A stretch of 64,000 bases of DNA from contig JAACJK010000110.1 in assembly GCA_013368325.1 (NCBI GenBank), positions 1,054,001 to 1,118,000 on the forward strand, in the 5' to 3' direction. Positions 1 to 64,000 of the stretch are shown here, in pieces (within the stretch, counting starts at the first letter, position 1; the number at the start of each line of letters is the position of its first letter). The stretch comes from Ephemerocybe angulata (Eukaryota > Basidiomycota > Agaricomycetes > Agaricales > Psathyrellaceae). The position numbers were made by a program, and so were the translations under genes. The notes under the pieces were generated by a model. It searched no databases. It worked only from the letters and a program-made list of their open reading frames with translations, and was not told where the DNA came from.

Positions 1-967
1 AGTACGACTTCGAGAATGAAAAGAGATGTATGAAGGTACGCCTCCATGGGTGCGAATCGCTGGGCGTAAAGAGGGTGTGAGGCGGCTCTTCAGGCGGTAC
101 GAAGTCGCGGTAGGTTTCGTCCACGATCAAGGGAACACGGTGTTTGGTTGCGAGATCAGCGTACGACGCTATTAGAGATGGTGGATAGATCGCTCCAGTC
201 TATAGGTTCATGGTGTATCAATATTCGAGATGCCAGTCCAAGGTTATTCCTGAACTTACAGGGTTATTGGGCGTTACAAGGGCGATAGCCTTGGTCTTTG
301 TGGTAATCAGAGCCTCGCATCGCGCGATAGATGGAAGAAATCCGTCCTCGGGGAGTGTGGGCAGTCCGATAGCCTTCACTCCGAGCAAAGACAGGTCCAT
401 TCTAGAATTTCGGTCAACCGCTGCCAACTGTAAGAAAAGGCTTGTTCTCACTCGTGATTGAAGTACCTAGAACAACAATTAATATGGCCATTTGCGAGAG
501 ATGAAAGCATTTTCATACCAGGGGAAGGGTAATATTACTTCATCTCCGGCGTCGGCCAGAGCCATAATGACCGCCATGAAGGCCATGTTACACCCAGCAG
601 TTAAAGCGACATCTTCCATTTTGATATCCGCCTGTAGACCGTACAGGGCCTTCATCTCATCGACAAGCGCCAGACGGAGTGCAGGTTCTCCATCACTGCG
701 ACCGTAACTAAAGTTCTGGGGAGATGCACTAGCTTCACCAATTGCTTGGCGAAGCTCTTCAGGCGGAGGTATGCCTGGAACTCCTTGGGACATATCTATC
801 AAGGGTGTCGATGACGTTTCGTTGTACCGAGCAGCCCATTCGTATGCTTTAGGTATCCTGAAATTGTTTCGTCAATGACACAGATTATAGGATTGGGGGC
901 GTCCTTACGGGGGAGCGGAAGTGTTAAGAACGCCTTTGGACAGCGAGAACCCAAGAGCTGAGGACAT
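1..967 (-). CDS. PLP-dependent class I/II aminotransferase, 3' end cut off by the window
   Basis: Fold-type I PLP aminotransferase of the aspartate-aminotransferase-like group; it should move an amino group between an amino acid and a 2-oxoacid, with unknown substrate. Hand-built exons (minus strand): 909-967, 519-857, 452-466, 260-401 and 1-199, joined in frame with GT-AG introns of 50-60 nt. The start gives MSSALGFSLSKG. Visible family features in order are DMSQGVPG, the SYGRSDGEPALR glycine/arginine region, TAGCNMAF, PFPWYFNHEMDL across the 15-nt third exon, VTPNNPTGAIYPP (PLP-ring Asn), VDETYRDF (PLP Asp/Tyr region) and SFSKSY, whose Lys is the expected Schiff-base residue. The C-terminal domain lies beyond base 1. 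It sits 156 bp downstream of the RWD gene on the same strand. The family is secure; the specificity is not. Confidence 0.88.
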
Positions 968-1123
968 GGTGTCGGTCAAAAGGTAAGGTTGAAAGCTGTG
1001 TTATCACGACCCATCGATGTCGGCGGACCGAGCGGTTCCCGGCTCCGGATGGGCGCCACTGCCAGTCAGGTCTGCAGGAAGGGTAGGGAGAAGGACGAAG
1101 TAAAACGTACTCGTCCCCAGATA

Positions 1124-2002
1124 TCAAGCCGAACCACTACTCCCAATCCCCATCTCGAGCACAAATTCTTCTCTCCCGATCCGCTTCATCTCTTCCACCA
1201 CTTCCCCGACTCTGGAGAACTCTTGCCATCCAAGCAATGTGCCTTGAGACGAATGCTCTCCACTGGTGTCCTTTGGGACAGCCTCGACGAACCGAACGCG
1301 TAGAGCCAGCCATTGCATCCCTTTGACGTTCGAAACAAACTCTTCTAGATTCTTCTGTCGGCCTTGCGCGTAGATCACTCCTGGGTAGCCGATCTTCGCG
1401 AAACCAGAAAGCTTGAGCTGGGACGTCCATTGCTGTAGAGAACGCCGTTTCTTCGATGATATGAGGTGGTGCGAGGTGAAAAGAACGTGGAATGTCGGCT
1501 CATTTTCTGCCTGGGTGGGCTCGTGCTGTTCCTTGACGTCTTCGGTGTGTCGGTCGAGTGGGGCGTCGTGTAACATAGGAACGAGCTGCGACAGAAGATG
1601 GTACAACGGAAAACTGTAGGTAGGGTCAATGCTGTCGGGCTAGGTAGGATTAAGCTTGACATACCCAACGCCTTCTGTTTCCCTCTCCTTCTCCCTGATA
1701 ATGTCCAGCCACCTTTCTTGCTCGCCTCTGCTCATGTTGTTTCCCTTGACCGATATCAGATGTCCGTCGGACTGCATGTATACTGCGACCTGGAACCAGA
1801 TAGGTTTGTTGTCGAGCTTGAGTGTGAATAGAGCGGTGGACGCCTCGTCTTTAGGAAGAAAGTCTGCAATATCGCGTTCCGTACTCTGACCGAGCGCGTC
1901 GTTCCAAAAGTCGGCGTCCTCAACGAATGTCATAGTCTCTCCAGGCATCAGGGAACATTGGATGAGTTGCAGCTCTTCTAGGCGTATCTGAGGCGTCGAC
2001 AT
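1124..2002 (-). CDS. RWD domain / DUF1115 protein (RWDD2-like)
   Basis: Two exons, 1665-2002 and 1124-1613, separated by a 51-nt intron (donor GTATGT) and joining in frame to 275 aa. The N-terminal half (residues about 5-110) looks like an RWD domain: an amphipathic helix with EELQLIQCSLMPGE, then a strand-rich stretch. The C-terminal half contains the DUF1115 hallmark around GFAKIGYPGVIYAQG and WLALRVRFVE, as in animal RWDD2 proteins. RWD domains are protein-interaction folds related to E2 enzymes without the catalytic Cys; no enzyme activity is expected. The role in fungi is unknown. Start chosen because it is the first Met in the exon and opens directly into the RWD region. Confidence 0.8.
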
Positions 2003-2255
2003 TAAGTGTGTGCCGAGAAGAAATATCTTTCAATTCGAGAATGGGAGCGGTCGTCGTCGTTGTCGTCGTCAGAATTCAGCGACAGGGCCCAAGAACCTAG
2101 GCCTGACCTCAGCAGCTTCGGAATATAATACGACCAAGCAAAGATGCCCCTATCTTTCCGGCGCTTATCTAGTCAAACTTCAAAGAATGCGATATAACCC
2201 TCGGAATGTGGTACATAGTATGTTGGTATCACGTATATGAGCCTTACTCTCAGAC

Positions 2256-4428
2256 TCAGTGCCCGAAAAGCCCAGCCAAGGTAGGTACGAAAAGGCCATT
2301 TTGGCATTTGAATCCAACATCGGTGGAAATCTAAGAAGACCATGAGGATTCCAAAATTACTTCAGCGGGCGTCGGAATAGAACGTACCACAGTAGAGTTG
2401 CACATCACGGTGGCGGGCTTCCAGCTTTGTGTCACAGGAACGATCCTCCTCGCAACTATGTTCTTGACTAGGGCCCCCGTCAATACGCACGCCGTGATCG
2501 TACTAAGGCTAACGATGGCTATACTCACCAGTCTCGGGATACAAGTCGAAGATGATGACCTCCCTTCCAGTCGCTCCAGGTACATAGTACCAGCAGGGGT
2601 CACTGACGCAGGTGCCTTCGAAGAATGTTGGGGAGCTGGAACGCGGAAATTACTACGTCAACGGAGGTGAGCGAAGAGCTTTGCGGTTGAGCTCACTCAT
2701 TGATATTCCCGACAAAGTTTTCAAAGAACATGTCTTGAATCTGGGTGTTGGTTACATCCGTTACTTCTGGCTTTGGCCCCAGCTGAGTGAAGGAACAGTT
2801 AGTTTGAAGTCCGGGGTATGTCACAAGTGAACTCACATTCTGGTCCCAATAACTGACAGAAATTAAGAATGTCAGAACGGTTTTGAACGATTAGGAAACC
2901 AAGCTTACTTCTGCGTAACGTAGATCTATAGCTACTGTTAGCATAGGAAAATATGGTAGGAGAGCAAAGGCAAGGCACGAACAGGGAATCGAACGTTGTC
3001 AAACTTGATGTTCCTCCAGGTGATGCTGCACTTAAGTTAGGGCTGAACTTTTGATAGAACGTAGCCCAGTCGACATACTTTCTGGCGAGCCCCTTCCCTC
3101 CAGTCCAACTCTTGAATCGAGCGGCGTACAGCGCGTTTTTCTATCCCAATGCGTATTAGAAACCCACCCCGCACAGACCAGATTCGCGTACCATTTCGAC
3201 GTTTTCAATTCTGTTAGTAATTCCATCAGCCTCTACCAAATAAACGTGTCGAAAGTACTCACAAGACATTTTGAACATCAGCGACCTGGCCACCTTTACC
3301 GAGCGATCCGATGGATAAGCCATGACCTCCTTCGCAGCGCGAGTTTCTGAACACGATATTCTTGGCCCCGTTTCCGACAGTCAAGCAGTCGTCGCCGTTC
3401 TGAATGTGGTTGTTCTCGAGCAGGAAGTCCGTTCCGCCACCAGCGGAGAAACCGTCCCTTCAGATACGCGACCAAGGTCAGAAGTATGAGCGGCGGGATA
3501 ATCGAAAAACATACGTGTTGAAAGGGAATGCCTGTGGACGATAGCAGATTTGAAAAGTTAGTGAACAGAGCCTGAGAAGAAGAATCATAGGGCACGCACG
3601 CTATCCATGTCGTCCGACAGCGCGTAAATCCAGTTATCATGAGCATGCAAGTTCGTCGAGCCGCTCGCACTGAAGCTCCAAGCAACGGGCTGAGGGAGGG
3701 GACCGCCGTAAGGGATTATACCTTCAAAGAAAGACACAACACGACGTACCTTCCACAGTTTCATGTTACGAATAACACCATTGCTAATCTTGGCGAAGTT
3801 CCATCCGTGAGGCCTGTTGGTCAACTCATGTTTGTTCCACCACTAGGAAGGAGCGGAACGATGAGGACCCTGAAGAGAGGAGACGAACGAACAGCGTACC
3901 TGTTGGCCATGTGCATCGACCCATCCCCACTTTGGGTTCGTGGAACCGATAAGGCTGACTTTGTCTCCACCAGTGAACGTGAACCAATGCCCTGGGAAGG
4001 TCTTTCGAGCCAAGACTGTCAGCCTTAGGTATCCTGCAGATGTCCAAACGAATGCAGCTTACGGACGACGCGACAATGGCTATTGAAATAAGAGTTAGTA
4101 GCCCCTTTCTCTGCATCAAATTATCTCGCGTACCTTGGACAGTAGCCATATCCTCGGGGTAGCTCAGATTGCCCTCAATCCTAATCTCAACATTGTTAAG
4201 GACAGGGAACTTGATAGGCGTCCAGATATTATAATGCACCCCCTGCTTAAACAGAATCGTCGAGTTCGACGCGTAGTCTGGTAAAGCAGCAAGCAAAGCA
4301 GGAGTATCGTCCTGCCCGTCTACGTGGGGTACAGTGAACGTCTTCAGCGCACTCGGAGCAGCAAGAGCCGCACTAGCCGCAGAGAAAGCGAGAAGAACCG
4401 GCGAGAGAAGCAGTGACGACAGCATCAT
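2256..4428 (-). CDS. secreted GH28 exo-polygalacturonase
   Basis: Pectin-degrading glycoside hydrolase family 28 enzyme, predicted extracellular. Sixteen exons join in frame to 433 aa: 4134-4428, 4063-4079, 3900-4001, 3750-3842, 3600-3689, 3515-3531, 3263-3457, 3192-3210, 3079-3140, 2995-3025, 2909-2925, 2837-2852, 2697-2782, 2529-2635, 2388-2467, 2256-2330. The N-terminus (MMLSSLLLSPVLLAF, ending near ALA-APS) is a signal peptide. GH28 active-site signatures are visible: NTDGF, GDDCL with the paired catalytic Asp, GHGLSIGSLG with the conserved His, and RFKSW. The C-terminal GTCVSDPCWYY and VGFKC segments match the exo-acting, rhamnogalacturonase/exo-PG-like branch. Five exons are under 20 nt. 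GTG precedes the ATG in frame; ATG at 4428 is preferred. Exo action is inferred from overall resemblance. Confidence 0.88.
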
Positions 4429-4489
4429 CACAACCTAGAACCCAACGAAGAGCGACGTCGAACCAGGATCGGTCCTTTCACCACGGCAT

Positions 4490-4508
4490 TCTCGCAGTAT
4501 ATATACCC
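4490..4508 (-). promoter_or_regulatory. TATA box of the GH28 gene
   Basis: Minus-strand GGGTATATATACTG lies about 70 bp upstream of the GH28 start codon, in the normal TATA position for a fungal gene with a short leader. An inducible pectinase would be expected to have such a promoter. No further operator could be assigned. Confidence 0.55.
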
Positions 4509-5284
4509 TCCTCCCACCTCTAAGGTTCGAAAAGCCAAGGAATTACGACTGGGCCATGTGCTCCTCGCGTCGCGCATCACGGGTTTGCCCCCAAATCTGC
4601 ATCCGTTTGAATGCCAACAAGGTCCCCGGACTCCGGAGGCACGCACAGACGCGCCGGGTGCTCTATGGAAAGGTCAGAACATATGAAAGGTGCGGGGTCG
4701 CGGAGTCGCATGATGAGCGCGCAGCGATCTTCGTGATGGTTGTGGTCAAAAGCAGGCACGGCTCGTGGGGCCTGTGAGGCTGGCGGATTCTTGCGTGCCG
4801 GGCGGGCCTTCATGCCCGCTCATCCACCGGGGCAGCTTCCCGCGTGTCCGTTATGCACTGGACGGACGATGCAACCACCAGGTATCGGCCTAGGTCGAGA
4901 GTAGCGAGCATGGCGTTGATGACTTACGATGAGAGCTTGGTTGACGTGACTCTGTTCAGAAATTTCGCACCTGATCAGTGCCTCGTCGGATAGCGAACTT
5001 GAATGGAATGGTAAGGACCCACTCGCGCAATCTTCACGAGGTGTCAAATTTGTCAAAGCAATGCATTCAAGAACTACATTCGACACCCAGTGTGAAGGCT
5101 TCTATCGTCCAAAACAGAGAGAAGAAGATGACAAAGGGGCAAGTATCCAGTCAAGATTCCAAGAGTTCGCAGTGGGACGGTACAGGTTGACGATTAATGG
5201 ATCATCTTTGGATCACCTGCTAAGAAAAGCCAGAACGTCAGCCGAACTTTCAGATTCTAAGAAAGTATCAAGTTATACCATGGT
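4509..5284. other. intergenic, no gene seen
   Basis: Region between the GH28 promoter and the stop of the F-box-like gene. It has only short open frames, without recognisable domains or a plausible intron chain on either strand. It presumably contains upstream regulatory DNA of the pectinase gene. Confidence 0.6.
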
Positions 5285-6930
5285 TCATTGCTCAGTTTCC
5301 TCCCAAGTCTCCAGAACGAGTTTCCAGCGTTTTTGAACCATCGTGAGACCGATAGAGGGATCATCATCGTCCCCAAAATCCGGAGTTTGCAGGCTTTCAA
5401 GTTGGGGCAGATGGGCCTGCAAGAACTTCAGGACTCGTGAAGGCGAAATGATTGGCGAGTATCCCACCCCGAGCACCCGAAGATTAAACGGTGTGCTGGA
5501 AATAGGCTGGTCAGGGGATAGTTGGGTCGTGTCAAAGGTTATCCTCAGGACGCGGAGAGAAGGAAGAGAATTGAGGAGTTGTAGTATATGGGAGTGGTCG
5601 ATTGACGGCACCCGTCCGTTATGTTCGTCGGATGGGAGGAGATCGAGTGTCGATAGTTTCGGCCAGATGCTGGGTATCTGTGAAAGCGCCTGCGGACCCA
5701 ACTGAACTCCACCAAGAACGCTAACCCTCAGGAACTCCAGTTGGTTGAACTCGTGAAGTGGCGACAGATCGAGGGGCTCCCGATATTCTTTATCAAGGAT
5801 GTCTTCCTCCTCTTGTGCGGCCTGGTGTTCCATACATATTGTTCCTTCCGTCAGATCAATTTTCTTCAAAGTTTGAGCGCTGCACTTCAATTTGATATCG
5901 TCCAGAGCTTTTCGAACGCTTGCCGGGGAAGCGGGCCAAAATTCGTGTACCGAACATTCCTGTAGGTGATGCGCGACGGGAAGCCACCGCTGTATGTGTC
6001 CAAAACCTGTAAAGTCTTCCATATTGCACTTCATGATCAATTCCCGGAGGGAGAGGAAGCCAGACTCGTTGAAAGTTGAGAAGTCTGCACCCACGATCTG
6101 CTCGATGACTCCAGTAAATTCAAGCCGGCGAAGTTGTGGCATCTTGGCTATATGCGCGATACTCGCCAAGGAAAGGTCAGGTGCGCGCAGATTTTCGAGG
6201 TGGTCCCAGGAATACGAGGAAATCAACAAACTCGAGAATTTGCTTCCGAAGTTACGGTCGAAGTCCAGGCTTTTTAGATGTGGCAGCCGTTTGAGGGTGG
6301 CACGAATGGCGACGGAATCCATGGGGTTGTCGAGACGTGAATCAGAGAATTTCAAGGAGACGACGCTTTCGCCTACAAAAAGGCACATGAAAGGAGATAG
6401 CTGTTTCGAGAAATCCGACTTATAGCCAAAGGCTGATTTGACGTGGTGAGGGCTCAACCAGGTACAAAACTTCAGTCGTGGCGACAAAGCTCCAGGTTGG
6501 AGGGACGTTTCCGTCTGCAGCGCGATAAAAGCCTCAATGGACAGCATCTTCATCCCGGGTGAGACTCGTGGGCTGAAGTGTTGAATCCTATGGGCGTAAT
6601 AGTTCAGATATCGATGTAAATCCGCTGGTAGAAAGTCGCGCTGCAAGAACTGCTTCTGGATTAATGAACTGCGCATTATTTGTGGGTTACGAGCCTTACC
6701 AGTATAACGTTGTTTTTCCCTTCTTCCGGTGAAGGCCGTATTTTGGTTGTCCATAAATCTTCTGGCAGGCAAGCTATGAGCGGTTGGAAAGAGTCGATGG
6801 TGTGCCAGAGTTTGTCCAAGGCCGGTTCCAGGAAAGCGCGAGAGGTTAAGGCGGCCGAAAGGGCGGTTTTAGGATCCAAGTCATTGCAGATGAGAGTCAG
6901 GATTTCGGGGATCCAAATGCATCGATCCAT
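5285..6930 (-). CDS. F-box-like protein with leucine-rich C-terminal half
   Basis: Two exons (6700-6930 and 5285-6655) around a 44-nt intron give 533 aa in frame. The N-terminus, IPEILTLICNDLDPKTALSA followed by ALTSRAFLEPALDKLW, has the F-box pattern: Pro-Glu-Ile helix, then a Leu/Ser/Arg-Phe helix. Such a motif binds Skp1 in SCF ubiquitin ligases. The rest is rich in LRR-like stretches (LPHLKSLDF, MPQLRRLEF, LSLRELIM, LPSLRVLRI, LPQLESL), as expected for a substrate-binding solenoid. Proteins of this type are a very large family in mushrooms and usually lack known substrates. A 31-nt alternative intron end was rejected because it breaks the frame. Confidence 0.75.
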
Positions 6931-7304
6931 GTCGAAGAGCGTCGAGGCGGTGGGTAAAGTTGTGGTTCAGTTCAAGTTCAATCGAAAATTGATTCCCGGG
7001 CCTTTCATCGACGGATCAGGGGTTTGTTTGACAATCACTTTGGAACTGAACAAAGTCGGCAGGTTCTTCAATAAGCGCCGGAACCATCACGTTGACTCGG
7101 AGGCCTCAAGCCTCCTCGGCCCTTCTTAGTCAAATTAGATGCAATTGGCCTTGATGTATTGTGTAGTGAATTATGAATACATAATGAGTCCAACCCTTAG
7201 GTATTACGATACATGCTGCAATTGTAACCGAGTGCTGAAACGCAAATTATAGGTGTATATCCTGTGAGGTATATCTGTAGCAGTCCATGAACTGTCCATA
7301 GTAC
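6931..7304. other. intergenic, no gene seen
   Basis: Promoter side of the F-box-like gene and 3' side of the unknown 515-aa gene. The middle (about 7130-7260) is AT-rich with no domain-bearing frame. Confidence 0.6.
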
Positions 7305-8907
7305 TTAAAAACCGTCCATCTCTCGTTCACTTCGCAAATGCGACACGGTCATCTCAGTCCGTGAAGCAATGAACCCATAATCAATGTCCCCACCTCCCGC
7401 ACCATCGGGTACCATATACACCTTCGCACTGACTGCAAATATTCGGGTCTCCTTCTTGAGAAAAAGGTGCGCGGGTACCGGGACCCAGAACCTTAACCGC
7501 CAACCCCGCCCCGAAATCTGTGGCACAACACTTTTCGCCGCCTCCAGCCCCGACTGCTGCAGACTTCTCTCCTCCGCCGACGGGCTACTGGAGAACAGAA
7601 GGTTCGAAAGTCCCGAGGGGATGGTGTTCCGCGTTACCAAGCCCTGCGATGGGATCGCGACCCGGTTGACGATGTTAACGTCACAGGCCTTCCCCACAGT
7701 GGGCAGCGAATAGACGCGATCCCAGACGTTCTCGATTGAGATGGTTCCGGACGGAACGAATGGGACTTCTGATCTTCCTGGGTTGGACGGGATCTCGGAG
7801 CCATCGAAGCGGCATTGCCAGTGGTCGAAGTCGGACTGTCTGTCGGAGAACCGTGGTGGACCGCTCTTCGTGCGGCACTCAATGTCAATGAGGGTCACGT
7901 CTGGCATGGATAGAGGGGTTCCGTCCCAAATCGAGGGATTCTTTGCCATGATATAGAGGTAGACTTGACATGGAATGTCGCTGCTGCAAACAAAGATAAG
8001 TTAAGTCCTGAATCAAGCTATTTGCCTCTGTGACCTACTTGTCATGCCTATCCCAGACTTCGACGTGAGGGGAGTGTGAAAACGACACGAAGAGCTCGCA
8101 GTCCGCTGGGGCAAGATGTACGCATCCGTACTGGTCCGTTTGAGCTGAAACGCGGTTGCTAGAGGGAGGTTCGGTCGCAATGTCGCCTTTAGCGCGTTTT
8201 GGGTTGAGTGGCTGAGTGGCGGGGAGTTGACGTGGCTCAAGGCTAGAGACAGAGCTTGTGCGGGTCAGGGATGGCCGCGTTGAAGGAGGTGGAAGTTTGA
8301 CCACAGGGAAGGGGCGGGGCTTCTCAGAGAGGATCGCGTCTAACGAGGATTTCGAAGACGAGGGTTTGATTTTTGCCTTCGATGCCATTTTGGTGGTACT
8401 CTCCGGGGGACTGGGTTTTGAAGAAGATGGCTGCGTAGTAGTTTTACTCACAGAGCTGCCATTGTCCAATACTTTCGTTCCACCCTCGAGTTTCGTGGCG
8501 ATTGGCGGGGCAGGGGATGGCTTTGTCGTTGTAGACAAAGTAGCCGAGGGTGGATTTGCTGATATCTTCACCCCGTGCTTCGCGTGTGTCGAGCGCTTGG
8601 CCCTGAGTGCCACCGAGCGGGGGATGCCCGAGGGCAGTGTCGACTCCGGCTTGCAGTTGGTGGTGGTAGTGGCAGCAACAGGGACGTAGATCTTCTGTGG
8701 CGCGTTTTCGGCAGTGGCAGTTATCAAGACGCGACCTGTTGAGGTCTGGTTCGTGTTTGGAAGGTGTACTGTCCGCAGCGTCTCGACAGAGGTTGTAGAG
8801 CTCGTTCGCTGACGGCGAGTACGACCGAAGGGGTAGTCGTTCTCTACATCAGTTTCATAAGCACTCGTCGATGCGTAGGTCCGTTTGCGCGGCAAGCTGG
8901 GCGGCAT
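7305..8907 (-). CDS. unknown 515-aa protein, Ser/Thr/Pro-rich N-terminal half
   Basis: Two exons (8039-8907, 7305-7983) with a 55-nt GTAGGT-CAG intron join in frame to 515 aa. I do not recognise a family. Residues 1 to about 250 are low complexity (Ser, Thr, Pro, Lys), begin MPPSLPRKRTY and include a basic RTRRQR patch that could be a nuclear signal. From about residue 260 the protein becomes ordered-looking: HLAPADCELFVSFSHSPHVEVW, then a strand-rich domain with VYLYIMAKNP, WQCRFDG, a WRLRFWVPVP segment and YMVPDG. A disordered tail plus one beta-rich domain is the fair description. A frame on the opposite strand at 8258-8689 is its shadow. The gene is divergent from the F-box-like gene at 9581. 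Confidence 0.65.
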
Positions 8908-9580
8908 GGATTACGAGAGTAGCTGATACCAGCGATGTGGGTGTTCGAGTGGACTCGGAGTCGGGGTTGGTTCCAGCCAAACCAGGTGTGCCTTGTAATC
9001 GCTGGACCCGGAACGGCAGGTAGGGATGAAGGGGTTCAAGGCACCGGAGAAGCGATGGAAACCTGTCGAAACTGTGTAGCCCAAGGAGCGTGGGTGGGTT
9101 AAAGATAGGAGATGATCAAGTTGTTGATTGGCAACCTGCGTTCTATACCCGGAGGCTCCTTATAAAACAGAGACTCGAAGTGGCTCGAACATGGAACAAA
9201 CAAGATGCCCGTGACATGCTTCGCTCCGACTTTTGAGAAATGGTCAAAACACGGTCAAAACACGGTCATGGTTTCCGCTTTGTCCGTTGCATTGGCAACG
9301 AGCTTCGTGTGTGACCGCGAAGTTCAACCAGGTATGAACCTGCGGGGTCGATGTTTATCAATGGCATCACCGTGCATCTGAGATAAAATGTTACACTTGA
9401 CTTTCATGCTGAAGAAAGATAGGAACTACCTCGAATCTGAGCGCTGTACTTATCAGGGCTATCGAAATCGAGGACCTAGATTTGACCTAGATCTATCGTG
9501 ATGGCGGTTGAAGAAGACAAGAAGTCGGGCGCCTAAGCACCGCCTCTGACTCGGAGGCCGAAATTTTCCTTGACTCGACC
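8908..9580. other. divergent promoter region with short tandem repeat
   Basis: Shared upstream region of two divergently transcribed genes. It contains GGTCAAAACAC repeated in tandem (about 9242-9270, third copy incomplete) and a TTATAAAA at about 9162. No coding frame with a recognisable domain is present. Confidence 0.5.
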
Positions 9581-11056
9581 ATGACCATACCAAGAGTAAG
9601 CCCACTTTATCATTCTTGAACTCTACCTAAAAGTTTATATACACCACCCCAGACAACACCCAGGTTATACCCCGACCTTCTTGGTCTTGTCATTGACCAG
9701 TCATGGTTCGACATCAAAACTCTCGCCAACCTTTGTCTTGTTTCCCGCAGCTTCGTGAATAGGGCTCAAAAAGCACTCTACTATGAGCTGGATCTGGTCA
9801 ATGCACCTGGCTATGAAAGCAGCGCAAGTTCAATCGGACAGCTGACCGAGGCAGCACGCCAGAAACGGCGGGAAACCATGGAAAGGGAGCCGCATCTGCT
9901 AGCCAAAGTTGGCGCGTTGGCCATTAGCTTGGAACGGTCAGAGGAGCAGGGAGGTCTCGTAGAAGGATCCAACACCCGTTTTCAAGAGCTTCTCGATACT
10001 CTCCCTGATTCCAGCAACATCGACCACGTTCATGTCCTATTTGGACAGAGGGAGCTGCCGTCGCAGGGCTACTTCGTCATCGCGGAGCGGGTGCGAAGCA
10101 AGCTGGAGGCAATCATATCATCCCCTCGAATGCGGTCCATTGACATTGAGATATATGCCATCTACGACCGCGCCTGCCCTTTTCCTGGATGGATCTTCAG
10201 GAGCCTTTCGTACACAACGAAGACCGTGAAGCTCATGTTGGCGACACAAACCCGCATCTCAGTCATTCCTGGAGCGGTATATCCCAATGCACCTCCTATC
10301 CTCAATCAGGTACGGAAACGCTTTCTGGTCGATTTCGACTTTGCCGTACGCCGTGGGGGAGATAGCATGGAGCGCTGCGCCGTCATCCTGTCCGGTCTCT
10401 GCTTCAACTTCAAATTCTCCGGGCTTAAAAGGCTGACCGTCACCCACATGCCTGAGGACAAGACCCTATGGACGCTACCCCAGGATGCAGCAGAGACTCT
10501 GGAGCACCTTACAATCAGGGCATATCCAAGTGCGTTACTATCGCGTTTCTCGACCTAACACCATTACTCACATCCAACAGATCGGCACGCATTTCTCTGG
10601 TCGATACAGAAAGACCATTTCTCTCCGTATCAAAGGCTTCGAACCATAACTCTTGGAGTGTTCTTTTTCCACCACCTCTTCATCCACAACTCTTCCGAGT
10701 CGCTCACCGACCTTTTCAGTGTTCCTCTTCCACCCCTTCTGGAGCGCATAACCCTGCACATCAATCTAGGTCGCTTCCTGATGGGATCGCTTCCCGACAC
10801 CTTCGAACCAGGAGCAGGAGCCAATCTCGAGAGTTGGCGTCTAACGGACGAAGTCATTTCTCGACTCGGCTCAATCAGTACTCTGGCTGTCAAGCTCGAA
10901 TGGTCCTCCAAACGGATCATAGAGCAGCTACATGAACCCGATGAAATAGCATGGGAGCAAGGTGTCGAACGGCTGTGCGCAAACTGGAGGGATATATTCC
11001 GTTTATCTGATGAACAGGGGAAGCTAACATTATCATATACCCACACGATATCCTGA
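9581..11056 (+). CDS. F-box-like protein
   Basis: Three exons (9581-9595, 9653-10529, 10581-11056) with 57- and 51-nt introns give 455 aa in frame. The first exon is only 15 nt (MTIPR). The N-terminus after splicing, RLYPDLLGLVIDQSW then TLANLCLVSRSFVNRAQKALY, follows the mushroom F-box pattern (Leu-Val-Ser-Arg-Ser-Phe helix). Downstream leucine-rich stretches (LKRLTVTHMP, TLEHLTIRAYP, LERITLHINL) suggest a degenerate LRR-like substrate-binding region. It ends 40 bp before the tail of the convergent bestrophin-like gene. The gene model is firm because all three exons close in one frame; the F-box label is by pattern only. Confidence 0.7.
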
Positions 11057-11095
11057 GCCCAGATGTACTTCTAGAGCTGTACTTAGAGGAATCCG

Positions 11096-13185
11096 CTACT
11101 TCCGAGTGACGCGGTCGACTTCGGCCCAGTTTCGAACAAGTGTCCGACGAAGGCCATCCATATCAGTAAGTGGGGAGCGCCCTGGCCCAATGTACTCTGA
11201 CTTCGTAACCAGCTCCTGCGCACTGCGACGATCGTGCGGCGCCAAGGGCTGGCTGTTGGAGCCAAACACAAACTCTGATGGTTCTATACAAGGCACCTGA
11301 GCAATAGTTGTGAGCGTCTAAGTAGTGTTTTAGGTTTGGGTGACATACCGCTGTAATCTGCCGCAGTTCCTTTAGAATCTCGTCACAGAATTTATCAAGG
11401 TCGAGATCGTTTAGGCCGTAGTTGAATGGATTCTCGCTGCGGTCGAACAGGGAATTAGAACGCACTTTGGAGGGCAAACGGTCTGAGTCTTACATTTCCT
11501 GGCCCAATTCCAAGAAGCCGCATAGCAGGGTGGCCACAAAGAATGTAGCCAAAATCGTCCAGTACTTGAAGACGTCCACGATCTGGAACTGAAAGCAGAA
11601 TCGTGTTTAGGCGTTGACCTCTGACTAAGAGTCCAGAACTTACTGGTAGAAAGATAATATACAACCAAGCGGTCATCCGAAGATGCGCTTGATACGCAAA
11701 GGGAAGCGGGTTGTTGCAAATGCGATCAAGCTGCCCAAGCGCCTCGTGAAGCTGCATAAGTGAATTCACCATCGCGCCCGAGATAGCGTTGTTAACTATC
11801 TGATTGTTCTGCATCAAGTCTCGATTCAAAAGATGTCAGAACCCTGTCGAAAAGGGGAGGATGCGGATTCCAAAGACCAAATAAACTCACAAGCGGTGTA
11901 GCTAAGTTTATCCACCATCAGATAAGCGCCATGAGCTGCGCACGAGGAAAGGAATCGGAACTCACTTAGATAAAACGAGGTAGAGTTCCACAGGGACGGT
12001 GCTTTCGACCACAGTGGAATACGCGATTCGCTTCCTTTTGATTTTCTTCGGAGCCTCCTCTTCCGGCGCTTCTTCGTCGTCGTCCTCCTTGGCCAGGAGG
12101 CGAACCTTCTCCATAGCCCTTTTCCATGTCCAGCGAGGCAGCCGCAAGACTGGCAGGTAGTCGTAGATGGATTCTTCTGGGCGGTAGGAAGCTGGTTTCA
12201 GTGCTGGTCGCTTCCCTTCCACCATTTTGAAGAGAGTGCTCCGGCGTCTAAGTACCAGCATGCGTCAGCCGATCATTAGTTGGGTATCAGTCCTCATGAA
12301 ATACGCACCGGAGGGCAGCTGGGGCCGTATGATGACCGCCGCGAATGTGCCACAAAGGCATGATATCGGCGGGCTCGTGAATGGATGTAGGGTATTTAGG
12401 AAGGAAAGAAACCGAGGGATAGAGGTCTTCATAGAATACCCCAGGCTCATCGCGCAAAAGGTGCTGGAAGCGTCTTCAGCCAGGATGGTCAGAAGGTATG
12501 TTTAGGAACCGGGCTCGCCTTTACAGAGACAGCGAAGGCGTGTATCTATTATTGAAACATTCAGTTCGAGGCATGTGCGGCGGGGAGCATGGTACTCACC
12601 AGGTTAATCATCGTTTTCTTTTCAATGATCACATGCAGTCTCGGGATTGGGTCCTTCTCGGGTAGCACCCTATCTTCTGGAACGTGTATCCAGATCTTGG
12701 GACTGTTATTAAGCACTGACAATCGATTGATATGGCGAAGGGCACACCTGCTGGGCGAGATTCCTCGACGCCGTGCAGATGTTCGCCCACATCTTGCTGC
12801 CGTCCTGGAACCTGTCAGAATGGATTGAGAAATATGCACCCATGGCGGCCGAGATTGAAGGGCTTGCTAAGAAAAGACAGCGCACCTTTCATACGCCGAT
12901 GACGTTCGGAATGAGATCACGAAAGCGAGGACGGTACCCCCGACCGTCAAGAGGTCTCTGCTGATGGCGAGGTTGTGGCCGCCTTTCATCGTGAGCAAGG
13001 TGATCACTGCAGTCCAAGACGACATTCAGCGCGTGAGGAGGGGTGTTTCTTGGAGGAGCAAGAGCATGCGTACGCGTCGCGAAGAGTGTGAAGAAGATCA
13101 TCTCTGGCCAGATATCGCTCAAGATCGTTGACCTGAGTCGACGCAGCGTCCATCTTCCGCGGAAGAGAGGGTCGTAGTACACCAT
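11096..13185 (-). CDS. bestrophin-like (UPF0187) chloride channel family membrane protein
   Basis: Twelve exons close in one frame to 475 aa: 13074-13185, 12886-13006, 12748-12811, 12600-12695, 12519-12545, 12309-12463, 11966-12247, 11891-11901, 11644-11819, 11494-11588, 11349-11436, 11096-11296. Family hallmarks are FRTSSAYERFQDG after a hydrophobic GGTVLAFVIS segment, FAVSVKHLLR, LSNYTAYLMQ, NPLPFAYQAHL and the acidic C-terminal ENPFNYGLNDLDLD. Hydrophobic segments near residues 25-40, 55-75 and 350-380 fit a membrane protein. Fungal members are predicted anion channels. A lysine/glutamate-rich insert (about residues 255-280) looks cytosolic. The intron at 12464-12518 appears to be GC-AG, and exon 8 is only 11 nt. 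Start chosen at MVYYDPLF; an upstream Met lies in another frame. Confidence 0.85.
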
Positions 13186-13897
13186 CTCGAGCGATCGTCT
13201 TCAGAGCAGGGCAACAAGGTGTCGACAGAAGGTGGTGTCACGCGATAGACTGAAGGGAGAGGAAGCTTAATAACAGACCCTGCCGCATGTTCTGAGCGTC
13301 GAAGGTTATAACGCTTCAAACACGCCTTAGCGGCGCAGTGCAGACAAAGGAATGAGGCCCGTGCCGTTCTTGCCAGAGATCCCTGATAGATTTAACCATC
13401 GGGCCTTCCTCATTTGCGCATGGCAAATTTCTAAGGGTAGTCTTCAGCTAATTATAAGCGATGTGATAAGATCTTAGCCTACCATAGCCTCCATGCATAT
13501 CACTGGAGCGTATCGTTATTGGTATTGGAAGTTCCCATGTACGGCTGCAGGGAAAGTCTCAAGGCCGGGTGACCCGAGTCTCAGTCTGTGCTCGGGCGCT
13601 CATCGAGGCTCATTCGGAATGGATAATGTGTTCTCGCCCCCGTATGGTACAACCGGCGCCAAAGAACTTGCAAGTTGGCAGAAGTTGGAGAGAAGGAGCG
13701 AGTGATGAACAGGTTCAAGATAGGCTCAGAGGCAGATACCAAACAAAATTCCAAGTGATCGTGTGATCAAGGCCTTGGCCGGCGCTTAATTTCTCCTGTC
13801 ATGACTCTTTCAAAACGGCTAGCTTGGATTCCACAGGAAGAGGACGCTATAGCGTAGTTTAAGGCACCCTTAGGCTGACATCGCCCAGTTGTCACAG
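13186..13897. other. intergenic, no gene seen
   Basis: Upstream region of the bestrophin-like gene and downstream region of the DUF3455 gene. Short frames occur on both strands, none with a domain or a coherent intron chain. Confidence 0.55.
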
Positions 13898-14771
13898 CTA
13901 TGCAACTAAACCGTCGACCCAAACAAGACTGACGCGGCAAAAGATCAGTACTGCAGCTCATTCTCTCATAGTCGGCCGAAGACTCACAATACTTGGAAGT
14001 GTAGATGACAGAGATAGGTCCAGATCCAACCGCGCACTAAGAAAAATTCGGTGTAAGCACCAGGCCCCCTTGTGTTCTATATATGAGCTCCGAGCTCGGA
14101 AACTCACCGATGCAGGAGGTTGTCCACCCCTCGTCTCAGTCCGGTAGATATCCTTCGCCAAAAGCCCCTCGACATTCTTCAGCTGGAGCCAATCAACATC
14201 GCCGGTCCCGCTGGGTGCAGGGAGATTGGCGACCTTGGCGGCAAGCACGTACGCGCCTGTCTTCCCCTGCACGCCCTTCGGGCCCACAGCGCGCATGTCC
14301 CACACTGGGGCGGTGCCGCTGGCCGTGGGGGTGAAGAAGTGCTTCCCGCTGGGATCAAGGTGGAGCTTGGACGAGATACAACTGGCTTTGCCGTCCTTCA
14401 GGAGGCCGTACGCCTCGTCCTGTACTGTGCCGAACTTGGAGGTTCCTCCCAAGCAGGAGATATCGTAGAGATCGGCGACGGCACCGGCAGCTCTGCGAAT
14501 GGAATTCAGGTCAGTGACCGGCGGTTTTGGGGTACTCTTTGAATTAAGCAGAAACTAACGCGTATTTCCCGTCAGCCCCACAGGTGTAGTTCTGCACCCC
14601 GGCTCCGAGGAGCGCGAACGAAGGGGCCCCTGTTTGCTTTGCAAGCTTGTCCTGGCCATCGGGAAGGGTCAGAAGAGCTTTCTCCGTGCTGCATCCGCCC
14701 GACGTGAGGGGTGTTGCTATCGTCGACGCCGCAAGGAGGAGAGCAGAGAACAGAGACGATGTGCAAATCAT
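13898..14771 (-). CDS. secreted DUF3455 family protein
   Basis: Exons 14560-14771, 14108-14492 and 13988-14036, plus a tentative last exon 13898-13950, give about 232 aa. The N-terminus MICTSSLFSALLLAASTIA is a signal peptide. DUF3455 features are visible: LPDGQDKLAKQTGAPSFALLGAGVQNYTC, with AVADLYDISCL and APVWDM, then GTGDVDWLQLKNV and RTETRGGQPPASC. The family is widespread in fungi and bacteria, secreted, of unknown function, and often mislabelled malate dehydrogenase. The last intron (37 nt) is unusually short, so the final 15-20 residues and the stop are uncertain; the protein certainly runs to about 13988. Confidence 0.78.
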
Positions 14772-16361
14772 GGTGGGAAGCGTGCTGAGGCTGGGGTTCC
14801 AGTAGAACTAGGCTTAAAAGGCAGGAAGAGGGGGAATTGGATGATGTTGAGCATATGAAGTGGGTTGCTATTTATGTATACTCAGTACGCACTCTTCACT
14901 ATTCAGAAGGCGAAGGTGGGGCTTCTCCAACATATTTACTCCGGGGATGCGCCCGATCACACTGCGCCGCCTGCAGTCCGAGATTCGGTACCTTGACACC
15001 CTTTGTTGTCGCCATTACGACCGATTTCAATCCCTCCATGAGCCCCCGTCTCACAGAAAAGAAGCACGGTTTTACACGAGAATACGCCCCTGGCCCGGAG
15101 TTGGTCTCTCTCCTGAGTCTATTGGTCACTTCATGCGCGGAGAAGACGTAGCCGAATCGTGGTAGCTCTGCGACTTCAACGACATGCGTCGACTTCGCCG
15201 GGGTAGCAAGAGCGCGCTTAGAACGTCTGCAGCGGTGTTGGCAGTTCTACGAGCTTCGTCGAAGTTGTAGAATTCCCAATACATACTTTAGAACATGCTG
15301 TAATACTGACGACTATCATGGAACGCACTGCGCTGTATAACATACGAGTTGCCCCACGATTCGTGAGGACGGGCGCTAAGCGCTAAAATTTGAAACAGGA
15401 TAACGATGTCGTGGACAGCGTATGTTAACCTCGGGCTCGGAATTGCGTGACATGTGTCTGCGGATCGACACTTCCTGCGTGATGTGTGAATATAGAAGGC
15501 ACGAGTGAGAACTAAGTAGGGTGAAACAATCCTAAGTTAACCGATCAATGTATACGAATGGTTCTCGAAACTTACACACTCAAGGAAGAGACGGAATCTT
15601 GCCACTCCTTAACAAGTCAGAACCACATGAGCAGCAGCTATTCATCGAGTCTTGAGATTTGAGCCGCCATTGTCTAATGTCTGATGATCAGGGCGGTCGC
15701 AACTGGTAATAGAGCTACCACCTGAGGCCACTGATAGCAACCGGCTGCTCTGGAAAGACTAGAGGTGTTCGTCCCCATAACTGTGTACTTCTATCTGTCA
15801 TGGATCAAGCACTTCAGAGCACTTCGCACCCCTTGTAGGGAGGTGTTTATTTATATGATTACGCAGTGAACTAGAATAGTGGTGTCAGTCGGATGAACGA
15901 GCCTGAAAGCGATGATGGGATCATACAGTTGTGTCACTTCGCGACAGGCTCAGCCCAACCCAGGTCCTTCAAGTTCCTGTTTTCGAGAACAAAGAACGTG
16001 TGTTACTTGACGACCGAAGGCAGATGTTGTAACTCCGTTGACTTAGGGTGTACGCCCAGAATGGGGAAGCGCAAGAGTTGCTTCACATTGGGACCACGTC
16101 TGAGTGAGGACAAGCATCGATAAGTAGGCGCTTAATAGATGTTATAATCCCGCTCCCTTGGCGGCCATCAAGCAGTGAACCATTTGTATGTCGTCTTTGA
16201 AAACGTTCTCCAGATCCCTTGGCTTCGACAAAGGCCGACGCAGAAACAAATCCGGGCCTTCATAAACAGCCAAAGGGGCACACCGCGAGTGACATGACCA
16301 GACTTCTCGGATCTGCCGCGGGGACGGGAATCGAGTTGGCCTTGAGGTTTTCGTTGGAGAA
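14772..16361. other. gene-free stretch left of the tandem array
   Basis: About 1.6 kb with no domain-bearing frame on either strand and no obvious transposon ends. A TATACATAAATAG-like element on the minus strand near 14868-14885 could serve the DUF3455 gene. Homology with the array starts near 16362; bases left of that do not recur at the other unit borders. Confidence 0.55.
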
Positions 16362-16475
16362 CCTAATATGAAACCGATAAGTCACAAGTGTTTTATTACT
16401 TACACGAACATTAAGAGTACACCGAGATACAGAAAAGGATAAAAGAAAGGGAGGAGGATAGAGGGAAAGATCTTC

Positions 16476-17576
16476 TATTTTCTTGCGAACGTAATCTGCG
16501 GGAGGGGTCAGAAACACGGCTCGTAACGCGAAAGGCAAACGCACCTTGATCTTGTTCTCTCCGTCCAACTTGTAATTGTGCAGCGCATCCTTGGCGACAC
16601 CCGCACTCCCCTCGTCCAAGAACTCCACGAACGCAATGTCTTTCTTCGTCGGGATGAGACGGACTTCGTACAGGTTGGGGTACTGGGAGAAGAGGGCGTT
16701 GAGCTGGTCCTTCGTGACCGACTCGGGCAGGTTTTGCAAGAAAAGAATCTTGTTCGGGGGGAGGTACTCGTCCGGCATCTGGACGGCTGGCCGCTTGGCA
16801 GTGGGAAGGGCAGCTCCGCCGTCGACTGTGGGTGCAGATTAGTAGACGCTGGGGAGATGCGGGGAGGGACAGACTTTCGGCTGCCAGACGTTTGGCGCGG
16901 AACTTGGCTTTCAGGGGGTTCGTGTATCGCGTTGCCTCTGCGTGGAAGATGTCAGTATGGGGGGTTGGGGGCTGGGAAAAGGCGAACTCTTGTGCTCCTG
17001 TCGCTTGGTTTTGTGGTCGTCAAAGTTGTTGGGATCCTTCTTCTGCACCACCGCGTCTGATCGTGACCGTGCAAATGAGATTTGCTGAAGAATCATTAGA
17101 ACGTACTTCAACTTCAGATCGGATAGCCATGCACCATAGGTTTCGAGTAAAGCGGGAATCTCTGCACCTCCTTCATCGCTTTCTTCGCGACATCCGGATT
17201 CTCGAACGACACAAACGCTTGCCCCCGCATCCTCAGATTCTTATGCGCCACAACATCGAGTACCTCGCCGTATGTCTTGAACAATCCGCGTAGTGAGGCT
17301 TTCATCACTAAAGGCGACCATAATCCATCAGTTCATTTAATTGGCCCTAGATTCAAAATGCATACCGTCCGGCTTGATCTTTTCGTTCAGGTTTTGAATG
17401 TAGAGCGTTTCGCAAGAGTATTCGTCGGGTGTTGCTCCTTCGGCTACTACTGGGCCTACGCCTTCTACCGTTGCGGCTGCGAGCACTGGTGCGGGTTGGG
17501 CGAGTGTTGGCGCTGCGGTGACAACTCCTTGCATAGCATTGTCCTCCGACGTTGTAGGTGCTTGTACTTCGGCCAT
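16476..17576 (-). CDS. U1A/U2B''-type spliceosomal protein, paralogue A (left end of array)
   Basis: snRNP protein of the U1A/U2B''/SNF family, which binds stem-loop RNA of U1 and/or U2 snRNA in the nucleus. Six exons (17366-17576, 17135-17307, 16988-17084, 16875-16937, 16545-16825, 16476-16496) close in frame to 281 aa. An Ala/Pro-rich N-terminus of about 50 residues is followed by RRM1 (RNP2 LYIQNL, then NEKIKPDVMKASLRGLF, RNP1 RGQAFVSF), a Lys/Arg-rich linker and a C-terminal RRM2 (RNP2 LFLQNL, RNP1 DIAFVEF) ending ITFARK. Both RRMs look complete. Its 5' half recurs in all middle copies; its 3' half is unique to this copy, with substitutions and different intron 3-4 sequence from paralogue B. 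U1A and U2B'' cannot be told apart here; many fungi have a single SNF-like protein. Confidence 0.9.
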
Positions 17577-17770
17577 ATTCGTGATATGAAGATGAAAAGG
17601 AAACGCCTGGAATGTGCAGGATGGAGATCTAGAAGTACTGGTAGATGGACTGTTGCAGCTTGCAGCTTGCAGCGAGTGGCTGTACATTTTGCTTGTCCTA
17701 AATTGTTTTGGAAGCCGTGGGCGTCTCGGCACTGGCTCGACGCACCTGCATGCGCATGATTGCCCTCTGA

Positions 17771-18702
17771 TTGCCCTCTGCTCCCCTCGCCGCAACGGAC
17801 GCTGCTCAGCGCATGCACAAGGCCCGATCGACGTCGTTCAGGCGTCGAAACGTGGGAACGTTGCCCGACGTTCCTCTCCAATGCTCACCCATCCGCGCCT
17901 TTGCTTTCACTCTCAGAGGCGCGTCTCGACCCCCTCCAGCGTTCATTTCAATCAATCCATGCGATACAAATCTACGCTTCAAGTCTACACTACGACGTCC
18001 CAAGCTACATCTCTTCCTGCCAACCAAGTCTACGCCCCCCGCCGCATTTATTCCAGATTGCGCACAAGCCTCTCACAGCCAACTACAATCGACGACAACC
18101 CAGGACTGCTTTCACACCGACCGTGCAGGAATACGAGCAAGTCGGGGCCTCAACGGCGTCCTGAGCGGCCAAGTATGGCCACTCACTACCGATATCAGAC
18201 CACGTCAGCCTTCCAAGGACACCCGTTGACGGACACCTCCCCACACTCGCACCGCCAATTCGCCGGGCGCGCCGTATTTACTTCACCAAGCACCCACGCA
18301 GAGGCGCCACACTTCGACGGAGACCTGGCAAATACAGGTCAGCACGTACCGGACAAGTCGAAGCGAAAACACGCACTACGCCCCACATGGCCCCAATCGA
18401 GGGCGCAGCCTGCGACGACGACCAAACAAGCGGTGACCGAAGCAGCATCAGCGAGCGTAAGGGATTCAACGCCATCGAACTTCCCTCGATCCAAGCATCG
18501 TCGCAACACTCCGCCAACACGTCGTCCTAGCGATTCCAGATGAGCACGCACATCATCTCCCAGGACATAAACGACTCACCAACGCACTCGGGGATGGCGC
18601 ACGTTGTGCTCACTTCACCACGCCTGGTGGCCGTCACGACACACTCGCCTCCGCCTCTACGCCTTCGGCTTGGCCCTTTGGATCACTCTCTACCGAATCC
18701 AG
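17771..18702 (+). other. C-rich, stop-poor stretch open in all three plus frames
   Basis: Over about 17771-18164 all three plus-strand frames are open together, and one continues to 18543 (309 codons). The plus strand is rich in C and A and poor in T, so stops are rare by composition. Translations are low complexity (Arg, Pro, Ser, Thr) and match nothing I know. It ends exactly at a GTGAGT donor-like site at 18703, so it could be the first exon of a noncoding spliced transcript diverging from gene A. Confidence 0.4.
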
Positions 18703-20073
18703 GTGAGTACCCGCCCCCTGAGCTAAATCTCCGATGAAATGACTCACCAAGAAGCACTAGAAATCCCCGGAACATCCCCTCTCAAGCTAAGCTCGCAAAG
18801 GCAAGCCCCGAACGGTCAGGTGGAGGTTGAGCACAATGGTTGCTGCGCTGACATGGTTCTGGGGCGAAAACAGGTGAGTATATAGGCCAGAATTTGAAGC
18901 CGACTTACTCACTTGCAACCCCAAACTCCAGGAGTCCTTACGCCTTCGCACATGCCTCCACCTCCCGCTCGAATATGGCCATCGGCTCCCCGAGTCGCGC
19001 TCTAGCGAATCCGGGTCCACACTGACCCTGCGAGCGACTTCCCGACGATCCCAGAAACTTCCGAAGCGAACCCCGGATTCGACCTAAGCCTGTGAACCGC
19101 GATGGTGGCTGCGCTCGCATAGGGCTAGAGCAAAACTAGGTGAGTACGCGCCGTAGACCTGACACTGGCAGTGACAGACCAACTCACTGACCGATGACCA
19201 CAGCCTCCAGAAGACGGACCCAGTAGGTTTCGCCTGCGGCCTCATAGAGCGGCACTGGTCACGAGTCTAGGACCCCAGTACGCGACGCTCGCGCCCTCAA
19301 CGTACGACTGCAGCAACGATCGGTGAGTGCGCTGCCACTACCACAAAGCACTGTCACTTACCTCGACGTAGCCTAGATACGTCAAGGACATCGTGGACAA
19401 CACAACGGCTGGGTGAGGGTTATGCTTCGAGGAAGTCTGCGTCGGATAGGTAGGACGGTCACTGCGAAGGTATGTCAGTAATCAGAACCAATGTATTGAC
19501 ATTACACGAATAGACTTGCCTTTTTGACGAGCATACCGTGTGTTGTGACCAGGCAGGTCCGGGCGTTGCGGAGATTACGACGACGTCCAGGGCTCGATGA
19601 CGACCGTGAGTGCGTATGTCGACGACGGGGGAGAGCCGGTGTGAGTTTGCGACGGATCCAGGTGTGGTGAGGTTTTCGACGACGGCGCGTGTGTGAGTGC
19701 GTATGTCGACGATGGGTGACCGGACGTAGCCTGTGAAGGACGGCGGCTGGAGAAATGGGAGTCAGCGACGACCTCGAATCTGGGGAAATTGTAAGCTCAC
19801 ATCGAGAGGCTTTCCGGTATTGCTGGCGGACGGCTGAGGGGACAGAATGAGGTTAGACATGTCAACGAGTGAAGTGGTGTGAGCTCACTGCTTTGACGAT
19901 GAGCGGGCACGGCGTTGGAGGCTCTAAACAGTGAGGGAGAGGGTGAGCTCAATGTGGACGAGGGTGAGTAAGATAATTCACCTTGGGCATTGCGGACCCG
20001 GGCTGCCACAAACGAAGCCAAGGTGAGTAACAACGTCGCACATGCATTCAAGGATACACTGACCTCGGGTTAG
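18703..20073 (+). ncRNA. candidate spliced noncoding transcript (chain of intron-like elements)
   Basis: Plus-strand segments have all parts of a basidiomycete intron. 18703-18760 is GTGAGT...TGACTCAC...TAG; 18874-18931 is GTGAGT...TTACTCAC...CAG. 19140-19203 is GTGAGT...CTCACTGAC...CAG; 19323-19371 is GTGAGT...GTCACTTAC...TAG. 19470-19513 is GTATGT...TTGACAT...TAG, and 20023-20073 is GTGAGT...CACTGACC...TAG. Implied internal exons are 98-208 nt. I tried one spliced frame across the first junction and it stopped in the second exon; no domain appears. Either a lncRNA or a decayed gene fits. The same chain recurs in every unit. Confidence 0.4.
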
Positions 20074-22799
20074 ACACTGCACGACGGCGAGCAAAACGGT
20101 CTGGAGAATGGGTGAGGACGATGTAGACGGTGAGCAGGATGCATAAAACCATACCTCGACGACGGGCTCGACGACGAGCAGCCGCGGGGGAAATCGAGGA
20201 AGATGGGGGACGTGGCAAGACGGAGAAGCGAGCCGGGGGTATATATGTGGCGCGGGGTCTGAAATGGGATTGATCAAAGCGGGAATGGGGAGAGGCTCGA
20301 GCTCGTCGTTGGAAGGCAACGACGAGCACGTAGAATAGAGTAGAGCGACAGAGTAGATAGTAAAACAATATAAAGGGGACGTCGAAATAAAAGAAGTGGA
20401 ATAGTGAAATGGCAAATAGGCTTGAAGTGAAGGGGGAATGCCACTCGCTGAGGAGGATGCAGAACCAACTCACATCCTCCCAGCTTTTATACCCCAAGTC
20501 CCCCACACCGACGACCCCGAGCTTCACACACGCGTGAGGTTATTCTGTCATGCCAAGTCTCGGAAGCGAAGTCTCCGGTGAGTGAGTGTGTGCGAAACCG
20601 CCGTCCAGAATAACTTACGTGCGTATCGCTCTGCGCCGATTCGCTCTTGGCCCAATCTTCACGGCTCTGGAACGCCCCGTCGGCCTTAGCATAGTTCAGG
20701 CTGTCTGTGTGGCTTACGTGTGTGATGGTTATGCCTGCCAAGACTTGCCGAGATCTGGAATTAGTGTCGTTGTAATGGTGAATGGGGTGAGGAGGATGGG
20801 ATCGAAGATCTTGTGCATTTCTTCGTTGGGGGACTTACTGGGGGACATATAAACTATGGGATGGTATGTATCAATGTAGTTTCCACACGTAGCAGCTATT
20901 TGAGTAAAGTATTGCTTATATCTAACCAGTTGAATGAGCGACTCGACGAGTATCCGCCAACTGGGGTTCTATAAACACATTCCACGATATCTGGGTGACT
21001 CCGGTCACCAGCGCAAAATACGTACATAAACCTGCTATCTAGCTGCCAAGCCAGACATTATCCACCTCAACCGAACGCCCAGGCGCAGAACTCACGCAAA
21101 TCGACGCCAAACACATTCTCCCGCTCACCCCATTCACGCAAATAAGTCAAGTACATAAGTTGTAAAATTTTCCCTGGGCCGAGTGACAGCTGTCAGAATG
21201 CTGTGTCACCGCTTACTGCTAGTGTGTGAGTAAACGTAAGATGGGCTTTGAATGGGTGCGAGAGCACGGTTGGAGCGTAGGATGGGGTGGAGGAGTAGAG
21301 AGCGAGGTGGGCTTCATGCAGCTTTTCTACGAGTTTGGGTCTTGGTGGAAGGTAAGGGGTACCCTACTAATTGCGATAGGTATGTAATCCAAATGTACCT
21401 ACTAACCTAGAGGCTTGTATGTAACGAGTACCACTGCAATCGCATCCTTTGCACTTGGGCGCTTATATCACCAAGAACCGCTCTACCAGTGCCGTGGATT
21501 CAATTGAGCATCCACACGGCGCGTCATCGGTTCCTGAATGGCACACGTCATCTATATTTACCTTTATATACCTATTTATCCCTGACATATCTCCAAACGA
21601 GCCGAACGCATCTTCGACGCGCACCACCAAAGTCTCGTCGCGGTTCCCATCTTGGCGTTGACTTGCATGTTCGGATGCTCATGCCGGCTTCAGAGAGCGG
21701 TTACCAGTCATCGGCCACCAAATCTGAGAATTGTGATGTAGGCCCTGAGTATGCAAATAGACTTCTCGCGGAGGCACTCAGGAGTCAGATCCTTGGTTTG
21801 GAGGGTTGAGCCAGTATATGCCAAGTAGTTTCGATATTTGACCATAGCAAAGGCGCCAATACACTCGGTTGGTAGCTATATTACATACATGGGATACAGA
21901 CACTACACATGTAAGCAACTATGGGCCTTACAGTCCACTGGAGAATGCCCAGGAAGTGAACGCGACGCTTTAGCGCCATGGGCGCTTATCTCGGCGAAAC
22001 GTCAATATCTTATTCTCCGGCGCAATTTCGTCGTATAAACTAAGTCTATAGTAATTAGAAATAGCCTATCTCCTATATTACTAGAACGAAATACGGCGTA
22101 GGGCAATTGCCAGGTCTCGAAGGTGAAACCAAAGCGGATACTACGATTTCTCAAAGTCCGCCGGGCCCAGTGCCGCCGAAGTGACGACATTTACTTCGAC
22201 GGCATTTCTGGACCCCTGAAATTCTACGTAACGAGGCGGGGGTACTCTATACATCTTAAATTAAGCACCGTGGACTGGACAACATCATCCGACGCGATGA
22301 GCGGCGCCTGCGCTGCCGAAATGATAAATATAATAAATCATGTTAGCGCAGATTTCGTACACGGAAAAGAGGACAAGCGTACCTATGGGAACTATGGGAA
22401 ACTTGCGCATAGCCGTAAATTTACTTCAAAGAGTCCTGAATTTGGAAAAGGGGTTATGAGATGGGTGCTCGGGATGATGGGATAATGTGCGCTTACGGAA
22501 GGGCCGGGCCCGGTCCAGAAAACACGCTGGTGCCTGCATCGCGATGTCAAAGGGAGAAGGCATCAGATCAAAGTGCATACGTACCACTCAAAATAGCTGG
22601 TAAGCTCCGTGAATGATCTTTGAGGCGATGCGAGCGTGCTGGGGAGGGACCGAGTGAGCGCGAGGGCGCGAGATGATGACACGCTTGGCGCCAGATATAT
22701 CCTCCGCGCTGTCACCTGTGAGGTACCGAAAATCATAGCAATTTAAATACAAGGCTGACGTACCATGCGTGAGATTCAAAGTTTTCGGCGGTATGTCGA

Positions 22800-24325
22800 A
22801 AACACGACAGAAATGAATCCCGCGAGAGGGGACGGGCGAGCTTGATGGGCTGTCAGAATCAAAGCACGGAAATTGCAGGAGTTGATGGACGTACACGATT
22901 TCAATGGCTTTTTAGATTATTGATGTTCCGGTAGGCTGTGCGAAAACGGGATGAGTTGGGAAGGAGATAATGAAATGAAATATATGACATACCTTTTCCA
23001 GGCATCGCGAAATAACGACGGATCGAAATCCCGCAAACGCTGTCACGGAACAGGAAATGCCGCACGTCTAAAACTATCAAATTAGTGGCCCATGGTCCCG
23101 CTGTCGATACGAAGACACAACAGAATTGCGTCCGGTGAGCAATGGATCTGAAGCATGAAAATGAGGCACGCACCGCATGGCTCCGACGCCGAGGGTGCAG
23201 TATCCAATTTTGCGAGATTTGAAGGCTTGCGGGCGCGTATCTTCGACGTGGCAGTCACTATCCGGAGCTGGGGTGTTGGACTCGGGACGCCATAGACGCT
23301 GAGTAGAGACACTATTGGAGTCAACAGAGAGGTCGCGAGTGGAGACGAGTGACGTACTGCAGCGAGGGCCGCGCCAGCGCGCATGGGGAAGTCGAGGTGA
23401 TGGCGCCGTCGGGATGCCCAAACGCAACAGAAATGCGTCCGGCGAGCGACGCGTCTGGATCCGGAGAATGGGTTTGAATGGCGTGAAGGGGAAAGGTAGT
23501 CAACAGAGGGGCCACATGGGGAGACGGGCGACGTACCAGAGCCTGAGCCAGTGCCGCGCCGGCGCATGTGGAAGTCGAGGTGATGGCGCCGGGACGCCCA
23601 AGGCAACAGAAATGCGTCCGGCGAGCGACGTGTTTTGGGGATGGGTTTGAATGGCGTGGAGGGGAATGGTAGTCAACAGAGAGGCCACAATGGGAGACGA
23701 GCGACGTACTGAGCGAGTGCCGTGCCCGCGCGTATGCGAAAGTCGAGGTGATGGCGCCGGGATTGCCCAAACGCAACAGAAATGCGTCCGGCGAGCGACG
23801 TGTCGGGGGCATGAGTTTGGATGGTTGTGGAGGGGAAGGGTAGCCACACACATTGGAAGAATTTGAGGCACATTCAAGTGCCGCTGCCAGCGGATATTTG
23901 AAGGACCGGATGTCAACGATGATGTTCTACAAGATAAAGCGACGACTCCGTATGAGTCAGTAGACACGTCATAATCTCCAGAAAGCCACGTACTAGGGAA
24001 CGAGCATTGCAGTCGTCTCGCTGGAAGCGCCCAAACGCAACAGAAATCCTTCCGGCGAGCGGTGTCGAGCGGCCTCGCGTGTGTAGTGAACCGTGAGGGG
24101 AGGTGACGACTCAGGCTGGCGCAACTGTACTGCTGTCCCTGGAATGAAGTCAGGAAAGCGGACAGAGCATCCATACGGTCAGTACTCACCGAGACTGTAG
24201 ACAGCGTCACCGAGACAGCGAGGGCAAGCGAGTTGATGACGAGGGCTGGGGCGAGAGACGATCAATGGAAGTGTGCTGGAACTTCGAATACACGACGTAT
24301 CGACGTCCGGCGAGCGACTTCAGGC
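22800..24325. repeat. degenerate internal tandem repeat in the spacer
   Basis: A conserved core, plus strand ACAGAAATGCGTCCGGCGAG, recurs at about 23417, 23597 and 23766 with near-identical 170-180 bp surroundings, and in weaker form at about 22803, 23113, 24029 and 24301. Outside the core, AAGTCGAGGTGATGGCGCCG, GTCAACAGAG and GGCCACA also repeat. Read on the minus strand, units have a GTACGT donor-like site followed by TGTTGACT, so the repeat may be a duplicated exon-intron module. The 170-300 codon minus-strand frames here are repeats of the same peptide in three registers and are not convincing proteins. Present in all four spacers. Confidence 0.7.
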
Positions 24326-24961
24326 AGAATGGAGGACATGGTGGGGGATGAAGGGGGGATAATTTGGAGGGCTGTATGGCCTGACTCTGAGAGTCGAAAT
24401 CAATTCTCGGAGGTACGGGATGTTGCAGGGGTGGAGATCATGCCGTGAGGGTGTGCGGTCGGGTAGCGCGAAACGTCACAATTGGGAAATTCAGCCCAAG
24501 TACCTGCTCTCCACCTACGCCCCTCCGCCGTGTTGGGGAGTTGAATGTAACTTGAATTACCAGTCACCTACAGTAGTACTTGAAGGGATAATACCGCAGG
24601 CATGGCAAAGCGACGAGTTCTCCAAGTCCCGCACTAAAGGCAGCGAGCCGACTAGTGTGAGAACGCGGACTTGGCGTTCAGAGATCTGCATCGCAATATC
24701 TCAGAGTGGCCTTGGAGCCTGTGGATATTGTGCAGGAATTCAACTGTATATTAATTCTCTGAATACACACACTGGTGGAGTAGATGGAGGACTACCTACG
24801 AGTACCTACGAGGGGAGGGGGACGATGGGCCGAGCCGTGTTTCGTCACGACAGAGGGCATCATGGACTCCCGCCCACACATCCGTAAGAGTCTATCCCCG
24901 AGGCTTGTTTAATCCCTCCTCGTGACCCGGTTAACGGGTAAACAGGGCACGCAGACTGGGG

Positions 24962-25325
24962 TATATAACCTGGGGAGAAATGGGAACCCACCCACATCCA
25001 TCCCGCCACTATGCCCTCTCGCCGGCACCCTCGTCTGCCGCGCCTGTCCCAGTCGTCGCCCGCGTCCGTCGTCACCCATCCCTCACCCCTGTCTGGCGCA
25101 GTCACCGCCTCTCTGTCGTGGTCGTAGTCAGTATCGCCGTCTCGCCGTCACGCTCCCCTTGCTCGCACCTTCGCCGTCGCAGCTGGCCACCTCTGTCTCG
25201 CGCCGCCACTCTTCCTCTGCCGCAGCTGTCGTGTTTGTAGTCAGTAGTACCCGTAGTCAGTAGTCAGTATTAGACCTCCCCGGCTCCGGTGCGCAGAGGA
25301 CACGCCGTCCCTCTGCGCGCCGGGG
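24962..25325 (+). promoter_or_regulatory. TATA box, 38-codon ORF and strong hairpin (unit 1)
   Basis: TATATAA at 24962-24968 is followed 49 bp later by an ATG that opens a 38-codon frame (25011-25127). Next comes AGTCAGTA repeated four times at 25235-25272. A hairpin at 25278-25325 pairs CCCCGGC and GCGCAGAGG with CCTCTGCGC and GCCGGGG: 16 bp with a 6-nt bulge and a 10-nt loop. The layout resembles a short capped transcript ending in a stable stem, converging on the 3' end of the spliceosomal gene. Function unknown. Confidence 0.5.
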
Positions 25326-25483
25326 CCGATAATGGAGGATGCCGTGGGAAGAGACACCTATGAAAAAACGCTGAAAGTTCGTTGAGCGAAAGAACCTACA
25401 TGAAACCGACAAGTCACAAGCCTTACGCGAACATTAAGAGTACACCGAGATACAGAAAGGAGGAGGGTAGAGGCAGAGATCTT

Positions 25484-26582
25484 CTATTTTCTTGCGAACG
25501 TAATCTGCGGGAGGGGTCAGAAACACGGCTCGTAACGCGAAAGGCAAACGCACCTTGATCTTGTTCTCTCCGTCCAACTTGTAATTGTGCAGCGCATCCT
25601 TGGCGACACCCGCACTCCCCTCGTCCAAGAATTCCACGAACGCAATGTCTTTCTTCGTCGGGATGAGACGGACTTCGTACAGATTGGGGTACTGGGAGAA
25701 GAGGGCGTTGAGCTGGTCCTTCGTGACCGACTCGGGCAGGTTTTGCAAGAAAAGAATCTTGTTCGGGGGAGGTACTCGTCCGGCATCTGGACGGCTGGCC
25801 GCTTGGCAGTGGGAAGCGCGGCTCCTCCGTCGACTGTGGGCACGGATTAGTAGACGCTGGGAAGATGCGGGGAGGGACGAACTTTCGGCTGCCAGACGTT
25901 TGGCGCGGAACTTGGCTTTGAGGGGTTTGTGTATCGCGTCGCTTCTGCGTGGAATATGTGAGTATGTATGGGTCGAAGAAGTTGGAGAACGGACTCTTGT
26001 GCTCCTGTCGCTTGGTTTGTGGTCGTCAAAGTTGTTGGGATCCTTCTTCTGCACCACCGCGTCTGATCGTGACCGTGCAAATGAGATTTGCTGAAGAATC
26101 ATTAGAACGTACTTCAACTTCAGATCGGATAGCCATGCACCATAGGTTTCGAGTAAAGCGGGAATCTCTGCACCTCCTTCATCGCTTTCTTCGCGACATC
26201 CGGATTCTCGAACGACACAAACGCTTGCCCCCGCATCCTCAGATTCTTATGCGCCACAACATCGAGTACCTCGCCGTATGTCTTGAACAATCCGCGTAGT
26301 GAGGCTTTCATCACTAAAGGCGACCATAATCCATCAGTTCATTTAATTGGCCCTAGATTCAAAATGCATACCGTCCGGCTTGATCTTTTCGTTCAGGTTT
26401 TGAATGTAGAGCGTTTCGCAAGAGTATTCGTCGGGTGTTGCTCCTTCGGCTACTACTGGGCCTACGCCTTCTACCGTTGCGGCTGCGAGCACTGGTGCGG
26501 GTTGGGCGAGTGTTGGCGCTGCGGTGACAACTCCTTGCATAGCATTGTCCTCCGACGTTGTAGGTGCTTGTACTTCGGCCAT
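25484..26582 (-). pseudogene. chimeric U1A/U2B''-type gene, copy 2 (A 5' half, B 3' half), with indels
   Basis: Same six-exon layout as paralogues A and B. Right of about 26097 (5' exons, first intron, intron 3) the bases follow A; left of about 25993 (linker exon, RRM2 exon, last exon, their introns) they follow B. Compared with B it lacks one G near 25766 in the RRM2 exon, one G near 25930 in the linker exon and one T near 26016 in the preceding exon. These are all homopolymer losses that shift the frame. They may be consensus errors; if corrected, the gene would encode essentially the A protein. Called pseudogene only because the sequence as given is broken. Confidence 0.75.
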
Positions 26583-29500
26583 ATTCGTGATATGAAGATG
26601 AAAAGGAAACGCCTGGAATGTGCAGGATGGAGATCTAGAAGTACTGGTAGATGGACTGTTGCAGCTTGCAGCTTGCAGCGAGTGGCTGTACATTTTGCTT
26701 GTCCTAAATTGTTTTGGAAGCCGTGGGCGTCTCGGCACTGGCTCGACGCACCTGCATGCGCATGATTGCCCTCTGATTGCCCTCTGCTCCCCTCGCCGCA
26801 ACGGACGCTGCTCAGCGCATGCACAAGGCCCGATCGACGTCGTTCAGGCGTCGAAACGTGGGAACGTTGCCCGACGTTCCTCTCCAATGCTCACCCATCC
26901 GCGCCTTTGCTTTCACTCTCAGAGGCGCGTCTCGACCCCCTCCAGCGTTCATTTCAATCAATCCATGCGATACAAATCTACGCTTCAAGTCTACACTACG
27001 ACGTCCCAAGCTACATCTCTTCCTGCCAACCAAGTCTACGCCCCCCGCCGCATTTATTCCAGATTGCGCACAAGCCTCTCACAGCCAACTACAATCGACG
27101 ACAACCCAGGACTGCTTTCACACCGACCGTGCAGGAATACGAGCAAGTCGGGCCTCAACGGCGTCCTGAGCGGCCAAGTATGGCCACTCACTACCGATAT
27201 CAGACCACGTCAGCCTTCCAAGGACACCCGTTGACGGACACCTCCCCACACTCGCACCGCCAATTCGCCGGGCGCGCCGTATTTACTTCACCAAGCACCC
27301 ACGCAGAGGCGCCACACTTCGACGGAGACCTGGCAAATACAGGTCAGCACGTACCGGACAAGTCGAAGCGAAAACACGCACTACGCCCCACATGGCCCCA
27401 ATCGAGGGCGCAGCCTGCGACGACGACCAAACAAGCGGTGACCGAAGCAGCATCAGCGAGCGTAAGGGATTCAACGCCATCGAACTTCCCTCGATCCAAG
27501 CATCGTCGCAACACTCCGCCAACACGTCGTCCTAGCGATTCCAGATGAGCACGCACATCATCTCCCAGGACATAAACGACTCACCAACGCACTCGGGGAT
27601 GGCGCACGTTGTGCTCACTTCACCACGCCTGGTGGCCGTCACGACACACTCGCCTCCGCCTCTACGCCTTCGGCTTGGCCCTTTGGATCACTCTCTACCG
27701 AATCCAGGTGAGTACCCGCCCCCTGAGCTAAATCTCCGATGAAATGACTCACCAAGAAGCACTAGAAATCCCCGGAACATCCCCTCTCAAGCTAAGCTCG
27801 CAAAGGCAAGCCCCGAACGGTCAGGTGGAGGTTGAGCACAATGGTTGCTGCGCTGACATGGTTCTGGGGCGAAAACAGGTGAGTATATAGGCCAGAATTT
27901 GAAGCCGACTTACTCACTTGCAACCCCAAACTCCAGGAGTCCTTACGCCTTCGCACATGCCTCCACCTCCCGCTCGAATATGGCCATCGGCTCCCCGAGT
28001 CGCGCTCTAGCGAATCCGGGTCCACACTGACCCTGCGAGCGACTTCCCGACGATCCCAGAAACTTCCGAAGCGAACCCCGGATTCGACCTAAGCCTGTGA
28101 ACCGCGATGGTGGCTGCGCTCGCATAGGGCTAGAGCAAAACTAGGTGAGTACGCGCCGTAGACCTGACACTGGCAGTGACAGACCAACTCACTGACCGAT
28201 GACCACAGCCTCCAGAAGACGGACCCAGTAGGTTTCGCCTGCGGCCTCATAGAGCGGCACTGGTCACGAGTCTAGGACCCCAGTACGCGACGCTCGCGCC
28301 CTCAACGTACGACTGCAGCAACGATCGGTGAGTGCGCTGCCACTACCACAAAGCACTGTCACTTACCTCGACGTAGCCTAGATACGTCAAGGACATCGTG
28401 GACAACACAACGGCTGGGTGAGGGTTATGCTTCGAGGAAGTCTGCGTCGGATAGGTAGGACGGTCACTGCGAAGGTATGTCAGTAATCAGAACCAATGTA
28501 TTGACATTACACGAATAGACTTGCCTTTTTGACGAGCATACCGTGTGTTGTGACCAGGCAGGTCCGGGCGTTGCGGAGATTACGACGACGTCCAGGGCTC
28601 GATGACGACCGTGAGTGCGTATGTCGACGACGGGGGAGAGCCGGTGTGAGTTTGCGACGGATCCAGGTGTGGTGAGGTTTCGACGACGGCGCGTGTGTGA
28701 GTGCGTATGTCGACGATGGGTGACCGGACGTAGCCTGTGAAGGACGGCGGCTGGAGAAATGGGAGTCAGCGACGACCTCGAATCTGGGGAAATTGTAAGC
28801 TCACATCGAGAGGCTTTCCGGTATTGCTGGCGGACGGCTGAGGGACAGAATGAGGTTAGACATGTCAACGAGTGAAGTGGTGTGAGCTCACTGCTTTGAC
28901 GATGAGCGGGCACGGCGTTGGAGGCTCTAAACAGTGAGGGAGAGGGTGAGCTCAATGTGGACGAGGGTGAGTAAGATAATTCACCTTGGGCATTGCGGAC
29001 CCGGGCTGCCACAAACCGAAGCCAGGTGAGTAACAACGTCGCACATGCATTCAAGGATACACTGACCTCGGGTTAGACACTGCACGACGGCGAGCAAAAC
29101 GGTCTGGAGAATGGGTGAGGACGATGTAGACGGTGAGCAGGATGCATAAAACCATACCTCGACGACGGGCTCGACGACGAGCAGCCGCGGGGGAAATCGA
29201 GGAAGATGGGGGACGTGGCAAGACGGAGAAGCGAGCCGGGGTATATATGTGGCGCGGGGGTCTGAAATGGGATGATCAAAGCGGGAATGGGAGAGGCTCG
29301 AGCTCGTCGTTGGAAGGCAACGACGAGCACGTAGAATAGAGTAGAGCGACAGAGTAGATAGTAAAACAATATAAAGGGGACGTCGAAATAAAAGAGTGGA
29401 ATAGTGAAATGGCAATAGGCTTGAAGTGAAGGGGGAATGCCACTCGCTGAGGAGGATGCAGAACCAACTCACATCCTCCCAGCTTTTATACCCCAAGTCC

Positions 29501-32500
29501 CCCACACCGACGACCCCGAGCTTCACACACGCGTGAGGTTATTCTGTCATGCCAAGTCTCGGAAGCGAAGTCTCCGGTGAGTGAGTGTGTGCGAAACCGC
29601 CGTCCAGAATAACTTACGTGCGTATCGCTCTGCGCCGATTCGCTCTTGGCCCAATCTCACGGCTCTGGAACGCCCCGTCGGCCTTAGCATAGTCAGGCTG
29701 TCTGTGTGGCTTACGTGTGTGATGGTTATGCCTGCCAGACTTGCCGAGATCTGGAATTAGTGTCGTTGTAATGGTGAATGGGGTGAGGAGGATGGGATCG
29801 AAGATCTTGTGCATTTCTTCGTTGGGACTTACTGGGGACATATAAACTATGGGATGGTATGTATCAATGTAGTTTCCACACGTAGCAGCTATTTGAGTAA
29901 AGTATTGCTTATATCTAACCAGTTGAATGAGCGACTCGACGAGTATCCGCCAACTGGGTTCTATAAACACATTCCACGATATCTGGGTGACTCCGGTCAC
30001 CAGCGCAAAATACGTACATAAACCTGCTATCTAGCTGCCAAGCCAGACATTATCCACCTCAACCGAACGCCCAGGCGCAGAACTCACGCAAATCGACGCC
30101 AAACACATTCTCCCGCTCACCCCATTCACGCAAATAAGTCAAGTACATAAGTTGTAAATTTTCCCTGGCCGAGTGACAGCTGCAGAATGCTGTGTCACCG
30201 CTTACTGCTAGTGTGTGAGTAAACGTAAGATGGGCTTTGAATGGGTGCGAGAGCACGGTTGGAGCGTAGGATGGGTGGAGGAGTAGAAGCGAGGTGGGCT
30301 TCATGCAGCTTTTCTACGAGTTTGGGTCTTGGTGGAAGGTAAGGGGTACCCTACTAATTGCGATAGGTATGTAATCCAAATGTACCTACTAACCTAGAGG
30401 CTTGTATGTAACGAGTACCACTGCAATCGCATCCTTTGCACTTGGCGCTTAATCACCAAGAACCGCTCTACCAGTGCCGTGGATTCAATTGAGCATCCAC
30501 ACGGCGCGTCATCGGTTCCTGAATGGCACACGTCATCTATATTTACCTTTATATACCTATTTATCCCTGACATATCTCCAAACGAGCCGAACGCATCTTC
30601 GACGCGCACCACCAAAGTCTCGTCGCGGTTCCCATCTTGGCGTTGACTTGCATGTTCGGATGCTCATGCCGGCTTCAGAGAGCGGTTACCAGTCATCGGC
30701 CACCAAATCTGAGAATGTGATGTAGGCCTGAGTATGCAAAATAGACTTCTCGCGGAGGCACTCAGGAGTCAATCCTTGGTTTGGAGGGTTGAGCCAGTAT
30801 ATGCCAAGTAGTTTCGATATTGACCATAGCAAAGGCGCCAATACACTCGGTTGGTAGCTATATTACATACATGGGATACAACACTACACATGTAAGCAAC
30901 TATGGGCCTTACAGTCCACTGGAGAATGCCCAGGAAGTGAACGCGACGCTTTAGCGCCATGGGCGCTTATCTCGGCGAAACGTCAATATCTTATTCTCCG
31001 GCGCAATTTCGTCGTATAAACTAAGTCTATAGTAATTAGAAATAGCCTATCTCCTATATTACTAGAACGAAATACGGCGTAGGGCAATTGCCAGGTCTCG
31101 AAGGTGAAACCAAAGCGGATACTACGATTTCTCAAGTCCGCCGGGCCCAGTGCCGCCGAAGTGACGACATTTACTTCGACGGCATTTCTGGACCCCTGAA
31201 ATTCTACGTAACGAGGCGGGGGTACTCTATACATCTTAAATTAAGCACCGTGGACTGGACAACATCATCCGACGCGATGAGCGCGCCTGCGCTGCCGAAA
31301 TGATAAATATATAAATCATGTTAGCGCAGATTCGTACACGGAAAAGAGGACAAGCGTACCTATGGGAACTATGGAAACTTGCGCATAGCCGTAAATTTAC
31401 TTCAAAGAGTCCTGAATTTGGAAAGGGGTTATGAGATGGGTGCTCGGGATGATGGATAATGTGCGCTTACGGAAGGGCCGGGCCCGGTCCAGAAAACACG
31501 CTGGTGCCTGCATCGCGATGTCAAAGGGAGAAGGCATCAGATCAAAGTGCATACGTACCACTCAAAATAGCTGGTAAGCTCCGTGAATGATCTTTGAGGC
31601 GATGCGAGCGTGCTGGGGAGGACCGAGTGAGCGCGAGGGCGCGAGATGATGACACGCTTGGCGCCAGATATATCCTCCGCGCTGTCACCTGTGAGGTACC
31701 GAAAATCATAGCAATTTAAATACAAGGCTGACGTACCATGCGTGAGATTCAAAGTTTTCGGCGGTATGTCGAAACACGACAGAAATGAATCCCGCGAGAG
31801 GGGACGGGCGAGCTTGATGGGCTGTCAGAATCAAAGCACGGAATTGCAGGAGTTGATGGACGTACACGATTTCAATGGCTTTTTTAGATTATGATGTTCC
31901 GGTAGGCTGTGCGAAAACGGGATGAGTTGGGAAGGAGATAATGAAATGAAATATTGACATACCTTTTCCAGGCATCGCGAAATAACGACGGATCGAAATC
32001 CCGCAAACGCTGTCACGGAACAGGAAATGCCGCACGTCTAAAACTATCAAATTAGTGGCCCATGGTCCCGCTGTCGATACGAAGACACAACAGAATTGCG
32101 TCCGGTGAGCAATGGATCTGAAGCATGAAAATGAGGCACGCACCGCATGGCTCCGACGCCGAGGGTGCAGTATCCAATTTGCGAGATTTGAAGGCTTGCG
32201 GGCGCGTATCTTCGACGTGGCAGTCACTATCCGGAGCTGGGGGTTGGACTCGGGACGCCATAGACGCTGAGTAGAGACACTATTGGAGTCAACAGAGAGG
32301 TCGCGAGTGGAGACGAGTGACGTACTGCAGCGAGGGCCGCGCCAGCGCGCATGGGAAGTCGAGGTGATGGCGCCGTCGGGATGCCCAAACGCAACAGAAA
32401 TGCGTCCGGCGAGCGACGCGTCTGGATCCGGAGAATGGGTTTGAATGGCGTGAAGGGGAAAGGTAGTCAACAGAGGGGCCACATGGGGAGACGGGCGACG

Positions 32501-33926
32501 TACCAGAGCCTGAGCCAGTGCCGCGCCGGCGCATGTGGAAGTCGAGGTGATGGCGCCGGGACGCCCAAGGCAACAGAAATGCGTCCGGCGAGCGACGTGT
32601 TTTGGGGATGGGTTTGAATGGCGTGGAGGGGAATGGTAGTCAACAGAGAGGCCACAATGGGAGACGAGCGACGTACTGAGCGAGTGCCGTGCCCGCGCGT
32701 ATGCGAAAGTCGAGGTGATGGCGCCGGGATTGCCCAAACGCAACAGAAATGCGTCCGGCGAGCGACGTGTCGGGGGCATGAGTTTGGATGGTTGTGGAGG
32801 GGAAGGGTAGCCACACACATTGGAAGAATTTGAGGCACATTCAAGTGCCGCTGCCAGCGGATATTTGAAGGACCGGATGTCAACGATGATGTTCTACAAG
32901 ATAAAGCGACGACTCCGTATGAGTCAGTAGACACGTCATAATCTCCAGAAAGCCACGTACTAGGGAACGAGCATTGCAGTCGTCTCGCTGGAAGCGCCCA
33001 AACGCAACAGAAATCCTTCCGGCGAGCGGTGTCGAGCGGCCTCGCGTGTGTAGTGAACCGTGAAGGGGAGGTGACGACTCAGGCTGGCGCAACTGTACTG
33101 CTGTCCCTGGAATGAAGTCAGGAAAGCGGACAGAGCATCCATACGGTCAGTACTCACCGAGACTGTAGACAGCGTCACCGAGACAGCGAGGGCAAGCGAG
33201 TTGATGACGAGGGCTGGGGCGAGAGACGATCAATGGAAGTGTGCTGGAACTTCGAATACACGACGTATCGACGTCCGGCGAGCGACTTCAGGCAGAATGG
33301 AGGACATGGTGGGGGATGAAGGGGGGATAATTTGGAGGGCTGTATGGCCTGACTCTGAGAGTCGAAATCAATTCTCGGAGGTACGGGATGTGCAGGGGTG
33401 GAGATCATGCGTGAGGGTGTGCGGTCGGGTAGCGCGAAACGTCACAATTGGGAATTCAGCCCAAGTACCTGCTCTCCACCTACGCCCCTCCGCCGTGTTG
33501 GGGAGTTGAATGTAACTTGAATTACCAGTCACCTACAGTAGTACTTGAGGGATAATACCGCAGGCATGGCAAAGCGACGAGTTCTCCAAGTCCCGCACTA
33601 AAGGCAGCGAGCCGACTAGTGTGAGAACGCGGACTTGGCGTTCAGAGATCTGCATCGCAATATCTCAGAGTGGCCTTGGAGCCTGTGGATATTGTGCAGG
33701 AATTCAACTGTATATTAATTCTCTGAATACACACACTGGTGGAGTAGATGGAGGACTACCTACGAGTACCTACGAGGGGAGGGGGACGATGGGCCGAGCC
33801 GGTGTTTCGTCACGACAGAGGGCATCATGGACTCCCGCCCACACATCCGTAAGAGTCTATCCCCGAGGCTTGTTTAATCCCTCCTCGTGACCCGGTTAAC
33901 GGGTAAACAGGGCACGCAGACTGGGG

Positions 33927-34290
33927 TATATAACCTGGGGAGAAATGGGAACCCACCCACATCCATCCCGCCACTATGCCCTCTCGCCGGCACCCTCGTC
34001 TGCCGCGCCTGTCCCAGTCGTCGCCCGCGTCCGTCGTCACCCATCCCTCACCCCTGTCTGGCGCAGTCACCGCCTCTCTGTCGTGGTCGTAGTCAGTATC
34101 GCCGTCTCGCCGTCACGCTCCCCTTGCTCGCACCTTCGCCGTCGCAGCTGGCCACCTCTGTCTCGCGCCGCCACTCTTCCTCTGCCGCAGCTGTCGTGTT
34201 TGTAGTCAGTAGTACCCGTAGTCAGTAGTCAGTATTAGACCTCCCCGGCTCCGGTGCGCAGAGGACACGCCGTCCCTCTGCGCGCCGGGG
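33927..34290 (+). promoter_or_regulatory. TATA box, mini-ORF and hairpin (unit 2)
   Basis: Copy of the unit 1 module: TATATAA at 33927-33933, ATG at 33976, hairpin at 34243-34290 with both arms intact. Confidence 0.5.
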
Positions 34291-34449
34291 CCGATAATGG
34301 AGGATGCCGTGGGAAGAGACACCTATGAAAAAAACGCTGAAAGTTCGTTGAGCGAAAGAACCTACATGAAACCGACAAGTCACAAGCCTTACGCGAACAT
34401 TAAGAGTACACCGAGATACAGAAAGGAGGAGGGTAGAGGCAGAGATCTT

Positions 34450-35544
34450 CTATTTTCTTGCGAACGTAATCTGCGGGAGGGGTCAGAACACGGCTCGTAA
34501 CGCGAAAGGCAAACGCACCTTGATCTTGTTCTCTCCGTCCAACTTGTAATTGTGCAGCGCATCCTTGGCGACACCCGCACTCCCCTCGTCCAAGAATTCC
34601 ACGAACGCAATGTCTTCTTCGTCGGGATGAACGGACTTCGTACAGATTGGGGTACTGGGAGAAGAGGGCGTTGAGCTGGTCCTTCGTGACCGACTCGGGC
34701 AGGTTTTGCAAGAAAAGAATCTTGTTCGGGGGGAGGTACTCGTCCGGCATCTGGACGGCTGGCCGCTTGGCAGTGGGAAGCGCGGCTCCTCCGTCGACTG
34801 TGGGCACGGATTAGTAGACGCTGGGAAGATGCGGGGAGGGACGAACTTTCGGCTGCCAGACGTTTGGCGCGGAACTTGGCTTTGAGGGGGTTTGTGTATC
34901 GCGTCGCTTCTGCGTGGAATATGTGAGTATGTATGGGTCGAAGAAGTTGGAGAACGGACTCTTGTGCTCCTGTCGCTTGGTTTTGTGGTCGTCAAAGTTG
35001 TTGGGATCCTTCTTCTGCACCACCGCGTCTGATCGTGACCGTGCAAATGAGATTTGCTGAAGAATCATTAGAACGTACTTCAACTTCAGATCGGATAGCC
35101 ATGCACCATAGGTTTCGAGTAAAGCGGGAATCTCTGCACCTCCTTCATCGCTTTCTTCGCGACATCCGGATTCTCGAACGACACAAACGCTTGCCCCCGC
35201 ATCCTCAGATCTTATGCGCCACAACATCGAGTACCTCGCCGTATGTCTTGAACAATCCGCGTAGTGAGGCTTTCATCACTAAAGGCGACCATAATCCATC
35301 AGTTCATTTAATTGCCCTAGATTCAAAATGCATACCGTCCGGCTTGATCTTTCGTTCAGGTTTTGAATGTAGAGCGTTTCGCAAGAGTATTCGTCGGGTG
35401 TTGCTCCTTCGGCTACTACTGGGCCTACGCCTTCTACCGTTGCGGCTGCGAGCACTGGTGCGGGTTGGCGAGTGTTGGCGCTGCGGTGACAACTCCTTGC
35501 ATAGCATTGTCCTCCGACGTTGTAGGTGCTTGTACTTCGGCCAT
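34450..35544 (-). pseudogene. chimeric U1A/U2B''-type gene, copy 3, most indels
   Basis: Same A/B chimera with the same junction as copy 2. Single-base losses break both RRMs: two in the RRM2 exon around 34613-34632 (within the RNP1 region), one near 35210 and one near 35352 in the RRM1-coding part, and one near 35468 in the first exon. Its linker-exon G run (near 34886) is intact, unlike copies 2 and 4, so the lesions are not shared by descent. That supports consensus error or independent decay. Confidence 0.75.
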
Positions 35545-38500
35545 ATTCGTGATATGAAGATGAAAAGGAAACGCCTGGAATGTGCAGGATGGAGATCTAG
35601 AAGTACTGGTAGATGGACTGTTGCAGCTTGCAGCTTGCAGCGAGTGGCTGTACATTTGCTGTCCTAAATTGTTTGGAAAGCCGTGGGCGTCTCGGCACTG
35701 GCTCGACGCACCTGCATGCGCATGATTGCCCTCTGATTGCCCTCTGCTCCCCTCGCCGCAACGGACGCTGCTCAGCGCATGCACAAGGCCCGATCGACGT
35801 CGTTCAGGCGTCGAAACGTGGGAACGTTGCCCGACGTTCCTCTCCAATGCTCACCCATCCGCGCCTTTGCTTTCACTCTCAGAGGCGCGTCTCGACCCCC
35901 TCCAGCGTTCATTTCAATCAATCCATGCGATACAAATCTACGCTTCAAGTCTACACTACGACGTCCCAAGCTACATCTCTTCCTGCCAACCAAGTCTACG
36001 CCCCCCGCCGCATTTATTCCAGATTGCGCACAAGCCTCTCACAGCCAACTACAATCGACGACAACCCAGGACTGCTTTCACACCGACCGTGCAGGAATAC
36101 GAGCAAGTCGGGGCCTCAACGGCGTCCTGAGCGGCCAAGTATGGCCACTCACTACCGATATCAGACCACGTCAGCCTTCCAAGGACACCCGTTGACGGAC
36201 ACCTCCCCACACTCGCACCGCCAATTCGCCGGGCGCGCCGTATTTACTTCACCAAGCACCCACGCAGAGGCGCCACACTTCGACGGAGACCTGGCAAATA
36301 CAGGTCAGCACGTACCGGACAAGTCGAAGCGAAAACACGCACTACGCCCCACATGGCCCCAATCGAGGGCGCAGCCTGCGACGACGACCAAACAAGCGGT
36401 GACCGAAGCAGCATCAGCGAGCGTAAGGGATTCAACGCCATCGAACTTCCCTCGATCCAGCATCGTCGCAACACTCCGCCAACACGTCGTCCTAGCGATT
36501 CCAGATGAGCACGCACATCATCTCCCAGGACATAAACGACTCACCAACGCACTCGGGGATGGCGCACGTTGTGCTCACTTCACCACGCCTGGTGGCCGTC
36601 ACGACACACTCGGCCTCCGCCTCTACGCCTTCGGCTTGGCCCTTTGGATCACTCTCTACCGAATCCAGGTGAGTACCCGCCCCCTGAGCTAAATCTCCGA
36701 TGAAATGACTCACCAAGAAGCACTAGAAATCCCCGGAACATCCCCTCTCAAGCTAAGCTCGCAAAGGCAAGCCCCGAACGGTCAGGTGGAGGTTGAGCAC
36801 AATGGTTGCTGCGCTGACATGGTTCTGGGGCGAAAACAGGTGAGTATATAGGCCAGAATTGAAGCCGACTTACTCACTTGCAACCCCAAACTCCAGGAGT
36901 CCTTACGCCTTCGCACATGCCTCCACCTCCCGCTCGAATATGGCCATCGCTCCCCGAGTCGCGCTCTAGCGAATCCGGGTCCACACTGACCCTGCGAGCG
37001 ACTTCCCGACGATCCCAGAAACTTCCGAAGCGAACCCCGGATTCGACCTAAGCCTGTGAACCGCGATGGTGGCTGCGCTCGCATAGGGCTAGAGCAAAAC
37101 TAGGTGAGTACGCGCCGTAGACCTGACACTGGCAGTGACAGACCAACTCACTGACCGATGACCACAGCCTCCAGAAGACGGACCCAGTAGGTTTCGCCTG
37201 CGGCCTCATAGAGCGGCACTGGTCACGAGTCTAGGACCCCAGTACGCGACGCTCGCGCCCTCAACGTACGACTGCAGCAACGATCGGTGAGTGCGCTGCC
37301 ACTACCACAAAGCACTGTCACTTACCTCGACGTAGCCTAGATACGTCAAGGACATCGTGGACAACACAACGGCTGGGTGAGGGTTATGCTTCGAGGAAGT
37401 CTGCGTCGGATAGGTAGACGGTCACTGCGAAGGTATGTCAGTAATCAGAACCAATGTATTGACATTACACGAATAGACTTGCCTTTTGACGAGCATACCG
37501 TGTGTTGTGACCAGGCAGGTCCGGGCGTTGCGGAGATTACGACGACGTCCAGGGCTCGATGACGACCGTGAGTGCGTATGTCGACGACGGGGAGAGCCGG
37601 TGTGAGTTTGCGACGGATCCAGGTGTGGTGAGGTTTTCGACGACGGCGCGTGTGTGAGTGCGTATGTCGACGATGGGTGACCGGACGTAGCCTGTGAAGG
37701 ACGGCGGCTGGAGAAATGGGAGTCAGCGACGACCTCGAATCTGGGGAAATTGTAAGCTCACATCGAGAGGCTTTCCGGTATTGCTGGCGGACGGCTGAGG
37801 GACAGAATGAGGTTAGACATGTCAACGAGTGAAGTGGTGTGAGCTCACTGCTTTGACGATGAGCGGGCACGGCTTGGAGGCTCTAAACAGTGAGGGAGAG
37901 GTGAGCTCAATGTGGACGAGGGTGAGTAAGATAATTCACCTTGGGCATTGCGGACCCGGGCTGCCACAAACGAAGCCAAGGTGAGTAACAACGTCGCACA
38001 TGCATTCAAGGATACACTGACCTCGGGTTAGACACTGCACGACGGCGAGCAAAACGGTCTGGAGAATGGGTGAGGACGATGTAGACGGTGAGCAGGATGC
38101 ATAAAACCATACCTCGACGACGGGCTCGACGACGAGCAGCCGCGGGGAAATCGAGGAAGATGGGGACGTGGCAGACGGAGAAGCGAGCCGGGATATATGT
38201 GGCGCGGGTCTGAAATGGGATTGATCAAAGCGGGAATGGGGAGAGGCTCGAGCTCGTCGTTGGAAGGCAACGACGAGCACGTAGAATAGAGTAGAGCGAC
38301 AGAGTAGATAGTAAAACAATATAAAGGGGACGTCGAAATAAAAGAAGTGGAATAGTGAAATGGCAAATAGGCTTGAAGTGAAGGGGGAATGCCACTCGCT
38401 GAGGAGGATGCAGAACCAACTCACATCCTCCCAGCTTTTATACCCCAAGTCCCCCACACCGACGACCCCGAGCTTCACACACGCGTGAGGTTATTCTGTC

Positions 38501-41500
38501 ATGCCAAGTCTCGGAAGCGAAGTCTCCGGTGAGTGAGTGTGTGCGAAACCGCCGTCCAGAATAACTTACGTGCGTATCGCTCTGCGCCGATTCGCTCTTG
38601 GCCCAATCTTCACGGCTCTGGAACGCCCCGTCGGCCTTAGCATAGTTCAGGCTGTCTGTGTGGCTTACGTGTGTGATGGTTATGCCTGCCAAGACTTGCC
38701 GAGATCTGGAATTAGTGTCGTTGTAATGGTGAATGGGGTGAGGAGGATGGGATCGAAGATCTTGTGCATTTCTTCGTTGGGGACTTACTGGGGACATATA
38801 AACTATGGGATGGTATGTATCAATGTAGTTTCCACACGTAGCAGCTATTTGAGTAAAGTATTGCTTATATCTAACCAGTTGAATGAGCGACTCGACGAGT
38901 ATCCGCCAACTGGGTTCTATAAACACATTCCACGATATCTGGGTGACTCCGGTCACCAGCGCAAAATACGTACATAAACCTGCTATCTAGCTGCCAAGCC
39001 AGACATTATCCACCTCAACCGAACGCCCAGGCGCAGAACTCACGCAAATCGACGCCAAACACATTCTCCCGCTCACCCCATTCACGCAAATAAGTCAAGT
39101 ACATAAGTTGTAAAATTTTCCCTGGGCCGAGTGACAGCTGTCAGAATGCTGTGTCACCGCTTACTGCTAGTGTGTGAGTAAACGTAAGATGGGCTTTGAA
39201 TGGGTGCGAGAGCACGGTTGGAGCGTAGGATGGGGTGGAGGAGTAGAGAGCGAGGTGGGCTTCATGCAGCTTTTCTACGAGTTTGGGTCTTGGTGGAAGG
39301 TAAGGGGTACCCTACTAATTGCGATAGGTATGTAATCCAAATGTACCTACTAACCTAGAGGCTTGTATGTAACGAGTACCACTGCAATCGCATCCTTTGC
39401 ACTTGGGCGCTTATATCACCAAGAACCGCTCTACCAGTGCCGTGGATTCAATTGAGCATCCACACGGCGCGTCATCGGTTCCTGAATGGCACACGTCATC
39501 TATATTTACCTTTATATACCTATTTATCCCTGACATATCTCCAAACGAGCCGAACGCATCTTCGACGCGCACCACCAAAGTCTCGTCGCGGTTCCCATCT
39601 TGGCGTTGACTTGCATGTTCGGATGCTCATGCCGGCTTCAGAGAGCGGTTACCAGTCATCGGCCACCAAATCTGAGAATTGTGATGTAGGCCCTGAGTAT
39701 GCAAAATAGACTTCTCGCGGAGGCACTCAGGAGTCAGATCCTTGGTTTGGAGGGTTGAGCCAGTATATGCCAAGTAGTTTCGATATTTGACCATAGCAAA
39801 GGCGCCAATACACTCGGTTGGTAGCTATATTACATACATGGGATACAGACACTACACATGTAAGCAACTATGGGCCTTACAGTCCACTGGAGAATGCCCA
39901 GGAAGTGAACGCGACGCTTTAGCGCCATGGGCGCTTATCTCGGCGAAACGTCAATATCTTATTCTCCGGCGCAATTTCGTCGTATAAACTAAGTCTATAG
40001 TAATTAGAAATAGCCTATCTCCTATATTACTAGAACGAAATACGGCGTAGGGCAATTGCCAGGTCTCGAAGGTGAAACCAAAGCGGATACTACGATTTCT
40101 CAAAGTCCGCCGGGCCCAGTGCCGCCGAAGTGACGACATTTACTTCGACGGCATTTCTGGACCCCTGAAATTCTACGTAACGAGGCGGGGGTACTCTATA
40201 CATCTTAAATTAAGCACCGTGGACTGGACAACATCATCCGACGCGATGAGCGGCGCCTGCGCTGCCGAAATGATAAATATAATAAATCATGTTAGCGCAG
40301 ATTTCGTACACGGAAAAGAGGACAAGCGTACCTATGGGAACTATGGGAAACTTGCGCATAGCCGTAAATTTACTTCAAAGAGTCCTGAATTTGGAAAAGG
40401 GGTTATGAGATGGGTGCTCGGGATGATGGGATAATGTGCGCTTACGGAAGGGCCGGGCCCGGTCCAGAAACACGCTGGTGCCTGCATCGCGATGTCAAAG
40501 GGAGAAGGCATCAGATCAAAGTGCATACGTACCACTCAAATAGCTGGTAAGCTCCGTGAATGATCTTTGAGGCGATGCGAGCGTGCTGGGGAGGACCGAG
40601 TGAGCGCGAGGGCGCGAGATGATGACACGCTTGGCGCCAGATATATCCTCCGCGCTGTCACCTGTGAGGTACCGAAAATCATAGCAATTTAAATACAAGG
40701 CTGACGTACCATGCGTGAGATTCAAAGTTTTCGGCGGTATGTCGAAAACACGACAGAAATGAATCCCGCGAGAGGGGGACGGGCGAGCTTGATGGGCTGT
40801 CAGAATCAAAGCACGGAAATTGCAGGAGTTGATGGACGTACACGATTTCAATGGCTTTTTTAGATTATTGATGTTCCGGTAGGCTGTGCGAAAACGGGAT
40901 GAGTTGGGAAGGAGATAATGAAATGAAATATATGACATACCTTTTCCCAGGCATCGCGAAATAACGACGGATCGAAATCCCGCAAACGCTGTCACGGAAC
41001 AGGAAATGCCGCACGTCTAAAACTATCAAATTAGTGGCCCATGGTCCCGCTGTCGATACGAAGACACAACAGAATTGCGTCCGGTGAGCAATGGATCTGA
41101 AGCATGAAAATGAGGCACGCACCGCATGGCTCCGACGCCGAGGGTGCAGTATCCAATTTTGCGAGATTTGAAGGCTTGCGGGCGCGTATCTTCGACGTGG
41201 CAGTCACTATCCGGAGCTGGGGTGTTGGACTCGGGACGCCATAGACGCTGAGTAGAGACACTATTGGAGTCAACAGAGAGGTCGCGAGTGGAGACGAGTG
41301 ACGTACTGCAGCGAGGGCCGCGCCAGCGCGCATGGGGAAGTCGAGGTGATGGCGCCGTCGGGATGCCCAAACGCAACAGAAATGCGTCCGGCGAGCGACG
41401 CGTCTGGATCCGGAGAATGGGTTTGAATGGCGTGAAGGGGAAAGGTAGTCAACAGAGGGGCCACATGGGGAGACGGGCGACGTACCAGAGCCTGAGCCAG

Positions 41501-42910
41501 TGCCCGCGCCGGCGCATGTGGAAGTCGAGGTGATGGCGCCGGGACGCCCAAGGCAACAGAAATGCGTCCGGCGAGCGACGTGTTTTGGGGATGGGTTTGA
41601 ATGGCGTGGAGGGGAATGGTAGTCAACAGAGAGGCCACAATGGGAGACGAGCGACGTACTGAGCGAGTGCCGTGCCCGCGCGTATGCGAAAGTCGAGGTG
41701 ATGGCGCCGGGATTGCCCAAACGCAACAGAAATGCGTCCGGCGAGCGACGTGTCGGGGGCATGAGTTTGGATGGTTGTGGAGGGGAAGGGTAGCCACACA
41801 CATTGGAAGAATTTGAGGCACATTCAAGTGCCGCTGCCAGCGGATATTTGAAGGACCGGATGTCAACGATGATGTTCTACAAGATAAAGCGACGACTCCG
41901 TATGAGTCAGTAGACACGTCATAATCTCCAGAAAGCCACGTACTAGGGAACGAGCATTGCAGTCGTCTCGCTGGAAGCGCCCAAACGCAACAGAAATCCT
42001 TCCGGCGAGCGGTGTCGAGCGGCCTCGCGTGTGTAGTGAACCGTGAGGGGAGGTGACGACTCAGGCTGGCGCAACTGTACTGCTGTCCCTGGAATGAAGT
42101 CAGGAAAGCGGACAGAGCATCCATACGGTCAGTACTCACCGAGACTGTAGACAGCGTCACCGAGACAGCGAGGGCAAGCGAGTTGATGACGAGGGCTGGG
42201 GCGAGAGACGATCAATGGAAGTGTGCTGGAACTTCGAATACACGACGTATCGACGTCCGGCGAGCGACTTCAGGCAGAATGGAGGACATGGTGGGGGATG
42301 AAGGGGGGATAATTTGGAGGGCTGTATGGCCTGACTCTGAGAGTCGAAATCAATTCTCGGAGGTACGGGATGTTGCAGGGGTGGAGATCATGCCGTGAGG
42401 GTGTGCGGTCGGGTAGCGCGAAACGTCACAATTGGGAAATTCAGCCCAAGTACCTGCTCTCCACCTACGCCCCTCCGCCGTGTTGGGGAGTTGAATGTAA
42501 CTTGAATTACCAGTCACCTACAGTAGTACTTGAAGGGATAATACCGCAGGCATGGCAAAGCGACGAGTTCTCCAAGTCCCGCACTAAAGGCAGCGAGCCG
42601 ACTAGTGTGAGAACGCGGACTTGGCGTTCAGAGATCTGCATCGCAATATCTCAGAGTGGCCTTGGAGCCTGTGGATATTGTGCAGGAATTCAACTGTATA
42701 TTAATTCTCTGAATACACACACTGGTGGAGTAGATGGAGGACTACCTACGAGTACCTACGAGGGGAGGGGGACGATGGGCCGAGCCGTGTTTCGTCACGA
42801 CAGAGGGCATCATGGACTCCCGCCCACACATCCGTAAGAGTCTATCCCCGAGGCTTGTTAATCCCTCCTCGTGACCCGGTTAACGGGTAAACAGGGCACG
42901 CAGACTGGGG

Positions 42911-43273
42911 TATATAACCTGGGGAGAAATGGGAACCCACCCACATCCATCCCGCCACTATGCCCTCTCGCCGGCACCCTCGTCTGCCGCGCCTGTCCAG
43001 TCGTCGCCCGCGTCCGTCGTCACCCATCCCTCACCCCTGTCTGGCGCAGTCACCGCCTCTCTGTCGTGGTCGTAGTCAGTATCGCCGTCTCGCCGTCACG
43101 CTCCCCTTGCTCGGCACCTTCGCCGTCGCAGCTGGCCACCTCTGTCTCGCGCCGCCACTCTTCCTCTGCCGCAGCTGTCGTGTTTGTAGTCAGTAGTACC
43201 CGTAGTCAGTAGTCAGTATTAGACCTCCCCGGCTCCGGTGCGCAGAGGACACGCCGTCCTCTGCGCGCCGGGG
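42911..43273 (+). promoter_or_regulatory. TATA box, mini-ORF and hairpin (unit 3)
   Basis: Copy of the unit 1 module: TATATAA at 42911-42917 and hairpin at 43227-43273 with a loop one base shorter. A missing C in the mini-ORF shifts its frame. Confidence 0.5.
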
Positions 43274-43431
43274 CCGATAATGGAGGATGCCGTGGGAAGA
43301 GACACCTATGAAAAAACGCTGAAGTTCGTTTGAGCGAAAGAACCTACATGAAACCGACAAGTCACAAGCCTTACGCGAACATTAAGAGTACACCGAGATA
43401 CAGAAAGGAGGAGGGTAGAGGCAGAGATCTT

Positions 43432-44530
43432 CTATTTTCTTGCGAACGTAATCTGCGGGAGGGGTCAGAACACGGCTCGTAACGCGAAAGGCAAACGCAC
43501 CTTGATCTTGTTCTCTCCGTCCAACTTGTAATTGTGCAGCGCATCCTTGGCGACACCCGCACTCCCCTCGTCCAAGAATTCCACGAACGCAATGTCTTTC
43601 TTCGTCGGGATGAGACGGACTTCGTACAGATTGGGGTACTGGGAGAAGAGGGCGTTGAGCTGGTCCTTCGTGACCGACTCGGGCAGGTTTTGCAAGAAAA
43701 GAATCTTGTTCGGGGGGAGGTACTCGTCCGGCATCTGGACGGCTGGCCGCTTGGCAGTGGGAAGCGCGGCTCCTCCGTCGACTGTGGGCACGGATTAGTA
43801 GACGCTGGGAAGATGCGGGAGGGACGAACTTTCGGCTGCCAGACGTTTGGCGCGGAACTTGGCTTTGAGGGGTTTGTGTATCGCGTCGCTTCTGCGTGGA
43901 ATATGTGAGTATGTATGGGTCGAAGAAGTTGGAGAACGGACTCTTGTGCTCCTGTCGCTTGGTTTTGTGGTCGTCAAAGTTGTTGGGATCCTTCTTCTGC
44001 ACCACCGCGTCTGATCGTGACCGTGCAAATGAGATTTGCTGAAGAATCATTAGAACGTACTTCAACTTCAGATCGGATAGCCATGCACCATAGGTTTCGA
44101 GTAAAGCGGGAATCTCTGCACCTCCTTCATCGCTTTCTTCGCGACATCCGGATTCTCGAACGACACAAACGCTTGCCCCCGCATCCTCAGATTCTTATGC
44201 GCCACAACATCGAGTACCTCGCCGTATGTCTTGAACAATCCGCGTAGTGAGGCTTTCATCACTAAAGGCGACCATAATCCATCAGTTCATTTAATTGGCC
44301 CTAGATTCAAAATGCATACCGTCCGGCTTGATCTTTTCGTTCAGGTTTTGAATGTAGAGCGTTTCGCAAGAGTATTCGTCGGGTGTTGCTCCTTCGGCTA
44401 CTACTGGGCCTACGCCTTCTACCGTTGCGGCTGCGAGCACTGGTGCGGGTTGGGCGAGTGTTGGCGCTGCGGTGACAACTCCTTGCATAGCATTGTCCTC
44501 CGACGTTGTAGGTGCTTGTACTTCGGCCAT
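43432..44530 (-). pseudogene. chimeric U1A/U2B''-type gene, copy 4, one frameshift
   Basis: Third chimeric copy, again A at the 5' side and B at the 3' side. Both RRM-coding exons match the intact genes. The only coding defect I found is a G run of four rather than five in the 63-nt linker exon (about 43869-43873), which would shift the frame before RRM2. An intronic G is also missing near 43818. This copy may well be functional if the homopolymer call is wrong. Confidence 0.7.
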
Positions 44531-47500
44531 ATTCGTGATATGAAGATGAAAGGAAACGCCTGGAATGTGCAGGATGGAGATCTAGAAGTACTGGTAGATG
44601 GACTGTTGCAGCTTGCAGCTTGCAGCGAGTGGCTGTACATTTTGCTTGTCCTAAATTGTTTTGGAAGCCGTGGGCGTCTCGGCACTGGCTCGACGCACCT
44701 GCATGCGCATGATTGCCCTCTGATTGCCCTCTGCTCCCCTCGCCGCAACGGACGCTGCTCAGCGCATGCACAAGGCCCGATCGACGTCGTTCAGGCGTCG
44801 AAACGTGGGAACGTTGCCCGACGTTCCTCTCCAATGCTCACCCATCCGCGCCTTTGCTTTCACTCTCAGAGGCGCGTCTCGACCCCCCTCCAGCGTTCAT
44901 TTCAATCAATCCATGCGATACAAATCTACGCTTCAAGTCTACACTACGACGTCCCAAGCTACATCTCTTCCTGCCAACCAAGTCTACGCCCCCCGCCGCA
45001 TTTATTCCAGATTGCGCACAAGCCTCTCACAGCCAACTACAATCGACGACAACCCAGGACTGCTTTCACACCGACCGTGCAGGAATACGAGCAAGTCGGG
45101 GCCTCAACGGCGTCCTGAGCGGCCAAGTATGGCCACTCACTACCGATATCAGACCACGTCAGCCTTCCAAGGACACCCGTTGACGGACACCTCCCCACAC
45201 TCGCACCGCCAATTCGCCGGGCGCGCCGTATTTACTTCACCAAGCACCCACGCAGAGGCGCCACACTTCGACGGAGACCTGGCAAATACAGGTCAGCACG
45301 TACCGGACAAGTCGAAGCGAAAACACGCACTACGCCCCACATGGCCCCAATCGAGGGCGCAGCCTGCGACGACGACCAAACAAGCGGTGACCGAAGCAGC
45401 ATCAGCGAGCGTAAGGGATTCAACGCCATCGAACTTCCCTCGATCCAAGCATCGTCGCAACACTCCGCCAACACGTCGTCCTAGCGATTCCAGATGAGCA
45501 CGCACATCATCTCCCAGGACATAAACGACTCACCAACGCACTCGGGATGGCGCACGTTGTGCTCACTTCACCACGCCTGGTGGCCGTCACGACACACTCG
45601 CCTCCGCCTCTACGCCTTCGGCTTGGCCCTTTGGATCACTCTCTACCGAATCCAGGTGAGTACCCGCCCCCTGAGCTAAATCTCCGATGAAATGACTCAC
45701 CAAGAAGCACTAGAAATCCCCGGAACATCCCCTCTCAAGCTAAGCTCGCAAAGGCAAGCCCCGAACGGTCAGGTGGAGGTTGAGCACAATGGTTGCTGCG
45801 CTGACATGGTTCTGGGGCGAAAACAGGTGAGTATATAGGCCAGAATTTGAAGCCGACTTACTCACTTGCAACCCCAAACTCCAGGAGTCCTTACGCCTTC
45901 GCACATGCCTCCACCTCCCGCTCGAATATGGCCATCGGCTCCCCGAGTCGCGCTCTAGCGAATCCGGGTCCACACTGACCCTGCGAGCGACTTCCCGACG
46001 ATCCCAGAAACTTCCGAAGCGAACCCCGGATTCGACCTAAGCCTGTGAACCGCGATGGTGGCTGCGCTCGCATAGGGCTAGAGCAAAACTAGGTGAGTAC
46101 GCGCCGTAGACCTGACACTGGCAGTGACAGACCAACTCACTGACCGATGACCACAGCCTCCAGAAGACGGACCCAGTAGGTTTCGCCTGCGGCCTCATAG
46201 AGCGGCACTGGTCACGAGTCTAGGACCCCAGTACGCGACGCTCGCGCCCTCAACGTACGACTGCAGCAACGATCGGTGAGTGCGCTGCCACTACCACAAA
46301 GCACTGTCACTTACCTCGACGTAGCCTAGATACGTCAAGGACATCGTGGACAACACAACGGCTGGGTGAGGGTTATGCTTCGAGGAAGTCTGCGTCGGAT
46401 AGGTAGGACGGTCACTGCGAAGGTATGTCAGTAATCAGAACCAATGTATTGACATTACACGAATAGACTTGCCTTTTTGACGAGCATACCGTGTGTTGTG
46501 ACCAGGCAGGTCCGGGCGTTGCGGAGATTACGACGACGTCCAGGGCTCGATGACGACCGTGAGTGCGTATGTCGACGACGGGGGAGAGCCGGTGTGAGTT
46601 TGCGACGGATCCAGGTGTGGTGAGGTTTTCGACGACGGCGCGTGTGTGAGTGCGTATGTCGACGATGGGTGACCGGACGTAGCCTGTGAAGGACGGCGGC
46701 TGGAGAAATGGGAGTCAGCGACGACCTCGAATCTGGGGAAATTGTAAGCTCACATCGAGAGGCTTTCCGGTATTGCTGGCGGACGGCTGAGGGGACAGAA
46801 TGAGGTTAGACATGTCAACGAGTGAAGTGGTGTGAGCTCACTGCTTTGACGATGAGCGGGCACGGCGTTGGAGGCTCTAAACAGTGAGGGAGAGGGTGAG
46901 CTCAATGTGGACGAGGGTGAGTAAGATAATTCACCTTGGGCATTGCGGACCCGGGCTGCCACAAACGAAGCCAAGGTGAGTAACAACGTCGCACATGCAT
47001 TCAAGGATACACTGACCTCGGGTTAGACACTGCACGACGGCGAGCAAAACGGTCTGGAGAATGGGTGAGGACGATGTAGACGGTGAGCAGGATGCATAAA
47101 ACCATACCTCGACGACGGGCTCGACGACGAGCAGCCGCGGGGGAAATCGAGGAAGATGGGGGACGTGGCAAGACGGAGAAGCGAGCCGGGGGTATATATG
47201 TGGCGCGGGGTCTGAAATGGGATTGATCAAAGCGGGAATGGGGAGAGGCTCGAGCTCGTCGTTGGAAGGCAACGACGAGCACGTAGAATAGAGTAGAGCG
47301 ACAGAGTAGATAGTAAAACAATATAAAGGGGACGTCGAAATAAAAGAAGTGGAATAGTGAAATGGCAAATAGGCTTGAAGTGAAGGGGGAATGCCACTCG
47401 CTGAGGAGGATGCAGAACCAACTCACATCCTCCCAGCTTTTATACCCCAAGTCCCCCACACCGACGACCCCGAGCTTCACACACGCGTGAGGTTATTCTG

Positions 47501-50500
47501 TCATGCCAAGTCTCGGAAGCGAAGTCTCCGGTGAGTGAGTGTGTGCGAAACCGCCGTCCAGAATAACTTACGTGCGTATCGCTCTGCGCCGATTCGCTCT
47601 TGGCCCAATCTTCACGGCTCTGGAACGCCCCGTCGGCCTTAGCATAGTTCAGGCTGTCTGTGTGGCTTACGTGTGTGATGGTTATGCCTGCCAAGACTTG
47701 CCGAGATCTGGAATTAGTGTCGTTGTAATGGTGAATGGGGTGAGGAGGATGGGATCGAAGATCTTGTGCATTTCTTCGTTGGGGGACTTACTGGGGGACA
47801 TATAAACTATGGGATGGTATGTATCAATGTAGTTTCCACACGTAGCAGCTATTTGAGTAAAGTATTGCTTATATCTAACCAGTTGAATGAGCGACTCGAC
47901 GAGTATCCGCCAACTGGGGTTCTATAAACACATTCCACGATATCTGGGTGACTCCGGTCACCAGCGCAAAATACGTACATAAACCTGCTATCTAGCTGCC
48001 AAGCCAGACATTATCCACCTCAACCGAACGCCCAGGCGCAGAACTCACGCAAATCGACGCCAAACACATTCTCCCGCTCACCCCATTCACGCAAATAAGT
48101 CAAGTACATAAGTTGTAAAATTTTCCCTGGGCCGAGTGACAGCTGTCAGAATGCTGTGTCACCGCTTACTGCTAGTGTGTGAGTAAACGTAAGATGGGCT
48201 TTGAATGGGTGCGAGAGCACGGTTGGAGCGTAGGATGGGGTGGAGGAGTAGAGAGCGAGGTGGGCTTCATGCAGCTTTTCTACGAGTTTGGGTCTTGGTG
48301 GAAGGTAAGGGGTACCCTACTAATTGCGATAGGTATGTAATCCAAATGTACCTACTAACCTAGAGGCTTGTATGTAACGAGTACCACTGCAATCGCATCC
48401 TTTGCACTTGGGCGCTTATATCACCAAGAACCGCTCTACCAGTGCCGTGGATTCAATTGAGCATCCACACGGCGCGTCATCGGTTCCTGAATGGCACACG
48501 TCATCTATATTTACCTTTATATACCTATTTATCCCTGACATATCTCCAAACGAGCCGAACGCATCTTCGACGCGCACCACCAAAGTCTCGTCGCGGTTCC
48601 CATCTTGGCGTTGACTTGCATGTTCGGATGCTCATGCCGGCTTCAGAGAGCGGTTACCAGTCATCGGCCACCAAATCTGAGAATTGTGATGTAGGCCCTG
48701 AGTATGCAAAATAGACTTCTCGCGGAGGCACTCAGGAGTCAGATCCTTGGTTTGGAGGGTTGAGCCAGTATATGCCAAGTAGTTTCGATATTTGACCATA
48801 GCAAAGGCGCCAATACACTCGGTTGGTAGCTATATTACATACATGGGATACAGACACTACACATGTAAGCAACTATGGGCCTTACAGTCCACTGGAGAAT
48901 GCCCAGGAAGTGAACGCGACGCTTTAGCGCCATGGGCGCTTATCTCGGCGAAACGTCAATATCTTATTCTCCGGCGCAATTTCGTCGTATAAACTAAGTC
49001 TATAGTAATTAGAAATAGCCTATCTCCTATATTACTAGAACGAAATACGGCGTAGGGCAATTGCCAGGTCTCGAAGGTGAAACCAAAGCGGATACTACGA
49101 TTTCTCAAAGTCCGCCGGGCCCAGTGCCGCCGAAGTGACGACATTTACTTCGACGGCATTTCTGGACCCCTGAAATTCTACGTAACGAGGCGGGGGTACT
49201 CTATACATCTTAAATTAAGCACCGTGGACTGGACAACATCATCCGACGCGATGAGCGGCGCCTGCGCTGCCGAAATGATAAATATAATAAATCATGTTAG
49301 CGCAGATTTCGTACACGGAAAAGAGGACAAGCGTACCTATGGGAACTATGGGAAACTTGCGCATAGCCGTAAATTTACTTCAAAGAGTCCTGAATTTGGA
49401 AAAGGGGTTATGAGATGGGTGCTCGGGATGATGGGATAATGTGCGCTTACGGAAGGGCCGGGCCCGGTCCAGAAAACACGCTGGTGCCTGCATCGCGATG
49501 TCAAAGGGAGAAGGCATCAGATCAAAGTGCATACGTACCACTCAAAATAGCTGGTAAGCTCCGTGAATGATCTTTGAGGCGATGCGAGCGTGCTGGGGAG
49601 GGACCGAGTGAGCGCGAGGGCGCGAGATGATGACACGCTTGGCGCCAGATATATCCTCCGCGCTGTCACCTGTGAGGTACCGAAAATCATAGCAATTTAA
49701 ATACAAGGCTGACGTACCATGCGTGAGATTCAAAGTTTTCGGCGGTATGTCGAAAACACGACAGAAATGAATCCCGCGAGAGGGGGACGGGCGAGCTTGA
49801 TGGGCTGTCAGAATCAAAGCACGGAAATTGCAGGAGTTGATGGACGTACACGATTTCAATGGCTTTTTTAGATTATTGATGTTCCGGTAGGCTGTGCGAA
49901 AACGGGATGAGTTGGGAAGGAGATAATGAAATGAAATATATGACATACCTTTTCCAGGCATCGCGAAATAACGACGGATCGAAATCCCGCAAACGCTGTC
50001 ACGGAACAGGAAATGCCGCACGTCTAAAACTATCAAATTAGTGGCCCATGGTCCCGCTGTCGATACGAAGACACAACAGAATTGCGTCCGGTGAGCAATG
50101 GATCTGAAGCATGAAAATGAGGCACGCACCGCATGGCTCCGACGCCGAGGGTGCAGTATCCAATTTTGCGAGATTTGAAGGCTTGCGGGCGCGTATCTTC
50201 GACGTGGCAGTCACTATCCGGAGCTGGGGTGTTGGACTCGGGACGCCATAGACGCTGAGTAGAGACACTATTGGAGTCAACAGAGAGGTCGCGAGTGGAG
50301 ACGAGTGACGTACTGCAGCGAGGGCCGCGCCAGCGCGCATGGGGAAGTCGAGGTGATGGCGCCGTCGGGATGCCCAAACGCAACAGAAATGCGTCCGGCG
50401 AGCGACGCGTCTGGATCCGGAGAATGGGTTTGAATGGCGTGAAGGGGAAAGGTAGTCAACAGAGGGGCCACATGGGGAGACGGGCGACGTACCAGAGCCT

Positions 50501-51916
50501 GAGCCAGTGCCGCGCCGGCGCATGTGGAAGTCGAGGTGATGGCGCCGGGACGCCCAAGGCAACAGAAATGCGTCCGGCGAGCGACGTGTTTTGGGGATGG
50601 GTTTGAATGGCGTGGAGGGGAATGGTAGTCAACAGAGAGGCCACAATGGGAGACGAGCGACGTACTGAGCGAGTGCCGTGCCCGCGCGTATGCGAAAGTC
50701 GAGGTGATGGCGCCGGGATTGCCCAAACGCAACAGAAATGCGTCCGGCGAGCGACGTGTCGGGGGCATGAGTTTGGATGGTTGTGGAGGGAAGGGTAGCC
50801 ACACACATTGGAAGAATTTGAGGCACATTCAAGTGCCGCTGCCAGCGGATATTTGAAGGACCGGATGTCAACGATGATGTTCTACAAGATAAAGCGACGA
50901 CTCCGTATGAGTCAGTAGACACGTCATAATCTCCAGAAAGCCACGTACTAGGGAACGAGCATTGCAGTCGTCTCGCTGGAAGCGCCCAAACGCAACAGAA
51001 ATCCTTCCGGCGAGCGGTGTCGAGCGGCCTCGCGTGTGTAGTGAACCGTGAGGGGAGGTGACGACTCAGGCTGGCGCAACTGTACTGCTGTCCCTGGAAT
51101 GAAGTCAGGAAAGCGGACAGAGCATCCATACGGTCAGTACTCACCGAGACTGTAGACAGCGTCACCGAGACAGCGAGGGCAAGCGAGTTGATGACGAGGG
51201 CTGGGGCGAGAGACGATCAATGGAAGTGTGCTGGAACTTCGAATACACGACGTATCGACGTCCGGCGAGCGACTTCAGGCAGAATGGAGGACATGGTGGG
51301 GGATGAAGGGGGGATAATTTGGAGGGCTGTATGGCCTGACTCTGAGAGTCGAAATCAATTCTCGGAGGTACGGGATGTTGCAGGGGTGGAGATCATGCCG
51401 TGAGGGTGTGCGGTCGGGTAGCGCGAAACGTCACAATTGGGAAATTCAGCCCAAGTACCTGCTCTCCACCTACGCCCCTCCGCCGTGTTGGGGAGTTGAA
51501 TGTAACTTGAATTACCAGTCACCTACAGTAGTACTTGAAGGGATAATACCGCAGGCATGGCAAAGCGACGAGTTCTCCAAGTCCCGCACTAAAGGCAGCG
51601 AGCCGACTAGTGTGAGAACGCGGACTTGGCGTTCAGAGATCTGCATCGCAATATCTCAGAGTGGCCTTGGAGCCTGTGGATATTGTGCAGGAATTCAACT
51701 GTATATTAATTCTCTGAATACACACACTGGTGGAGTAGATGGAGGACTACCTACGAGTACCTACGAGGGGAGGGGGACGATGGGCCGAGCCGTGTTTCGT
51801 CACGACAGAGGGCATCATGGACTCCCGCCCACACATCCGTAAGAGTCTATCCCCGAGGCTTGTTTAATCCCTCCTCGTGACCCGGTTAACGGGTAAACAG
51901 GGCACGCAGACTGGGG

Positions 51917-52280
51917 TATATAACCTGGGGAGAAATGGGAACCCACCCACATCCATCCCGCCACTATGCCCTCTCGCCGGCACCCTCGTCTGCCGCGCCT
52001 GTCCCAGTCGTCGCCCGCGTCCGTCGTCACCCATCCCTCACCCCTGTCTGGCGCAGTCACCGCCTCTCTGTCGTGGTCGTAGTCAGTATCGCCGTCTCGC
52101 CGTCACGCTCCCCTTGCTCGCACCTTCGCCGTCGCAGCTGGCCACCTCTGTCTCGCGCCGCCACTCTTCCTCTGCCGCAGCTGTCGTGTTTGTAGTCAGT
52201 AGTACCCGTAGTCAGTAGTCAGTATTAGACCTCCCCGGCTCCGGTGCGCAGAGGACACGCCGTCCCTCTGCGCGCCGGGG
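51917..52280 (+). promoter_or_regulatory. TATA box, mini-ORF and hairpin (unit 4)
   Basis: Copy of the unit 1 module next to paralogue B: TATATAA at 51917-51923 and hairpin at 52233-52280, 159 bp beyond the stop codon of gene B. Confidence 0.5.
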
Positions 52281-52438
52281 CCGATAATGGAGGATGCCGT
52301 GGGAAGAGACACCTATGAAAAAACGCTGAAAGTTCGTTGAGCGAAAGAACCTACATGAAACCGACAAGTCACAAGCCTTACGCGAACATTAAGAGTACAC
52401 CGAGATACAGAAAGGAGGAGGGTAGAGGCAGAGATCTT

Positions 52439-53565
52439 CTATTTTCTTGCGAACGTAATCTGCGGGAGGGGTCAGAAACACGGCTCGTAACGCGAAAGGC
52501 AAACGCACCTTGATCTTGTTCTCTCCGTCCAACTTGTAATTGTGCAGCGCATCCTTGGCGACACCCGCACTCCCCTCGTCCAAGAATTCCACGAACGCAA
52601 TGTCTTTCTTCGTCGGGATGAGACGGACTTCGTACAGATTGGGGTACTGGGAGAAGAGGGCGTTGAGCTGGTCCTTCGTGACCGACTCGGGCAGGTTTTG
52701 CAAGAAAAGAATCTTGTTCGGGGGGAGGTACTCGTCCGGCATCTGGACGGCTGGCCGCTTGGCAGTGGGAAGCGCGGCTCCTCCGTCGACTGTGGGCACG
52801 GATTAGTAGACGCTGGGAAGATGCGGGGAGGGACGAACTTTCGGCTGCCAGACGTTTGGCGCGGAACTTGGCTTTGAGGGGGTTTGTGTATCGCGTCGCT
52901 TCTGCGTGGAATATGTGAGTATGTATGGGTCGAAGAAGTTGGAGAACGGACTCTTGTGCTCCTGTCGCTTGGTTTTGTGGTCGTCAAAGTTGTTGGGATC
53001 CTTCTTCTGCACCACCGCGTCTGATCGTGACCGTGCAAATGAGATTTGCTGAAGAGTCATTCACAGTCATGGAATAGACGTTAAAGCGTATGTGAGTGTC
53101 AGATCGACCAAAACTGGATGTAGGGCACGCACCATGGGTTTCGAATACAACGGGAACCTCTGCACCTCCTTCATCGCTTTCTTCGCGACATCCGCATTCT
53201 CAAACGAAACAAATGCCTGCCCCCGCATCCTCAGATTCTTATGGGCCACAACATCGAGTACCTCGCCGTATGTCTTGAACAATCCGCGTAGCGATGCTTT
53301 CATCACTGGAATCCGAATCAATAATTGAATTGGGCATAGATAAAGGTTGCATACCGTCTGGCTTGATCTTTTCGTTTAGGTTTTGGATATAGAGCGTTTC
53401 GCAGGAGTATTCGTCGGGTGCTGCTCCTTCGGCTACTACTGGGCCTGTGCCTTCTACCGTTGCAGCTGCGAGCACTGGTGCGGGTTGGGCGAGGGTTGGC
53501 GCTGCGTCGACAACTCCTTGCATAGCGTTGTCCTCGGTCGTTGGAGGTGCTTGAACTTCAGCCAT
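52439..53565 (-). CDS. U1A/U2B''-type spliceosomal protein, paralogue B (right end of array)
   Basis: Intact six-exon gene: 53355-53565, 53133-53305, 52952-53048, 52839-52901, 52509-52789, 52439-52459, closing in frame to 281 aa. Same architecture as A: Ala/Pro-rich N-terminus, RRM1 with LYIQNL and RGQAFVSF, basic linker, RRM2 with LFLQNL and DIAFVEF, C-terminal ITFARK. It differs from A by scattered substitutions in the N-terminal 50 residues (for example PPTTED against PTTSED, GTGP against GVGP) and one in RRM1 (ENAD against ENPD). Intron 2 is 84 nt against 50 nt in A and unrelated in sequence; intron 1 also differs. RRM2 appears identical in both proteins. Upstream similarity to A extends about 170 bp, then stops. 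Confidence 0.92.
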
Positions 53566-53735
53566 CTTTTGAGGATATAAAGATGAAGAAACCCCTTGAA
53601 ATGAGTTGACTGGTAGCTGGACTGTTGCAGCTTGAGCTTGGCTACAGCTTGCAGCTTGCAGCAAGTGGCTGTGCTTTTGTCTGTCCCAGATTGTTTTGGA
53701 AGCCAAAGGCGTCTCGGAACTAGCCGACACTTTGA

Positions 53736-54248
53736 GACGCTGGAAAGGGGCGGGCGCTTGTTTTCAAGTTTGCCACCTCCGTCACCCGGCGGATCCGTGG
53801 TCATTCACCGCTTCAAAGCCAGGCACATCAAGTAAAGGTGTTTTGCGATACCTCTGAATCACATGTACGGACGTCTTAATTTCTCCGGAATCAACGCGAT
53901 GTGCCAGTGGCCTATTTATTCTTCATGCTCCATTTCCACAGAACTTTTGCCTTCGTTATGGGTGCTGGGGTTAGCTGAAGCCTGAGAATCAAAGGTATAC
54001 GTCGCTGGACGAGCGGGCATGAGCAGTATGTACCGTGTTTGCATTTTCAATGTTTTTTGCTTACCGACGCAAGTGTCTTTTTCCATTAGCAATTCTGTGA
54101 CCGACCAGTCGATTTTAGGCTCGGCCTTGAGAACCCTCCTCTGGAGCAGTCTGGACTTCCAGGTCGCAGCGAATTAGACGCCGACCGCTCTAAAGCCCCC
54201 TATCGCAGCATGACCCCTCGATGACATCAGCCTGCCATACATACTTCC
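53736..54248. other. intergenic between array and malic enzyme
   Basis: Unique sequence to the right of the last homology with the array. No coding frame with a domain; it should hold the promoters of gene B (minus) and malic enzyme (plus), which are divergent. Confidence 0.5.
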
Positions 54249-56694
54249 ATGCAACGAATCCACTCCGAGCCTATTCTTAGCTCTATCAGGAACCACGACC
54301 TGGAAGACCCTCAATCGCCCATGTCGTTCCCCCACCCAAGCCTCAACGCGCACAAACCCGCGCACCTCATCCAGAAGCTCAGGGTGGCGTTGCGTGGTGA
54401 CCCTCTTCTCAACTCGCCGCGGTTCAACAAGGGTACCGCCTTTTCACCCAAGGAGCGCAAGGCTCTCGGTCTCCATGGGCGCCTTCCTTATCGCGAGAAT
54501 ACGCTGGAGCACCAATGCGAGAGAGCGTACGAGCAGCTCCAGGCAAGGGACACGGCGATCAGGAAGAACACCTTCTTGCAGAGCCTGAGGGACCAGAACT
54601 GGACGTTGTATTTTGCCCTGTTGCAGAGGCATTTGAAGGAGCTGGTCCCTGTCATCTATACGCCTACGCAGGTCCGTCTTCTTTAAACCTCTTTTTAGTG
54701 TCGTATGCCTGAATGGAGCGCAGGGGGACGCCATTGCCAGCTATTCCCACCTCTTCAGGAAACCAGATGGGTTGTTCCTAACATTCAAAGAAATCGACAG
54801 GATGGAGGAAGAGTTCCTTGAGCAGACAAGGGGCAAGGAGATCGACCTCGTTGTTTGTACCGATGCCGAAGCCATTCTGGGAATTGGTGACCAGGGAGTT
54901 GGAGTGCGTATTCATTATCAGACATTTCTGAACAATCGCCGACACTAATGACACTTATCACAGGGAATTGGGGTGAGTCCAAGGCTGAAATCGACCCACG
55001 TGTTGAAGCACTACCTTACGCAGTTGTCACCTAGATATCTACTGCGAAGTCAGCGATGTATACGTATGTCACCTCATGCATCTTTGTTACGCGAACTCAC
55101 CACCGTTAATTTCCAGCCTTATTGGCGGCCTAGACCCTTCCAAAACCCTAGCAGTCATGCTGGATGTGGGCACGAATAACGAGCAGTTGCTGAACGACCC
55201 GCTTTACGTGGTCAGTCCCTACTGAGCGTCCGTGCCTGCTGCTGTCCTAACACGCCTTGATAGGGCTGGCCGCATCGGCGCGTTACTGGAGAAGATTACG
55301 ACAAGTTCGTGGACAAGTAGGTCTTTCTGCCCGTACGGGTGTCCATTCTCGTTCAACGCTCAAACAGGTTTGTCCAACTCGTCCGAAAGTACTACCCACA
55401 CAGTCTCCTCCACTTCGAAGACTTTGGCGTGAACAACGCATATCGCCTGCTCCACAAATACAGGGAAACCCATGCAGCATTCAATGATGACATGTAAGCA
55501 CCTTACTCCCCACCTTCCACCCTGCAGACTCACGTTCGTTCGTTTCTCCACCAGCCAAGGTACAGGGGCCGTAACCCTTGCCTGCATCATGGCCGCCATC
55601 GGCGTGTCGAGCCGCTCCTCCGCCGCCTCCACTGGCAAGGCGCAAGGAAGCCGCCTCTCTGACCAGCGCTACGTGATCTTCGGCGCCGGCTCCGCAGGCA
55701 TGGGCATCGCCGTGCAGGTGCGCGACGCCATGATCACTGCGGACGGTATATCGCGCAAAGAGGCGAACCGCCGTTTTTGGCTCATCGATAGAGAGGGGTT
55801 GTTGTACGACCACACGGGCGAGGAGGTCAAGCATAATCAGGAATGGACTGAGGCGAAGGCCGAGTTCGTTAGGCCCTTCGAGGAAGGCTGGGGTAAGAGT
55901 GCGCAGAGTGGGAGTGTGGGGCTGCTGGAGACCGTGAAGAAGGTGAAGCCAACGGTGCTCATTGGGTGTTCGACGGCTGCTGGGGCGTTTACGGAGGAAG
56001 TTGTGAAAGCGATGGATCAGGGATTGACGAATGGAGAGAAGCCGATTATCATGCCGTTGAGCAATCCGAGTCGGTTGGTGGAGGCGCAGCCGGTTGATAT
56101 CATGAAGTGGACGGAGGGCAGAGCCTTGGTCGCTACTGGGAGTCCGTTTGGCACAGTTGAGATGAAAGTGGGAGGAAAGGATAAGAGCTTCAGGTTTGTG
56201 AATCACTCGCACTCTCTGACTGGGCTAATGGATACTGGATTTGCAGGATCGCAGAATGTAACAACGCACTAATCTATCCCGGGCTTGGGTTCGGGGCCAT
56301 CCTCGCACAGTCAAGGAAAGTCACAGACTCGATGCTCATCGCAGGCGCGCAGCGTCTCGCACGTCTCTCGCCCGCAATCGAGGCCGCGCCGTCCAAAGAC
56401 GCCCTCGCCAAGTCCTCCGATGCAGTTTACGAGTACAACGGCGAGGCGCTTCTGCCCGATTTTGCTGCCGCACCGCAGGTGAACTACGAAATTGGGGTTG
56501 CTGTGGCGCAGCAGGCCGTGGTGGAGGGTACGGCGAGTAGCGACTGGTTGAAGCGGTCGGGGAGCGCGGATGACTTGGCGGATAGTGAGGTTCGGGATAT
56601 GATGCTTGATGAAGTGAGGGAGAGGGCAGAGAGGAAGGTGTGGGTGCCCGTGTATGCTGAGTATGAGTATGATCCGAATGGGGTCAGTGATTAA
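54249..56694 (+). CDS. malic enzyme (NAD(P)-dependent, decarboxylating)
   Basis: Oxidatively decarboxylates malate to pyruvate and CO2 with NAD(P)H formation. Nine exons (54249-54671, 54724-54903, 54964-54972, 55035-55063, 55117-55210, 55264-55316, 55368-55493, 55555-56193, 56247-56694) close in frame to 666 aa. Visible motifs: PVIYTPT with the catalytic Tyr, [20 protein letters not shown] with the catalytic Lys, [17 protein letters not shown] and FNDDIQGTG with metal-binding acidic residues, the dinucleotide fold [26 protein letters not shown] and [11 protein letters not shown]. Exon 3 is 9 nt. Cofactor preference and location (mitochondrial or cytosolic) cannot be decided; the first 25 residues are not a clear targeting peptide. 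Start is the first in-frame ATG of exon 1; an upstream exon is possible. Confidence 0.92.
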
Positions 56695-56873
56695 GTCAGG
56701 TAATTGGGTTGAGGATTGGACTTGAGAAATTGGGACTATCAATTCGTCAATAGATGTACACTGAGGGTGTGGGAGGGGTGGTATATGGATAGCGTGGAAT
56801 GTATAAATGTGCAGGTATCCCAGAGTTCGCGGATAGATACAATAGTGTGATTCTGTAGGATTTGTAGCCTTCG

Positions 56874-59752
56874 TCATTGCTTGGTAGTGGGGCGTCCTTT
56901 CTTTGGGACCATTTGGATGAGAATGGGTTGAGTTGGGGGTTTATCCCAGATTTCCGTCGTAGTTAACAGCGAGCTCGGTTGGTGATGGTCAAACTCTATG
57001 AGTCTTTCCCGATGATGCCTATGATTACCCATTAAAGTTGTACTATTCCGGAAATCTAAGGCGATGCATGAAAAAGCTTACCTGATGAAATGGCGACGCA
57101 TTTCAAAATGATTGAGAGGCTTCATAGGTTCATGGCGGCCGTCGCGACACAGCAGGCACCGAAGGTGAGGGGCTTTCTCATCTCCTAGATTCGGTGGGTC
57201 TCCACCGTGGCGCGTTCGGTATTCAGCCGCTTCAAGTTCGCGCGCTTTCTGGGCGTCTGAGTCTGAGATGCGCTCGAAACGCGAGGTGTTGGAACCCCAG
57301 TGCGATTTCAGAGCGTGCTTCACCTATGTTCGCGAGGATCACACATATTAGTTGAAATTCGGAGAGAACCAGATCATAGCCTATATGGTTATGAAAGGGG
57401 GGCACGTACTGCTTTGCGCCAGGTCAGGACGGAAACTCTGCGTTCTCCATCGCACTTCTTGCCATGCGTACATTTGAGGCAGACCAGCCTTGGGTCCGCC
57501 GCATCTAGCTCCTTCACAGTCGCCGTCACAGGCATCCCGCACGCCTCCAGGATGCGCTTCACAAGCCCCGACGCTTTCTCGTCGAACACCAGCTGGTCGC
57601 AGTTCCACTTCGCCCGACGCAGCTTTTCGTTCCCGGGCGCTCCTTCGATGCCCTCGATGGGCATCCCATCGACCTTGAAAAACTCGTTCACATGGTAGCG
57701 GGCCTCCCACCAGTCGGGATACGCGAGGCGCGAGGACGGGTGGTGCAGGTACGTGGGAAACCACATGCACGTAGGCTCGCCGTAGGATCTCGCGGGCTGG
57801 CCTTGGCGGTAAGTGAGGTATTCCTCGTACGGCTTGTCGGGATTGTACACGATGCTGGGACCGGCGGGGTATTCTTCGAGTCGTTTGTCGCAGTTGAACA
57901 CTGCCATAGCGCGTTCCATCCATTCGAGGTTCTCTGCGGGGTTCAGATCACCAATCAAGTCAGTGCGGGACGCCTCTGGGACGAGCGAGGACAAGAGGGC
58001 GCTCTTCTCTTTCCTCCAGGCTTCGATGGCGTCGTGCATGGTATCAAGGACGCCGAGAATGTCGGGCTGGGAGAGCGCTGCTTCGCCATCCTTCTCTATC
58101 TGGGCTTTCAGAATGGGGTGTTCGGCGATGTCACGGACGGTAGGGAGGAAGTAGCCAGGCGGGTACCGTTGTGCTTGCCCTGCGAGCCAGACGGGCCATG
58201 CTTTGGCAACCTCTTCGCGCCGACGCTGCATAAGGAGCTTGCGGTCATTTTTCTCTCTGAAATATTTAACGATCTCCATGAAGTCCACCACTTTGTCTTT
58301 CACACGACCGTTCCAGACTACGTATGTATTAGAATGAGGCGAGAGTTAAAGAAAGGGCGACGTACTTCGTTCTGTGATGGGCTTTGCGACACGGACTTCT
58401 TCCAAGTCCGTTAGCATCTCGAGGTCGTAATCGAGTGGTGCAACCAGGTCGCGTTTCGTGAAGTGGACATCATCCAGGAACTTGAGCTCAGGGGCGTAGC
58501 CCAACTCATATAGCCGTTCTGTAATGCTAAGTAATGTATGAAGCCAGGACGCGAGGCGGGGACGCAGGGATGACGCACAAGTATCGTCGTTCGTCCCGTA
58601 TATCCTCGAGAGCGCTCTCCCTCTCCTCGGCAAGCCTGTCAGACCATGCTTCACATACCTCTGCATGCTAAAGAAAGCAAGATCAATTATAGAGCTCCGT
58701 TGAGGGAAGAGCGACGAACCTCCGCGCGAGCCTTCATTTCGCTCGTTCGGTCCGCTATGAACTTGTTCCGGTCCCCTACGAGGTTGTCGAGTTCCTTGAT
58801 AAAGGCTTCCTTATGGCTTTTCAGACAGTACGTGGTGGTCTTTCCATCTAAAGGGGCATTCAGCCAATGGTGAAGCGACCTGAGAATTAACGCACCTTTG
58901 ACGCGTCTTTGAAAGGGGAGACAGCGGAGCAGGATAATATCCAGCTTCACTTCTTTCTTGAACTTCTTCTGGGGGATTGACCTATGACGGAGGTTAGTAC
59001 AGAACTATACTTATTGCGGGATGATTTACTGGGCCTTGGTGCACTTGCCGCAGAGCCGCATTCGGAGTGTCCATTCGATACTGCGAATGTTAGAGGCCGA
59101 GCAACTCTGCCGTGCCGAGATGAGCTAGTGCGCTTGTGTCGGGGAAAGGTAACATGGCGACGTACGTGACAGTGAGGGCTGAAAAGCAAGTTGGCCCAGA
59201 CAGGTAGAGAAAGATCTTCGGGGCACGGTGTAGGTGCCTCGTCTTCTTGGAGATTTCCAAACGCGGCTTTCCACACCGAGATGGCGCTTTTGTTGAGAAG
59301 GACGCGTCTAAAAGACTTGGTAGTGCGCGAAAGATGGAGTATATCTGCTGGTGAAAGATGTCCAAAGATCTGGAAAACGCTGTCAGTGTGCCTAGGCGCA
59401 AAAAAACGCGTTCACGTACCTCGAACAGAATATCCAATGGAAGAGACGGCAACATAGCCAACTTTCCGTGCGACCCGGTCCGTTTAATCGACTTTATAGA
59501 AGACCCAGGTACTTCTTTTGAGCCTTGACCAAATGATTTATCGCGCTTGACGCGCTTTTTCGTGGGTTCCGTCACGACGAGCTTCTTCAGCGCAGTAAGT
59601 CCATTTGACGCCGTAATCTTAAGGCGCTGGGAGCTTGTATCAGCCTCAGGATTGGTTCCTTTGTTTTCCTGAAGCTCTTCTTCAGTTTTCTCAGATGTGA
59701 GTGGTATAGACGCGTCGGGATCGAGTTCTGACGTGGGCGGAGTGGGGGACAT
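56874..59752 (-). CDS. F-box protein with zinc-ligand (CxxC/H) modules
   Basis: Ten exons (59420-59752, 59166-59369, 59030-59106, 58896-58981, 58720-58847, 58579-58667, 58366-58526, 57410-58317, 57082-57323, 56874-57018) close in frame to 790 aa. After a Lys/Glu/Ser-rich N-terminal tail, LPSLPLDILFEIFGHLSP with ADILHLSRTTKSFRRVL is a clear F-box (about residues 100-145), the Skp1-binding part of SCF ubiquitin ligases. It is followed by a Cys-rich stretch, HCHSCS...RLCGKC. The C-terminal third has LVCLKC...HALKSHW and LRCLLC...HFEMRRHFIRHH, two CxxC...H...H modules likely to bind zinc. This composite family is common in Agaricomycetes with unknown substrates. It converges on malic enzyme, with 179 bp between the stops. 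Confidence 0.85.
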
Positions 59753-60345
59753 CCTGGGCTATAATATTTGCGTGAGCGTTGGATTCGGACAAGATTTACA
59801 CTACAAACCTAACCCTCAAGTTCTTTTTGAATCGATAAAATCCAGAAAATGAGTTGAAAGAATGAATACGTTCAAGGTATGGCGAAGAGCTAAAGGCAAA
59901 GGGGCCACAGGCGCTTTAGTCGGCAGGGTCTCTGCCGGTTCTCACGCATTCTCTATTTCCCACATAAATGCTCGGGTGCCGATCTAGAGCTTCATCCTCT
60001 CCTCTGACCACAACATTAACCTTGAACTGAAGGCTTCTACACAGCCCTACACCAAGATACAACGATCCAGTATCTCGAAACTCAGAACATCTTGCGGATG
60101 CAACCCACTGGACCTCTCTTCCCACAGACGCCGCTTCTGTCATTGTCAATGACTTCGAATCTGACGGTTCGAAAAGTTAACAAACCTGGTGTCTCGTGGT
60201 CAGCTGGGGCCAGAGTGGCGCATATGGTGTGATATACTCAGATAGAGGCCTTGATTACGATCCGCGACCGTCTTCAGGCTTGATACCTCTTCTTTCGAAC
60301 CGAAACTCATCTCCAGCGTCATTGGATTGTTATAGCCCGAGAGAT
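59753..60345. other. divergent promoter region
   Basis: Shared upstream DNA of the F-box gene (minus) and the MYND gene (plus). Only short frames, none with a recognisable domain. Confidence 0.5.
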
Positions 60346-62555
60346 ATGCCTAGAGTATCGGGCAGGACGGTCAACAGGCCTACGCCACTGGCTCAGGTGA
60401 GCAACAGCCCAAAAATTCTCGGGAGATGAACTGATGATTGTCTCAATAAAGCTCATCGCGAAGGCAAACGACGGATCTCCGGATCGCCTCTGGGACTTGT
60501 ACCGCTACGTTACAGAACCAGATATGGTCACTTTCGACGTGATTCTCTGTGCTCTCAAACAGCTGACAACAGGGGATCTCCCAGATCCCGACAGCAGCGT
60601 CGCAACGTGGGGGCAGATTGCGGGGGATAGAGCAGTAGTGTCCATATTTTTGCTCAATTTCGCCATCCATGCCTTCCGAACCAACAGTGCTTTAAAAGAA
60701 CAGGCAGTTCAGCCTGTCTTACAGTCGCTGGACGCCATATGCGTCTGGGCGGACTACTGCATCCATTTCAAACTGGCACCACCTGACGCTTCGACTCGTC
60801 CTGGCGGCATCACAGGGTTCATGGAAACGTACCACGAGGTCGGCCGTCTGTTCATGGAACTCTTTACCGACCACCCGACACAGATATCTCGGGCCCTAAT
60901 GGTCTCCACCCCTTTTCACAACCTTGCCGTTCGAACGTGGATGACTAGGGACGTGAATGCTGACCTCAACTACGACGGCTTATACCCCGCTCTGCACCTC
61001 CTCCTTTACGCAGTCGGGGACCGGGAAATTGAAGGCGAAGACGCAGCCGAAACATTTGTGCAACAAATGACCAACCGGCCTCCCCGTTGGCTCGCCACAT
61101 TCGCAGCTATGACAATCGAGCGCAGCCACCGCATCCCTGCCATGGTCTTCAGGTCGGATGTAGATTTTAGGGACGTGCCGACATTTGCGTATTTGCTGGT
61201 TGACATCCTTACGCAAATCACGTCTCGCTGCGAGTCAGTTCGCCGTGCCTTCATCCATGTTGACTATCTGAAGCAAATCACCTCCGACCTAAATAACCTG
61301 TCACTTGGCCTTGTTCGTCGAGGTTCCCCAAATCTCCTTATTTCCTTGGTCCCCGCGATAGGAACCTTGATACCCCACATCTTCGACACTCGAACTCCGT
61401 TCCGCTCTATCAAGAACGCCAGGGACGTTATCGCTGGGGGTATATTCTCGACTCTGTTGCGTATCATGGCGTCCCCTGGGGGAAGGGACCCAAGGCACAC
61501 AGGCCCAGTTATCGAAACTATTCATTTGCTTGCAAGATATACTGCGTACCCTGAAGTGATAATCGAGATTGGACGTATACCACCCTTGGACGCTTACACA
61601 GTGGTCGGACTGGTAAGGAACCCACAGATACACGTGCCGTGGGTGGCACTCCGGACGGCGAACGAGGGAAAACTTGAGGCTTTCCGTACTCTGAAGGGTG
61701 GGTCGCGCATTTGCGATAATTATTCAGTCCGTATTGCTATGCTCTCATTTCTAAGATGGTGCTGATTAATAACCTTCCAGTGTCGACGCACAAATATTGA
61801 CACTCGAGGAACACCAGAAGCGAAGGAGTTTAGAAAATGTGGCGGCTGTTCGTCCGTCGTTTATTGCTCAGTCGACTGCCAGAAGGCAGATTGGGTTGCC
61901 CTTCATCAGGCAGAATGCAAAAGCTCACGCGATGAGCATGCTCGTGAGTACATCCCAGATCATGCTGGCCACAGCGTGTCACTCATCCATACTCTTTATT
62001 TTAGGTCGTCGATCCTCTCAGTCATGGTACACGCACCACATGCGCGCATACCATGTCTCCTATGTTGCGTTTCTCTACAACAGCTACTTCTCCGCGAAAA
62101 TGGAAGCGAGAAGCGACATTACCGCGCGTACGGCAATCGCGAGTTTCGAAGCATGCGATGTAGTTGTCCTCCCAAGCGTTGTTAGCTTGCTGGGAGATGA
62201 TTGGTGGACCTCACACTCCCAGCTCCAGTTTCCGCAGGATTACCTACGACCTCGACTATCTGCGTTGAAAGAGGCGTACATATCGGGTACTGGCAGCAGT
62301 ACTAGAGAGGGAGTTGAGGAGGTGCGCCTTGTGCAAACGTACTTTCCGCTAGGGATGAAGCTGGGCGTCATTCTGACTGTGGAACTGACAAAAAATACGG
62401 GAGGCCAGTACAATGGCGGGTACAGCGTGGTTCGATATGGGTGCGTTTTGAAACCTACCTTTTGGGTCTCTGAGCTTTCCTGACTTATGTATTCTTGACT
62501 CTTGGGCAGTGTTCCAGCGCCGAATGTGCAGTCAAGGGCACTGGCTCGCCCGTAG
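60346..62555 (+). CDS. MYND-type zinc finger protein
   Basis: Five exons (60346-60396, 60452-61726, 61781-61943, 62005-62440, 62510-62555) close in frame to 656 aa. Residues 18 to about 430 are a helical, repeat-like region without a named domain. The MYND finger spans about residues 437-487 across the exon 2/3 junction: Cys pair in ICDNYSC, then RKCGGCSSVVYCSVDCQKADW and HQAEC, supplying the usual Cys/His ligands. MYND fingers bind proline-rich peptides. Such proteins are strongly expanded in mushrooms; no substrate or partner is known. The C-terminal 150 residues contain no motif I recognise. Start: MPRVSGR in the first exon; using the Met at 60434 instead would read through an intron. Confidence 0.8.
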
Positions 62556-62972
62556 TCATCACCACGTTCCAAATAGCTCTCCCATTATGTACACCTTTCA
62601 TTTCAGTGAAGGCTGGCGTTGGCAACAAGTATGATAAAATGCATGTGCATCCGGATTTTTCGAGGCGGCTCCTTGGCGGCTCCAGCGCCCAAATGTCTAT
62701 TTCAGTCTTCACGCTTGCTTGACCCCGGTATTCAGGGTACCCCGTTCTCCGCCACCACTTACACGTACATAACTTGGGGAACAACTTGGGAACAATGTTC
62801 CCAGAGGTATGACCTCATTTTGAGCGCGGGGCCACGAGGTACCAATTACTACAAGTGTTGAGTATAACGTGGGGCCCTATTTCAACTTCCTTCATCGTCT
62901 ACCCTCATAGCCTTCCCAATTTCTCTTCAGAACCTCTTCGACTCTACTATTCCTCAATTGGTCTTTGCACCC
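62556..62972. other. 3' region of the MYND gene and promoter of the PRXL2-like gene
   Basis: No further coding exon fits. A pyrimidine-rich run just before 62973 resembles a fungal core promoter/leader. Confidence 0.45.
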
Positions 62973-64000
62973 ATGTCCAACGAGCAAAGCCTTAATACCG
63001 TGACGGTCAATGGCCCGGATACTACGAAGGCCCTTCCGAGCGCTGAGACTCTCTCAGCTGCAGGGGAGCTCGAAATCTACACCTCGTGCGGTGAAAAGGT
63101 TCAATTCAAGAGTCTCTTCCGTGATCAAGAGGTCAAGACCGTGATTGTCGTGTTTATTCGTACGTCTGTTGTCACATTGACTAGTGCTCCGCGGCCTCGC
63201 TGAGTGAAATCATGTACACTAGGTCACTTCTTCTGTGGGGTACGATATCTGATTCACTCCCCCATTTCTTATGTCTAACAAGGCCGTGGTGCAATTATAG
63301 GCGTGCCATGTACGTAGTGCACCACTTACTCGCCCCCTCACATTGCAACTTAAATTGACAGGCATACGTGGAATCCCTGGCGAGCACCTCCCAAGCTGCC
63401 CTCGATGCATCCAACGCCAGAATACTCATAATAGGATGTGGCGCTTATGAGGGTATCGATCCCTACCGCGGTACGTTTCAAGTCTCATCGCAGCTGCGTG
63501 TCCCATCGATATTGAGCGACTAATACCCGGTCTACAGAGCGAACACTTTCCCAAAGCCCTATCGCATCCTCAATTTCTATATATGCGGACCCCTCCCGCA
63601 AACTCTTCCACGCCCTTGGAATGACCTACCTCAACATCGACCGCCCACCTGCAGACCAGCCTACCCCCGCGTACCTCGGGAGTATGAGCATCATCAGAAG
63701 GTCTCTGACGTCTATCTATGTAAGTGTATTTGCCTGCCAGTGGGATACAATGCGCGGAATGGCTGGTCGCTATCAGGGAGTTATGCTTACGATTCCGTTT
63801 CCTTGCTCATAAATCCAGAGAGCAATCACCCACAACCCAAGCATGATTGGCTGGCAGGGGAATATCTTTCAGAACGGGGGCGAGTTTGTGTTTGGACCCG
63901 GTAAGCACAAGTTTAGCAATGAGATATATCTCTTCGCTGACTCGAGTCTGCCGACTGAATGTGCTTAGGTATGAACTGTAGATTCGCATCTAGGATGCGC
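62973..64000 (+). CDS. peroxiredoxin-like protein of the PRXL2/AAED1 family, 3' end missing
   Basis: Thioredoxin-fold AhpC/TSA-like protein. Exons 62973-63159, 63223-63239, 63301-63309, 63362-63470, 63538-63719, 63819-63900 and 63969-64000+ join in frame. Family features: TVIVVFIRHFFCGACHAYVESL with a CxxC active site, ILIIGCGAYEGI, IYADPSRKLFHALGM, the GSMSIIRRSL and WQGNIFQNGGEFVFGPG segments, and FASRMR. The second Cys of CxxC is encoded by a 9-nt exon (GCG TGC CAT). Members are predicted thiol oxidoreductases; substrate unknown. The C-terminus lies beyond the window. Start is ATG 62973, MSNEQS. Confidence 0.88.

Follow-up and report, generated by a model that had tools for sequence, protein, structure and literature searches.

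Hybrid genes arising from unequal exchange between paralogues are well known from haemoglobin Lepore and anti-Lepore and from the red/green opsins, in which protein or expression is changed; the hybrids described below, in contrast, are predicted to code for the protein of one parent. Unequal crossing-over between flanking direct repeats is the scheme given for the Ty-flanked duplications of yeast in PMC4232551 (legend of Fig. 1B). According to the passages on CUP1 in the same source, the arrays of this gene in Saccharomyces cerevisiae vary naturally in number, with single-copy strains known, and were founded by non-homologous recombination. The compared passages of PMC12690857 describe a 13-kb tandem-paralogue expansion at ROP8-ROP2A of Toxoplasma gondii, which varies among isolates of a single strain and was refractory to standard assembly. 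For the SNF/U1A/U2B'' gene, the passages used from PMC9887622 give duplications in at least 22 lineages.

The locus analyzed here, a tandem array of SNF-type genes in the mushroom Ephemerocybe angulata (Psathyrellaceae), resembles the Ty-flanked case in that direct repeats flank a unique interval, recombine and duplicate this interval, whereby a hybrid repeat would be expected at the junction by the scheme of PMC4232551. It differs in that the repeats are diverged protein-coding paralogues, whose divergence allows the breakpoint to be placed within a 106-bp tract, and in that the array has grown to about four units. Like CUP1 it is a tandem gene array, but while CUP1 goes back to non-homologous recombination in the account of PMC4232551, the founding junction here is homologous, as it lies where the 1.4-kb homologues share 106 identical bp. 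ROP8-ROP2A is likewise a tandem-paralogue expansion, though of other genes in another organism and with no analysis of a switch between parental types in the compared passages of PMC12690857. In distinction from the SNF duplications elsewhere, the paralogues here differ by just 6 of 281 residues and sit in a tandem array. A literature search on tandem duplication by unequal crossing-over in mushrooms and Agaricomycetes returned titles and abstract openings from which no such arrays were evident, and no paper was found under the name Ephemerocybe angulata.

Layout of the array and its genes

The window, i.e. the whole analyzed stretch of 64,000 nucleotides, comprises bases 1,054,001-1,118,000 of a 1,468,734-bp contig (C86) in an assembly of 58.7 Mb and 232 contigs. 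Self-comparison of the window revealed five minus-strand SNF-type (U1A/U2B'') gene copies of ~1.4 kb each, which alternate with four near-identical spacers at a period of ~9.0 kb. The parts were delimited by self-comparison, complemented by site typing for the genes, exon reading for both end copies and an error count for the spacers:

16358..17741, minus strand: gene A, left parental paralogue, 6 exons, 281 aa (homology block common to A and B)
16986..17091, minus strand: 106-bp tract identical in A and B by alignment, whole exon 3 plus a few bases; B counterpart at 52950-53055
17742..25390, no strand: spacer S1, sequence clean
25391..26747, minus strand: chimera ch1, left (3' half) B-type, right (5' half) A-type
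26748..34356, no strand: spacer S2, many 1-bp deletions relative to the other units
34357..35707, minus strand: chimera ch2
35708..43338, no strand: spacer S3, many 1-bp deletions
43339..44694, minus strand: chimera ch3
44695..52345, no strand: spacer S4
52346..53728, minus strand: gene B, right parental paralogue, 6 exons, 281 aa
23319..23843, 32287-32810, 41268-41793 and 50275-50798, no strand: minisatellite, 3 copies of ~173-179 bp, one minisatellite per spacer

The end copies lie on the same strand and are 85% identical across 1.4 kb, in agreement with an earlier note on this DNA, which had called them distinct paralogues, A at left and B at right. Their outer flanks share no match of more than 150 bp in the self-comparison of the window. 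Ten stop-to-stop reading frames of the spacer gave no match in Pfam, and the whole window gave none in Rfam at gathering scores. A search for relatives of two spacer frames returned a few predicted proteins of unknown function, some of them from E. angulata itself. One 280-codon spacer frame (window 17701-18540) matched a protein on a 1,315-bp contig at 100% over 89% and the predicted protein D9611_005404 at 100% over 38%. Directly to the right of the array, a frame with a malic enzyme NAD-binding domain is located at window 55472-56272.

Both A and B read as intact, each with six exons, 281 codons and GT-AG introns. The B protein carries RRM_1 with two stretches, and its best PDB matches are U2B'' (4e-49) and U1A (3.4e-48); these matches were obtained on B, from which A differs at 6 of 281 residues, and the protein of ch1 as assembled carries an RRM as well. 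Since RRMs are present and B comes closest to U2B'' and U1A among solved structures, the genes belong, judged by sequence, to the SNF/U1A/U2B'' family. Among the best 120 of 1,158 relatives, clustered at 90%, E. angulata appears four times and Candolleomyces aberdarensis twice, while Agaricus bisporus and Coprinopsis cinerea are each represented by two strains. The six residues which distinguish A from B (8, 10, 20, 40, 49 and 108) are all encoded in exons 1-2, and exons 3-6 of both genes give an identical protein.

A common switch point in the middle copies

Parental type was assigned site by site on a MAFFT alignment limited to the extent of A (16358-17741), which provides 46 substitution sites to the left and 124 to the right of the 106-bp tract. 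To the left each of the three middle copies is B-type at 46/46 sites, and to the right A-type sites amount to 124/124 for ch1, 122/124 for ch2 and 123/124 for ch3; of the three deviating sites, two lie in ch2 (one B-type, the other of neither type) and the third, of neither type, in ch3. Each chimera thereby contains one switch, which in 3/3 middle copies falls within A16985-17092 / B52949-53056. Longer stretches of A/B identity than this tract exist, with runs of 155 and 134 bp found further left. Such a pattern, B on the left and A on the right with a single switch, cannot be chance. It is the arrangement that the earlier note had described for the middle copies, and the check it had proposed, whether diagnostic sites are interspersed or split, gave a split at one point in all three.

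We consider it probable that the array was born by non-allelic homologous recombination between the old, directly repeated paralogues A and B and then gained whole units. Starting from A and B as direct repeats ~9 kb apart, B on one chromatid would have recombined with A on the other within the identical exon-3 tract, a step to which the junction points strongly, and the product would be A-S-X-S-B, where S is the spacer and X joins the 3' half of B to the 5' half of A. In a second step, unequal exchange between whole identical units may have led to about three chimeras and four spacers; all chimeras would share one switch point because the later growth proceeded by whole identical units, a manner of growth which the earlier note had proposed and which is supported here. 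At the sequence level each chimera has the promoter side and the protein sequence of A together with introns 3-5 and the 3' end of B. Because the chimeras keep A's promoter side and protein sequence, the array would add A-type gene doses, along with spacer copies. All six amino-acid differences lie upstream of the switch, and as exons 1-2 come from A the predicted product is protein A, sequence errors aside. Read from the sequence, the chimeras code for A while carrying introns and 3' ends of B, and they do not give new proteins; the idea of chimeric genes with novel products does not hold, the chimerism being silent at the protein level.

A mosaic could also originate from five whole-segment duplicates whose middle copies were converted later. 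Between the parents themselves the divergence is indeed uneven, with no differences in exon 3 (0/97), intron 5 (0/49) and exon 6 (0/21) and 19, 14 and 19 substitutions in introns 1, 2 and 3, respectively, which suggests older gene conversion between A and B or constraint on the exons. Such probable conversion lends this origin some plausibility, but duplication of whole segments does not fit outer flanks of A and B that lack a match of more than 150 bp, identical conversion ends would be needed in three copies, and the B-left/A-right polarity with a spacer on both sides is what a crossover is expected to leave. We therefore regard later conversion of the middle copies as highly improbable.

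A replication-based route, namely break-induced replication or re-replication with annealing between A and B, could have produced several units per event. It overlaps with the preferred explanation and differs in the route, and all that the junction reveals is which homologies recombined, namely A and B; for yeast, the pertinent passages of PMC3536649 and PMC4232551 describe re-replication accompanied by recombination of flanking repeats. No feature of the window demands it, however, and ordinary unequal exchange is enough, so that we hold this route for unlikely, albeit with a real chance of being correct.

Sequence noise, the single-unit contig and the number of units

As assembled, ch1-ch3 are frameshifted. 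Departures from the unit consensus, mostly single-base deletions, number 52 in S2, 33 in S3, 4 in S1 and 3 in S4. The density of deletions is similar in gene and spacer (4.3 and 6.0 per kb for S2, 5.2 and 3.4 for S3), and 31/52 in S2 and 24/33 in S3 lie in homopolymers of at least 3, which make up ~16% of the bases. Pseudogenes are not favoured for ch1-ch3, given the like deletion density in gene and spacer and the homopolymer enrichment; the deletions of the middle units are more readily understood as unpolished sequence. Between S1 and S4 there is no substitution except two A/B-diagnostic sites at the unit edge. An alignment of five units, S1-S4 and the one on a separate contig (C111), contains 18 substitution columns, namely an A/B site at the unit edge and 17 others, which form tight clusters in S2 or S3 only. 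These clustered columns were rejected as true substitutions among the spacers and read as alignment noise beside deletions.

The separate contig, 14,521 bp long and of the same assembly, has the order left flank (0.98 kb), A, spacer, B, right flank (3.15 kb), and this single-unit form is in keeping with the parental layout A-spacer-B that the earlier note had assumed. Compared with C86, the 7.6-kb spacer and B are free of substitutions, and those in the unique flanks are few (2 left, 4 right) and all stand beside indels; it is accordingly taken as the same haplotype on sequence grounds, and an origin from the other nucleus of a dikaryon was rejected for the same lack of substitutions in the spacer and the position of the flank ones next to indels. 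Its copy of A differs from that of C86 at 6 bases, and among the 46 left-side sites 40 are A-type, 4 B-type and 2 of neither type, which we tentatively take as read mixing. The shared unique flanks contain 7 and 13 gap columns in this contig but only one each in C86, and as it is the noisier contig there, the single-unit form seems to be backed by few reads. It could represent a rare single-unit molecule, either the ancestral form or a contracted array, which would look alike, or a collapsed or alternative assembly path.

The main rival explanation is an assembly artefact, in which a locus that is truly A-S-B was inflated by repeated passes of the assembler through the spacer loop, and the middle genes would be consensus mixes composed of B reads in their left and A reads in their right part. 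C111 is exactly the expected single-unit form, the spacers lack convincing substitutions, and the middle units are full of 1-bp deletions and frameshifted. Furthermore, the periods of the three arrays of similar anatomy in this genome (see below) are close to each other (9.0, 9.28 and ~9.6 kb), which might have a technical cause, and both C111 and a further contig, C95, disagree with C86 on the number of units; for the kinase array on C95 and C86, loop-walking could also give such a disagreement. Corrected-read overlaps usually tolerate far less than 15% divergence. A and B differ by 15%, beyond this tolerance, the switch is clean in all three hybrids rather than mixed, and it is C111 that is the noisier contig in the shared flanks.

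The distribution of residual errors, counted from 16981 to 52945, bears on the same question. From the left flank only 9 occur in the first 12 kb, reaching past ch1, followed by 11, 17, 11 and 12 per kb; at the other end, 7 occur within 10 kb of the right flank and 10 at 10-11 kb, at the far edge of ch3, and few thereafter to about 15 kb. The near-clean sequence inward from the left flank, extending past ch1 before the noise sets in, speaks against repeated loop-walking and is what flank-anchored long reads entering the array would leave, even though the clean zone ends sooner on the right side. Assemblers of the kind used here usually use each read once. C95 would need its own reads joining one hybrid unit to the next, and such reads probably exist, since this contig holds two consecutive hybrid units of the kinase array where C86 holds one. 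Taken together, an assembly artefact appears quite unlikely to us, and a real array founded by recombination between A and B remains the preferred reading; the number of units, about three chimeras and four spacers, is that of the assembly and is provisional.

Related arrays and their meaning for the genome

Matches listed in the profile scan comprised at least 88 for RRM, 148 for kinase, 104 for helicase C, 110 for P450, 9 for MFS, 150 for WD40 and 21 for short-chain dehydrogenase. The switch test covered three of six recent-looking direct duplications, namely the SNF array, an RRM-gene array on C11 and a kinase array on C86, and a switch in the order parent-chimera-parent was found in 3/3. 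Outside this test stand a 4.28-kb and a 2.4-kb duplication, for which substitutions only were compared, and a repeat on C190.

The array on C11 consists of three RRM-gene copies 9.28 kb apart, whose middle copy is of the right-parent type at 27/27 and then of the left-parent type at 217/217 sites, with one switch in a ~122-bp tract. Over 9,277 columns its units differ by a single gap and by no substitution, and the search for extra contigs of this array found none. The kinase array (C86, 937-965 kb) lies 0.1 Mb to the left of the SNF array and has units of ~9.6 kb; its middle unit is of the right-parent type at 5/5 substitution sites, few as they are for the left side of the switch, plus 10 gap columns, and then of the left-parent type at 695/695 sites. 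Units 1 and 2 differ by 0 substitutions and 13 gaps over 8,294 columns. C95 (22,455 bp) is a second version of this array and contains a unit end, the two hybrid units and, in its last 1.3 kb, the start of the right parent. The earlier expectation that such an architecture is rarely seen with both parents kept does not apply to this genome, where two more ~9-kb arrays have the same kind of switch.

Further duplications were noticed alongside. A helicase-domain tandem duplication at C86:811664-820228 (2 x 4,283 bp) has 3 substitutions, and the 2.4-kb tandem duplication at C11:345001-349611 has 1 in 2,204 bp; at all 4 the first copy has the base A where the second has G. On C190, five WD40 matches at 131244-131993 recur at 158131-158880 with equal bit scores and a constant shift of 26,887 bp, which suggests a larger recent duplication. 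Equal-score helicase C matches also occur as inverted pairs, ~3.3 kb apart on C24 and C144 and 12.3 kb apart on C77.

The SNF array is a very clean example of a known textbook process. Both parents, the hybrids and the single-unit form are present in one assembly, which makes it a well-preserved case and allows the founding breakpoint to be mapped to about 100 bp. For the SNF gene, whose independent duplications are reported in at least 22 lineages in the passages used from PMC9887622, it adds a barely diverged one. The two further arrays of the same anatomy suggest that recombination from paralogue to paralogue has repeatedly given rise to recent gene amplification in E. angulata. More speculatively, and we rather doubt it, recombination between diverged tandem paralogues could be a standing and ongoing route of amplification at many such loci, with unit number varying between the nuclei of one mycelium and C111 and C95 as variant nuclei. 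If this were true, many loci would hold parent-chimera-parent arrays of identical units, and C111 with its one unit and C95 with one extra hybrid unit would be nuclei caught in the assembly.
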